Below, piece by piece: positions 1 through 64,000 of a stretch of 64,000 nt of DNA. Position 1 is the stretch's first letter; each line of letters starts with the position of its first letter. The notes under the pieces are model-generated. The model had not been told where the DNA came from. It did not search any database and worked only from the letters and a program-made list of their open reading frames with translations. The translations under genes were made by a program, and so were the position numbers. The DNA lies in the NCBI RefSeq assembly GCF_026151205.1, contig NC_087079.1:11770635-11834634 (forward strand), read 5' to 3'. The DNA is from Bolinopsis microptera (Eukaryota > Ctenophora > Tentaculata > Lobata > Bolinopsidae).

Positions 1-125
1 AAGTTACTGTGGTAACAGTGTAGTATTGATTATAATCCATTAAGTTACCGTGGTAACAGTGTAGTATTGATTATAATCCATTAAGTTACTGTGGTAACAG
101 TGTAGTATTGATTATAACCCATTAA
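1..125. repeat. 41-bp tandem repeat, three copies
   Basis: Three nearly identical 41-bp units start at positions 1, 42 and 83. They share the core GTTACTGTGGTAACAGTG, itself an interrupted palindrome (GTTAC..GTAAC). An inverted relative (ACTGTTACCATAGTAACAGT) lies at about 178-198. The array is cut by the window edge, so its true length is unknown. No coding potential is seen in 1-400. Confidence 0.85.
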
Positions 126-402
126 GTAGCTAAGAAGTTTAGCTTGGTATAATTAATTAATTAAGACTGCACTACTACACTGTTACCATAGTAACAGTGT
201 AGTATTGTTCGTATAGTGACCAGGTGTTTAAACTCCACGTGTCCTAATGGCTAATACGCAGGAACTATTTAAGATGGTCACTGTGTGAGCCTATCAGTGT
301 AGGTATTGTGTTCAGTTGAAATAATAATCCAGGGTTTCAGAAACTTGTTGACTATTTTATAGAGTGTTGAGATTATGATTGTGAAATTGATGGTGTACCC
401 AA

Positions 403-3400
403 TTACAAAAAATACAATAAATCTATCAGTATCTGGAAAGAAAATTAAAGAAGAGTTTTGTCCTAATTGTCAATGACCTGGACAGTTATAGCCATGAGTA
501 CCATGAAGGCACACTACTATTACTACTGACCTGAACAGTAGCAATGAGTACCATGAAGGCACACTACTATCACTACTGACCTGGACAGTAGCCATGAGTA
601 CCATGAAGGCACACTACTATCACTACTGACCTGGATCGGACAGTAGCCATGAGTACCATGAAGGCACACTACTATTACTACTGACCTGGACTGTAGCCAT
701 GAGTACCATGAAGGCACACTACTATCACTACTGACCTGGACTGTAGCCATGAGTACCATGAAGGCACACTACTATCACTACTGACCTGGACAGTAGCCAT
801 GAGTACCATGAAGGCACACTACTATTACTACTGACCTGGACAGTAGCCATGAGTACCATGAAGGCACACTACTATTACTACTGACCTGGACAGTAGCCAT
901 GAGTACCATGAAGGCACACTACTATTACTACTGACCTGGACAGTAGCCATGAGTACCATGAAGGCACACTACTATCACTACTGACCTGGACAGTAGCCAT
1001 GAGTACCATGAAGGCACACTACTATCACTACTGACCTGGACAGTAGCCATGAGTACCATGAAGGCACACTGTACCATACTCCACCGGTCCACCCTTATCT
1101 TATTACTGTTCTGTATCTTCTGGTCTTTGTTTCTCTGAGCTTTACTGAGTTGGAGTTGAACTTGAGTCTTGAAAAGCTGACTCTTTATGTTATCTACTTG
1201 TTTCTGAAGGGATAAAAGCGTATTGGTAAATCATTTACAACGTTTGAAAATTAAGTTACTAACATGGAGAGATGTGAAAATCGCGTAAAGTGAAGCAAGT
1301 TACTAACATGGAGAGATGCGAATCCCGCGTGAAGTGAAGCAAGTTACTAACATGGAGAGATGTGAATCCCGCGTGAAGTGAAGCAAGTTACTAACATGGA
1401 GAGATGTGAATCCCGCGTGAAGTGAAGCAAGTTATTAACATGGAGAGATGTGAATCCCGCTTGAAGTGAAGCAAGTTACTTACATGGAGAGATGTGAATC
1501 CCGCGTGAAGTGAAGCAAGTTATTAACATGGAGAGATGTGAATCCCGAGTGAAGTGAAGCAAGTTACTAACATGGAGAGATGTGAATCCCGCGTGAAGTG
1601 AAGCAAGTTATTAACATGGAGAGATGTGAATCCCGAGTGAAGTGAAGCAAGTTACTAACATGGAGAGATGTGAATCCCGCGTGAAATGAAGCAAGTTACT
1701 TACATGGAGAGATGTGAATCCCGTGTAAAGTGAAGCAAGTTATTAACATGGAGAGATGTGAATCCCGAGTGAAGTGAAGCAAGTTACTAACATGGAGAGA
1801 TGTGAATCCCGCGTGAAGTAAAGCAAGTTATTAACATGGAGAGATGTGAATCCCGAGTGAAGTGAAGCAAGTTACTAACATGGAGAGATGTGAATGCCGT
1901 GTAAAGTGAAGCAAGTTATTAACATGGAGAGATGTGAATCCCGAGTGAAGTGAAGCAAGTTACTTACATGGAGAGATGTGAATCCCGTGTAAAGTGAAGC
2001 AAGTTACTAACATGGAGAGATGTGAATCCCGAGTGAAGTGAAGCAAGTTACTAACATGGAGAGATGTGAATCCCGCTTGAAGTGAAGCAAGTTACTTACA
2101 TGGAGAGATGTGAATCCCGCGTGAAGTGAAGCACCCTCTTCTGCTGCTTTGTCATCTGTGTACACTCCGTCATCAACATAAACATCCATGAAGACTGTTT
2201 TACTCGTCAACTTGCTGTAATAGGGTCCTTATCAAGTCATAATATAGAAAATTTGGTCTTGTTGCGGCCAATCACCTGTTGTTATGGGGTCAAGTAGAGA
2301 ATTCACCGTGGCCTGGGTGACTGAGGCCACGACAGTTTACTCGCAGTGTTATGTATTAATGCTTTTCATACAAAGTTACAACAACGTCTTCATGTTATGT
2401 ATCCTGGGTTTGGACAGTATATTACCCGCTTAAAATATTTCCATCGCGTTACATAATACTCAATAAATGTAATAGATTTGTAGTGTTTTAATTAGTTTAA
2501 ATACACTGCACAATGCACATATCATAAATAACACTGTAAGCTGTCGTGGCCTGGGTGACTGATGTTAAAATTATATATGTATTATATAAATTTAAATAAT
2601 ACCTGAATTTGTTACTAAAGCAGAACTTGTAGACCCCACTCTCTTTAACAGTAAAGGTATGTGTTCCGTATGACTCGCGGCGGTTTATTGCTATACGCTT
2701 CAGCGAAGAGTCGTATGCTTGAAAGTCAATGTCTAAATCTCCTCCATCTACAACCTGACACATATTAATTATTAATTATATAGAGGCCATAATATCTAAC
2801 CAGCTACAGAGTACAAATTCAGTGATCGACCGAGTCCTTGGTTTTACCGATGAATGACGATTTTTCCTCGGCCTCGGCCTTGGTCAGAAGAATCATTCCT
2901 CGGTTCGCCTCGGCCTCGGTAAAAAATCGAGTTGCCATTCCACGGCCTCGGCAAAATCTGAAGATTTAACCGAGGATTTGACCGAGGAGTCAGAAACCTG
3001 GTTAACTAACGTCTTTTTGTGATAACTCGCCTTCATCCCAGGCAAAATATATTGAAATGAAAATGTACATGTACTTATTATGTATTATGTAATATAATGT
3101 TTAAGTTATGACTGATACGTCCATACTTACATAAACGGCAATCCTGAGAAATTCTACCTCATTCTACATCCTAATCGTTAGCGAAATATCTGATACAATT
3201 AATACTTTTTTCCTCGGCCTCGGTTGAAAAAATAAAACCTCGGTTCTCCTCGGCCTCGGTTAAATTACAATATGCCTTCCTCGGCCTCGGCCGCAAATCC
3301 TACCCTCGGTCGATCACTGAGTACAATATTAACAATATGTTGAGGCAGAGTTACCATATTGTCCTGTGAACACATGTTTTGTTAACAATATGATTCGATT

Positions 3401-3601
3401 AAAGCTGATTTCAATTCTACACAGCTTTCATATTCTTACCTGAAAGTCCATCTCGATCTCATGATTCTCTTGAACATCCTCATAAAAACACTGTTCCTTT
3501 CTAGCAGGAACTTGGAAGGTGAGTGCTGTTTCCAGAGAGGCGCTGGTTAATGTCAGGATGTAAGACACCACTATCAAATTAGCCACTGTAATTGTCATCA
3601 T
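403..3601 (-). CDS. p24/TMED-family cargo receptor (EMP24/GP25L), five exons
   Basis: Exons on the minus strand are 3440-3601, 2603-2754, 2100-2214, 1036-1203 and 403-432. All introns are GT..AG and the phases agree (0, 2, 0, 0), giving about 208 residues; p24 proteins usually have 200-230. Exon 1 starts at ATG 3599-3601 and encodes a hydrophobic signal peptide followed by the start of a GOLD domain with the first conserved Cys (EQCFYED). Exon 2 carries the family signature VVDGGDLDIDF and the second Cys (YKFCFSNKF). Exon 3 ends the GOLD domain (KTVFMDVYVDDG). Exon 4 is the coiled-coil stalk and the start of the membrane segment (VDRWSMVQCAFMVLM), as in TMED1/5. Proteins of this family cycle between ER and Golgi and sort cargo into COPI and COPII vesicles. 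Exon 5 is a very short tail (ILIDLLYFL, stop) lacking the usual FF/KK sorting signals, so it is the least certain part. Two minisatellites touch exons 3 and 4. Confidence 0.88.
476..1072. repeat. 50-bp minisatellite spanning the exon 4 / intron 4 junction
   Basis: About twelve 50-bp units. Read on the minus strand, each unit contains the last 36 nt of exon 4 of the p24 gene, then CAG|GTCAGT and a short stretch of intron. The genuine junction is the copy at 1036. The array fills most of intron 4 (433-1035), so it presents about eleven extra copies of the same 5' splice site. One unit carries a 5-bp insertion near 635. Confidence 0.93.
1248..2132. repeat. 44-bp minisatellite spanning the exon 3 / intron 3 junction
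   Basis: About twenty 44-bp units fill intron 3 (1204-2099) of the p24 gene. Read on the minus strand, each unit contains a copy of the last 33 nt of exon 3 followed by CAT|GTwAGT. Four copies, including the one used as the exon 3 donor (2099), read GTAAGT; the others read GTTAGT. Units differ by a few substitutions (for example CGCGTG, CGAGTG, CGTGTA). Confidence 0.93.
2820..3319. mobile_element. Non-autonomous TIR element with internal CCTCGG repeats, in p24 intron 1
   Basis: A 500-bp element is bounded by inverted termini CAGTGATCGACCGAG and CTCGGTCGATCACTG. The flanks are similar but not identical (AGTACAAATT left, AGTACAATATT right), suggesting a decayed 8-bp duplication. The interior holds many GGCCTCGG / CCGAGG motifs near both ends and an AT-rich middle. 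The CAG..CTG ends and the flank length resemble hAT elements; no transposase is encoded. Confidence 0.7.
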
Positions 3602-3734
3602 CTCCTGCGCCTTCCCTAGTCACCATTTATTCATTATTCTCACAGTTTCTTATTATTAAATCAGCAATATTTCGTGGCACTTTCAGTAAACGTTAAAGTG
3701 CAGTAAAATGCAGAGTAAGGATATAGCTATATAG

Positions 3735-4389
3735 TATATATATATATATATATATAATAACATCTATAAACAAAAGAGCACCTAAAGAGGCTCAGCAAAG
3801 TGCTGGCCTATTTACGCTTACAAAGACTCATTCGTTCAATATGTCTCAAAGTAAATAAACTCCTCCATCCTACTCTATCTCTTGCTAAGTTCACTAAGTT
3901 GGTAAAATCATCTTCATTTTTCAAATAAATTTGTCTCTTAAATAGGTCCTTTTTCACAATAATATCATACAAATTAGTCCTGTGTCTACCCACTCGTCCC
4001 TTTAGTGTTTGACATCCTAGTGTAGCAAATAACAGAGACTGGTATGCAGGCGTGTCGTTGTAACTGCGTAGAACATGACCTAGCATTGTCCACCGTGCCT
4101 TTTCCACTCTCTCGGAAAGGGGCCTGGTCTGGGTACGAGCGTAGAGGGCCTTGTTAGATATTGAGCTATAATAGATGTGTAGGATGCGCTTGAGGTGCTT
4201 CCTCTGAACAACATCTACAGACTCTAGAACATGCTGAGGTACGGCCCAGCAGCAGCAGTTGTACAGGAGCACTGATACTACTAGTGAGTCGTAGAGTTTG
4301 ATCTTTCTCTTCTCAGTTATCTGACTCCTCTCTGATCCCTGGCACCACAGCTTGTCAAATGACCAGAAGGCAGAGTTAGCTTTATTTAT
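3735..4389 (-). mobile_element. 5'-truncated LINE: C-terminal part of a non-LTR retrotransposon ORF2
   Basis: One open frame runs on the minus strand from about 4389 to 3808 (roughly 190 codons). It contains motifs typical of the C-terminal region downstream of the reverse transcriptase in many LINEs: a Cys/Trp segment (LLYNCCCWAVP), a KHLKRIL block, SNKALYARTQTRPLSERV, RWTMLGHVLR, KGRVGRHRT and DRVGWRSLF. It ends in a TA-rich tail (3735-3765) on the 3' side, as LINE insertions often do. The catalytic reverse transcriptase is missing, so it is a dead 5'-truncated copy. The intact frame suggests a fairly recent insertion. Confidence 0.82.
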
Positions 4390-5461
4390 TCTATATTAGT
4401 AACATCCTGCTCTGATCCAAGCTTAGTACCAAGAAGCGTCTCGTTTCTCCACTCCTCTTTTCCTCTTTTCCTCTTAGTTCATTATCCCACTCGTCACAGG
4501 CACCAACTTCTTCTAAATACACTCTGGTAAACTTTGTCTTTGTGTAGCTATATAGTATAGTATAATAATATAGTACTACACTACGTTTCAATAAAATATA
4601 TAATATAATTATCATTCCAGCCTATATTGTATTTTTTGGGCAGTCAAATTATCAAATTTGTGAATCATTTATTAATAAAATAAAATTTACATGTCAGTTC
4701 AATAATAACGCAGTTAAAGTTTTATTAAAAGTTTAATTAAAGTTTAATTAAAAGTTTGTTATTGTGAGTACACAATGACTTAGTATCAGAGGAATTTAAT
4801 TCTCCCTTTGAATCAATCAAGCTAGATGATTTGTTGTAAATACTGAGATCAAACTATCAATTTACAGGCTATTGTCAAACATGTTGCAAGGCGTCATCTT
4901 CAGTGACATAAGCCTAAAAATTTTAAAAAGTTAGTAAAACCCAAAATTCCTTTAAAAATCTGAACACTCTTAAAACGGTTTTATAATTAAAATTAAGATG
5001 TTAGGAGTAAGGGAAGGCCAAAAGGATTTATAGTGTTTATTCCTAATATAATAGTTTATTCCTAATATAATAGTTTATTCCTAATATAATAGTATCTTCC
5101 TAATATAATCATAATAACTTATAATATAAGGGTCACACTTATATCCTAAAATATATAATCAAAAAAAAGTTACACAGATACCATATTACACTTAACTAAC
5201 AATCTAGTAAAACTCTAGGAACTGTAAACATCTAACTATTAAATTTTTTTGTCGTTTAATCCATGATAAAATGTCGTTTTCATTATTTATTGCTATCAAT
5301 ATTAAGAATCACCTTTTAATTCATCAATGACTTTACAGACATTATGCTTGTTGATCGAATCTCACAATTGATATAAATTAGATTCGACAAAATCAGAAAA
5401 AAGTGAATCAAGTAAAAATCAAATAACAAGTTAATTAACAGTACAAAATGTTAGTTTAAAT
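4390..5461. other. Intergenic, no gene seen
   Basis: AT-rich sequence between the LINE copy and the hydrolase gene. A 19-bp repeat (TTTATTCCTAATATAATAG, four copies, the last degenerate) lies at about 5037-5110. The 3' UTR of the hydrolase gene probably falls in 5200-5461; a minus-strand AATAAA occurs near 5286. Confidence 0.6.
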
Positions 5462-6634
5462 TTAACCAAAGTTTTTAACCAATATATCTGAACATTCCAC
5501 CATAACCTCATCAATGAAGTTAGTGGCAGGAAACAAGTGCTTGACATAAGAGCAATGTCCACCACAAGCAAATAACCAGAAGCACATGTTAGGGTCCTTC
5601 TCCATAACCTCAATATCATCTAAATCTATCGGAGCAGTGGGATCATCATCAGCATTGATAACAATCAATGGCTTAGACAAAGGCGAGTTTTCAATCCTCT
5701 TATGAGGAGAAGTTTTGTTCCTAAAATCAATTTCATCTGTAAATGCACCATCTGCCAAGGGATTGAGGCCAATCTTTTGAAGTTGAATCAAATCGTACGG
5801 GTGTTCCATTGATAATGAGGTCAAACCTGCAAATCTTTCTTTACCAATTTTTTCATAAACTTGTTTTGTAAACTCTTCATTACCTTTCCTTCCAGATATT
5901 AACAGATTTTTTGTATATTTAGCCCATGGTTTTACATAAAGGGAGTAATAGGGTTCCACCATCAGTTTTTTGTCGGCTGAATCTGCATTCCATTGAACAC
6001 TGTGGACTACCCCTCCAACAACATTGTCATCTACTTCTGCACATGTCAAATAATCTACAATACAATAGCCTCCAAAACAATCCCCTGTTAGAATAATTGG
6101 TCGACCTTTAAATGTCTTGTTCATGTACGAAACTATAGCACCAACTTCATTAAATTTTCCGTAAGGCATGCTAATCTGAGGGGTCCTGAATGGTGTATTG
6201 CATCTGCCTCTATAATTGCACATATAAATGTCTGGATATCCTGCATTCAAGTATGATGAGCACAGAGTCTGTACTTTAGTTGAGTAAGTATTCTCGTTCC
6301 CTCCTGGAAACATCAAAATGATGGGTTTACTGGTATTAGTATTGAAATCGTTACTGGATGTGTCTTCAAGCTCCATCCTATCTATTCCAACTGCTCCACC
6401 GTCATAAAGTTCTATGGTTGTCCTTGTAGTTTTCAAGTTTGGTGATTTCTCATATTTGGTTCGAAAGGCAAATGCAAAGAGTGGATTTAAGGCAGGTAAT
6501 GGTGTTTTGACCAGCTTTTTAGCAAATCTGGACTGGTCCCTGACAGCACTTGCTAGGGATCCTTTTCCAAATATTTCTGGAACAGCCCAGCGCTTTAGAA
6601 GGGAATGTGTTTTCTGAAAAGTAACTCTTGACAT
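5462..6634 (-). CDS. Alpha/beta hydrolase, ABHD1/2/3 (YheT) family, Cys at the nucleophile position
   Basis: Single uninterrupted frame of 390 residues from ATG 6632-6634; upstream in-frame codons lack another ATG. ABHD1/2/3 relatives are usually 350-420 residues, membrane-associated lipid or ester hydrolases. Visible fold landmarks are an oxyanion-side strand and loop IILMFPGGNENTYS (residues about 105-118), an NYRGRCNTP segment (140-148, matching the family's N-x-RG-x-S/C region), the nucleophile elbow GDCFGG (184-189), the acid loop VINADDDPTAP (325-335) and the histidine loop CGGHCSY (357-363). The nucleophile position of the GxSxGG motif is Cys186 (codon TGT) rather than Ser. Asp330 or a neighbour and His360 complete the expected triad. 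There is no N-terminal membrane helix as strong as in vertebrate ABHD1-3. It has no introns, unlike the other genes here, so a retrocopy origin is possible, although the frame is intact. Confidence 0.88.
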   Translation of the reverse strand: MSRVTFQKTHSLLKRWAVPEIFGKGSLASAVRDQSRFAKKLVKTPLPALNPLFAFAFRTKYEKSPNLKTTRTTIELYDGGAVGIDRMELEDTSSNDFNTNTSKPIILMFPGGNENTYSTKVQTLCSSYLNAGYPDIYMCNYRGRCNTPFRTPQISMPYGKFNEVGAIVSYMNKTFKGRPIILTGDCFGGYCIVDYLTCAEVDDNVVGGVVHSVQWNADSADKKLMVEPYYSLYVKPWAKYTKNLLISGRKGNEEFTKQVYEKIGKERFAGLTSLSMEHPYDLIQLQKIGLNPLADGAFTDEIDFRNKTSPHKRIENSPLSKPLIVINADDDPTAPIDLDDIEVMEKDPNMCFWLFACGGHCSYVKHLFPATNFIDEVMVECSDILVKNFG

Positions 6635-7406
6635 CAAGTGCAATCAACCTAAAGGACGGTATTGGATCAACAAATTTCAAACATTGTCAATTAATAACTA
6701 TCAATTTGATTAATTAAGACATCTGAATAGTCTAATTTAACACAGCTGTACACGATCAAGACCTAATAACACAAGTCAGAAATGAGTTTTGTTAATTTTA
6801 AATGCTATCACGGTTCAAAAAATATACACATAATATCACAATAACCAGCTATATAAGTGTCACTAAAAAGTATTCAAACAATATACACATAATATCACAA
6901 TAACCACTAACCAGCTATATAAGTGTCACTAAAATGAATTTTGAGTGTCATGACACTTTTGACAGTGAAAGTGAAATGGCTAGTAACTAGAAAGTGTTCC
7001 TCAGCAATGCCTTCACTCTTAACTGCCTCTGTTAGGAAAATCCAGTAGTTCGTTAATGTGTCATAACATTGTAACAAGGCAGTGCCAGTTTAATCTTGAA
7101 AAAGCTTATAAAAAACTCAATTTTGTGACTTTCCTGTTCAAAACTCAGAATATGTCTCGAAACTATTCAAATAATATGTTGAATTTGGTTGGACTACTTC
7201 AACTGAGCCAAAAATGAGGAAATGGTCATTGATTTGGCAAAATTTTGAGTTTAGACGCAAAGAGGTTGTACATGGCACATACTTTGGATATGCTTGTGAA
7301 TCAACTATATAATAATAACAACTTTCAAGAAACGTTGGTCTGTTATGATTTAACCTCGGAAAAACCTATTGTGGGAAATAAATATTCAAACAATCTTAAA
7401 CAATAA
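6635..7406. other. Upstream region of the hydrolase gene; short duplication
   Basis: No gene is seen. A stretch of about 50 bp with ATATACACATAATATCACA is present twice (about 6820-6870 and 6880-6935), a direct duplication. The minus-strand promoter of the hydrolase gene should lie in 6640-6900, but no clear motif stands out. Confidence 0.5.
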
Positions 7407-7473
7407 TCTGTCTGTCAGTCAGTCAGTCAGTCTGTCTGTCTGTCAGTCTGTCAGTCTGTCAGTCTGTCAGTCT

Positions 7474-7504
<31 letters not shown>

Positions 7505-7856
7505 AGTCAGTCAGTCAGTCAGTCAGTCAGTCAGTCAGTCAGTCAGTCAGTCAGTCAGTCAGTCAGTCAGTCAGTCAGTCAGTCAGTCAGTCAGTCAGTC
7601 AGTCAGTCAGTCAGTCAGTCAGTCAGTCAGTCAGTCAGTCAGTCAGTCAGTCAGTCAGTCAGTCAGTCAGTCAGTCAGTCAGTCAGTCAGTCAGTCAGTC
7701 AGTCAGTCAGTCAGTCAGTCAGTCAGTCAGTCAGTCAGTCAGTCAGTCTGAAGTCAGTCAGTCAGTCAATCAGTCAGTCAGTCAGTCAGTCAGTCAGTCA
7801 GTCAGTCAGTCAGTCAGTCAGTCAGTCAGTCAGTCAGTCAGTCTGTCTGTCTGTCA

Positions 7857-7894
<38 letters not shown>

Positions 7895-8533
7895 AATTTC
7901 CGACGGCTTAATCAAGAAAACGGTAAGAGTTACGGGGCTGGTTTTTTCGGTATAGTGCCTACAAAACTATGAGGAGCCAAATGGTAAAGGTTTTTTAAGT
8001 CGGTTGGTGATAAGTGGTTTAATTGATGGTTTTGTACCACAAATATTACATAAAATGGCTCACATTTTCTCCCTCCTCGCTCTCTCTCCCATTACTGCAT
8101 ATTATGTAGCGTTGGTACATGTATCATAATTACACTGTCATGAATACTATAAGCTTTTTAGAGGATGGAGCGCTAATAGCAGTCTGTTTGGACTGTAGAG
8201 AGAGTTCATACTTTCATGTAATGCATGTTTTCAAATATATTAGGCGGGTGTGGTGCGGAGTTAATAAGGGTTAATTTCTAAAACGATTTAAATAAAAATG
8301 GAAAGCGGTTCAGGACGGGAGTGATGAGATGTAATAGTCGTGGTACAGGGTGTACGAACTTAATTATCCACGAGAAAGAACTAATTATGCAATAATGTTA
8401 AATACTATTGGATACGTGAGGGCACTCCAAATAGAATTGCTCACCCAATGCAGGTTTTGACTCAGCGGGTAAATACTCCTACCCTTTTTAACTGCAGCAG
8501 TGAAATCCCAGCCATTAGGGCTTGTTACACTTG
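7407..8533 (+). mobile_element. Non-autonomous Helitron copy A
   Basis: The 5' end reads A|TC followed by a GTCT/GTCA-rich tract. The body (about 7895-8050) matches copies at 17009, 28782 and 49330 (motif AAAACGGTAAGAGTTA). The 8150-8515 part matches the 49330 copy in reverse. The 3' end is decayed: GTTACACTTG|T stands where the better copy has GTTACACTAG|T. No Rep/helicase frame is present. Confidence 0.72.
7411..7894. repeat. (AGTC)n / (TGTC)n microsatellite, about 480 bp
   Basis: Nearly pure tetranucleotide repeat, AGTC in the centre and TGTC at both edges, with one AAGTC break near 7750. It sits just inside the 5' end of Helitron copy A, where the other copies also have short TGTC/TG tracts, so it probably expanded from the element's own sequence. 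Confidence 0.95.
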
Positions 8534-9385
8534 TATATATATAATAACACAACAAAAAAATGCACTTGCTGTAAATTTAAATCTAAATCTGATATTTTAA
8601 CTGCACTACCAATTTTCATCCCTCTTTCTCCTCTAAGAGCAATTATTATTCTTTTCCTGATAAATGTCATCGCCTCACTTTATCATGGACCTGATTTTCT
8701 AGATAGTTTATCAGCTAACTTCAGAAAAACCTATTGTGTGCCTGTATTTAGTAAAAAGCCACTTCAAAAATTACGAATTGAATTTGTTTACATTGCAGTA
8801 GCTAAACAGCAACAAATTATAGCTTTTTCAATCATAGGAAAAAATTTTTATTTACCACAAGACAATCAATACATAATGTTATATTCATAAATAAATTCAA
8901 ATTTCAATTTCAATCACATATACAGTACGCCGCGCACACAGCCACAATTTGCAATTGTTGAGAAATTCTTAGGTGCAGCTGTAGGCGCCGCGCACAGGAT
9001 CTACTTAATTGTTATCTTACAATTACATGTCGCATTTCTTAATTACTCGAGCCAAAATTTCAGAAGCAAAATAATTTAAAAGATATTTCCATGTCGTTTG
9101 CGCAGTACAGGCCGTGAGCACTCCAAAAACCGCGCGCTCATTATTTGTGATTGAGCGTGCGCCTCTGTGAACTTCAGTACCGCTCAAGCATGAAGTACTA
9201 AGCAGTACCTAGTTCTGCGTCAGGCGTAGACATTTGTAGCACACGTTTCATTCAACTAATCAATTATGTGACATGTAATTGTATTAAAGCAAAAAGAATA
9301 TTAATTTTAGTAATAATTGACGTAAACATATAATGTGTTTAAATATCTATAATCTAGCGAGTTACTAATACTATTAGTCCTATGC
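8534..9385. other. No gene recognised
   Basis: A 122-codon frame (8522-8890) has no recognisable motifs and AT-biased composition; I do not call it a gene. From 8930 on, short CG-rich words (CCGCGCAC, CGCGCGC) appear, a composition shared with 9100-10400, 13990-14100 and 15840-16210. Confidence 0.45.
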
Positions 9386-9625
9386 CGTCCAGAGGGCACC
9401 CGATACACTAGACACAATGCTCAAATAATTGATAGGTCGGATACTTCAACTTACATGAGTACCACTGTGCCCTGCTCGGATGCCTTCCGAAATAGCTTTT
9501 TTCATAGATCTATGCTGAAATGGAATAGTCTACCAGTATGTATCCGGCAGTCAGAGCGGATTTCTACTTTTAAGGCCAAACTGATCAAGTACCTCTGGGC
9601 TGCCGATACAGTCTGGCCAGATTAG
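9386..9625 (+). mobile_element. LINE 3' fragment: end of a non-LTR retrotransposon ORF2
   Basis: A single frame of about 79 codons ends at TAG 9623-9625. It carries the common end of LINE ORF2 proteins: TYMSTTVPCSDAFRNSFFHR, then MLKWNSLPVCIRQSERISTF and KAKLIKYLW. This matches the widespread pattern of a basic block, WNxLP, then FKxxLxxYL. The upstream reverse transcriptase is absent. It is a different LINE lineage from the copy at 3735-4389. Confidence 0.75.
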
Positions 9626-10964
9626 CTCATCAGTTGCAGTCTTATGAGTCTAAGAAATTTGTTTTTGTTGGTTACAATTCTGTCCGTCCAATTTCCTATC
9701 TGCTTGTCCTTTTCTTTTTTCTTATCAGTTGTGACGGAATTGTAATGAACAAAATCCTTATAATTATTGATGATATGTTTGATTACTTGTTAATGAATAA
9801 TGTTTGTCATTCAAATTTGGTAGACGGCCCCAACGTTAATGAGGCTCTTGCTATGTGTTGGTTCAGCCGAATTAATTATTATATAATCAAGTTTATTTTT
9901 CTCGTTAGTTATTTTACAAGCATCACCCGTTAAAGCACCACGCACCAACAATAATTCAATTCAGAAAACTATGGAAAATTACTTTGCAAAGGAGGAAACT
10001 TCAAGTGTAATTATTACTAAGAAGAAAAAGAAAAAGAAAATCTTCAATTCCAAATGAAGTCCTTTCTAATAGCCCACACCCGCTCATAAAGCATGTTTCA
10101 GTACTTCTTGGAATGGCTGACAAAGTCTTGATTCACAATGTCAAGTGGTTGCTCTAACCAGAGCCCTCTCGCTTGCAGTAGCGCGCGACCGCCGTATACA
10201 CATGGCTATGTGAATTCTACTTGTGAAACAAGCGCGTCACGCAGTACGCGTATACATTGACGGATGTTACTCGTCTAAATTTTTTCGAAGTAGCGCGCGC
10301 CGCTTTCTTCTCGAAATGTTATGGCACGAGCTACGAAGTAGCGCGCGCCGGGCCAGATCATTCACAATGGTCAAGCGTATACATGGCTATGTAAATGGTA
10401 ACGGAACCGATTGCATTATATTTAATAATTAAACGCATAATGCAAATGAATATTTTTGGTTTAATCACCAGAAACATTTCATAAATGTATATAATATGAG
10501 TTAGTAGTAGAAAGTATAACAATATAAATTGAGATTTTTTAAAAACAAATAGTGATTTTAACTTTGAGATAAACTGCTATATTATAATATTTTTGTACCA
10601 ATGTTCACCTAACTTAACGTCTCTCACTGACACCATCACCCGGCAACCAATTTTAAAGTAAAATTTATTAACGATCTGACTACAGACTGGCGGTCAACGT
10701 TCCCCGTATATGGTATAGTAGCTCAACGGAGGGGGTAATCAGGGCACGTGTTAATGAAAAATGTACGTGTCCTTCCACAATCCCTTCTGTTGGGTCACAC
10801 GTTATTGGGAACTGAGATCGCTATCGTGTAACTAGAAGCAGTATATGCAAAGTAACTTTGGTGATAGGTGATAGGCAATATGAAATTACACATCTTACTT
10901 TAACTTTATCCCGTCACCCATGGATTTATTAATTAACGGCTGGTGGTGGTGTCATCGTTCGTCG
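9626..10964. other. No gene recognised; CG-word-rich repeats
   Basis: The sequence alternates between AT-rich stretches and short blocks such as AGTAGCGCGCGCCG (10293, 10335) that recur within it. ORFs here (for example 10223-10432) run through these blocks and show no domain. It is probably decayed repeat. Confidence 0.45.
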
Positions 10965-11296
10965 TACCCAGAAAACCTTACCGCCTGCTGGGCTTGCTAG
11001 AGGTGATAGATTTTCAACAGCACGTATGGCGTCGCGCGTCACGTCAAGTTTACCTTTCGCACGCTGCATTGAGCCTAGTAGTCATGACAACGACATTTCT
11101 TTGCAAAGTTTAAAAGCTGTGATCATTTATTTAGCCCAAAATCAAACTTTTCGGTTTAATTCAGAATCTACGTTGTCCCCAATTTGGCTCCTGGGGAGCC
11201 AACTGTAAATTCACGAGACGGAAATTTTGTTGAAAACCGGAAGGTTCTATCTATTTTACTTTTGGAGATATACCCCAGATGGTAGGGTTTGCTGGG
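10965..11296 (+). repeat. 332-bp dispersed repeat, copy 1
   Basis: Nearly identical to 15213-15546; I see a C/T difference at 11252 and a change in the last bases. The better copy has imperfect inverted ends (TACCCAGAAAACCTTACC against TACCCAGCAAACCCTACC), pointing to a short TIR element. Both copies hold the same 60-codon ORF starting MASRVTSS, which is most likely non-coding. Confidence 0.85.
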
Positions 11297-12437
11297 CCTA
11301 TAACCTACGCGCGTTCAAAAGAATTTGCACTTTCATTTTAAAACGTTCACTTTGACGAACCATAACTCTCCACCAATCAAGTCAAATCTCAATTTTAAAA
11401 TATCAAAAGAAAGTAGATAATTTCGCCAACAAGAAAGGAGCCCTGGATGGGTAGGTAAAAACGCAATCTTCGCCCTCAAAATCGACTTTTAAAACTTCAT
11501 ACATATTCCGCCGAAATTATAAGTCTTATTGCTTATATCGCAAAACATCCCCTACACCCCAGCGAACGCCGCGGGCTTCATGCGCCGCTAAAACGTTTAA
11601 ATTTCATTTTTATAATTCTCACAAGACTCCTGTTAAGACAAATTGCGAATGTTTAGCTTTAAAACTACTCTGTTCTTAAAACAATTGTTTTAATCATCGA
11701 ATACTGAAGAGTTCAATTCAATCCAAGGTAAATTGTTCAAATTATGAGTGATCATGAGTGAAAAATGAATAATTTACACGTAAAATTTGCCTCAAAATTT
11801 GTCTTGAAAAATAGCCATAACTCTGGCTATGATTTGAATTTTGAAAATTTAAAATGCTAGTGCCGCGCACAAAAATGTTCCGCGCATTTAAAACGTGTCG
11901 ATAATGCGCTCAAACCAATGTCGCGTCGGATAATAGTATCCAAGCTGGTTGAATTCACAATTTTCATTTCTTGTTCCAGTTTGTAGCTTTGTGTGGCAGC
12001 CATATTGGTTTTATGCGTGCGCTTATATTGCGCGCTATCTATATATCTTACCGTTAAATGTACGTTTACAGATTTAATCGAGATCTCTGCGAGGCTTTCA
12101 TAATTATGTATGATATAGCTTGATATGCTGTTACTTCAAATTGCTGTAATTTCTATTTATATTGACTGAAGTAGAGTACAAAATAAAATCATTTGCTCTC
12201 TAATTTTAAGGATGTCGACCTGCAACTGAAATTGAGTGATATTCGACTATTTCAATTTAGATTCGCTAGTCAACAAAATGATTGCTCACTCCGAAATAAC
12301 GACTTTCAAGGAATGGTATGTACCCTATTATTTACAACAAGGCTCCCAGCATTATAGTAAAACATAGACAATAGACAATATTTTAATATAAACTATAATT
12401 AATTTTTGACCGGGAACATTCAGCAGTTAACTTTGTC
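11297..12437. other. No gene recognised
   Basis: Mixed AT-rich sequence. A segment at about 11553-11590 (GAACGCCGCGGGCTTCAT) recurs inverted at about 15085-15110 next to the second 332-bp repeat, so the two repeat surroundings share more than the 332-bp core. Confidence 0.45.
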
Positions 12438-13824
12438 GTATTTTAAAACAAGTAACTCGGGCCCAGTTCGTAGAGAAGATGGATTTGCTGTATTTTAAAA
12501 CAAGTAACTCGGGCCCAGTTCGTAGAGAAGATGGATTTGCTGTATTTTAAAACAAGTAACTCGGGCCCAGTTCGTAGAGAAGATGGATTTGCTGTATTTT
12601 AAAACAAGTAACTCGGGCCCAGTTCGTAGAGAAGATGGATTTGCTGTATTTTAAAACAAGTAACTCGGGCCCAGTTCGTAGAGAAGATGGATTTGCTGTA
12701 TTTTAAAACAAGTAACTCGGGCCCAGTTCGTAGAGAAGATGGATTTGCTGTATTTTAAAACAAGTAACTCGGGCCCAGTTCGTAGAGAAGATGGATTTGC
12801 TGTATTTTAAAACAAGTAACTCGGGCCCAGTTCGTAGAGAAGATGGATTTGCTGTATTTTAAAACAAGTAACTCGGGCCCAGTTCGTAGAGAAGATGGAT
12901 TTGCTGTATTTTAAAACAAGTAACTCGGGCCCAGTTCGTAGAGAAGATGGATTTGCTGTATTTTAAAACAAGTAACTCGGGCCCAGTTCGTAGAGAAGAT
13001 GGATTTGCTGTATTTTAAAACAAGTAACTCGGGCCCAGTTCGTAGAGAAGATGGATTTGCTGTATTTTAAAACAAGTAACTCGGGCCCAGTTCGTAGAGA
13101 AGATGGATTTGCTGTATTTTAAAACAAGTAACTCGGGCCCAGTTCGTAGAGAAGATGGATTTGCTGTATTTTAAAACAAGTAACTCGGGCCCAGTTCGTA
13201 GAGAAGATGGATATGCTGTATTTTAAAACAAGTAACTCGGGCCCAGTTCGTAGAGAAGATGGATATGCTGTATTTTAAAACAAGTAACTCGGGCCCAGTT
13301 CGTAGAGAAGATGGATTTGCTGTATTTTAAAACAAGTAACTCGGGCCCAGTTCGTAGAGAAGATGGATTTGCTGTATTTTAAAACAAGTAACTCGGGCCC
13401 AGTTCGTAGAGAAGATGGATTTGCTGTATTTTAAAACAAGTAACTCGGGCCCAGTTCGTAGAGAAGATGGATTTGCTGTATTTTAAAACAAGTAACTCGG
13501 GCCCAGTTCGTAGAGAAGATGGATTTGCTGTATTTTAAAACAAGTAACTCGGGCCCAGTTCGTAGAGAAGATGGATTTGCTGTATTTTAAAACAAGTAAC
13601 TCGGGCCCAGTTCGTAGAGAAGATGGATTTGCTGTATTTTAAAACAAGTAACTCGGGCCCAGTTCGTAGAGAAGATGGATTTGCTGTATTTTAAAACAAG
13701 TAACTCGGGCCCAGTTCGTAGAGAAGATGGATTTGCTGTATTTTAAAACAAGTAACTCGGGCCCAGTTCGTAGAGAAGATGGATTTGCTGTATTTTAAAA
13801 CAAGTAACTCGGGCCCAGTTCGTA
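12438..13824. repeat. 52-bp satellite array, about 27 copies, nearly perfect
   Basis: Units begin GTATTTTAAAACAAGTAACT and contain CGGGCCCAGTTCG and AGAGAAGATGGATTTGCT. Starts run every 52 bp from 12438 to 13790; the last unit is cut at 13824. The only variants I see are two adjacent units with GGATATGCT (about 13209 and 13261). Such homogeneity implies recent expansion or strong homogenisation. It continues directly into a palindrome made from the unit sequence. Confidence 0.97.
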
Positions 13825-13826
13825 CG

Positions 13827-13882
13827 AACTACAGCAAATCTATCTTCTCTACGATCGTAGAGAAGATAGATTTGCTGTAGTT
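13827..13882. repeat. 56-bp perfect palindrome ending the 52-bp array
   Basis: The sequence reads the same on both strands around a centre at 13854/13855 (ACGATCGT). Each arm contains AGAGAAGATAGATTTGCTGT, a variant of the end of the 52-bp unit. The array therefore ends in a head-to-head inversion with no spacer. Confidence 0.95.
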
Positions 13883-15212
13883 GTCAGTTTACGGACAAAT
13901 AAAGTCGAAAAGCATTAATCAGAATATGTTTTAGGCTGTCCCAAAATTTCGGATTCTTTTTCTGGAGTTTGAAATTGGCGGGAATTTTAAAACTCTCGGT
14001 ACCAAACCAATATTTTCAGCGCAGAGTTTTAGCGCGCGGCAAGAGCACACACGTATTTTTGCATTGAATCCGCGCGTTATTTGCACGTGCACTTCTACAG
14101 ATTAAAATTTGGAGAGGGCCCTTACTGCTTACATTACTAAGTTGTTATGTAGTAATATTGTGAATCTGTCCGAAACTGGAAACAAATCTTGTAAAATTTT
14201 ACGAATAGAAGTTATAGTATTACTTGACTGTAAAAATTTACTGAGTTTCACTTCCATATTTCAGGATCCGACCGCTGATATTAAAATTGAAGAGTTAGAT
14301 TTCATTGGAACATGGAATTACTGTAATGGAAAATAAAACAGGTCTTGCTGAGCACTGAGGATGAAGAAATGTTATGTGGGGAGAAAATGGGCTACTGGAA
14401 GTGGACCTTCTTAAACAAAGACGACTTTCACAAAATGTTTAAAAGATCACGGTCGCGGCATCGAACCTTGGACGCTTCCCCTGCCACTGTCAGACACTCA
14501 AATTGGAATAGTAGTGTGCGCTACTCGAGCTGTTGATATAAGAGTTCTTCGGTGTTATTTATATAATTGTAATATGTAATGACTGACAGTGCGAGATATC
14601 TTTTTTTGTTTCTATTTGATGTGTTTAGTGTTTGTGTTGCATTCTAATATAAACCGCGTATTAGTTTCGTGTCAATTTTAAATTTGATAAGTTTATCTTT
14701 AAACTGTATTTATTAGCAGTAATAGTTACATTTTGGTATTATCCATATATTTATTATTGTAATACTGTTGTATAATGCTGTTTCTTCCTCATTGTAGCTT
14801 ACATATAGGATAGCATACTTTGCTATGATCTTTAATCACAGTTGACAATACTTGATTAGAGTTAATGATTGTACGCGTTTGAAATCTTGATTTGATATAA
14901 TCATTATAACCTTTACTAATATTCAGATGAATGAATTTGATGTTTTATTTTTCCTCGGCACTATTGAAAATCCTTTAAGGGATAGAATCGGCACTGTCAA
15001 ATTTCTTTAAAAGGTTCGTAAACGGAATTACAGTCGATCTCCTGACAAATTTATGCCGAAAATTTGTTTTAATACGCGCAGCAATATGAAGCCCGCGGCG
15101 TTCGCCGGGGTGCCCTACCTCCCTGCAACCCCCCCCCTTCCATTTCTCCCCCCCTTCCTTCTGCTTTCTTTTGCAGCTGAACTTATATGAACTCTCATGC
15201 AGCTCTCTTGCC
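13883..15212. other. No gene recognised; two unexplained small ORFs
   Basis: Frames at 14109-14336 and 14345-14536 have somewhat protein-like composition: the first ends DFIGTWNYCNGK, the second includes GEKMGYWKWTFLNKDDF. An AG after a pyrimidine run at about 14263 could be an acceptor. I recognise no family and cannot link them, so I do not call a gene. A C-rich tract lies at 15117-15165. Confidence 0.35.
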
Positions 15213-15546
15213 TACCCAGAAAACCTTACCGCCTGCTGGGCTTGCTAGAGGTGATAGATTTTCAACAGCACGTATGGCGTCGCGCGTCACGTCAAGTTTA
15301 CCTTTCGCACGCTGCATTGAGCCTAGTAGTCATGACAACGACATTTCTTTGCAAAGTTTAAAAGCTGTGATCATTTATTTAGCCCAAAATCAAACTTTTC
15401 GGTTTAATTCAGAATCTACGTTGTCCCCAATTTGGCTCCTGGGGAGCCAACTGTAAATTCACGAGACGGAAATTTTGTTGAAAACCGGAAGGTTCTATTT
15501 ATTTTACTTTTGGAGATATACCCCAGATGGTAGGGTTTGCTGGGTA
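15213..15546 (+). repeat. 334-bp dispersed repeat, copy 2
   Basis: Same sequence as 10965-11296, same orientation, 4.25 kb apart. The ends form an imperfect inverted repeat, TACCCAG..CTGGGTA. No clear target duplication is visible beyond a possible TA. The two copies bracket the 52-bp array. Confidence 0.88.
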
Positions 15547-16633
15547 CTCAAAACGTTTCGCGGTTGCGAATGCCAGCCCATCGAGGAAAATCTTTTTACT
15601 TTGTATTTTAACCATTATAAAGTATGATTAGTCGGATATAGTACTGAGTTCAAACAGTCCCCGAAACGAAAAAGCAAACATTTGATTTTTGTTTCGGCGA
15701 CTGAATCGTTGATAGGCCGGCAAATATTTGTTGTCGAGTAGTGTTGAATACTCATATTAACATGATTATTGATTTAATTTAGGAATTGTATATAACCATC
15801 TTTGACCAAGTTTAATTGTTAATGAGAATGCACCCGGCCCAGCACTGGGCGCGCGCGGCGGCTTTGATGTTAGCGGCTACAAGCTTGAAGCTAGGCAGCG
15901 GCAGAAAAAACGCCGCGCGCGTTCACAGTTCAGCGTACGGCTTTTCGTTTTTGATTTCACAAATGACAAAGCAACTTTTAATGATTATTAATGGAATTAT
16001 CGGATATTTATAATTCAATATGTATTGATTCTTCTGTGGAAAATAAAAATTGTATTTTACTTAAATTGTATTTTACTTTGTTACTAGATCTTAAGTCTTT
16101 GAACCTAGAATTTTTGTATCACGTTGTAACCCCCACAGTCGTTTTACTATATCGTTTCACTTTATCGTCCTGACGATACAGGAGGAGCCGCGCACTTTTC
16201 CGCGGCGGGTCATACAACGTATGACAAAGAATTTTATATACATTTTTAAATTTTATGATAATGTGTGATGATGTTTGTGTCGTCATAATATTTGATTTGA
16301 TTTTATTTGCTGATTGGCGTAATATATATATAAGATGGGTTTGGGTTAATTGTTAATTGACGATGTCAATTCATCTCAGCTCGGCGCGGCACAGCTAGTA
16401 GCGCATCGCACAGTAATGCATTGCGCTACAAGGTTTGGGTTTCAATGTACTGGGGAGTACTGGGGAGTAATTACATAAAATGATAGTTTATTGATTGGTA
16501 AAATTGATGTGGTCCACATTCAGAAGATCGTGATCGATGCTAAATTCACACTCTTTGAAATGGTTAACTTCATAATTCGAAAACCGAGTAAAATAGAATA
16601 AATCGCTAAATAAAAACACTTTTCAAGTGTAGA
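15547..16633. other. No gene recognised; CG-word-rich patches
   Basis: CG-rich patches at 15828-15940 and 16180-16215 (CCGCGCACTTTTCCGCGGCG) and a partly palindromic patch with CGGCGCGGCACAGC near 16380. The ORF at 15816-16013 crosses these and shows no domain. Confidence 0.4.
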
Positions 16634-16794
16634 AACTTTTTTCACCTTTCGGTTCTTTAAATGAGAAAACCAGCCATTCCCTGATATGATCTTGTGGTTT
16701 GGTATAGATAATTTCTACACTTTATCTATACCAAACCACAAAATCAGGGAATGGCTGGTTTTCTCATTTAAAGAACCGAAAGGTGAAAAAAGTT
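16634..16794. repeat. Large near-perfect hairpin (about 70-bp arms)
   Basis: The arms contain TTCACCTTTCGGTTCTTTAA / its complement, ACCAGCCATTCCCTGAT and TGTGGTTTGGTATAGATA, separated by a loop of about 12 bases. A few bases near 16688-16695 do not pair. No flanking duplication is evident, so it may be a local inverted duplication rather than a transposon. If transcribed it would form a long hairpin RNA. Confidence 0.92.
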
Positions 16795-17008
16795 AAAGCT
16801 GTTTAGTCCCAGTTTTACTAGTTATTGCAGGTAACTTTTTTTAAATTTTTACCTGTGATATCTTAGAATGCGAGGTTGGATTTTGATCGTTTTTTCCCTA
16901 CTTTTTTGTCTCCAGCAGCTATATCGCGTGTAAACAAATTCTTAAACTGACCTTGTCTAGTCTTAAGCAATACCTGAATACTATTACTAAAGCCATTTAT
17001 ACTAATAA

Positions 17009-17540
17009 TCCCAATAAGTGTGTGTGTACATGTGTTTGTAATTTCCGAACGGTTTAATTTAGAAAACGGTAAGAGTTATGGGATTGGTTTTTTCAGTATA
17101 GTTTTGACAAAACGCCGGGTCCAGAGTTAAATTTACTCTAATGCGGCTGGTTTCGACTGAGCGAGTTCATACTTTGCACTGTTTAAACTTTCGCATTTCA
17201 AATGCGATAATGAAGTCCTGGCCGTAGGTACTGGTTCAGTGGCGTAACGAAAGGCCCTGCTGACCCCGCTGTGCAGGGGGGCGCCGTCTTAGGGGGGCGC
17301 CAAATCGTCGTTTGAATGTGGGACAATTTCAAAAACTTAACTAAAGTACTAGCAAAACTGCGCGTTTTGCTCTAGATACACACTTTTTTAGAGATTTTAC
17401 CGGCGTATTCTCTAAAATCACCTAATTTGTTAAATTTTAGGGAGGGGCACTAAAAGGGGAGGGGGCGCCAACAGGGGGGCGCATTTTTCGGCAGGGGGGC
17501 GCCAACAGGCAACGTTACGCCACTGTACTGGTTACACTAG
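17009..17540 (+). mobile_element. Non-autonomous Helitron copy C, interrupted by a hAT-like element
   Basis: The 5' end reads A|TCCCAATAAGTGTGTGTG. The conserved body AAACGGTAAGAGTTATGG follows, and the end is GGTTACACTAG|T at 17540. The element at 17237-17525 lies inside its 3' part and duplicates 8 bp of it. The 3' hairpin is decayed. Confidence 0.78.
17237..17525. mobile_element. hAT-like MITE copy 1 (289 bp) with 8-bp target duplication
   Basis: The ends are CAGTGGCGTAACG and CGTTACGCCACTG, flanked by an exact TACTGGTT on both sides (17229-17236, 17526-17533). The interior has G-rich runs and GGGGGCGCCA blocks near both ends. Eight-bp duplications with CAG..CTG ends are typical of hAT. 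No transposase. The same family is at 17920, 58099 and a fragment at 21827. Confidence 0.95.
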
Positions 17541-17750
17541 TAATGACAATAAAGTCACAAAAATGTGCCATTTTAAACATTATGGTGCCCAATAATGATG
17601 GATTTACTATCTTGAGCAGTCCATGTGCGTGGAAGTATGGGAAAATGCTCGGTTAATAAACATATTCAATCATGCCACTAATTATTTTTCTGCTCCTTTC
17701 AATCTGTGTTGTCGAAGAATTCAGTATTATTATATTTTATCCTACTAGTG

Positions 17751-20700
17751 ATGGTTAGAGCAGGACTGGGAGCGCAGGAGGTAAAGAAACTGAGGTTCTG
17801 GCAGTTAGCAGTTAGTGAACTGGTGGGAACTCTGTTTGTGGTACTCTTCACTTCTCTTCTTGTCAGCAGACATGATGGAAAAAGTGTTATCATGACCGTA
17901 AGGTAATTGTATGTTGCTGGAGTGGTGTAACAAAGGGCCCCGCTGACCCGCTGCTGTGCAGGGAGGGGGGGGGGGGCATCTTAGCTTGGGGGGGTGGGGG
18001 GGGGCGCCAAATCATTATTTGAATGTGGGACAATGTTGAAAAACTTTTCTTCTGGATGGTTACCGTAATGGGTGCCAAATGCCTAGCATGACATATTTAC
18101 TTACTAACTTGCACTTGTGTAGTTCTGTAGAAGCATTAGTATCGGGCGTTGCCTGCTACAGGCTATCCCGAAACTAGAAGCTTGCTTTAATAATAATAAC
18201 TGAGATACTGAGGTACTAGCAAAATGCGCGTTTTGCTCTAGAAAGTTCACACTTTTACAGAGATTTGACTGGCGTATCCTCTAAAATCACCTAATTTGTT
18301 CAATTTTAGGGAGGAGCGCCAAAAGGGGAGGGGGCGCCAACAGGGGGGTGCCAACAGGCAACCTTACGCCACTGTGTTGCTGATTAATTTATATGACCGT
18401 ACGCGTAAGGTAATTGTATATTGCTGATAACTCTATATAAAGCTTATATTAACAACATGGGAATATAGGTGACCACTAACAAACAATATAAAACAAATCC
18501 ATTCTTTCAGTCTGGTAACTGGTCTAGTTTACTCTACAGTTCTGTTTATATTTGGTAACCATGGTTACTTCAATCCAGCCATCACTATATCTCTCTTTTG
18601 TGCTCAACGGGTATGGAAAGTTTCACTCTAGTTTTTAGCAAAGATTGTTTAAAGAAATGTTTCCACAAGGGGAGCATATTTGAAACTTCACAGCCATTTA
18701 CGTATCAGTTCAGGAGGTGAACGGGATTCCCAGTTCTGGGAATCCCGGTACCGGGATTGGCAATTTTGAGCTATCCCGGTCCCGGTCTCGGTCAAATGCT
18801 GATTTATTTATTTATGATCCCGATCCCGGTCCCGGTCCCGGTCCCGGTTAATTCGGGATTCTTGGTCCTAGTCCCGGTCAATCACTCAAATTTGCCGGGA
18901 TTTTGACCGGGATCTTTTACAAAATTTCATTCACTGTGATTTTAAGTTTTTCCTTTCATTCATTGTGAATTTCATCTTTAAACATCCTCTGAGCCAAATA
19001 CAACAATGTTTAAAATTGCTAAACAAGTTTGAGTTATAAATTATGATCCCCACTAATATCCACCTCAGATCCCCACTAATATCCACCTCAGATCCCAACT
19101 AATATCCACCTCAAATCCCCACTAATATCCACCTCAGATCACCACTAATATTTACCTCAGATCCCCTCTAATATCCACCTCAAATCCCCACTAATATCCA
19201 CCTCAGATCCACACTAATATCCACCTCAGATCCCACTAATATCCACCTCAGATCCCACTAATATCTACTTCAGATCACCACTAATATTTACCTCAGATCC
19301 CCTCTAATATCCACCTCAAATCCCCACTAATATCCACCTCAGATCCACACTAATATTCACCTCAGATCCCCACTAATATCCACCTCAGATCCCCACTAAT
19401 ATCCACCTCAGATCCCCTCTAATATCCACCTCAAATCCCCACTAATATCCACCTCAGATCCACACTAATATTCACCTCAGATCCCCACTAATATCCACCT
19501 CAGATCCCCACTAATATCCACCTCAGATCCCCACTAATATCCACCTCAGATCCCCACTAATATCCAGCTCAGATCCCCACTAATATCCACCTCAGATCCC
19601 ACTAATATCCACCTCAGATCCCACTAATATCTACTTCAGATCACCACTAATATTTACCTCAGATCCTCTCTAATATCCACCTCAGATCCCCACTAATATC
19701 TACTTTAGATCCCCACTAATATCTACTTTAGATCCCCACTAATATCTACCTCAGATCCCCACTAATATCCACCTCAGATCCCCACTAATATCTACCTCAG
19801 ATCCCCACTAATATCCACCTCAGATCCCCACTTATCTACCTCAGATCCCCACTAATATCTACTTTAGATCCCCACTAATATCCATCTCAGATCACCACTA
19901 ATATCCACCTCAGATCACCACTAATATCTACCTCAGATCCCCACTAATATCTACTTCACATCCCCACTAATATCCACCTCAGATCCCCACTAATATCTAC
20001 TTCACATCCCCACTAATATCCACCTCAGATCCCCACTTATCTACCTCAGATCCCTACTAATATCTACCTCAGATCCCCACTAATATCCACCTCAGATCCC
20101 CACTAATATTCAACTCAGATCCCCACTAATATCCACCTCAGATCCCCACTAATATCCACCTCAGATCCCCACTAATGTCCACCTCAGATCCCACTAATAT
20201 CCACCTCAGATCCCACTAATATCTACTTCAGATCACCACTAATATTTACCTCAGATCCTCTCTAATATCCACCTCAGATCCCCACTAATATCTACTTTAG
20301 ATCCCACTAATATCTACTTCAGATCACCACTAATATTTACCTCAGATCCTCTCTAATATCCACCTCAGATCCCCACTAATATCCACCTCAGATCACCACT
20401 AATATCTACCTCAGATCCCCACTAATATCTACTTTAGATCCCCACTAATATCCACCTCAGATCCCCACTAATATCCACCTCAGATCCCCACTTATCTACC
20501 TCAGATCCCCACTAATATCCACCTCAGATCCCCACTAATATCTACTTCACATCCCCACTAATATCCACCTCAGATCCCCACTAATATCTACTTCACATCC
20601 CCACTAATATCCACCTCAGATCCCCACTTATCTACCTCAGATCCCTACTAATATCCACCTCAGATCCCCACTAATATCCACCTCAGATCCCCACTAATAT

Positions 20701-23086
20701 TCAACTCAGATCCCCACTAATATCCACCTCAGATCCCCACTAATATCCACCTCAGATCCCCACTAATGTCCACCTCAGATCCCAACTAATATCCACCTCA
20801 GATTCCACTAATGAGAATGTGTGTTTATGTGGTGAGCCAACTAGCCGGAGCAATCGCAGCGCAACTCATCGCCAGTCACATCATGTTAACTACTTGGTAC
20901 TCTAGTTATGGTCCTGGTGCCACTATGCCTAGCACAAGCGTCAATAGTTTTCAGGTTATCTTTCAGTAATATGTAGGACATGTTACTTATTGATTTAAAA
21001 TAAACGTGACAGAACTTAAAAACCCTTGTAAATTTTGTAAGTTTATTTTATGAATATGAAGGAATAAGAGATCATTTGATACCTTTTTGTTATTTTTGTA
21101 TATTAGCGATCTCAGTGCTGATAATTCCGTCACACATTTTAAAATATACGAGGGATGTTTAGGACACCCTGACAAGGAATGCAGTATAGCAATATTTGAT
21201 GACCTGGAAGTGTTGGGAATTGTTAACATATCACACAGTTTAAGCTAATAAAACACTAAATGCATACAAAAAATAATGGCGGGTTAAAATGTGGCGGAAT
21301 TTTCGAATAACCGCCAAATTTAACCCGCCATAATTAAACGAGCTAAGGTAATTGATAATACCGCTTATTTTCAGCTGTTTTTAGCCGAGTTTGCAGGAAG
21401 CGCTGTTATCTCTGCAGCCATCAGCACTAAATGCTCCGGAATGATTATAGGACTCACCATTACTACAATAACTGCTATCATGGTATTTTGTTAATTCTTT
21501 GTAAAACCTACTTTATTTAACAATTCAATGACAATAAAATACTTATACAGCCTTGTTTACCTTCTATTTTGCATAAAGTTATGTTTTCAGTTTCCATTCG
21601 AAATGGGCTGTTTGAATCCAGCTAGAGCGATAGCAACTAACATCGCATCAGGCAAAGTGGGCGAATATAGCTGGGTAAGATAATATCTTATTTAGAGTGA
21701 TAGACTGTAGTTTGACACAGTGTCCCAAACAAACAAATCCTAACGGCACCATGAAGGGTGTTTATATAACTTATGTTTACAATTATTTCCGGGAATTATA
21801 TCCTCAAAAAGTCGTGAACACTGAGGCAGTGGCGTAACGTTGCCTGGTGGCAGTTTTGCTAGTACCGTAGTTAAGTTTTTAAAAATTATCCCACATTCAA
21901 ACGACGATTTGGCGCCCCCTAAGATGCTCACAATATTACGTGACATGCACTCAAACTCGCGCATAAAAATGCACACAGTCAAGAATGACGAAAACATATT
22001 ATTGCACCCCACTGTCATCTATGGCACTAGGAATTTGAAACAAAGTCTGCTTCCAAAATTTTAAGACGCTAGCTTAGAGCTACATAAGTACATAAAGAGC
22101 GAACCACCTGAGAAACACAAAAAAATATCTCCAAATGAGTAGAGTTGGACTTTCCGTTCCATTTGTTCCGTGGAACGATATTTGACGAAAGTCGATTATC
22201 TTGAGATCTGAATGGTAGATTTTCTTTAAACTTGTCAGATAGTTACATGGCTATAATACGGATAATCTGTGCGAGTTTGGGCTAATTTCTATGTGCCAAA
22301 ATTGAGATATCACCTCAAACACAAGAAAATATCTCCAAATGAGTGAAGTTGGACTTTCCGATCCATTTGTTCCGCGGAACGATATTTGACGAAAGTCGAT
22401 TATCTTGAGATCTGAATGGTAGATTTTCTTCGAACTTTCCAGATAGTTACATGGCTATAAGACGGATAATCTGTGAGAGTTTGGGCGAATTTATATTTGC
22501 AAAACTTTAGATATCACTTCAAATACAAGAAAATATCTCCAAATTGGCGGTATGTCAAATTTGTCATATGCGTATGGCGCGATGACAAATCAATATACAA
22601 AATAAAAACGAAGAACATCTACCATGATACAATTGCGCGGCTTTAACTATGCTTTTATTTGAGGTCGTTAGATATTAGGTCTAAACCTAATACAGTAAAA
22701 CCCAGATTTATGGCAGCTTACCCCCCCCCCCCCCCCCCCAAACTCCGTGGTAAATCAGGTTGTCTCAACTCACAGTTCTTGTTTTTACTTTCGATAACTA
22801 AATCCCCCACATGATGTGATGATGTACTTTTAGGGGCATCACCCTTCATGAATCACGAGTAACGAGTAAGGGAATGTTAACATTTACCGGTAAACTAGTT
22901 TTCAGTAACACAGTAATAAGTAATTAGAGTAACTATCTGGAATAAATTTCCCAGGTGTATTGGTTGGCTCCAACTTGTGGGGCTGTCTCAGCGCGACTCC
23001 TCATGTTAGCTGTGGACAAGATAGAGATATACCCGGAGGAGATAGACCAAGCTAGACACAAGCTTCTCAGCGATCACTCAGACTGA
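17751..23086 (+). CDS. Aquaporin (major intrinsic protein), six exons
   Basis: Exons are 17751-17902, 18511-18610, 20802-20954, 21375-21482, 21591-21674 and 22955-23086. All introns are GT..AG with consistent phases (2, then 0 throughout); the product is 242 residues with stop TGA 23084-23086. The start is ATG 17751. The protein forms a six-helix membrane channel for water or small solutes. Exon 1 has helix 1 (FWQLAVSELVGTLFVVLF). Exon 2 has helix 2 and the first NPA motif (GNHGYFNPAITIS). Exon 3 has helix 3 (YVVSQLAGAIAAQLI). Exon 4 has helix 4 (LFLAEFAGSAVI) and the start of helix 5. Exon 5 has the second NPA motif (GCLNPARAIATN) with the selectivity Arg kept. Exon 6 has helix 6 (VYWLAPTCGAVSARLLML) and a short cytosolic tail. 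Spacing from the first NPA to helix 3 matches AQP1 residue for residue. The Asp that follows NPAR in aquaglyceroporins is Ala here, so the subclass is unclear. Introns 1, 2 and 5 are full of repeats. Confidence 0.92.
17920..18374. mobile_element. hAT-like MITE copy 2 (455 bp) in aquaporin intron 1
   Basis: Same family as 17237. Left end GAGTGGTGTAAC (decayed), right end TTACGCCACTG, with exact 8-bp duplication TGTTGCTG at 17912-17919 and 18375-18382. It begins only 18 bp after the exon 1 boundary. It is longer than the other copies because about 150 bp are inserted at 18047. Confidence 0.93.
18047..18198 (+). mobile_element. SINE-like insertion inside MITE copy 2
   Basis: Comparison with copies at 17237 and 58099 shows an extra segment of about 150 bp between GAAAAACTT and AACTGAG. 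It ends in a short (AAT)n tail, as many SINEs do, and contains CGGGCGTTGCCTGCTACAGG. I see no clear RNA polymerase III A or B box and no exact target duplication, so the SINE label is tentative. Confidence 0.5.
18393..18426 (+). repeat. Duplicate of the aquaporin exon 1 / intron 1 junction
   Basis: The sequence ATGACCGTACGCGTAAGGTA.. repeats the end of exon 1 and its donor (17892-17919, ATGACCGTAAGGTAATTG), with four extra bases. Removing the MITE and one target copy makes the two copies adjacent, about 38 bp apart. It is therefore an older tandem duplication of a 5' splice site, later split by the transposon. Confidence 0.85.
18711..19037 (+). mobile_element. Truncated hAT-like element with CCCGGT repeats
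   Basis: Starts CAGGAGGTGAACGGGATTCC, like the complete element at 36365, and follows it through the TCCCGGTCCCGG repeats to GCTAAACAAGTTT. There the homology stops and the 23-bp array begins. The right half and right terminus are missing. Confidence 0.85.
19045..20801 (+). repeat. 23-bp array (about 77 copies) carrying the intron 2 acceptor of the aquaporin gene
   Basis: The unit is roughly CCCCACTAATATCCACCTCAGAT, with higher-order blocks that recur (for example the TATCTACTTCAGATCACC run). The last unit supplies the 3' splice site of aquaporin exon 3: CTAAT branch-point-like word, CCACCTCAG, then exon at 20802. Most units contain the same CTAAT..CCTCAG arrangement, so the intron ends in dozens of potential acceptors. 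Confidence 0.95.
21827..21925. mobile_element. Fragment of the CAGTGGCG hAT-like MITE in aquaporin intron 5
   Basis: Begins CAGTGGCGTAACGTTGCCTG and matches the 58099 copy to about GGCGCCCCCTAAGATG. No matching right terminus or target duplication is found nearby, so this is a truncated copy. Confidence 0.75.
22122..22545. repeat. About 205-bp tandem duplication in aquaporin intron 5
   Basis: The phrase AATATCTCCAAATGAGT starts at about 22123 and 22328 and in part again at 22531. The intervening sequence (TGGACTTTCC, GGAACGATATTTGACG, GATTATCTTGAGATCTGAAT) is repeated with a few substitutions. A run of about 18 C lies further on at 22721-22739. Confidence 0.88.
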
Positions 23087-23106
23087 CACAGTCTTGCAGG
23101 ACTGCA

Positions 23107-23600
23107 GGTGCAATGTGCAGGTGCAATGTGCAGGTGCAATGTGCAGGTACAATGTGCAGGTACAATGTGCAGGTGCAATGTGCAGGTACAATGTGCATGT
23201 ACAATGTGCAGGTGCAATGTGCAGGTGCAATGTGCAGGTGCAATGTGCATGGCAGGTGCAATGTGCAGGTACAATGTGCAGGTACAATGTGCAGGTGCAA
23301 TGTGCAGGTACAATGTGCATGTACAATGTGCAGGTGCAATGTGCAGGTGCAATGTGCAGGTACAATATGCATGTAAAATGTGCAGGTGCAATGTGCAGGT
23401 ACAATATGCACGTACAATGTGCAGGTACAATGTGCAGGTGCAATGTGCAGGTACAATGTGCAGGTGCAATGTGCAGGTGCAATGTGCAGGTGCAATGTGC
23501 AGGTGCAATGTGCAGGTGCAATGTGCAGGTGCAATGTGCAGGTGCAATGTGCAGGTACAATGTGCAGGTGCAATGTGCAGGTGCAATGTGCAGGTGCAAT
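23107..23600 (+). repeat. 13-bp array just downstream of the aquaporin stop
   Basis: About 37 units of GTGCAATGTGCAG with variants GTACAATGTGCAG and GTACAATATGCA. Because the unit lacks stops, several frames stay open, but this is a property of the repeat. The array starts about 20 bp after the aquaporin stop and ends at 23600 directly before GTAAGTATG, a strong donor-like sequence. It may lie in the 3' UTR. Confidence 0.95.
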
Positions 23601-24062
23601 GTAAGTATGATATTATGAACTTGAGGACTTGAGGAGTCAACTAAGATCACAGAAAACAGGGTTTACTAGTTCTACCAGCTAACTTGTCTTGACACTGGGT
23701 CCTGAGCCCTATTGTATTGAGTTCTTCATCTGATTGCAATTTGCAGGAGACAATACACCAGTCTGTTTTTCAGTTATTTACAATTTATTAGTTATTCCTA
23801 ACCTATCGACTTTCATTCATGTCAAATTTGTTAAAACTAACTTCTCTAAAATTTATTTATATTCGTTATTAGATTTCCTCTAATCATAATTTGTCTCTGC
23901 TTCAAATCAAAACATTTAGTAAATCTCTCAATTTCTGATTATAAAGAATAGAGAACAGGCCTGGAGGGGTTACTAGAATAGCACTTCAGGCTGATATCCT
24001 TGCCGACACTCTATGATTATATTGCCTGGCTGCCACTTAAACCCTCTATCCGTTGTTTGCAG

Positions 24063-24592
24063 CCAATGGCAGTGTAGCAGCTCTCTGTGGCGTAGTGACA
24101 CGTGTAGCCCTGGTGTGTGTGATTACTGATGTGACCATAGTGTTATCATTACTGATACACGCTCCAGCTCATGTCACCCCTCCTTCTGCAAATTTGAGGT
24201 GAGTGGAATATCTTATTTGATTGTCTGTTTATCATTATAACTGATATTTTCAGGGGGATAATTGTTTTCTTAAACACACCATGTACCTAGTATGAATACT
24301 GGTAGTATTATAATATGTACCTACTCTTTATGATCTGAATTGTCGGGCTAAACGTATGATGTTATGTTTTACCATGGTCGTACCACTCCATTGAAAAAGA
24401 CACCACTGAAAGAAGAAAAGCAATTACATTCTAACTTGCAGGCCCAGAGAGAACAATAGGACTCATTTCCCCGCTTTTGTGTCTGCGACCTTCAGATCAG
24501 GGAGATCCTGTTACAGTCTTGCCTGGTACCTCGGTTACCTCGGTTGCATTGTAGTTGTCACCTTCCGGCTTCCAAATAGCTTTAGAGACTGA
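24063..24592 (+). CDS. Last two exons of an unrecognised membrane protein (partial)
   Basis: Exon A, 24063-24198, follows a good acceptor (TTGTTTGCAG) and ends at GAG|GTGAGT. Exon B, 24442-24592, follows ACTTGCAG and ends at TGA 24590-24592. The phases join (two bases plus one base gives AGG). The joined frame of about 94 residues has a hydrophobic helix (ALVCVITDVTIVLSLLI), a polar linker with PRENNRTHFP, and a second hydrophobic segment (YLGYLGCIVVVTF). I recognise no family. The 5' exons are not found. The donor-like GTAAGT at 23601, after the 13-bp array, could be joined upstream, making these late exons of a transcript from the aquaporin locus or a separate gene. Confidence 0.55.
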
Positions 24593-25442
24593 TACGGATT
24601 GTTCTCTTATAATAATAAGAGTATTTACTGGTACGGTGGGTGGGAAGATGCAGTGTAGCGCCGCAAGGTTGCTGCTGTCACTACTAGTCGGGCGTAGGCA
24701 AACTGATCACTCATCAGCGCTATAATTTTAATAGCCGTTTTGTTTTTGTTGACAAAGTTGTCTTACAACGTAAATGCCTGTAAGCATATTTTACTTCAAC
24801 CCCTGACCCACATGACCCACGTGACCCACATGACCCTTGACCCACATGCCTACCATCTGCCACATTTGAATCTTGAAATCAATTTTACATCTGCATATCC
24901 CTTTTCGCCTGTATGTAGGGTATTTACTGCGCATGTTTCGCAAAAGCTACTGGCAAGTGAACCCCCTATTAAAGATCCTGCCTATGATCCTCAGCGTCAA
25001 TTATTGGTCCTAAATCTGGTATCCGGTACGCCAAAGTTTCATGAAGTATTCGAATAAACGAAGGTTTAATTATAATCCAATATATATATGAACTACTAAC
25101 AGTTGTAGATGTAGTAGTATAGTAGTAGTATAGCTATAGTAGTTTATGTTTTTCAGATTCTGCTGTTAGATTTATATTTATATCTTTAACGGTGGAGGAC
25201 CATCAATTCTTTATCTTCTTATTCTAAAACATGCCTTACAAGACATTAGGTGTTGTTTCATACTCACACTACCTGTCACCTGACGTCTCCTACTCACTGA
25301 CTATTCGCACTAGTCAGCTTACCTAGCTTTGTTACTATTTTAAAAACTCATTTGTGTACGTTTTCATTATTTTCCGGGTCTTCTGACAAGAAACGTTAAT
25401 AATACTGAAGCAATTTTCCGATTTTAATGACATTAAAACATT
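24593..25442. other. No gene recognised
   Basis: A 105-codon frame at 24740-25057 contains a small ACCCACATG repeat (24807-24850) and shows no domain. The rest is AT-rich with short TAGTAGTA runs near 25110. Confidence 0.4.
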
Positions 25443-25573
25443 TCTTTCATTCAAATTTCTGATTGTTTCTGAATAGACTCAGTGAAGACAGATTCTAATG
25501 GAATTTATTTATTTCCATTAGAATCTGTCTTCACTGAGTCTATTCAGAAACAATCAGAAATTTGAATGAAAGA
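25443..25573. repeat. Perfect 131-bp hairpin
   Basis: The left arm runs from TCTTTCATTCAAATTTCTG to TTCTAATGGAA. The right arm is its exact complement, with a loop of about 10 AT bases near 25503-25513. No terminal duplication is visible. Confidence 0.93.
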
Positions 25574-26565
25574 ACTATCAAATCATGAGACTCAATAACA
25601 CTTCACGAATCCACCAGACATTAAAACAGTTAGGCCAACAAGTGTCTCAAGTTTTCTATCAAATTTTATGTTAAATTTAATGCTCGATTTGCATTTTATT
25701 TTTTTAGATATCTACACTAACAGCGCTATAAATGCAAGAAATTACGATTTGTCGCAATACGATACTGTTAAATAGTAGTCTAGTTTAGCACTATCGCATA
25801 ACGTCTCCAGCTAGATTGACATACAATATTCATTATATATTAAGTCATATTCTGCCAGTGTCCGACCGACGGGAGTCTAATTTCTTTCAATAATTAGTTT
25901 TACATTATGTTTATACACAGAACTTAGACAATAATAATTATTAGTGTATTTTTTGTTTTTCTGCTTTCTGTAGGTGGTGAGTGATAACCATCTTTTCCCT
26001 GTTACTACTTTACTTTGTGTGCCTACAAGACTGCTTTTAAACGGTTATGTAATCTGAGCTGAACTATAGATTATTCAATATCTAGACTTTCTACTTTGCA
26101 AGCTCTGCTGCTTTTTATTGCACTAGATGTGATTTACTTGAAATTAACCATTTCCTTGCTCAGCAGGTATTCGGTATACAGGAGTATTAAGATGGGATAT
26201 TCAGTAAGGGATTTAAGTCCACCATATTCTTAGATTACAGTGAGTGACTAGTAATCTACCATATTCTCAGATTAATTAAAAGTAAAAATCGCACCACCAT
26301 ACCATGCTGCCTTTTTTCATTTCGTATGCAACTTATGTATGAAGTGGGTTCGAAGACAGCTAAAGTACGGTAAATTTCAATTTGTTGAATTGGTTTCGGA
26401 GCTGAGAGGGGTTTAATCAATTTGATGGAATGAATACCAGTACCATAAGAAGGGCGCAGTAGCACCGACCTAGTATTTTTGACACCTGTTTTTTATATAT
26501 AACATGAGGCGGTCATTCATTTCCCTTAGTTTAGGTCTCTGATCCTTTACTCAACTAGAGGTTAG
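25574..26565. other. No gene recognised
   Basis: AT-rich, no tandem array, no convincing ORF; the minus-strand frame at 26256-26465 shows no domain. Confidence 0.45.
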
Positions 26566-26793
26566 TTAAGCTACTTCAAACTCTTAATAACAACTTTTAA
26601 TTCTAGTCGTTTATAAGTGTTGTTAAGCTACATCCAACCCTTAACAACAACTCTTAACTCTAGTCGTTTATAAGTGTTGTTAAGCTATTTCAAACTCTTG
26701 ATAACAACTCTTAACTCTAGTCGTTTATAAGTGTTGTTAAGCTGCTTCAAACTCTTGATAACAACTCTTAACTCTAGTCGTTTATAAGTGCTG
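26566..26793. repeat. 57-bp tandem repeat, four copies
   Basis: Units start at about 26566, 26623, 26680 and 26737, contain GTTAAGCTACTTCAAACTC and AGTCGTTTATAAGTG, and differ by a few bases. Confidence 0.9.
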
Positions 26794-28781
26794 ATCCTTA
26801 TAGTTGGACCAGGCCACTGTTGAACTGGGTAAAGATACGTCATAAGTAGTATCACGAGATGTAATTTGGTAAACATATAGCATGTACTCGTTTTTAGCTT
26901 ACGTCTTACGTAGAGTCGTAGACTTACAGGTACAAAAAGTGGTTACCGCTTGTAAGTGAAGTCTCTAACTGGCTTTATCGCTCAGAAACCACCCCAGTAA
27001 ACGGTACTTACTCTTCATTACTGTGGAAAGTGATGCCTTCTTTTAGAACGTCTACTATTTGTAGTCTGGCTTCTGGTTTATTGGCTGGCTTGTAACAAAG
27101 TGAAAAATAAGACTCCTTACGAAAAGGTTTAAATCAGCGAACCAAAGAGTTGTTTGAGTTCAGTTAATAGGGAGTGTTTACTATCAGTATTTACAAGTTT
27201 ATCTGATATATCAAATACATTTTATTCGGTATTGAACAAATGGCACCATTTACCAGCCTGGATGTTTTGAGTTCTAAGTTAACCCGCTACTCGATAGTTT
27301 TTACGGCATCAATTAATGTATTGATCATAACGAAAGTTACAAACACTTTGTGAGTAAATGCGATCTAATAATGACACTGACGTAAGTAACAAAACACGCA
27401 TTGCCGCATTTAGGGGTCGTTCACATATTACTTAATCACTAAGGAGGGAGGTTCCTAAATGATTACGATAGTGTAACTGTAATTTTAGCACGATAGTTAT
27501 GTGTAAAACTGATCACGGAGGGCGAGGGGGTTAAAAATTGACAATAAAGCGAGTAATTAATATGTTACGACCCCGCTATTATTCTTTAACGTTATTTTTA
27601 CTGTCTTCCGACGTTTAATTACAGAAATTTTTTAATTACAGCACTTCAATTCTATTAAATTTAGTAAGTGTCATGTGATGGGATAGAAACGTTTCTTTCA
27701 TTAACTAAAATAAATGTCATTAAATGACTGTCCTGTGATAGATAGTGTTATGACGTGAACATGAGGTAGTGAGGAATTTGTCTAGACTAAGCTTTGTTAA
27801 GCTATGTACAGGTCCAGTACTGGTTAATGTTGCACAATCTCCCGAGGGTGGATTAACCTTCATTTGTAACATATTGTCTAGGTCGAACATTCCGGGCTTT
27901 TTGTAGGAAATAATCCGTCGTGTATGTGATGGAGGTAAAATGAGCTGCCAGTTAGCTCATTGGCTGAGGGAACTGTTCTATGAAACTATCCCAGCACCCC
28001 TTCCAGTATGCATCTCATTAGTTAACAATATAGTAGATTAATGATTATTGGCCACAAGGGACACGTGTACTACACAATAGTAGAGCAACCTTCAGCTTCC
28101 TCAACATCCCACTGAGCGATAGTTAGCGTCCTGTTTTGGGGCTTGTTCTGTTACTTGCAATTCGTTAGATTACTGAGTTACGGTTTAGTGACTGTTACAA
28201 AGAAAGGATCAATGCAGCCACAAGCACTTCAACCATTTGGTAAGTCTCAAATTTTGTAAGTTCCTGACTGGTTACAGAAAACTGAAACTTACGTTTTCGA
28301 TTTTATAAACGTGTTACGAAAATCGAATGATTCGAAGAAAATGTTGCTCTAACATTATATTCAATCCTACTTGAGCGTGAATTACTGGACATTGACTAAC
28401 TATTTAAAACTTACTTCTGAACTATTATTTAATATGGCTTTCATCAAAGCATATTTAAATAACATTCAGACGTTTTTCAGCACAAATGATTAAATTTATC
28501 AATTATCTTTGGAAATGATAAAGGTATATTAACACAGAGTCTTAATCTGAGTAAGATGCATTAAGCTTTTGTATTATACAGTTTTTTACGACCTTTGTCC
28601 TTCAGCCAGGCTATTTTAAGGCGACTTTAAAAGTAATTTCATTCTGCATTATAACGTGTCACAAAACTTTTATTAAAATCAGCGCGATCTAGTTTGGATG
28701 CTAGGTCTTCCCTCCAACTTCATACTATTCTACTCAATTCCATAATTCTTTCCGTACTATCTAATATCTAGATACTAATAA
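26794..28781. other. No confirmed gene; one candidate first exon
   Basis: At 28212-28241 an ATG opens nine codons (MQPQALQPF) followed by G|GTAAGT, a plausible first coding exon, but no partner exon is found. The rest shows no ORF of note apart from the MITE at 27413. Confidence 0.35.
27413..27574. mobile_element. Decayed GGGGTCGTTCACA MITE
   Basis: Left end GGGGTCGTTCACATATTA, right end TAATATGTTACGACCCC. It matches the better-kept copy at 44288-44447. Flanking duplication is not preserved. Confidence 0.7.
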
Positions 28782-29902
28782 TCTCAATAAGTGTGTGTGT
28801 GTGTGTGTGTCTGTCTGTCTGTGTGTCTGTAATTTACGAATGGTTAAATCAAGAAAACGGTAAGAGATATGCGACTGGTTTTTTCGGTATAGTGCTGACA
28901 AAACTCTGACGAAGCCAAATGATTAAGTTTTTTCAAATCGGTCGGTGTTAGGTGGTTTATTTGATCATTTTGTGACCCAAATGTGATACTAAAGTGGGTT
29001 TGTGTGTGTAGTACACGAAAATTTGGCGAAGTACACACTGTGTACTTCGCCAAATTTTCGTCAAAAAGTACGGCGTATAATTTAGAGTTCTCAAAAAATA
29101 CTCGAATAATTCGCCAATTTACAACTTCAAGTTTTAATTTTAAGGGCTGTTAAATTCGCCAAAAAATGTGCGGAAAATTCGCCAAAAATGCGGCTGTGGG
29201 AACACGCAGAATTTTCGAGTCTATTATCTAGTTGGATATGTGAATCGTGACGTTATACTTCAAATCTCAAACTTACAAATCTCGACAAGTAGACTAGACT
29301 GTGGAGGAAATTAAATGATTTCAAGTTTATTAAGAGAAGTTAGTTTACTCCATAACGTATTCGGGTATGAGCTAAATTTAACCCCTTGCGATATTGGTCA
29401 GTATCCACGCTAGTCACTAACCAGTAACCACGCACGTGTTGCGGGAAGCACATGTTTTGACAATATTCCACCATACAAAGCCAACTATTATATCGTGAAC
29501 ATTTTGATGCGGGCACGTGATTTCCTGTTCTATTCCCGTATTTGGTATATTTTTTAAATGCAGCAATTTTCAGAGAAAAATTCGTATGCGAATTTAATTC
29601 GAATAATATTAATACGTTTAGTGCGAATTTAACAGCATTGCCCCTCATAACAGATTTGCGATATAATTATGTAATTTGGTAGTGGAGGTCTGAAAATTGG
29701 CTACAAGTATTACTATTAGATATGTGAGGGGCACTCAGAATTAAATTGCAGTCTGTTTGGACTGAGCGAGTTCATACTTTTGCACCGTTTTAACCTACGA
29801 AAATGTAATGCGTGTTTTCGAATATAGAATAGGCGGGTTTATACTTTTGCATTTCAACTGCGATAGTGGAGTCCGGCCGACCGTAGGCACGGGTTACACT
29901 AG
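28782..29902 (+). mobile_element. Non-autonomous Helitron copy D (1.1 kb)
   Basis: The 5' end is A|TCTCAATAAGTGTGTGTG. The shared body AAACGGTAAGAGATATG follows at about 28854. The 3' part has CAGTCTGTTTGGACTG (29750) and ends GGGTTACACTAG|T at 29902. The middle, 29000-29700, is unlike the other copies and includes a 47-bp perfect palindrome at 29015-29061 (centre ACACACTGTGT) and GCGAATTT/AAATTCGC words. Confidence 0.78.
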
Positions 29903-30018
29903 TGTATAGTAATATATAATACGGAATATACTATATAGTACGGGACCTGTATAGTGTATATAATATACTATATCCATGTCCTGTACTATATCCAGGATTA
30001 TTCCAGGTCCCATATATA

Positions 30019-32375
30019 CAGGGTGGGCCATAAAACACTACCCATCCTTATCTCTTAAAATTGTTACAGCTCGCTGAGATCTTGATAATTATTTAAAAAA
30101 CAAAAAGTGGCATAACTTATGTTCTGATAAATATTTTTGCTTCTAAATTTCACAGAATGTTAATAACAAGTAGCTAAACCTTAAAACCTTTGTGGCAAGT
30201 TTTGTGTGATTGCGAGCTTCACTGAGCTTATTTGACCAATTTAGCCCCTGAGCGAGCTAGCCTGAATTTCTCACCCAGAACTGTTTACATTGGTTAATAG
30301 AAACCACCAAAAAAATCCTGGGTAACAAAATAAAAAAACCAGCGATTTATTCACGTTTTACCAATTCTATTCACATGGATCCATCGCACATTCTATTCTC
30401 TCTATATTTTAACTGATAAGGACTATCACAGATGATCCTTCCTGCTTGTTTATATCGTTCTTTTCACATGTGGAATGTGCGATGTATCATGGTGAATAGA
30501 ATTGGTAAAACATAAATAAATCGGTGGTTTTTTAATTTGTTTTACCCAGGATTTTTTTTGTGGTTCCTATTAACCAATGTAAACATTTCTGGGTGAGAAA
30601 TTCAAGCTAGCTCGCTCAGGGGCTAAATTGGTCAAATGGACACGTTCAAAAAAAGGTGGCACTAGAGATTGATTTTTTAAAATGCGTTTAAAAAATAGTC
30701 ATTGCTCTTTGTTGGTTGATATATCTATCTATACCTTTAGAAATTCGATTACATTTCATGATCCTGAAATCACGGAGTCTCTAGTGCTTATATCACAGGA
30801 GTTATCGTTATTAGTGTGCCAATGAGTCAAAAGTCACACAATTAGAAATGCAAGATGAATCAACACTAGATAATCTGAAAAGTAATATTCACAAATAAGC
30901 CAAAATTGATATGGTGACTATAATGCATGTAAGGAATGGAATGTCTTATCTGAAATTGTTATTGGTGCCAAAATGAGTCAAAAATCACAACTTAAACGTT
31001 GGAAATGAGCCTTTTTTGAGCAGTGATTATTGAATCATCTAACTTTTTTATTGGCTTTCTATCATTTTTTAGGGTACAAAATAGTATTAAATAGTATTAA
31101 AACCAGTTAATATGATTCAAAAGTCACATTTTCGTTAAAGGTGCGCTATTAAGTCACACTATAGTAAGCCTTAAATTAAGTGCACGATATGACAATTTAT
31201 ATTCATTCTATGAATCTTATTATGTGATTTTTGAATCCATGTCTAAGCTTATACCATATTGAAGGTCTTTGAACGATAATTTTTGATCTGGGTGCTTAAA
31301 TGATTCAAAAATCACATAAATCGAGCTACCAAATATGTAATTTTCTTTAAAGTGTGACAATTGAATCATATGTAATGTTCAAGTTGTAATGACATTTTGA
31401 AAGGAAAGGTAATGAATCGATAATCACATTTCAAAAATCCAATTAAGTATTATACGTTACTGATTGATTCATTTGTCACATTATGGAGACAAAATTATCA
31501 TGGCTTGAGTAGTAAAAGTACTTGCCTAGTTTACTCAGTTTAAAATCAGTGTTTTGTGATTATTGATTCCAGTATTACTCCAATAACGAACTTCTCCATG
31601 ACCATAAACAAGTGTCACAACAAATCACTGCAGATTTACTATGAATACCAACCTGATATAGAGCCAAAAAGTGATACATTCCCCTGATACAGCATCATTT
31701 CAATACATGCTCATTTATGTGATTTTTGACTCATTATGGCACTTTTAACCATCTAAATTCTCTAAATATTAGTTAGCATGCTATAATTGTGATCGATAGA
31801 GTTCATTATTACAATCATTCCGTTGATATTCATATCACATTCATCATTCTAAAATAATTAGTCAGAATTAACCCTGTGTGTGATAATTGCATCATAACTC
31901 CACATTTAACCGGTGACTCTTTGCACTTTTAACACTCAACTATCTCAAAAAGGTTCAATAATCACATTGAGAAGCAGGACACACTCACAGAATGTAAATT
32001 CATCATTAGAGGTGCAAGAAATGAATATTTTGTGATTTCTGGTTCATATCTGCACAATTAACAGATATAAAGAGATGAATGACTTAATTATGTGACATTT
32101 GACATAAAAATGCTTCACACAATTTTGGCAGTGAAAAATCAATCTCTAGTGCCACCTTTTTATGAACGTGTCCAAATAAGCTCAGACTCACACAAAACTT
32201 AGCACGAAGTTGTGTCTAATTATGATTGACATTCTCTAAAAATTTGAAGCAAAAATATTAATCAGAACGTAAGTTATGGCGCTTTTCCATTCTGAAATAA
32301 AATAATTATCAAGATCTCCGCGAGCTGTAACAATTTTAAGAGATAAGGATGGGTAGTGTTTTATGGCCCACCCTG
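30019..32375. mobile_element. Fold-back element with mariner-like ends, split by a nested insertion
   Basis: The termini CAGGGTGGGCCATAAAA are exact inverted copies flanked by TA (30017-30018, 32376-32377), the mariner/Tc1 target. The left arm runs through AATTTAGCCCCTGAGCGAG to 30400, and its complement occupies 30470-30637 and then 32178-32375. The whole element is thus one hairpin of about 0.8 kb whose right arm is interrupted by the 1.5-kb element at 30638-32173. No transposase frame is present. Confidence 0.88.
30638..32173. mobile_element. GGACAC-ended element A (1536 bp) with dispersed internal motif
   Basis: The termini are GGACACGTTCA followed by GGTGGCACTAGAGATTGATT in both orientations (about 38-bp TIR). 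The 4-bp duplication is AAAT (30634-30637, 32174-32177). The target is known exactly, because the host fold-back arm is interrupted here. There is no ORF. The interior carries at least twelve degenerate copies of a motif near TGATTCAAAAATCACA: mostly forward in the left part (30826, 30971, 31117, 31301, 31412), mostly reverse in the right (31556, 31718, 32030). Confidence 0.85.
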
Positions 32376-33420
32376 TATATAGTAGATTCAAACTTTTCAA
32401 TAATCTCTATCATTGCTGAGTCACTTCCAAAGGTTGAGATCACTCGAATGGTGTTGTCAGGGGAAATTAATATATTATTATATATATACTATTACAGTGC
32501 AATTAATATATATACTATTATAGTGTAATTAATATAATAAATTTATATATACTATTCATTAACTGAATATCTTAGTTTGGGGTATATTCATAGGCCAGCC
32601 GCTTTGACATCGGCAATCTTTATATTGTTGATATAAGCGGAATAAAAAGGCTTTATTTCATTTCTTATAAATATCCCGTACTATATCCACTATCCAGGTC
32701 CCGTACTATATCCAGGTCCCGTACTATATCCAGGTCCCGTACTATATCCAGATCCCATACAGTCTGGTTTTTAAAGATTAAACAATAAACATTATACAGG
32801 ATAGTCGTTGTTATCCTGGTTATCCTGCTTATCGATATTTTCACTTTTCTTTCGTTCTAACATCGAGCACTATATGATATACTATAAATACTACTAGTTA
32901 CTATCATTACTTTAACTAGCACTCTTTCAACTGACTCCCGTCAATTTTAAATAAAGATAACGTGCTGATTTCACTCCAAGAAGCTTCTTCTTCTATCGAT
33001 GTATACTGCCCGCGATCTTTTGTTTTCTGCATTATTCAGTAGTATTGACTAGTGATATTACCAGTATTATCCTGTATTATCATTATTAGTATTACTTTGG
33101 ATATTCAAGTGCCTGCATGCCGGAGGAATCTCTGCTTATTGCCGGCTATCCATTAGAGATTAGAACAAATGAATTACCTTCTCAACATAATATTAAATAT
33201 AATAGTACAATATTTTATTTTTTCGTGTATTTTGGAAAAATCTTGCAATTTTGAGCTGCATTTCAAATTTCCTTGACATGTCGAGAAATGCTTCGCGTTA
33301 AAGATAGTTTGTACTGTGGTTTGTTTTTGAAGCGTGTATATTAACCGTTCTACCATGTATATATACTATATACTCCTTGTGTTGTTTAGCAAGCCGGCTC
33401 AGCAGGAACAGACTGAATCA
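32376..33420. other. No gene recognised; short tandem repeats
   Basis: AT dinucleotide-rich stretches at 32470-32550. An 18-bp repeat CAGGTCCCGTACTATATC occurs about four times at 32690-32755, with relatives near 29935-30010 on the other side of the fold-back. No coding signal. Confidence 0.55.
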
Positions 33421-33461
33421 CGTGACTAACCAATTGCTGATAGGACACGTGTGTGGCGGCG

Positions 33462-33487
33462 TGACGTCACTTAGCAACGTGACGTCA
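33462..33487. promoter_or_regulatory. Two palindromic CRE sites with RFX-like half-sites
   Basis: TGACGTCA occurs at 33462-33469 and exactly again at 33480-33487, 18 bp apart. Each is followed by a GCAAC word (TTAGCAACG, CCTGGCAAC) like the right half of an RFX X-box. A CCAAT word lies at 33430. In animals such pairs bind CREB/ATF and RFX proteins in promoters. The arrangement suggests a promoter feeding the plus-strand ORF at 33706, or a bidirectional one. Confidence 0.6.
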
Positions 33488-33705
33488 TAGTCCTGGCAAC
33501 GCACGCTGACATCTCCCTCCTCAAGAGTCGATCGATCCACTTTTCTGATAAACATCTAGGTTTGTGCTATATAAATAAATATATATCCTTGCTTGTTATA
33601 TTTACTAAAACACGCAGCTTTTAGACGAGTTAGAGAGCCCAAATATTTGTAATCAAAGAGAGTTAAGTTATTTAAAAGTTTGAACTCGGAAACTCAAACT
33701 GTCGG

Positions 33706-33903
33706 ATGAAATGCCAGGCTCTGCTCCCGTACATACAGATTACAGTTATGAACAGTCACAAAACTCTGGCTGGTCTGCTGTACTGGCTATTGTTTTTAGT
33801 AATCCTGCTCAGTCTCACATTGTTATCTGTTAGTCTATCATTGTTTGTTTTGTCACACTCCTGCACTCCGAGAGACTTATCACTACAAGAGGCCGGTCAC
33901 TAA
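33706..33903 (+). CDS. Possible small single-pass membrane protein or first exon
   Basis: A 65-codon frame begins about 220 bp downstream of the CRE pair. An internal Met at codon 15 starts MNSHKTLAGLLYWLLFLVI, followed by a long Leu-rich helix and a short tail with one Cys. A second overlapping frame starting at 33711 (MPGSAPVHTDYSYEQ) is also protein-like, so which frame is used, if either, is unresolved. No family recognised. Confidence 0.35.
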   Translation: MKCQALLPYIQITVMNSHKTLAGLLYWLLFLVILLSLTLLSVSLSLFVLSHSCTPRDLSLQEAGH

Positions 33904-34006
33904 TGATCAGATGTGTTCCTCCACCATCCCAGTTACCTGGTAAAGCGTCTGGTCATTATTTATGATAAGGTTAACATTAGAACACATCCCATATCCCACC
34001 TCCTTG

Positions 34007-34112
34007 GATAAGATAACGTGATCACCATATTTGGTCATGTGATGTAATGATAAGATCACGTGATCACCATATTTGGCCATGTGATGTATTGATAAGACCA
34101 CGTGATACTCGC
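34007..34112. repeat. About 42-bp repeat, two to three copies
   Basis: The segment GATCACCATATTTGGYCATG plus TGATGTAATGATAAGATCACG is repeated at about 34018 and 34060, with a partial third copy (GATAAGACCACGTGATACTC) after it. It contains CACGTG E-boxes. Confidence 0.8.
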
Positions 34113-34480
34113 TCACCAATGGTGATGGTTCTTGCGGTGGATAACAATACCTGACTGCACCTAATCAACAATTTAAGCACTGTTCGCTCCGCTATACGAT
34201 TTGTCATTTGCACGTCCCAGCTCAAGCCCCGCACCCTGGTTGCCCTGGTTACCGTCTATGAGAACACGTGATATTATCTCCCATCTTATTGGCCAGTTGT
34301 CAGGCTTGATTTGTAAACCCTGCCCGGCCATTAGCTGTGGTCCTGCTGCGTGACATTGGTTATCATTAACGGGTTAATGTGATATGTTCTGCTGAAGTAT
34401 AATGTAGTATAATCGGCGGCACTGTGAACTGGTATGATTTCTCGATTAGCGGAGTAGTTGAGTGTTTAATCAACCTGGTA

Positions 34481-34553
34481 ATGCTATCGGCTGACAAAGA
34501 GTGCAGAATAGCGGAACTATCGCCGGAGATATCGCCTCCCCCTTTTCTACCAG
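34481..34553 (+). CDS. Candidate first coding exon
   Basis: ATG 34481 opens 24 codons (MLSADKECRIAELSPEISPP, then PFLP) and one base, followed by CAG|GTACGT, a good donor. Composition is more protein-like than the surroundings. No downstream exon could be identified and the reverse strand is also open here, so this is tentative. Confidence 0.3.
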
Positions 34554-34945
34554 GTACGTAAATAGTAAATACTCTTAGCTGTAAATACAATGTTACTTAA
34601 ATTAATGCAGTGTTTTTATAGGTACGTTACCATTCTGTAGATGTCGTCACGACATATAACGCTAGATGTCAGCGTCATCTAACGTCATCTAACGACATCT
34701 AGCGTCATCTATCATCATCAGGCGACATCTCACGCTAGATGACGCTAGATGTCGAATTTCAACTATCGGCAAAGGTCCAAAATGTGTTGTTATACAATAT
34801 GTTTCGTTAATTTGCGACAGTTCATAATTATTTGTTGTACTTTTCTGAGCTCATGCTCGCACTGGTATTTGCAGCATTGTTTTGTAATTGGAAAGGAATT
34901 GTGTGATTAAGCGTGTATTTCTCTTAATGAACATATACATAAAGG

Positions 34946-35756
34946 GGACATATACATAAAGTATTTATGCCGTGGCCCTGTTGTTAACTTCATATTAAGA
35001 AAGTATACATAAAAACAATAAGATTTGATACATTAAAAACTAATTTTGAGAGCACTCACTTTCGAAAAAATAAATATTTTCTTGTTCGAAAATTTTGAGA
35101 AGTCTGTTACTGTAAACTGTAATACCGAGTAATTTTAAACGTTTTTGGCTAATTTTTTTACTGAACATTACTTACAATCCGTACAAGAAGCCCTAGAAAG
35201 GAATTTATAATTGCCTTAAATCTGCCATTTTTGGCCTTTTTTACGATGAATTTTACTAAGTCGTTTGAGGCCACATTTCATAGCTTAAAACTAAAATCTG
35301 AGAGAAATGCTACTCCAAAAAGTTTGATATGATCATCAGCTACACTCACAAGAATTTTTGAAGCGATATCTGCTGACCCGGATGATTGGTGAATTGTACA
35401 ACTTTAGAAGTAGGCAAAAATTTCAATTTTTCTTTTTTCGACCTTGTTTGGTCTGTAACTTCGTCATTTATTGTTCAATTATAAAATCCTTTCAAGGGCT
35501 TCTTGTACGAATTGTAAGTAATTTTCAGTAAAAAATAAACCAAAAAACCTTTAAAATGATTGAAAGATCGGTATTACAGTGACAGACTTCTCAAAATTTC
35601 CAAAACTTTCGAAAAAGAAAATATTTATTTTTTCGAAAGTGAGTGCTCTCAAAAATGATTTTTAATGTACGTATCAAATCTTATTGTTTTTATGTATACT
35701 TTCTTAATATAAAGTTAAGAACAGGGCCACGGCATAAAAGCTTTTTGTACATGTCC
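34946..35756. mobile_element. Fold-back element with about 290-bp arms
   Basis: Left arm from GGACATATACATAAAG through ATGCCGTGGCCCTG, AGAGCACTCACTTTCGAAAA and CCGTACAAGAAGCCCT to about 35240. The right arm is its complement from about 35465 to 35756. The spacer is about 225 bp. The termini resemble GGACAC of elements A and B only in the first five bases, and I could not find a matching target duplication. Confidence 0.85.
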
Positions 35757-36364
35757 ACTATAAGACGTTTTCAGACGAGGTAAACTGAAATATTTTGAGT
35801 TTTTTCAATTTCAAATGGTTTTTGAGGACGAGGTCACTGCAAATAACATTAATAACACCTCAATATTAATTATATTTCGATTTCTGGTTATATAGTTTAA
35901 ATTGTATCGTTCAAAAGCAAACTACATTTGATAGCACTGTATTATTATTGTAGTATCTGAACATATAACACCATGAGGAATAGTACTAGTAGTTAACTCT
36001 GTTCCGTGTCTAATGTCTGTTTAATTGTACTGCTAGGAGGAAGATGTGTTTATATATAATATAATAGAACCAATCTCAAAACTTCTTCTCAACGATCTTC
36101 CAACAAACCATGAACAAGTTAGGAACTGCGCTACAAGGTCGGCAGTGCCTTCTGGGCAGGACAACTCTTAGACTCACAGAATTTTAACGTTTGGTGAGCA
36201 GTGGAGGGGGTGGTCTGAGCAGAAGGGCTATTTTCATTACTTATCCGATATCTATCCCTTATTTCTTATCTACTATACTATAACCCGTTTGTTTCTATTC
36301 CATTACCCTTTACTGTACTACTATGGCTCTACGATAATTAGCGGTCCAAATGTGAAGTAATTAG
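35757..36364. other. No gene recognised
   Basis: AT-rich with no repeats of note and no ORF beyond chance length. Confidence 0.5.
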
Positions 36365-37287
36365 CAGGAGGTGACCGGGATTCCCGGTACCGGGAATCCC
36401 GGTACCGGGATTGGCAATTTTGAGCTATCCCGGTCCCGGTCCCGGTAAACCGGGTCAAGTCACATTTTTCATCCCGGTCGCGGTCCCGGTCCCGGTCAAA
36501 TGCTGATTTATGATCCCGGTCCCGGTTAATTCAGGATTCTTGGTCCCGGTCCCGGTCCTGGTCCCGGTCAATCACTCAAATTTGCCGGGATTTTGACCGG
36601 GATCTTTTACATAATTTCATTCACTGTGATTTTAAGTTTTTACTTTCATTCATTGTGAATTTCATCTTTAAACAACCTCTGAGCCAAATAAAACAATGTT
36701 TAAAATTGCTAAACAAGTTTAGGTAACTAATATCGTTACATAACTCATAAGTGCAAACTAACATCAAGTTTTCAACTCGGGCTACGCCCAATTGTCAATT
36801 GGAATTGGAGAATGAAACTGTTGAATAATTTGAGGGATCATTGATTGAGGAATGAGGAATGATGGTGAACTTGAGTAATCAGTACATGAATATTATTGGT
36901 GTAACTACATTAGGCCCATGCCCCATATTGACGGGTTTTTTCTAGTTTTTTCTAATTTAATATTCTAGTTATTACTTATTCAAATTGTTCAATTATAATG
37001 TAAATGAAAGTTGCAGCTTTCAATATGAGAATACCAGTTTTGGTCCCGGTCATCCCGGTCAAATCCCGGTCATCCCGGTCAAATCCCGGTCATCCCGGTA
37101 AAATTGGATTGTTGGTCCCGGTCCCGGTAAGATAGAAATCCCAGAAATTATTGGTCCCGGTCCCGGTCCCGGTCACGGTTAATTGATAATCTCAGTCCCG
37201 GTCCCGGTCCCGGTCCCGGTCAAGTCACATTTTGTATCCCGGTCCCGGTCCCGGTCAGGCCTAAAATCATGTCCCGGTCACCTCCTG
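36365..37287. mobile_element. Complete hAT-like element with CCCGGT repeats (923 bp)
   Basis: Ends CAGGAGGTGACCGGGATTCC and CCCGGTCACCTCCTG with exact 8-bp duplication GTAATTAG at 36357-36364 and 37288-37295. Both flanks of the interior are runs of CCCGGT / TCCCGGTC, and the middle is AT-rich without ORF. A truncated copy is at 18711. The element at 2820 has the same architecture with CCTCGG instead. Confidence 0.95.
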
Positions 37288-38277
37288 GTAATTAGTTAGG
37301 TGTTCTTATTTGATCAGAAACGGCCACTAATTTTCTGCTTCAATTAATTTATATCCCTCCAGAACAGTCTCTTCAATTAATTTAATTCTTTCGAACCACA
37401 TTTTGAGATTAGTATTGTTATCGCGTGGCGGTTGGGTTTACCTGGTTATATATTTGCAATCTCCGTATTGATGACCACCCTGCTACAGACCACTAATCAA
37501 TAGCTCAATAGAAATATGTGAGCGGCTTGTCAGAAGATTTAAGTGAACCAACTCAGCCTTTTGAACCTGCCTACCTTTGAATTATTGATGATACAATGTC
37601 CCCATTCAAAATAAATTCACTTACCCACTATTTCTGTTATTCTTCATTGAAAGTCATAGGCATAGTTACTAAATTGTGAAATAAATGTCAAGGTCAGTAT
37701 TGAGTTTATAATAGTTTGACCATCTCAGAGCTTGAAGTCTTCTTATTATCCGGCCCCTCTATTACAAGGCCCCTCTATTACTTTATCAATGATAAATTAT
37801 CATACTCTCATGTTAATGATATTGTTTACTGTTTGGTGTGTGCTTTGGTTCTCCTGTAGCTACGGGTCCGCTAAATCCCCTCTGCCAAGTACTCATATTT
37901 GTTGCATTTGGCGTAAACTGTTCGCAATGTTCATGGTCGTTCCATCATATTTGTATTTAAAATTTACCAAATGCAGAAGTCAGTCGAAATGATGTGAAGA
38001 AATGACATTCAATCAGTTGGACGAAGGTCTTCGAAGTGAGATTGCAAAAAAATTTCATTCGAATGAAAAATTAATTGAAGTATTATTTCTAAAGTAAAGC
38101 TTCTAGGTATTTTCATCATTATGATCTGTTCTTTGCTGCGCAGTCTAATACCCCCCTGGCCCTCCCCCGTGTATTTTTTTACAGTACTTTCCTATTATCC
38201 TGGCGAAACCATTACGTACATCCATATTAATAATATGTACGTATTTCCCACTTTTAATACTTTCAACACTACTATAT
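37288..38277. other. No gene recognised
   Basis: The frames at 37732-37992 and 38121-38321 are of chance quality. The right frame runs into the terminus of element B. Confidence 0.45.
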
Positions 38278-40752
38278 GGACACGTTCATTTGAGTTTGAG
38301 GATATTGGTAAATATAAGTGACCCTATTAAAAGGCACAGTGTAGTTGACTTTGTCACACTATGAAATTACACAAACCCTTGATGGTTAGGATAATCGTTT
38401 CATCCTCTAGGCTAACTTTGTCACTTAACGATATCTTAATCAGGTGATAAGATATCGCTTAAATACGGCCGGCACGGAAATGGTTACATTGTCACACTAT
38501 AAACATGTGACGGAGTAAATATGGACCCCTTGCTGCCGTTTTTGACCAAATTTTTGGGTGTCCAGTTGATTGGATGGGTACATATGACCATTACCTACAT
38601 ATTTGACGACTTTTTTCGTTAGATGGTGCACTCAGGTTTACTCTGTCACACATTTAAGAAAACATGTGAAGAATGTTTAGGGCACCCTGATAAGCAATGC
38701 TGAGTAGTGTAGGTTTATTTGATGGCCTGGAAGTGCTAGGAATTGTTATTATATCATATAGTCGTAAGGAATTAAAACACAGAAGGCACAAACAAGTTTA
38801 CTTTGTCACATAATCTTGATGATATCTGAACATGTGTGAAATTAAACAAATAATGATATACCAGCTTAAACCCCTTATATTACATACTATGGATCAAACA
38901 ACACTGCTAGTACCACGCACCAGTCACATAAATCATTATCGGGTGGCAATATGTTAACAGTGTCACAATTAAACTACCGCAACATGGTCAAAAATAGGGT
39001 AATTTCGTCACAACAAATTATTATAACTCTGTTAGCTCCTTGCTGGCAAAATAACTAGTTCATTGATGATAAAGTTACATAGTATTCTAATAGAAGTATA
39101 GCTCTTCAAAATAGGGGCAAGACATGTTTACTTTGTCACATCAGTTATTATAAGAGTTAGCTAATCGTCATCAGATTAACAGATCTTTTTCGTAGTTTGA
39201 ATCGATTACTATAGTATAGGCAATAAAGCATCCTATGCCAATTTTAACACACTATCTTGATATTTTTGGGGCAGGGAAAGTTAATTTTGTCACATTTTCA
39301 GCGTCTTTGACAAATTAATCTAAAATTGTTAAACTTGAGCCCTGATGTTCTAGACAATATTCTACCAATCGTTTCTGAAAGAATGCTGAATTCTAATAGA
39401 GTTATAGATCTTCAAAATAGGGGCAAGACATGTTTACTTTGTCACATCAGTTACTATTAGAGTTAGGTAATCGTCATCAGATTAACAGATCTTTTTCGTA
39501 GTTTGGATTGATTTATATAGGTAATAAAGCAGCCTATGCTAATTTTTACACACTATCTTGAAATTGTTGGGGCAGGAAAAGTCAATTTTGTCACATTTTT
39601 AGTGATTTTGACAAATTTAACCTAAAATTGTTAAACTTGAGCTCTGATGTTCTGGACAATATTCTACCGATTTTTGTCTGAAATCTAGGTAAACTATAGG
39701 TAAAAATATAATATTAATCATAAGCTAAAATGTACTAATCTTTGTATTCTAAATGGGGAAAAGAAGAAACATTGTCAGTCAGTCGAGAAAATTGTCAGTC
39801 AGGCTATATGGCAGCTTTGTAGATGTTGTGACAATGCTAGTAGTGGTCCCAGGCTTGCGACTGGAATTGCGGTGTTAAATCGATTTAACGGTATACCAAC
39901 GATCCACCTCCCACTTGTTGTTTGGTACTTAGCATTAATAGTGTTAGCTGTAGCCATTTATAGCAAAGAATGTTGAATGCTAATAGAGTCATAGAATATA
40001 CAGATCTTCAAATAGGGGCAAGACATGTTTACTTTGTCACATCAGTTATTATAAGAGTTATTATAAGAGACTATTTCATTCTATAATCATTATTTTTAAC
40101 CTATTTACGATTTCGTATCATTTTTTGTGACAATGTAAACACTGATCTTAACTTGCATCAACTACATTGTCATCAAAGTTTTCCCGCCTTTCAAACCAAA
40201 ATCAGATATAAATAATTCGCCCAAAATTTAAAATTCCAAATATTGTGACGGAATTTACCTCATTTCCCAATAACCAAGTGCCTTTTTAGCTAACTATTCG
40301 AAACAACATATTTTAGGGCTTTGATTGGTAGATCAACCATCAAATAATGAGTTAAAAGGTTTTTGAGGACATCTCATAGTAGAATAGAGGTATGGTATTC
40401 TGAGTGTGACAAAGTTACCCAAATATTGCCTTGTAACCGTTCGATCCGTGCCCTTTAACCAATGTTGTATCATAATTGTTAGATTGACCTAATCTACTAT
40501 ATTTCAGACCAAGGAATGATAATTAGACAACTGCAGTTAACTAAGTCACACAAAATGTGACATTTGAACCATTATAGTGCCTAACAACAATAGATTTTCT
40601 TTCTGAGCAGTGCATATGGGAGTATGGGTTACGTGGCTAATGTTCAGAACTTCTGAACGTGCTAGGTTAATAGATGTCAAAATTAAGCCACTATCGTCGA
40701 AAACGCTATCATTTTTGTTTACCAATATCCTCAAACTGAAATGAACGTGTCC
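38278..40752. mobile_element. GGACAC-ended element B (2475 bp) with dispersed GTTTACTTTGTCACA motif
   Basis: Inverted termini GGACACGTTCATTT followed by CAGTTTGAGGATATTGGTAA (about 35 bp), with 4-bp duplication ATAT on both sides (38274-38277, 40753-40756). No ORF of note. The interior holds about fifteen copies of a motif near GTTTACTTTGTCACA. Exact or near-exact copies are at 38806, 39126, 39429 and 40026; diverged ones at 38345, 38637, 39285 and 39581; reversed ones at about 40128, 40248 and 40415. Two of the exact copies sit in longer direct duplications (about 39100-39300 and 39400-39600). Confidence 0.85.
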
Positions 40753-40771
40753 ATATAACAAATAATTTGAG

Positions 40772-40849
40772 CCTGAAGATGGCGTTGACGCCGAAAATTT
40801 GCCTACACTCGAGTGTAGGCAAATTTTCGGCGTCAACGCCATCTTCAGG
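40772..40849. repeat. 78-bp perfect palindrome
   Basis: Every base pairs around the centre at 40810/40811 (ACTCGAGT). The arm contains GATGGCGTTGACGCCG and AAAATTTGCCTACACTC. There is no spacer. It lies 20 bp from the end of element B. Confidence 0.97.
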
Positions 40850-40854
40850 AGGTT

Positions 40855-40884
40855 AGGAAGTTAGGAGTGCACTCCTAACTTCCT
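40855..40884. repeat. 30-bp perfect palindrome
   Basis: AGGAAGTTAGGAGTG followed by its exact complement, centre GTGCAC, five bases after the 78-bp palindrome. Confidence 0.95.
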
Positions 40885-41283
40885 GTTTCATTTGTCATTT
40901 TCTCTTCCAACCGGATATTATCCAACTATCAGTATTCCCACTGAGAATTTCAAAAATCTTTCTTAATTTCGAATTATGACTATTTAACAGGATCAACCGG
41001 CAATTAAATGGCACATAATCAAATTGGCCTGCTTCTAGAGAATAAACTCAACCGCAAACAAAGTTAGGGTCCTCCAGTCATCCGCTCTATTGTCATATAT
41101 ACTACGCATATTCCAGCTACACAACCTTCAAATTAGCTGGTGTTTAACCGATTTCCTCGCCCCCTGTCTCAACCTCCTGCTTGCTAACTTGCTTTATTAA
41201 ATTGTTCTTTATTCGCGTGCTTCAACTTTGCTATGATTATTAAGTTGTTGAACCACCACTCCCCAGTTCATAAAGCTGGTGAT

Positions 41284-41537
<254 letters not shown>

Positions 41538-42084
41538 TAAACAACGCACCGTTAGTGGTCCCTAGTGGTCCCGTTTGATCTTCAATGATTATAGCTTGTT
41601 ATTGCGGCATATTGTCAACTGAATATTATTCAGAGCACTGTTTCACTAGATATTTCCTCGTATTGCGGCTAATCAAGCTTTGCGATCTGGTGGTTAGAAA
41701 TTGGAATATTTTCAACGAGATAGCTGTTCAGGATACGCTACATTCGCTCAATAGCTTGATAACAGCATACAATGATCATGAAGAATCACGCAATATGACC
41801 TAAACTAGTAGTGACCAAGTGGTGCACTGTGCAGTGCCTCTTTTCATTACGCGCAGCACCTTGCAGGAAACACCAGTCTTTCACACTTACACGTGCAATA
41901 AAGGAAGGTTGCACGTGCAAAAGCACGCCTTGCAACTACATGTTCAGAGACTGTTCTGGAGGGATATTAAACACTATAACTGCATGTGTACTGCATGTGA
42001 GGACGAGAATTGGATTTTAATTAACAATAACATGCAGCATGATAAGTCGATACCACCTACGTTAATCTCACAACACTTCGTTTT

Positions 42085-42797
42085 GTTGCACACTCTTATC
42101 TTCTTAGTGTTTTATCAAGACGTGTTAGTTGCTCTTATCTTCTTAGTGTTTTATCAAGACGTGTTAGTTGCTCTTATCTTCTTAGTGTTTTATCAAGATG
42201 TGTTAGTTGCTCTTATCTTCTTAGTGTTTCATCAAGAGTCCAAGACGTGTTAGTTGCTCTTATCTTCTTAGTGTTTTATCAAGACGTGTTAGTTGCTCTT
42301 ATCTTCTTAGTGTTTTATCAAGATGTGTTAGTTGCTCTTATCTTCTTAGTGTTTTATCAAGACTTGTTAGTTGCTCTTATCTTCTTAGTGTTTTATCAAG
42401 ACTTGTTAGTTGCTCTTATCTTCTTAGTGTTTCATCAAGAGTCCAAGACGTGTTAGTTGCTCTTATCTTCTTAGTGTTTCATCAAGACTTGTTAGTTGCT
42501 CTTATCTTCTTAGTGTTTCATCAAGACGTGTTAGTTGCTCTTATCTTCTTAGTGTTTCATCAAGACTTGTTAGTTGCTCTTATCTTCTTAGTGTTTTATC
42601 AAGACGTGTTAGTTGCTCTTATCTTCTTAGTGTTTTATCAAGACGTGTTAGTTGCTCTTATCTTCTTAGTGTTTTATCAAGACGTGTTAGTTGCTCTTAT
42701 CTTCTTAGTGTTTCATCAAGACGTGTTGGTTGCTCTTATCTTCTTAGTGTTTTATCAAGACGTGTTAGTTGCTCTTATCTTCTTAGTGTTTTATCAA
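42085..42797 (+). repeat. 39-bp array (about 18 copies) with an open frame
   Basis: The unit TTGCTCTTATCTTCTTAGTG plus TTTTATCAAGACGTGTTAG is 39 bp, so one frame repeats a 13-residue hydrophobic peptide (LVALIFLVFYQDV). Two units carry an extra 10 bp (AGTCCAAGAC) that break the frame at about 42235 and 42440. Three overlapping ORFs result; there is no start context or flanking domain to suggest a real protein. The unit also resembles a 3' splice site (pyrimidine run then TTAG). Confidence 0.92.
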
Positions 42798-42939
42798 ATG
42801 TTAGTTTCAACAGCTGTTAATTATCCTGGGATAGTATCCTTGAGTTCATGAGTTGCTTACCTGAGGCTGAACTGTGTTTTCGTACTCTGCTATTCACTCA
42901 AACATATCGGTTTAGAGTTTTCTCTTCGAAAATCATGTT

Positions 42940-42971
42940 ATTTCAGAGAAATAACACGATTTCTCTGAAAT
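42940..42971. repeat. Short inverted repeat (13-bp arms)
   Basis: ATTTCAGAGAAAT and ATTTCTCTGAAAT separated by six bases. Confidence 0.8.
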
Positions 42972-43291
42972 CGTTTTTTATAGTTCCTGGTCGATCAGTT
43001 AACTTTAAGGTGACGATTGCCTTGTTCTTCTGTTTTGTGTACCGCACAACTCAGCTCTACTTTAATCCCCTAAGTCACAAGTTGAAGCGAGGATAAAAAC
43101 ATATGTTGTTGCTCTTGAGGGATACGGAAGTGTTTGTTCTTTTATTGGTTCTGAACCTAGTTTAATCGATTTCTCGCAGGGAGCTGCAAGCGTTCCACGA
43201 CACAAATTGTGGATCACCTCTAAACTCAGCCGAACACGAAATAATACTATTAAAGTAAACAAATGTGCCTCCCCTCCCCACTAGAACGCAC

Positions 43292-43474
43292 GGTTCTTTT
43301 GCGATAGTGTAAACGCGACAACTACCGCTGGATGGCGACAACTAGCGCTGGCTTGCGCTAGTAGTATTTATCGCAAATTTATATTTTGCGCTGGCCAGCG
43401 CTAGTTGTCGCCATCCAGCGCTATAAAACTACTTTTTATTATAGTTGTCGCGTTTACGCTATCGCAAAAGAACC
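43292..43474. mobile_element. 183-bp MITE with 8-bp target duplication
   Basis: Termini GGTTCTTTTGCGATAG and CTATCGCAAAAGAACC, flanked by an exact GAACGCAC (43284-43291, 43475-43482). The arms continue as GTGTAAACGCGACAACTA and GGATGGCGACAACTAGCGC, making most of the element a hairpin. The 8-bp duplication fits hAT, P or Merlin; the terminus does not decide which. Confidence 0.92.
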
Positions 43475-44287
43475 GAACGCACATCTATTAGCCTCGGGTA
43501 TCAGCCTGTTTATACTTTGAGTTGCTTTTAGTGGAGGGCTGTTCGAATAGAGACCAGTGGAAGGTGTTTGGAAATCGTATTTTGTTACAATAACCATTGA
43601 ATGATTTATATTTAAATGGTGGCGAAACAATTACTTGTGTGCTTGTTGCTGACGTGCTATTTCTATCTTCAGGGTCGTTACACTTTGCTTTTGAAACTAC
43701 ACTCTGCTTCTAGAGTAAGTTAACTTCTGCCGTCTATCAATAGATTTTATATTTTATTGGAAGTTAAAACTATTTCAATTAAGAATTGTGAACCGTCCTG
43801 CTTATGATAATGATGCATCGTTGATCGGAGAATATAAAAGTCAAAAATTTAAACTTCATTTCATAATTTTGTTTCAATTGAGAACTGTTTTCATCATTAA
43901 AGAGAGCTGTTCCCATCTTTACATGGACACACGATTTTAATTACCCTGTTGTGGACCCTTTCGTTCCAACTGAATAAAGTGCTGCTTTTTCTGTAATACT
44001 AATAGTAAGTTATATAATACTATTTCTGACTCTGTAGTCGATTACTCACTAAAAACTATTAAATGAACTCTTGGCAGAAAAATATGCACTCAGATGTTAA
44101 AATTTGACCAATATTCAGAGCTATCTCTTGTAGCGTGATGCACTACTGGGCCGCGCCGCGCATCAAATAATGTTTCTCGCAACCACAGTAGATCGGCGAG
44201 ATGCATCACTGGTCCACTTTGCCACGCCGAGCTGCGAAGGATTGACATCGTGAATCAAAACTATCTCCTTATTGAAGTTAATAATCA

Positions 44288-44447
44288 GGGATCGTTCACA
44301 TATTACGTAATCACTTTTTGGACAATTTTTACCCCCCCCCCCCCTCCGTAATCAGTTTAACACATAGCTATTGTGTCAAAATTACAGTAGCGTAATCATT
44401 TGGAACCCCCCCCTCCTCGGCTGATTACGTAATATGTGAACGACCCC
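44288..44447. mobile_element. GGGATCGTTCACA MITE (160 bp)
   Basis: Inverted ends GGGATCGTTCACATATTACG and CGTAATATGTGAACGACCCC, flanked by TCA on both sides (44285-44287, 44448-44450). A C-run is at 44332-44344. A 3-bp duplication would suit PIF/Harbinger; a decayed relative is at 27413. Confidence 0.82.
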
Positions 44448-44803
44448 TCAGTACAGCTCATATATATGCTATGTCACTACACTAATTCACTACTTAGTGG
44501 AAGAGCTTGGAGTATAGTATAAATATATATATATTAGTATAATGCTAATAGTAGTGGAATTGTTAATTAGCAAACCTTGTACTAACCCATTTGCAGCATG
44601 TTAGTTATTTTAGCGTTCAGTTGATTGTATTATACTCTTTATTATTTATCAGTACATACTACTATGGGATACTAACCGATTATTCTCGGTTATTCTTCCC
44701 TTGGATCCTTATATTCGTATACATGATCAGTAAATCACTGAGACGAACAGGAAAGTAGGGAGTGGCCTATAGTTTATTTGTATTGCATAATTATCTATAG
44801 TAT

Positions 44804-44840
44804 AGATAAGGGATCTGATTCTATACCAGATCCCTTATCT
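44804..44840. repeat. Short inverted repeat (14-bp arms)
   Basis: AGATAAGGGATCTG and CAGATCCCTTATCT separated by nine bases. Confidence 0.85.
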
Positions 44841-45235
44841 CCTTTAGAGGCAACTACTTTAGAGGGTAACTGCATTTAAATGCGCTTCTCTTAATAGTAT
44901 TAGTATTAGTACAACCCCCCTCTCAGTCTCCTGTATTAGTATTCATTACCGCTCAGCTATTTCATGAGCGTCATATATTCCAATTAGTGAGTCTGACCTC
45001 ATGTGCACCGTGTTAATATTCAGAACGGCGTTTAAACAGAGTATAGCTGGCTCTCTGGAGGGTACAGCGGGCTTTCTGAAGACAATACCTTTCACTACAA
45101 TATTAATATATTACCACTCTTCTTGAATTTGACCTTGAATCGCAAAATAACACTGAACAGGTATCAATTAACTGAAGGTATAATAAAGAATAATCATCTT
45201 TCACATATTACGTAATATACATATATATATATATA

Positions 45236-45543
45236 TCTCTTTTATAATTCAAAAGATTATTTCTGTCTGTATGTATGTCTGTGTGTACGATCGCCCACGT
45301 GCAAATTAGACGAGAAACCGGAATTTGCATAGTAACCATGGTAACGAGGGTTATTACACGCACGTGCAGAGATTTGCGAGCGCCATCTTGATCGGTTTGT
45401 GGTAATTACGCTGTGTTCAGTGCGAGCTACATTTCATTGGCTGTATCTTCGGTTGTGACGATTGACGGATATTTTTTGATGCGATAAAAACTGACTACCA
45501 AAGAATACTACTAGCTTCCTCCCTATGACCACGGGCTTTCTAG
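45236..45543 (+). mobile_element. Possible short Helitron of a second family
   Basis: The 5' end is A|TCTCTTTTATAATTC followed by TGTCTGTATG repeats. The 3' end is CACGGGCTTTCTAG|T. These fit the A|TC...CTAG|T rule, but the terminal hairpin is weak. A minus-strand terminus GCGGGTTTCTAG|T at about 60460 may be a relative. Confidence 0.45.
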
Positions 45544-46030
45544 TATATATATATACATAACATAAGCAATTATTTGGCCGTTTTAGACCCCATACGTTAG
45601 CCACTCTACGCATAGCTATTGTGTAGAAATTACACTAGCTCTTTTCCATCTCCCCACTTGTAGCTTGTATCTGTCCACTAAATGACAGGCTCAGTTGTAG
45701 CTTGTAACTGGTAACTATGTTAACTGTCACATTGTCGCGTGCATGTGTGAGACTGGATACATTGAGTGGGATGAGTATACACAGTATCTCACTATTAGCT
45801 GGGGTGAGGGTCTCCAGGATTAATAGCTGGCAAATTGAATAAATTAATTAAACGCGCAACATTTGGTTTCTCTCTGACTTATAAATCGAATAAGTGTATG
45901 TTTGTAGTTGTATTCGTGCGATGTACTATAAGTTATAACCAATCACCAGTCGGAATAATGGGAGTATAAATATAATTTTAAAAATAATATTCAAAAATTA
46001 ATGACCGATCAAGAAGTCGCATCAAGTGTT

Positions 46031-46250
<220 letters not shown>

Positions 46251-46408
46251 TTCTCATCTTGAAGTGATCTGTCTAACTCAAACTGCTAAAATCTAAAAAT
46301 AGAGCGAGTTTAAGAGGCTGTCTCATTAACGTTAGCTCCTCAGCCCGGCATGTTGACAATCTCATTTAGCTTTGGTTTGTACTACATCGCAGTTTGAATA
46401 TGGAAAAT

Positions 46409-46443
46409 ATAACTTTCACATCACACTGTGATGTGAAAGTTAT
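46409..46443. repeat. 35-bp inverted repeat
   Basis: ATAACTTTCACATCACA and its complement form a near-spacerless palindrome. Confidence 0.9.
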
Positions 46444-46471
46444 TTGGCAATTTTCCAAATAATGCAATAGT

Positions 46472-46549
46472 TGCTGCCTGCGATGGTTGCTGCATGCGAT
46501 GGTTGCTGCCTGCGATGGTTGCTGCCGGCAATGGTTGCTGCCTGCAACT
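46472..46549. repeat. 16-bp tandem repeat, about five copies
   Basis: GTTGCTGCCTGCGATG repeated with single-base changes. Confidence 0.85.
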
Positions 46550-49329
46550 GTAAATTCCCTTCGTTCAATTCTAAACCCAGTTTAGAGGTTCGAAACATAG
46601 GGTGAAAGACATCTGTTTGTTCGTTATGCTATCTAGAGTCAAGGAAGTTGATAGAATATAAATTGTAAAATGGTTTGAATTCTTAATCAGTTACTACACT
46701 GAGGTAATAAGATGGAACTGCAGACTTCTTACATAATACTTATCCTGACAATTCTCCATCTGATTAACCACAATTTGTCTATAAATTTCTATTATTACAT
46801 GCCTCTGTCTAAATGTTTCAACAAACTGTGCTTAATCAAAATTAGTTTTACCGCAGTCTTCTCCACCATTTTGACATCGCTAATTGTCTTTTCGAAATGT
46901 ACTAACTTAGCCTGCCCCATTTTTGTTCTGAACGTTTTCAATCGTTATTTTAGCTTGCTTAGTTGGTGGAGTCTGATTAGGAAGCTAGTACTGATGGATA
47001 AGGTGCTAAGACTAAGGGAGACTGACAGAGGTAACATGTTCATTGTACAACTCTCACCCCCTGTACAACCCCCACCCCTGGACATTGGACAACCCCCACC
47101 CCTGTAGCATGTCAAGAAAACAACAAATTTCAAGAAAACAACAAATTTTTTATTTAAATCAATTATAGCAACAATTTGAAAAACTTTAAAGTTCTTCTAT
47201 TACCATGGAATATACTACGGGTATGGTGACTTGGGCTATTGAGTTGTTAAGTAGATTAAGATTAGTAAACCTGCACTTGCATTATATTTATAAAAACTAG
47301 AAATTAGGCTTCACGGTAAAGTGGAGAAGCAGGCTGATCTTGGAGAGAGCAGACCGTAAAGTTTACGCACCCACCAGGGCTACCTACCTACCCCAGTTGT
47401 TCTTTTTGGTTTATCAGCTTGTACTGTTATATTTATGGACTCCAAGTCACCACACTAAGAAGGAGTATGTAAAAAAAAATAATAAGTTAAGTTAATATCA
47501 TCATATCAGTTTAAAACAGTTAAAGTTAAGTTGAGGATTGAATTTCCTAGTTAAAATAAAGGTTCAAACGTTTGGGAATATAATAATGTTGGTATTTGTA
47601 TCTGCTGCAGCAATAATATCGATATGTCATTTGTCTAGAAAATTTTGGCCACTTCAATAGATATTGGGTCGGCAATTTTGTGAGTGAGTGATGAACTGGT
47701 TTGGTCTGTGACTGAGTGAGGGGCGATGTGAAAGTTGTGGTAAGTCCAGGTGTTATTATTGTTGATGGATTGAGATCCCAAGATGATACTTTTACAGCGT
47801 AATTTAACCAGAGATACAGAAGTAGTGAAGATTTCCCCATTCTCATTTAGAATCCGTTTATGTATGCTATTCCACAATTTGGAGGCTATATAAAGAAACC
47901 CCCACCCCCTGTACAGTGTACAACCCCCCCCCCCCCCTTGTACAGCCCCCTGTAGAATGTAGATACCTAAATTAGCTCCTTATAATGTGTATACTATTAC
48001 TGTATAAGTTCTTATAATTCCTATTTTCTTGTTGAGAATGATATACCGTGATAATTTCTGGATTAACAAATTAGAGACTAGTGATTTAGGCTGCTGACCT
48101 GGCTGCTGACATGGCTGCTGCCTGCTGATTAGGCTGCTGATTAGGCTGCTGATTAGTACAAAACCACCACGCTACTGACATAGTTAGTCTTTAATAGTTA
48201 GTCTATATTAATGACTTTATAGCCAATGATTAGCTCTAGGCTAATTACTGGGCCCTGGTTCGGTAAGTAATTAGTAACGAAATCTTCGTGATTACGGTAG
48301 GCAGATCCAGTCATTTTTCTTTTAAAAAACCAGTTTATTCTAATTATGTCGGACCGCACAAAACATCTCTTCTATACAAAACAACATCAAACATTTCGTA
48401 TGATAATTTAGTGAGCGCTATATTGACAGCTTCCCGCTGAAATACCTGCGTTCGTTTGTTTAGTTCTTCTCTTTCTCTACCTTTGTAAAATGCAGTATAA
48501 CGAGCTTTTAAAAATACTACATATTAGTTTTACTTTACCTACCACTAATTAACTAAAATATATAAACTAAAGTATAACTAAAATATAATAACAATTTGAA
48601 AAGTTTTAGAAAGTTCAGAGTCTTATAAAATTTTAAATGATAAAATATAATGATACAAAAACTATTATAACGATTTGGTTCACTTTGATTCACCTTGGTT
48701 CACTTTGGTTGAACACTTTAGTTCAACATTTTCTACTCGATCTGAACACTATTTCCGTTTTGAATATTATTAGCACAAATAACACGTCACTATTATAAAT
48801 ACTGTTACTAGTATTAGTACTACTACTAGTACTACTACTTGTATATTATAATATTAGCCTATTTAATAAATATGGTTTCATGTACTCTGTAGCAGACAAA
48901 GTTTAATTCAGGTGGAATATATCTTGTTATCATTATTATATTTCAATAACGAGACAGAATTAAAAATTAATTATAACCGCACATCATATGACAAGCACAC
49001 TATAACAGACTTGCTAAGTAGATTGTTGTATTAATAAAGCACGTTAATTTGTAAATATTAAGCTATCATTAAAAGCTTTAAGTTTTAACGTAAAGACGGA
49101 CAAACGCCATTTCTGTGAAAATTGATATGCTGGAAGCTTGTTATAAGTTTGGGTAGTCTTTTTACCCTTTTTATCCTTCCAAAAAATGAAAGTGATATAA
49201 TTCTGGCAGTTTTTCTGGCAGTTTTACTCATATTGCTTTAGAATGTGTGCTTTTGTTGCACATATGAATTTGATTACTTCATTTTGTTGACAGGAATATT
49301 TAGTCATACAATAACTATATTGTATTGTA
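46550..49329. other. No gene recognised
   Basis: A 131-codon plus-strand frame (46712-47107) is AT-rich, hydrophobic by composition and ends in a CCACCCCTG repeat. Minus-strand frames at 47547-47877 overlap in two phases and show no domain. CCCCCACCCC / TGTACA words recur at 47056-47105 and 47897-47950. CTGCTGATTAGG is repeated three times at about 48120-48155. Confidence 0.4.
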
Positions 49330-50083
49330 CTAGTGTAACCCGGCCTTCGGCCGGGATTTCACTGCCGCAGTTAAAAAGGGTAGGAGTAATTACCCGCTGA
49401 GTCAAAACCCGCATTAGGTGACCCAATAGTTTCTTAAACAATAGTCTCATAATCAGTTATTTCTTGTTGATAATTAAGTCATTATTAGCCATGAGGCACC
49501 ATATTCCATGATCATAGGGTCTGAACACCGACTATTACACCTCATGAGTCCTCATCACTCCCGTCTTGAACCGCTTTCCATTTTTATTTAAATCGTTATA
49601 GAAATTAACCCTTGTTAACTCCGCACCACACCCGCCTATTATATTTGAAAACAGGCGTAACATTGTCGTATGAACTCTCTCTCTCTCTCTCTCTCTGCAG
49701 TCCAAACAGACCCCAAACACTAACAGTCCCCCCTCCCCTAATAAGTTTATGGTATAACATTACAGCGAATCTTCCCGGGCTAACCCAATTATGACGCTAC
49801 TTAAATGCAGCTACATATCATACAGTAATGAGAAAGAGAGAGCAAGCCCCGTAACTCTTGCCGTTCTGCTCAAGCTATTTTATGTAACATTTGTAGTACA
49901 AAACCATCAATTAAACCACTTACCACCCGCCGATTTAAAAAAAATTACCATTTGACTTCCTCATAGTTTTGTCGGCACTATACCGAAAAAAACGGCCCCG
50001 TAACTCTTACCGTTTTCTTGATTAAGCCGCTCGGAAATTACACACGCACAGACACACACACATCTTGGCCTTATTACTATTAG
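49330..50083 (-). mobile_element. Non-autonomous Helitron copy B, best-kept 3' end
   Basis: On the minus strand the element ends with a perfect 17-nt hairpin CCCGGCCGAAGGCCGGG, then TTACACTAG|T at 49330. This is the Helitron layout of hairpin, short spacer, CTRR, T target. The 5' side near 50083 has GATGTGTGTGTGTCTGTG, followed by the family body (AAAACGGTAAGAGTTACGGG) and regions matching 8150-8515 in copy A. No Rep/helicase is encoded. Confidence 0.85.
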
Positions 50084-51084
50084 TATAGATTGTATCAGAT
50101 GCCATCGTGGCCTGGAGTAGGTGGTCTCCTGCACCTTTCCCTCTATAACCCTACCGTTCTAGGGCTATATAGTATATAATATATATACAATATACATACT
50201 CTTCAATACAACAGTGATCTTTTTATCGGGTAGTAATTGCTCAGACTGTATTATCTTCTTTTGTTAATTGTTCACTTCTGGAGAATTACCGATAATGAGT
50301 GTCTATGCTGTGGTCGTGGTTGCCACAGCGTACTGGTTACTCTAGTGGCAGGGGTAGTTGGTTGCCATTTATCTCCATTACAGACGTCTGATCGCTCATC
50401 ACAGCAAATACCTATTTATATTCAGCTCTGTTACATAATACTGCTACTAATTACTACTATACTACTACTACCTTTGTACTTCCATTCTATTGGCTGATAA
50501 GCAAGCGAGTTCGCCAGTAAACCTGCCTACAAAAGTATTTGGTAAGACTTTTAACTGCTTCTAGCGTGGCACTAGCGGAGAGTAATAGGTAGATTTAATA
50601 TTATTACTACTGCATCTCTTACTCCTACCCTTCTATACACTCTAGCGTAGTAGTACAGCAAGGTGTCATAATTATTGGCGCGTAGACAATTTGTGTGAAA
50701 TTTTAGCTTACCCAAGCTTTTAGAAACTATCATTACTTGACTTTTGAGGGTCAGTTTCCTATGCAGTCTTGATCATTCGAGAGATAATCCTTCATACTAC
50801 AGTTCAGTCTAAAAACGAAGTCCGAAAGAAGGTAAATTTCGTCGATAATCAAGACGAAAGAGAAACATTTTGATTATTGGACTTGAAGCCTTCGGCTGCT
50901 TCCCCTGAATTCTGGGATGCGTCCGTTAAGGGAGACAGACAGCTTTTATAAAAGCTATAGTTTTTTATATGTTTCGCTATCGCCTGAAAAGCTGTGCACT
51001 TTAGTCTATACTTATAGAATAATTTCAGAAAAAATCCACTGAAAAATAATTACACATAAATCCCTCACTCCTTCATAGTAGTAT
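50084..51084. other. No gene recognised
   Basis: The 86-codon frame at 50237-50497 is Leu-rich with no domain. Nothing else stands out. Confidence 0.4.
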
Positions 51085-51300
51085 AGACCCTTCTACATAA
51101 TCTAGTGTAGTAGTAGTATAGACCCTTGAACTACATAATCTAGTGTAGTAGTAGTATAGACCCTTCTATATAATCTAGTGTAGTAGTAGTATAGACCCTT
51201 CTATATAATCCAGTCTAGTAGTAGTATAGACCCTTCTATTTAATCTAGTCTAGTAGTAGTGTAGACCCTTCTACATAATCTAGTGTAGTAGTAGTGTAGA
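51085..51300. repeat. 35-bp tandem repeat, about six copies
   Basis: Unit ATAATCTAGTGTAGTAGTAG plus TATAGACCCTTCTAT, with one longer unit (extra GAACTAC) near 51130. Confidence 0.88.
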
Positions 51301-51599
51301 TGGTATTTAGTTTTGTTTGTTGTCTTTTCCCCTTAAGACAGGCTAAGTCGGCACAGCTGTACACCTCTTAGTACACACAATTTTGTTAGCAAAAATTACA
51401 AAAGCGATTTTACGTTACACCTACAATATAAATTTGTCGACGTATTTCACACTAAGTCTCCACTATGGGTTCTGGAGCATGAAATGATGAAGTGCCAGGA
51501 AATCCAGTAACTAATTAAGTAATTAAACTATTAGCAGGTACCCACCAGGTAACCCTCAGTGCTGTAATCTCGTAATTACTCTGTATTTTGTCCGGGTCC

Positions 51600-51821
51600 T
51601 TAGTCTGCGAGTGATCGGCGGCATTCACTAGCTCTATATAGCCTCACTTTATTAGCGTGTATAGAGTTGGTACAGTTACCGCTGATATTCGGCCAACTGC
51701 AGTTGTATGGAAATTTGTTTAAACTGTGTTCGTGGACTAAAGATGATCCTGCCTCATTTACAACGGACTCCTCTTCATTGGCCGATATAATAGTTAATAG
51801 CACTATGTTTACAGTATGCAC
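51600..51821 (-). CDS. Possible short secreted protein or first exon
   Basis: A 73-codon frame with an N-terminal hydrophobic segment like a signal peptide (MHTVNIVLLTIISA) and a mature part with three N-glycosylation sequons close together (NCSWPNISGNCT) and a third Cys near the end. That pattern suits an extracellular segment. An internal AAA|GTGAGG could be a donor. No family recognised and no further exon found. Confidence 0.35.
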   Translation of the reverse strand: MHTVNIVLLTIISANEEESVVNEAGSSLVHEHSLNKFPYNCSWPNISGNCTNSIHANKVRLYRASECRRSLAD

Positions 51822-51950
51822 TGAAGGGGTATCCTAGGAAGTTTCTTGAACTTTTAACAGGTACCCCTCCTCATTTAACCCTCAATTAAGTTTCCTATCA
51901 TTCGGTTGAGTCGACCGTTGAGATCGCATAGATCCTTAGCTACTCCCTAG

Positions 51951-52020
51951 ACTAGGTGACACTGGGATTCGAACCCTGAACCTTCTGCGCAGAAGGCGGA
52001 TGCTCTAACCGCTAGGCTAG
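51951..52020 (-). other. tRNA-like sequence (tRNA-derived relic)
   Basis: On the minus strand there is a tRNA-like D-arm region with A-box-like TAGCGGTTAGAGC, a 16-nt hairpin CCTTCTGCGCAGAAGG where the anticodon arm should be, and an exact B box GGTTCGAATCC in a T-arm. The 5' acceptor half does not pair with the 3' half, and the anticodon loop does not have seven bases, so a working tRNA is unlikely. A tRNA pseudogene or a SINE head is more likely. Confidence 0.65.
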
Positions 52021-53455
52021 ATATGAATCTTTGGAACTGGTCTATGGTCACTGTCTGCAATAATACACACAAGACGTCACTCTGAGCTGAATCAGTCATG
52101 CCGTTGTACTGCCGTTTAATTTCGTTCAGTGACCAGGGGTTGTTGATCCAACCTGTGTCGCGTTGATTTGTTTATTTATACAAGGTATAAGAGGCGTCAG
52201 GATAAAGAATAGGACCTCTTAAAGCTATTCACCGAAACTAACTCCTTATTTGCCTGGTAAATTAAAACATTGTATTGGTTAAGAATGCCTCTAGTTACGC
52301 TCTCCGCTGAAATCAAACTTAAAAGTAAAACGGTAAAAAGATTTTACTATTAAGTATTATTGTATATTAGTTGACAGCTACTTACATAGAATCTGCACGC
52401 GTACAGTATCAGGCACACGATGTGTTCTTCTTTTGTCAAAACTATTTCGTGTGATTTTAGTCCTCGATTTTTAGCAGATTCAACTTTTTTAGGAAGAGAA
52501 TCAACATAAAGAAAAGCTGAAGCTTACGCTTCCAAACAAACCAGTTTAACAATTTAGTTAAGCACAACACTAAGTCGAGAGATATGATGTGTAAATAGTT
52601 ATAAGCTATAATAGTATCGTACAAATTTGGATATTTTACCGTTTATTCCATTTATCTGGATTTTTTAATCTGTTATCTTATCTATGTGACGGTGTATGTT
52701 CTGTTATTCAAGTAAATTCATTTTACGTTTTACGTCACGGCAAATATTTTTGATAAAAATTATATTTTGAAATTTTTAAAAATTTAATTATTATTTAATT
52801 AATAAATCAATTAATTATCTAATCCAAAGATTATCAGATAAAAAGTTGTTCTCTTTTATATTTTGAACACATTGGTTCAATCTAGAACCTTCTACGACAT
52901 TCAGAAGTCGTTTTATTAGCGGAGATTCAATGTGGTAAAAAGTGGTAAATATTGGTTTTTCTTTACAAATTTCGAAAATTTTACAAGTCCAAAATATTGT
53001 AAGTGAAAATTTTCAAAATTTTCATAAAAATTAGTTCAATATACGTGGAATGTAATTGTGAACATTTTTTATGAAAATGTATTTTTGAAATATTTGAAAT
53101 TTTATTAATTATTTAATTAATTAATTAAATAATTTATTTTTGAAAAAGTTGTTAAAGAAAAAGTTGTTCTTCTTTGTTTTCTAAACACAATGCTTTAAAC
53201 TAGAATCTTCTAGGATATTCAGAACGTGACTTATTTGCGGAAAACCAAAGTGGTAAAAAGGTGGTAAAAAAGTGGTAACTGTGGATTTTCCTGAAGTCGA
53301 GAATTTTGGGAACTCTCTGGAATGATTCCTGGGACCTGTCCCGACCATATCCCGTTAAAATCGCTTTGTTGCGAATTTTGTCCGACAAAGGCTTAAATTA
53401 GAACGGATTTGACTGTACTATTGCATATCAACAGTTGCTTAAGGGGAGGGGGTTC
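52021..53455. repeat. Diverged duplicated AT-rich blocks, no gene
   Basis: Two blocks of about 250 bp (about 52745-52985 and 53070-53300) share ATTTAATTAATTA, AAGTTGTTCT, a TAGAA(T/C)CTTCTA word and GTGGTAAAAAGTGG. They are an old direct duplication. The block at 52021-52680 shows nothing. Confidence 0.6.
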
Positions 53456-54497
53456 ACCCTGATTTTTTTGTGAAACTTGGTTTCGAGATAGTAGTTGACG
53501 AACAAACTAGGAGTAGGACCGGTGACCGAACTTTTGAGGAGGTCCCGGACCCCAACCGCCAAACGGTGCCCGCGCCCATATTTGGTCCAAATTAGGCCCA
53601 ATTTAGCCAAATACCCTGAACATGCCCAAAATCCAGATTTTAGTGGTCCCCTGAACTCGTATATGAATTTTCATCAAGATTGGACAAAAAATGACTGAGT
53701 TATGAGCCAAAAACCATATGACCATATTTGGGCATACGCACCAAATTTGATCGATTTTGGCCCATAAATTGGTCAAATATCAATATTTTTGAATGAAACC
53801 AACTTTACATGGAAGGTAAGCTTATAGCTACTACACATTCTCTATGAGTCTATAATGGTTGCATTGCAAATTTTGGAATTTGGCCGCCAAATTGTTTTAA
53901 AGGCCTAACTCAAAATTCTGTCGCAAAACTTAAGGTCGAAATGCGATTCTACGTTGATTCTGAAAATTTCATGTAAAAATATTGAAACCCTATTGAGTTC
54001 TATTGTTTTGAGCGAAATCAGTTTTGCAAATATGGGCAATTTTGTTCATTTTTTGCGATTATTTGAACACAGAATCCACAGTTAGGTAGATACTGAGCTG
54101 ATAATCATAGATAATGTGTAGTATAGGCTAACCTTCCATGTAAAGTTGGTTTCATTCAAAAATATTGATATCTGACCAATTTATGGGCCAAAATCGATCA
54201 AATTTGGTGCGTATGCCCTTATGTGGTCATATGGTTTTTGGCTCATAACTCAGTCATTTTTTGTCCAATCTTGATGAAAATTCATATACGAGTTCAGGGG
54301 ACCACTAAAATCTGGATTTTGGGCATGTTCAGGGTATTTGGCTAAATTGGGCCTAATTTGGACCAAATATGGGCGTGGCTGCCCCGCGGGCACGGTTTGG
54401 CGGTTGGGGTCCGGGACCCCCTCAAATTTTCGGTCACTGGTCTTAGTTTGTTGGTCAACTGCTATCTCAAAACCAAGTTTCACAAAAAAATCAGGGT
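53456..54497. mobile_element. Fold-back element with about 390-bp arms
   Basis: The arms start ACCCTGATTTTTTTGTGAAA on both ends and run through GACCGGTGACCGAACTTTTG, CCCATATTTGGTCC and CCAACTTTACATGGAAGG to about 53845 and 54100; the spacer is about 255 bp. Both arms contain the same open frame (ending HQDWTKND), a consequence of the inversion. A CATATCAACAGT-GCTTAA word lies on both outer sides (53424, 54499) in direct orientation; on the right it has grown into a 26-bp array. Confidence 0.9.
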
Positions 54498-54498
54498 A

Positions 54499-54650
54499 AT
54501 ACATATCAACAGTGGCTTAACCTGATACATATCAACAGTGGCTTAACCTGATACATATCAACAGTGGCTTAACCTGATACATATCAACAGTGGCTTAACC
54601 TGATACATATCAACAGTGGCTTAACCTGATACATATCAACAGTGGCTAAA
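54499..54650. repeat. 26-bp tandem repeat, about six copies
   Basis: ACATATCAACAGTGGCTTAA plus CCTGAT, nearly perfect. Confidence 0.95.
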
Positions 54651-55190
54651 CGACCGCCATGCGAGGGCGGCATTTTCCCGAATTTTATGAAAATGTCCGA
54701 TTTGTGTCTCGTCCACTTTAACGTTTGGTCGGCGCGAAAAAAATATTTGGGGTACAAGAGCTCACAGGGGGGTGGCAAAAAGCTGTAAGAGAGCAAAAGC
54801 AGTGTGAATAGAAGCAGGCCCAACTCCTACTCTTCTATAGAGTTAAGTCTCCGCTGTCAAGCTAGTGAGAGGGTTTTCTAATACATATAATGCAATACAT
54901 CAGGAAATTATGCTTTTGAACTTGCCAAAACATTTTATCAGGTGCCGGACGAAGGACGAAGTCAACCACTTTTACCACTTTTTTTGATATTTTGTTTTCT
55001 CGTTCTGAATTTAAGTGTTTGTTGCTTACTTGCGTCTATCTCACTTCCTCAGACCTTGCTACCTCATGTGATTCTCATCACTCATTGAAATCATTGCAGC
55101 AGGACGTTTTCTGAGTCTCAGCTGCCTCATATTTCCACTACTAATCGGATCTCTTCCGCCAGACTATATCTCTTTCACTGAGCCGCTAGT
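54651..55190. other. No gene recognised
   Basis: Contains GGTAAAAGTGG-type words seen at 53250. The minus-strand ORF at 54584-54823 crosses the tandem array and is not convincing. Confidence 0.4.
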
Positions 55191-55472
55191 TGACAGTGTC
55201 GTGTTATGCCGCTAGTTGACAGTGTCGTGTTATGCCGCTAGCTGACAGTGTTGTGCTATGCCGCTAGTTGACAGTGTTGTGCTATGACGCTAGTTGACAG
55301 TGTCGTGCTATGCCGCTAGTTGACAGTGTCGTGCTATGACGCTAGTTGACAGTGTCGTGCTATGCCGCTAGTTGGCAGTGTCGTGCTATGCCGCTAGTTG
55401 ACAGTGTCGTGTTATGCCGCTAGTTGACAGTGTCGTGCTATGCCGCTAGTTGACAGTGTCGTGCTATGCCGC
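55191..55472. repeat. 26-bp tandem repeat, about eleven copies
   Basis: Unit CGCTAGTTGACAGTGTCGTG plus CTATGC, with alternating variants (GACGC/GCCGC, GTGTTGTG). Confidence 0.95.
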
Positions 55473-57121
55473 ACGACTTTCATTTGCGGTAAGCGTGTGT
55501 CAAACAACAGGTGACTATTGTGTGTTTAAAAGACAATAGTTTACTCAATGCTGTAATCTCCAGAGTCAGGCAGGCCCTCTGTTTTGCCCTCTGTATTATG
55601 TATTGCTTGATGTTTTGACAAATATTCAGCCCTTATTGAGGCTCCTTTTAGCGCATTTAACTGTTAGTTGTTAAAGTGAGCATTGTTTTGACACTGCGCA
55701 ACTGTGCGTGCATGCTGAACATACTTCATATATATCCCCCACATCATGCCTAGTGTCGTGATAGGCTTGTTCGTGCAGAGCATTCAAATCACAGGAATCC
55801 AATGCGGAATGTGCGATAATTGCAATACAATTTTTGGCTTTCAAAAAAGGGAAGATCAAAACCGGACCGATCCTCACCAAAATAGTCTGTCATCGTCTCC
55901 AGCAGAGCTGAGTACTGCCTCCAGCAGAACTGAGTACTGCCTGTTTCATGTCACATACTCATTGCTCACCACGTGACATAGCACCATCACAAGCTGCTCA
56001 CTTTAATAATTATACAATTTAAACCGTCGTTAAAGAGAGGAGGTCTAACGAATCTTCTATCAGTACTGTTCTGGCTTACTTTCTGCTCTTAGTTTGAATT
56101 CAGTAGTTTGGAAATAGAGCTCTTGCTGTACCCAGTCGTCCGGCTAATTAATCTTTTAACAGCTCTCATCCAGGATGCTTGTTATGCTTTAAGTCTTGTG
56201 ATAGTTATTCTATGATTTATACTCATTATCTGAATTGATTTTATCAAAGTACCTATGAAGGTGTTGGATAGTATAGTGACGATAGTTCAGAAAAAGGATA
56301 TGACGTGTTAAACATTCAGTCTTACGTTCAGACTTCCTTCCTCATTATGTAATTATATTATATAATTATGTAATTATCTATTTTCTCAAATCTCCGCCTC
56401 ATAACCAGGTGTTAACAAATAATCTGCAACTTTAGTCTCGCAGGGAAACTGAGCTCCGTTATTAGCTCTATCTTCATATGCAGGGCCTCCTATCTAATAA
56501 GCTAGAGTTAGTAATGATAATAGTAGGTTTATAGGGGTAATAATGGTAATTAAACAGCTATCAGGTCATTATAAGCCCAGCTCTGGAGAGAGGTGGGAAT
56601 TGTTAGCAGCATTTTAATTTTAACACCTCGAATTCTATTGCATGATATCACTCCGTCGTATGTGCCTCGCGCCACCGTAACACAGAGTTGCTCTTTTTAT
56701 CTCGTTCTGTCTGATGTAACTCACTGTGTTTAAGTAGGCTTTTAGAGGTGCTGGAAATAACCCGTTTACTGTTGTGAAGTCGTGTTTGTGCTAGGTGTGG
56801 TGCGAATAAGCGCGGTGATTTAGCGTGGGTTTCATTGCAGCCTCTAGCCATCAGCACTTTCCAGATACACATATAATATTATCTGCCTATGCTTTCCATT
56901 ACCTTGCATAAATTCCTTCTCTTACCCCTTCCTTATCACTTTATCACAGAATATTTAATTATATACGAATTCGGTTTTCTCTCAAGTTTTAATCTGATAA
57001 GCAGATTTTCTGTCAATCATATTATTTACGTTAGTTCAAAATTGTTGTCTTAATTTTACGTCTTATCTTTAAACATTATTCAAACGGCTGTCAAATGTCA
57101 TGGAGAAAATTCAATGATTGA
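55473..57121. other. No confirmed gene
   Basis: The frames at 55746-55976 (plus) and 56648-56872 (minus) are uninterrupted but show no motif. Part of the first comes from a short AGCAGARCTGAGTACTGCCT duplication at 55900-55942. Confidence 0.35.
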
Positions 57122-57394
57122 CTAGGAACCGAATATCTACTAGGTGATGATGACAAGGACTTGAACGATTCAAATTTCGTAAATAATTTGGTACAACATA
57201 CGTTGATAGCGACGAGCAACAAAACCTTTACCTCAAAACGGCATATTATGACTATCTTCGAGAATTTTTACGATGCTATTTTACCGCGCAATTTCACTGT
57301 CATTTACCAGATAAAAATATCAGCGCGCATTCTTCAGACCCTGTGTCACTGTTCTAAATTTATGTCAAGATACAAAGATATAAGTCTCATTTAA
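57122..57394 (+). CDS. Unrecognised ORF, possible terminal exon
   Basis: A 90-codon stop-to-stop frame with balanced, protein-like composition: an acidic start (YLLGDDDKDLNDSNFVNN), a central amphipathic part (KRHIMTIFENFYDAILPRN) and a Cys/His-containing end (LQTLCHCSKF). It has no ATG near its start and no obvious acceptor. I recognise no family, so coding status is unsure. Confidence 0.3.
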   Translation, partial: LGTEYLLGDDDKDLNDSNFVNNLVQHTLIATSNKTFTSKRHIMTIFENFYDAILPRNFTVIYQIKISARILQTLCHCSKFMSRYKDISLI

Positions 57395-57549
57395 AATTGT
57401 TTAACAGTACTATTTAAATTTGCTAATAACGTTATTATATTTATTCACATTGTGCATATATTTATATTCGATTTTAATTAAAGATTTTAAGGCGTTAGTG
57501 CCGAGTAATGCCTTCGGGTAGTGCTCCTCAATCAATCATGTAACCGCGG

Positions 57550-57712
57550 TTATTAACCGGTTACTAACCGGCTACTAACCGGCCACTAAATAGCTACTAA
57601 ATGGCTACTAACTGGCCACTAACCAGTTACTGACCGGTTACTAACCGGCTACTAACCGGCTACTAACCGGCTACTGACCGGCTACTGACCGGCTACTTTG
57701 CGGCTACTTTGC
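57550..57712. repeat. 11-bp repeat of GGCTACTAACC
   Basis: About fourteen diverged copies (ACCGGCTACTAACCGG, TAAATGGCTAC variants). Confidence 0.88.
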
Positions 57713-58098
57713 GGCTCTTCTCAAGTGATCACTAACCAGCTAATAACTGATTCCAGCAATCCTCTATTCATCAAACCGACCCTTGACCGGGTTTAGTTTA
57801 ACCTATTGCCGTACTACTACGTACATCAAAGATCTTGTACAGATATTCATCCCTCTAAACCTCAAGGACATATTTTTTGTGTGCTGATAATTTAGTATAG
57901 ACACATATTATTATATTTAATACAAAATATAATATAGCATATAATATAGTATATAATATAGCATATAATATAGTATATAATATAATAATATGCGCAATAG
58001 ATTAAAAGGATCACAAAGGGTGTTTTAGTCAAATAAGCATATTATACGTCTGCTAGCATTGGTCCTGTTAGTTGTAGTGCATAGTGTAGGGATATGGT

Positions 58099-58397
58099 CA
58101 GTGGCGCAACGTTGCCTGTTGGCGCCCCCCCCCCCCCCCCCCCCTGCCGAAAATTCGCCCCCCTGTTGGTGCCCCCTCCCCTTTTGGCGCCCCTCCCTAA
58201 AATTGAACAAATTAGGTGATTTTAGAGGACACGCCGGTAAAATCTCTAAGAAAGTGTGTTTCTAGAGTAAAACGCACAGTTTTGCTAGTACCTCAGTTAA
58301 GTTTTTCAAAATTGTTCCACATTCAAACGACGATTTTGCGCCCCCCCCCCCCCCCCCTCGCACAGCAGGGTTAGCGGGGCCCTTCGATACGCCACTG
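58099..58397. mobile_element. hAT-like MITE copy 3 (299 bp)
   Basis: Ends CAGTGGCGCAACG and CGATACGCCACTG with exact 8-bp duplication GATATGGT (58091-58098, 58398-58405). Opposite orientation to the 17237 copy. Two C-runs of about 18 and 17 bases replace the G-rich interior blocks. Confidence 0.95.
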
Positions 58398-59488
58398 GAT
58401 ATGGTAGTACTAGTGTGAAGTTGTAGTGAAGTGTAGGGATATGGTAGTACTAGTGTGTACGGTAGTGTAGACTGTAGTGTAGGGATATGGTAGGGCCGGG
58501 TTTAATCGCTGATTTCCGCTTACTATTCGAGTAGTTGTTTGCTCATAACGCAGTTGTATTCCCGTTTAATTACCAAATTATCATTTTCCTTCAATAACAG
58601 CATATTCACTTAATCTTACCAATCTTTTCCGACCAACAACGTTGCACAAATCATTTTTCTGCGAAGTTTCTCGATTGAATATAATGCGCACTTGTCATTT
58701 TAGGATAGACTAAACAAAGGACTAAAGCCCTGTCTGTCTCTTTCAATCTGCACGTTTAATTCTGCCTGTGACGCAGATAAAAGGTCTGTAGGATATACTC
58801 TTATATAGCTTTGTTTTCAGCATGTATATTCAGGCTTGATTTGCGGTTCAAAGTTCCAGAATGTAGCTACTCGTACTTGCTAACCTGTCAAAAGCTTTGC
58901 CACGCTGGTAAAAAACAGTCCAATAGCTATTCTTATAATTTCTCCTCTGGTTTTATTGAGCTCTCGACAGCTTTCTTAAACTTTAATTAATTGCCACTGG
59001 CAATTTGCCAGTTCGTTCTAAGATTGTGTCTCTCAAAACCCCTTGAAGTCAAAGCAGGGTGGCCCACAGTTCACTACAATTCGACTTATGGAACAAGTCG
59101 ACTTAAGGAAAATGTTTACCTCGGTCCACTTGATGACTGTGAGATACTGGATGGACTGTATACACAGGGGGTGCTATAGTCCATGCCACGGTCGCGCTGA
59201 TCTTACCACTTAAAGCTAATCTCTTGACCTCTGGTAAAATTAGGACGGATTATTCAGAGTCAGGGACCAGGGACCAGGGGGTATTAGTGCAACGTGATCT
59301 TACTCAAGAGTTACCAACACCAATTTACAGGCTACTTCGAACAGACTCCTGGTATGGTAGATATTATAAATAGATGATAATAATAATAGTGGATAATAAT
59401 AATAGTGGATAACAAGGGGTAAGATCTGCGTATCAGGTCCCAGTAATATCGTTATAATTATCTCTCATGAAGATTGCTGACTGATAGG
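58398..59488. other. No confirmed gene
   Basis: The frame 58991-59179 includes a protein-like stretch (EVKAGWPTVHYNSTYGTSRL, then ENVYLGPLDDCEILDGLYTQ) that could be an exon, but there is no clear splice context and no family match. GGATATGGTAGTACTAGTGT is repeated near 58398-58460. Confidence 0.35.
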
Positions 59489-59792
59489 TCACGCGTTAGC
59501 TGGTCACATGTTTGCTGGTCACGTGTTAGCTGGTCACGCGTTAGCTGGTCACGCGTTAGCTGGTCACGCGTTAGCTGGTCAAGCGTTAGCTGGTCACGCG
59601 TTAGCTGGTCACGCGTTAGCTGGTCACGCGTTAGCTGGTCACGCGTTAGCTGGTCACGCGTTAGCTGGTCACGCGTTAGCTGGTCTCGCGTTAGCTGGTC
59701 ACGCGTCAGCTAGTCACGCGTTAGCTGGTCACGTTTTAGCTGGTCACGTTTTATAGCTGGTCACGCGTTAGCTGGTCACGTTTTAGCTGGTC
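59489..59792. repeat. 15-bp tandem repeat, about twenty copies
   Basis: Unit GCTGGTCACGCGTTA. The unit length keeps frames open (AGHAL repeats), but this is not evidence for a gene. Confidence 0.97.
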
Positions 59793-60379
59793 ACTGTCTC
59801 TCTAAATCTAATAGCCTGCTGGTAAAGATATCTGCTAAAAAATATTTCAATTCAACTATGATTTTGGCAATGAGTTAACATGCATATGCGTATTGCATGT
59901 AGTTAACATGTTTAGTCCCTCTGTTTGTTGCAAGTATTGATATTATACTAGTGGAGCCTGTCTGCCCTGCTACCAGAGCGCACTCCCTGACCACTCAACT
60001 CATCCTCCTGACTCATAATTAGGTAGTAATGAACAACTGGACCACCCTGCACTGTGACATGCCCGTATTAGTATCCTACGTATCCATATAATGGTTCTTA
60101 CTAACAGAACAGCCGTCATATAACGTCATGTCACATTGTTGTGATATATACATAATAAGTTTATATAATATATATAATATACATATATATTATATAGGAT
60201 ATAGTATATAAAATATATACCAACTTTAGGCTTGGTGGCTTCCAAGTTCTATTTTCATTTTCCCCTTTTCTCAGATTAAGATGGCAGTAGAGCAGTGTTC
60301 AAAATTTATACCACTAAAAATGTTGTCCTAAAAGTTCTGACATTTTGCTGACCTTTGTTTACTGAAAATTTCATTTGTT

Positions 60380-60427
60380 GGACTTTACTTTATTTTACTT
60401 TACTTTACTTTACTTTACTTTACTTCT
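60380..60427. repeat. (TTTAC)n microsatellite
   Basis: About nine pentamer copies with slight variation. Confidence 0.9.
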
Positions 60428-60704
60428 TTGCTTTGCTTTAAAATATTGAATATATTTTACTAGAAACCCGCTAGTCGAAAGCTTTATTCGAGGAAATTTT
60501 AAAAATCTATTATGTTCTAGCTTCTTTTCATCATCTAGCTCCGTTCTGTAAAAATATGGATTTTATTTGACAATAACGAGAAAGGTTTAAGTATTCCCTA
60601 AACGATACTTTTTACCGCATACAAAAAATATCTATCACAACCAAAGTTATGAATAGTCATAGCGTGATCGTAAATGCGAGCTAGTCATGACATATTATCT
60701 TAGG

Positions 60705-61190
60705 GCCAATAAATTTGGTTCACAATAAATTTGGTTACCATAATTTTGGTTACCATAATTTTAGTCACAAAATTCACAAATTTTTAGTCTACAACAATTT
60801 TAGTCACATTTTTCGACTTTTCGAGACCATTTTCCATTCCATTATATGTCGTAGTTTATATCGATATGATCCTTCAGCCGTTTCAACAGAGTATGCATTA
60901 GGATGGATCGATTAAAAATGTAATTTCCAAGAGGAGCTCTAACCCTTTAAGTGCAATAGGACTTTGGTACAGTTTTGTGCAGCAGGAACGGTGATGTCAT
61001 TATATTAATTATAAAGCCCTATAAACAATGTAAGCTTAATAATATTCAATATTCATGTCATGTGTGCTCTACTGAAATTTTGGTCTCCTTTAAAATTAGT
61101 CGCCTAAAAATTTAGTCTCATGAAATTTGGTTAACAACAATTTTAGTCAAAAGTTTGACTAAATTTATGGTAGACTAAATTTGTCGTTCT
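60705..61190. repeat. Dispersed short-motif region (AATTTTAGTCACA-like)
   Basis: About a dozen degenerate copies of a motif near AAATTTTGGTTACCA / AATTTTAGTCACA occur at irregular spacing in 60709-60810 and 61075-61190, with reversed copies at the right end (GACTAAATTTATGG, AGACTAAATTTG). The layout recalls the interiors of elements A and B, but I see no GGACAC termini here. Confidence 0.55.
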
Positions 61191-61267
61191 TAAGGTAGTC
61201 GTAAACTACCGTGCACGTTGCCAATCTGTGCTTGCTCGCGCACGTGCAATCTTTTGGTATTGCTACG

Positions 61268-62211
61268 CAGAGGCACATATTAGGTGCGATGGGTGCGGGA
61301 TCGCACAATTTACCGTTTTCCGCACATTTCCGCATAATTTATTGTTTTCCGCACATTTTCGCATAATCTAGCATTTTCCGCGTAATTTCGCATAATTTTG
61401 AAATTTTCGCGTTAAGATTTTCGAGTGTAAAAACCAAAATATGTTAAAAGTCGGGCCCTTTTAGGACCGTGACTCAGGCCCTTTCGGGACCCTGACCCAG
61501 GCCCTTTCGGGACCGTGACCCAGGCCCTATTGGAACTCATACATAGGCCACGTGACCCAGTTACCACGTGACCCAGGCATTTTCGGGACCCTGACCCAGG
61601 CCCTTTCGGCACCGTGACCCCGGCCCTTTTGGAACTCATACCTAGGCCACGTGACCCAGTTACCACGTGACCCAGGCCCTTTCGGGACCCTGACCCAAGC
61701 CCTTTCGGGACCGTGACCCAGGCCCTTTTGGAACTCATACCTAGGCCACGTGACCCAGTTACCACGTGACCCAGGCCCTTTCGGGACCCTGACCCAGGCC
61801 CTTTCGGGACCGTGACCCAGGCCCTTTTGGAACTCATACCTAGGCCACGTGACCCAGTTACCACGTAACGCAGGCCCTTTCGGGACCCTGACCCAGGCCC
61901 TTTCGGGACCGTTACCCAGGCCCTTTCAGTTTCGGGACCGTGACCCAGGCCCTTTCGGGACCGTGACCCAGTAACACATAAACAGACCTATTTTTGATAA
62001 GAGCAGCGGTTATACGTTTAGAATTTCCAAAGTCCTTGAGAAAATGCAAAAGAAAACCGCACAATTCCCGCACAAATTTCGAAAAAATCGCCGCACATTT
62101 GCCGCATAATTGGTAAAAATTTACCGCACCTTACCGCACATTTTACCTTTATAGTCGGGTGCGGTACCGCATAATTTCGATTTTTTTTACCGCACCTAAT
62201 ATGTGCCTCTG
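61268..62211. mobile_element. hAT-like element with a satellite inside (944 bp)
   Basis: Termini CAGAGGCACATATTAGG and CCTAATATGTGCCTCTG, flanked by exact 8-bp duplication TTGCTACG (61260-61267, 62212-62219). Inside each end lie clusters of CCGCACATTT / GCATAATTT words. The centre (61450-61973) is an array of CCAGGCCCTTTCGGGACCGT units arranged in a higher-order repeat with CCACGTGACCCAGTTACC. The minus-strand ORF at 61412-61864 is a by-product of the array. Confidence 0.94.
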
Positions 62212-62702
62212 TTGCTACGCAACGATACAGTAGAACATTGTTAAAATAACGCCATTATTCTAACGTCTATTTTTTCAAAAACACTTTCACGTCCATAATT
62301 ATGTACGCTAAAAATGATTTCCGTCCACATAATGTCTGCCCAAATAATGTCCGATAACTGATAAGGTATAAATACTAAATACTAAATACTAAATACTAAA
62401 TACTAAATAATATTATATTTGATACAAGAGACAATTTGACTAAATTATGTAAGATACTAAAAATACTAAGTACTATTTTCTAAATACTAAATACTATATA
62501 CTAGATTCTAAGGCGCCCTGCTATCATTATATTACTCGGACTATGCATAATTCAAAGTTACGTACGGTTTAAATAAATAATTGAGCTATTATATTGGTAC
62601 CTGTTAATTAGTCAGACTACACACTCAACTACTCCCTAATACTAGTCACTTATCTGCTTACCTCCCTTTAACTGCACTCAAACTTTATCGTGTCACTATT
62701 TG
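62212..62702. other. No gene; AT-rich with TACTAAATAC repeats
   Basis: A TAAATACTAAATAC run lies at 62370-62408. ATAATGTCCG / CGTCCACATAATG words recur at 62270-62350. Confidence 0.5.
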
Positions 62703-62855
62703 TACTATAAGTATAACTAGGTATATGACTATTTGTACTAGGTATATGACTATTTGTACTAGGTATATGACTATTTGTACTAGGTATATCACTATTTGTA
62801 CTAGGTATATCACTATTTGTTCTAGGTATATCACTATTTGTACTAGGTATATCAC
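62703..62855. repeat. 21-bp tandem repeat, about seven copies
   Basis: Unit TACTAGGTATATGACTATTTG with ATCAC/TGAC variation. It keeps frames open on both strands. Confidence 0.92.
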
Positions 62856-63199
62856 TATTTATCACTCGAACTCCATTAGTAATACCAAATTTCCTTCTCC
62901 GCTCTTTGGAGATGTGCAAAATTCCCAGAAGATCGATTGGAGTATCAAAATTTGTTTAGCTGCCATAACACAAGTTAAACCATTTTTATTCCTGAAAATA
63001 TCTTCATTCAAAATGACCTTGTTAGTTTTTGAATCGAAACAATGGATCAATATGCAGTTCGTATTCTAGAACCTCGTGCATAATTTAGTTAACTTTAAAT
63101 AATGGTCAGTCTTAAATCCAGGAATAATTCAGTTCGCTGTGTAGAGAGCGTACAGTTACCTTGAATTTGAGTGTTTCCAGTATTGCAGGAACTCTTGCG
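62856..63199. other. No gene recognised
   Basis: Short frames on both strands without motifs. Confidence 0.45.
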
Positions 63200-63418
63200 T
63201 GACGGGTCCGGGACTCTAGGGCAAAAGACTCTAGGGCGTGAGACTTTAGGGCGGCGCCCTAACCCTAACCATCACCCTAACCCTAACCCTAACCCTTATC
63301 CTAACCCTAACCCTAACCCTAACCCAAACCCAAACCCTAACCCTAACCCTAACCCTAACCCTAAGACCCTAGAGTCTTACGCCCTAGAGTCTTACGCCCT
63401 AGAGTCCGGACCCCGTCA
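63200..63418. repeat. Interstitial telomere-type tract inside an inverted repeat
   Basis: The centre (about 63255-63364) is (CCCTAA)n with two CCCAAA and two irregular units. It is flanked by inverted arms: TGACGGGTCCGGGACTCTAG on the left and its near-complement ending GGACCCCGTCA on the right, with GACTCTAGGGC repeated two to three times in each arm. No target duplication found. Confidence 0.88.
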
Positions 63419-64000
63419 CAGTTTACTGTATATAAGTAATGTCTTTTTATTTTAATGTTTATGATACTGTGGCACTTTGTCGTTATACCGTGTTTCACTA
63501 CGAGAGCTGGCAATTTAACAAGGTAATATGGTACCCCCGCCCCAGTCTTATCTCTCCATATCTTCAGAACTTGCGGCACAATGTAAATGTAAAATTGAAC
63601 TTGTGCTGCAAATTAAACTTGTGCTGCTAGACATTTACTACTAACTACACTGCAGTAGTGGTACTACAACTTCTACTAACTACAGTGAGAGCCGAGAGGT
63701 AGAAACTGGCGATCGAATGAGAACGTGTTAATAAAGGGTGTTTCTCCGCACATAGTAGTGGCGTAGCGTTACGATCGTTACGCTGGTTACGCCACTGTAA
63801 CGTTACGCTGGTTACGTTACGCGTAACATTACGCCGGTTACGCCACTGCTTCATAGACACTGTGTTATATAGTGTTCTAGTGAATATACACCTATATTAT
63901 ATACACACTAGATAGAGCTTAATTAAAGATACTATTTACACTGCAGGAAATATGTTATCGTATATTCTAGATTCATCTCAAATCAAATTTGTGTGGTTTG
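63419..64000. other. No gene; small palindromic CAGTGGCG relic
   Basis: The segment at 63757-63849 contains AGTGGCGTAGCGTTACG and two GGTTACGCCACTG ends in a GTTACG-rich palindromic setting, so it is likely a collapsed or solo terminus of the CAGTGGCG MITE family. No exact target duplication. The rest is AT-rich without ORFs of note. Confidence 0.5.

Follow-up and report, generated by a model that had tools for sequence, protein, structure and literature searches.

Mirage-type tandem arrays across exon-intron borders of a ctenophore, with a suggestive lean towards 5' splice sites

The window, by which we mean the whole stretch of 64,000 nucleotides analysed, belongs to contig C8 of a genome of 264.65 Mb in 232 contigs, and the models of its two genes considered here were rebuilt from open reading frames, splice signals and phase. 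The gene on the minus strand encodes a p24 protein; four of its exons fall within the window, and a terminal exon precedes the window's first base. The predicted product of 219 amino acids matches PF01105 (E 3.1e-40, profile positions 1-182 of 182), and among the solved structures compared, its closest PDB match is TMED5. Its exons and border arrays are:

3440..3601, minus strand: TMED5-like exon 1, coding (gene model, Pfam and PDB relatives)
2603..2754, minus strand: TMED5-like exon 2 (gene model, Pfam and PDB relatives)
2100..2214, minus strand: TMED5-like exon 3 (gene model, Pfam and PDB relatives)
1036..1203, minus strand: TMED5-like exon 4 (gene model, PDB relatives)
Region L009, about 100 to 165 bp before window base 1, minus strand: TMED5-like terminal exon
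474..1070, minus strand: array 1, 50-bp unit, 11.8 copies, at the 5' splice site of TMED exon 4 (Tandem Repeats Finder)
1253..2133, minus strand: array 2, 44-bp unit, 20.0 copies, at the 5' splice site of TMED exon 3 (Tandem Repeats Finder)

According to the unit printouts, the unit of array 1 consists, in gene orientation, of 31 exon and 19 intron bases (CAG/GTCAGTAG, the slash marking the splice site) and that of array 2 of 33 exon and 11 intron bases; the arrays share 35 bp with coding exon 4 and 34 bp with coding exon 3, respectively. The first-pass annotation had placed the terminal TMED exon at 403-434, a candidate that we reject: the real exon, encoding the conserved TMED tail VYLLKQLFKEDK, precedes the window in L009, and intron 4 is therefore 1137 bp long. 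The donor of exon 4 still carries array 1 after this correction, and the remaining borders that bear on the claim are upheld by family profiles and PDB relatives. The same intron holds a 41-bp array (window 1-127 and the end of L009) that ends 49 bp short of the acceptor and spans no border.

The plus-strand gene encodes an aquaporin in six exons, from 17751 to 23086. Its product matches PF00230 (E 3.5e-25, profile positions 1-220 of 222), and aquaporin 1 is its closest PDB match among the solved structures compared. The relevant features are:

17751..17902, plus strand: aquaporin exon 1 (gene model, Pfam and PDB relatives)
18511..18610, plus strand: aquaporin exon 2 (gene model, Pfam and PDB relatives)
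20802..20954, plus strand: aquaporin exon 3 (gene model, PDB relatives)
21375..21482, plus strand: aquaporin exon 4 (gene model, PDB relatives)
21591..21674, plus strand: aquaporin exon 5 (gene model, PDB relatives)
22955..23086, plus strand: aquaporin exon 6, including the stop codon (gene model, PDB relatives)
19045..20812, plus strand: array 3, 23-bp unit, 77.6 copies, at the 3' splice site of aquaporin exon 3 (Tandem Repeats Finder)
17897..17919, plus strand: duplication copy 1, covering the exon 1 donor, AAG/GTAATT, with the exon ending at 17902
18404..18426, plus strand: duplication copy 2, within aquaporin intron 1
17920..18374 (edges approximate), plus strand: MITE-like insert between duplication copies 1 and 2

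The unit of array 3 joins 11 intron bases ending in CTCAG to 12 exon bases (unit printout), the exon part containing a branch-point-like CTAAT, and the array shares 11 bp with coding exon 3. The two copies of the donor duplication are identical at 22 of 23 positions, and the insert between them has inverted ends, AGTGGTGTAA and AGTGGCGTAA, with TGTTGCTG flanking it, by eye, on both sides. A MITE-like element with termini similar to CAGTGGCGTAAC is represented, by a copy or one of its ends, at 17237, 17514, 17920-18374, 21827, 63786 and 63837, some of these places lying in or near the aquaporin gene. A 13-bp array (TGCAGGTGCAATG, about 38 copies, many units with the word CAGGTG) occupies 23103-23602; as it begins about 17 bp past the aquaporin stop codon, it is a 3'-UTR or downstream array. 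Elsewhere in the window, a single minus-strand reading frame at 5462-6643 encodes 393 amino acids resembling an alpha/beta-hydrolase (PF00561, weak and below the cut-off), and there are very long simple repeats of GTCA (about 121 copies, 7410-7891) and AG (about 125 copies, 41286-41534). A dispersed repeat, presumably a recent mobile element, has two copies at 10965-11296 and 15213-15544, identical at 331 of 332 aligned bases.

The TMED5-like and aquaporin genes thus contain three arrays and one two-copy duplication whose units run over a splice border, at donors as well as at an acceptor, confirming the placement in the first-pass annotation apart from the misplaced terminal exon. The array units, of 44, 50 and 23 bp, are in no case a multiple of three in length, as expected of intronic copies, and by reading they are unrelated to one another, which had also been claimed. 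Many of the units keep the AG/GT splice signals; the gene models take the exon-proximal splice copy in each case, yielding near full-length proteins, and this is the copy predicted to be used in the cell. That the coincidence is produced by wrong exon borders or assembly errors is, in our judgement, the most improbable of the readings weighed here. One border was indeed misread, the gene models of a further region discussed below (L016) are without a convincing family match, and the evidence base is a single assembly; however, the TMED and aquaporin proteins are near full-length and align with solved relatives, all introns of both genes run GT..AG with matching phases, and the array copies carry point differences in the unit printouts, unlike simple assembly stutter.

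The first-pass annotation knew of no named class for such arrays, but one exists, and the window arrays are mirage-type minisatellites. According to the available extracts of the amphioxus reports (PMC3087553, PMC3902484), mirages are tandem repeats spanning exon-intron boundaries, named in Adh3 and found also in the globins BflGb6 and BflGb9, in TnC (troponin C) and in PGBD5, and they occur at both 5' and 3' borders. Regular splicing is apparently undisturbed by them, as far as the accessible text of PMC3087553 goes, and, again from partial sources, length instability has been reported for amphioxus mirages, and mirages have been proposed in lancelets as raw material for new introns. The likeness to the arrays described here is close in the portions of these sources at hand: the units span the boundary at 5' and 3' sites, many of them keep the AG/GT signals, and those of Adh3, at 10-72 bp (PMC3087553), cover the range of our arrays. 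The differences are that the host is a ctenophore rather than a lancelet, that array 3 reaches about 78 copies, that their frequency has been tallied in one gene family (4 of 87 introns), and that the amphioxus globin units, as given in the same partial sources, are longer, at 150-160 bp. A literature search, subscription papers lying mostly outside its reach, found mirages reported for no ctenophore. Two other systems are comparable in part. Human internal tandem repeats in segmental duplications also have units at exon-intron boundaries, but, in the available part of PMC2812944, roughly half of them fall within coding exons of recently arisen primate paralogs and alter the transcript, whereas the coding models here keep the length of their relatives. 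The Rogers model of intron gain by tandem duplication of AGGT, as cited in the accessible text of PMC3087553, likewise duplicates a splice-site-bearing sequence, but the duplications here sit in existing introns.

It had further been argued that chance would rarely hit borders so precisely. We assessed this with an even-placement model, in which a duplication of unit length u is equally likely to fall anywhere on the intron (pre-expansion length n0) or its edges and is lost only if wholly exonic; about 2u/(n0+u) of the arrays then span a border. In the two window genes, 3 of the 6 intronic arrays do so against 1.27 expected (P = 0.08, with n0 approximate and the two-copy duplication omitted), so that the claimed improbability does not follow from the window by itself.

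A larger sample came from kinesin genes, chosen irrespective of arrays, whose motor domains were found by PF00225. Out of about 28 clusters, 19 were analysed, two intronless ones served as queries and seven were left out. Exon borders, for the motor domain only, are predictions by a purpose-written spliced protein-to-DNA aligner, whose splice-site weights, like those of the motif scan below, are generic animal values; two aligner exons shorter than 12 bp (L032, L038) were dropped and their introns merged. Arrays were counted at a score of 50 or more and a period of 8 or more, and as spanning at 3 bp or more. The 19 genes contain 87 introns (37.0 kb) and 28 intronic arrays; even placement predicts 3.85 border-spanning arrays among them, and 4 are observed (P = 0.57). 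These four, all at donors (L033, L035, L044, L048), affect 4 of the 87 introns, or about 5%. Stricter score cut-offs give 4 spanning of 24 against 3.65 expected (cut-off 60), 4 of 14 against 2.47 (80) and 3 of 11 against 2.28 (100). The final tally supersedes a first one of 14 genes, 63 introns and 25 arrays, with 2 spanning against 3.28 expected; a second, with overlapping repeat rows merged, had 18 genes, 83 introns and 26 arrays, 4 of them spanning against 3.77. Not a single array lies wholly within an exon in the 15.6 kb of kinesin exon. A scan of the first 63 introns with 20-mers, at 16 or more matches of 20, found a second copy at 2 of 63 donors, 1 of 63 acceptors, 90 of 1260 intron-interior positions and 6 of 760 exon-interior positions; border-centred words were not duplicated more often than intron-interior ones in this set. 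Chance, far from rarely hitting borders, places about 14% of the arrays there (3.85 of 28) because introns are short and units long, and the argument from chance is rejected.

Recurrence is also seen, by reading, in L016, one of 20 random 10-kb regions, which was examined closely for its near-highest array content (32.9%, next to 33.5% in L029) and is thus a biased example. Open reading frames and splice signals point to three arrays with a donor that fits the end of a reading frame (4272-4430, 6706-6930 and 8668-10000) and to one donor duplicated once (7153-7183 and 7203-7233); two further arrays, 6512-6554 and 7745-7898, lie by presumed exons with no clear spanning of a border. In one array, by reading, GTATAAG is shared by the exon and the presumed old intron start, a microhomology. 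The array at 8668-10000, with a 47-bp unit carrying CTA/GTGAGT, 99% matches and more than 28 copies, extends beyond the region examined, and a reading frame runs into it. Pfam gave no match for 8 of the 10 L016 reading frames and weak, below-cut-off matches for 2, and with no convincing match, the provisional labels of dynein-tail-like and lectin-like were dropped as unproven. What the first-pass annotation saw as a general pattern thus holds in so far as such arrays recur, in 4 of 87 kinesin introns and in L016; nucleation at junctions of both kinds is unsupported.

As the best account of these data, we consider it probable that the arrays are mirage-type tandem duplications, tolerated where a working splice site survives. 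Tandem duplication of a short segment across an exon-intron border would come first, probably through slippage in replication or through end-joining at short matching words, and the array would then grow by slippage or unequal exchange. The duplication would survive because the exon-proximal splice copy still joins the same exon, the extra copies becoming intron. Wholly exonic duplications would be purged and those in the intron interior would survive as well, so that most border arrays need no junction-seeking mechanism. For tolerance speak the spanning count in the kinesin genes, which equals even placement, and the lack of any wholly exonic array there. The proposed link to splicing or transcription is putative; the other suggestion of the first-pass annotation, tolerance of a working splice site, explains most of what is observed.

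One may instead suppose that the arrays are selected for, as spare or decoy splice sites or as bulk lengthening very short introns, which we find quite improbable. In its favour, TMED intron 3, whose 896 bp are mostly array 2, would measure about 60 bp (11 + 49) minus the extra copies, and none of the first 63 kinesin introns measured is shorter than 103 bp. At the same array, the exon-proximal site is CAT/GTAAGT, whereas among the other copies, only 3 of 19 have GTAAGT and 16 of 19 have GTTAGT or GTTAAT. Yet at the donor of exon 4 and the aquaporin acceptor, most copies of arrays 1 and 3 look as good as the exon-proximal one; the three arrays have unrelated units, none with a length divisible by three, and a spanning array is present in about 5% of the sampled introns.

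Tolerance under even placement may not fully account for the side on which the kinesin arrays lie. Eight of the 28 span the donor or start within 10 bp of it, against 2.8 expected, or 4.0 if the final 60 bp of the intron are protected (P 0.002 to 0.02); the limit of +10 was picked post hoc, and limits of 0, +5 and +20 give P 0.01 to 0.15. Strict spanning at donors has P 0.11 to 0.27. None of the 28 arrays spans a 3' site or ends within 10 bp of an acceptor, and the difference between donor and acceptor, 8 against 0, has P = 0.008. Two more arrays, in L040 (starts 0 and +5), seem by eye to be border-derived. While the enrichment at distance zero expected by the first-pass annotation is thus absent for borders generally (4 of 28 against 3.85), there is a suggestive lean of the kinesin arrays to the 5' side only. 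Either constraint or a genuine hotspot may lie behind the lean. Additional donors that follow the true one may be harmless, and if an acceptor were duplicated, a second branch point and AG would precede the real one; both the donor lean and the absence of 3' ends in the kinesin set fit such constraint. Against it stands the large 3' array in the window, which constraint would make rare.

The alternative is that 5' splice sites are true duplication hotspots genome-wide, several-fold above other intron positions, with a source tied to transcription or splicing, such as R-loops, stalled polymerase or donor words acting as microhomology. We regard this as unlikely, although two lines of evidence favour it and count against tolerance: the donor-near starts, 8 of 28 against 2.8 to 4.0, and an over-representation of donor-word pairs across the genome. 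Pairs of the donor word AGGTAAGT 14-44 bp apart number 1478, against 40 for the reversed word, while single occurrences differ just 1.35 times (10758 against 7965). The control word GATGAGTA, of the same composition, has 329 pairs, and 106 reversed; a second donor word, AGGTGAGT, has 1285, against 224 reversed. Clusters of AGGTAAGT number 11 on C1 (26.2 Mb), two of them from one dispersed family, and those of AGGTGAGT at least 10 over the initial 21.7 Mb of C1, one sharing its place with AGGTAAGT; the control has 21 in C1-C9 (187.4 Mb), or 20 if places 5 kb apart are merged. Per megabase, donor-word clusters are thus about fourfold those of the control, with P 0.008 for AGGTAAGT, or 0.018 if the two clusters of the dispersed family are treated as one, and 0.001 to 0.006 for AGGTGAGT, a comparison resting on a single control word located cluster by cluster.

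Against a hotspot, strict spanning equals expectation (4 against 3.85), and on C1 alone, 11 against 3 clusters give P = 0.17 after the single-word ratio of 1.35 is allowed for. The word-pair counts are dominated by large arrays, and the two AGGTAAGT clusters of one dispersed family are among the 11 of C1. The test leans to a donor excess at places whose status as exon borders is putative. A 32-bp unit with AGGTAAGT is arrayed at G000:C1 36576-37703 and 761375-762150, and its presence at two distant places makes some donor-word arrays dispersed families rather than border duplications. Compared with introners, a single sequence family dispersed over many introns, the window's three array units are unrelated by reading, and this one donor-word family, at two places on C1, is of putative intronic position. 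The 3' word TTTTCAGG gave 316 pairs against 110 reversed; 4 of its 12 C1 clusters have an equal 26-bp spacing, which may be a dispersed repeat, and this test was set aside. Finally, a motif scan of 48 arrays in the 20 random 10-kb regions found donors scoring 6 or more in 10 against 6.3 expected, a weak excess that vanishes for strong donors (score 8 or more; 2 against 1.8); an acceptor excess over shuffles was absent in the arrays of these regions, at low power, as was a donor excess among the window's 24 arrays.

Overall, arrays across exon-intron borders recur in this genome with a lean towards the 5' side; the data do not establish junctions as general sites of nucleation, and a tolerated by-product of DNA duplication is likelier than a new mechanism. 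The asymmetry between donor and acceptor is testable with existing Bolinopsis Iso-Seq data, going by the available part of PMC10232365. If 5' splice sites were true hotspots, splicing or co-transcriptional DNA damage would leave a visible mark on genome architecture. Mirages were earlier described gene by gene in lancelets; here, in an animal lineage distant from chordates, they affect about 1 intron in 20 of the kinesin sample (4 of 87), which suggests that mirages are a wider, countable by-product of tandem duplication.
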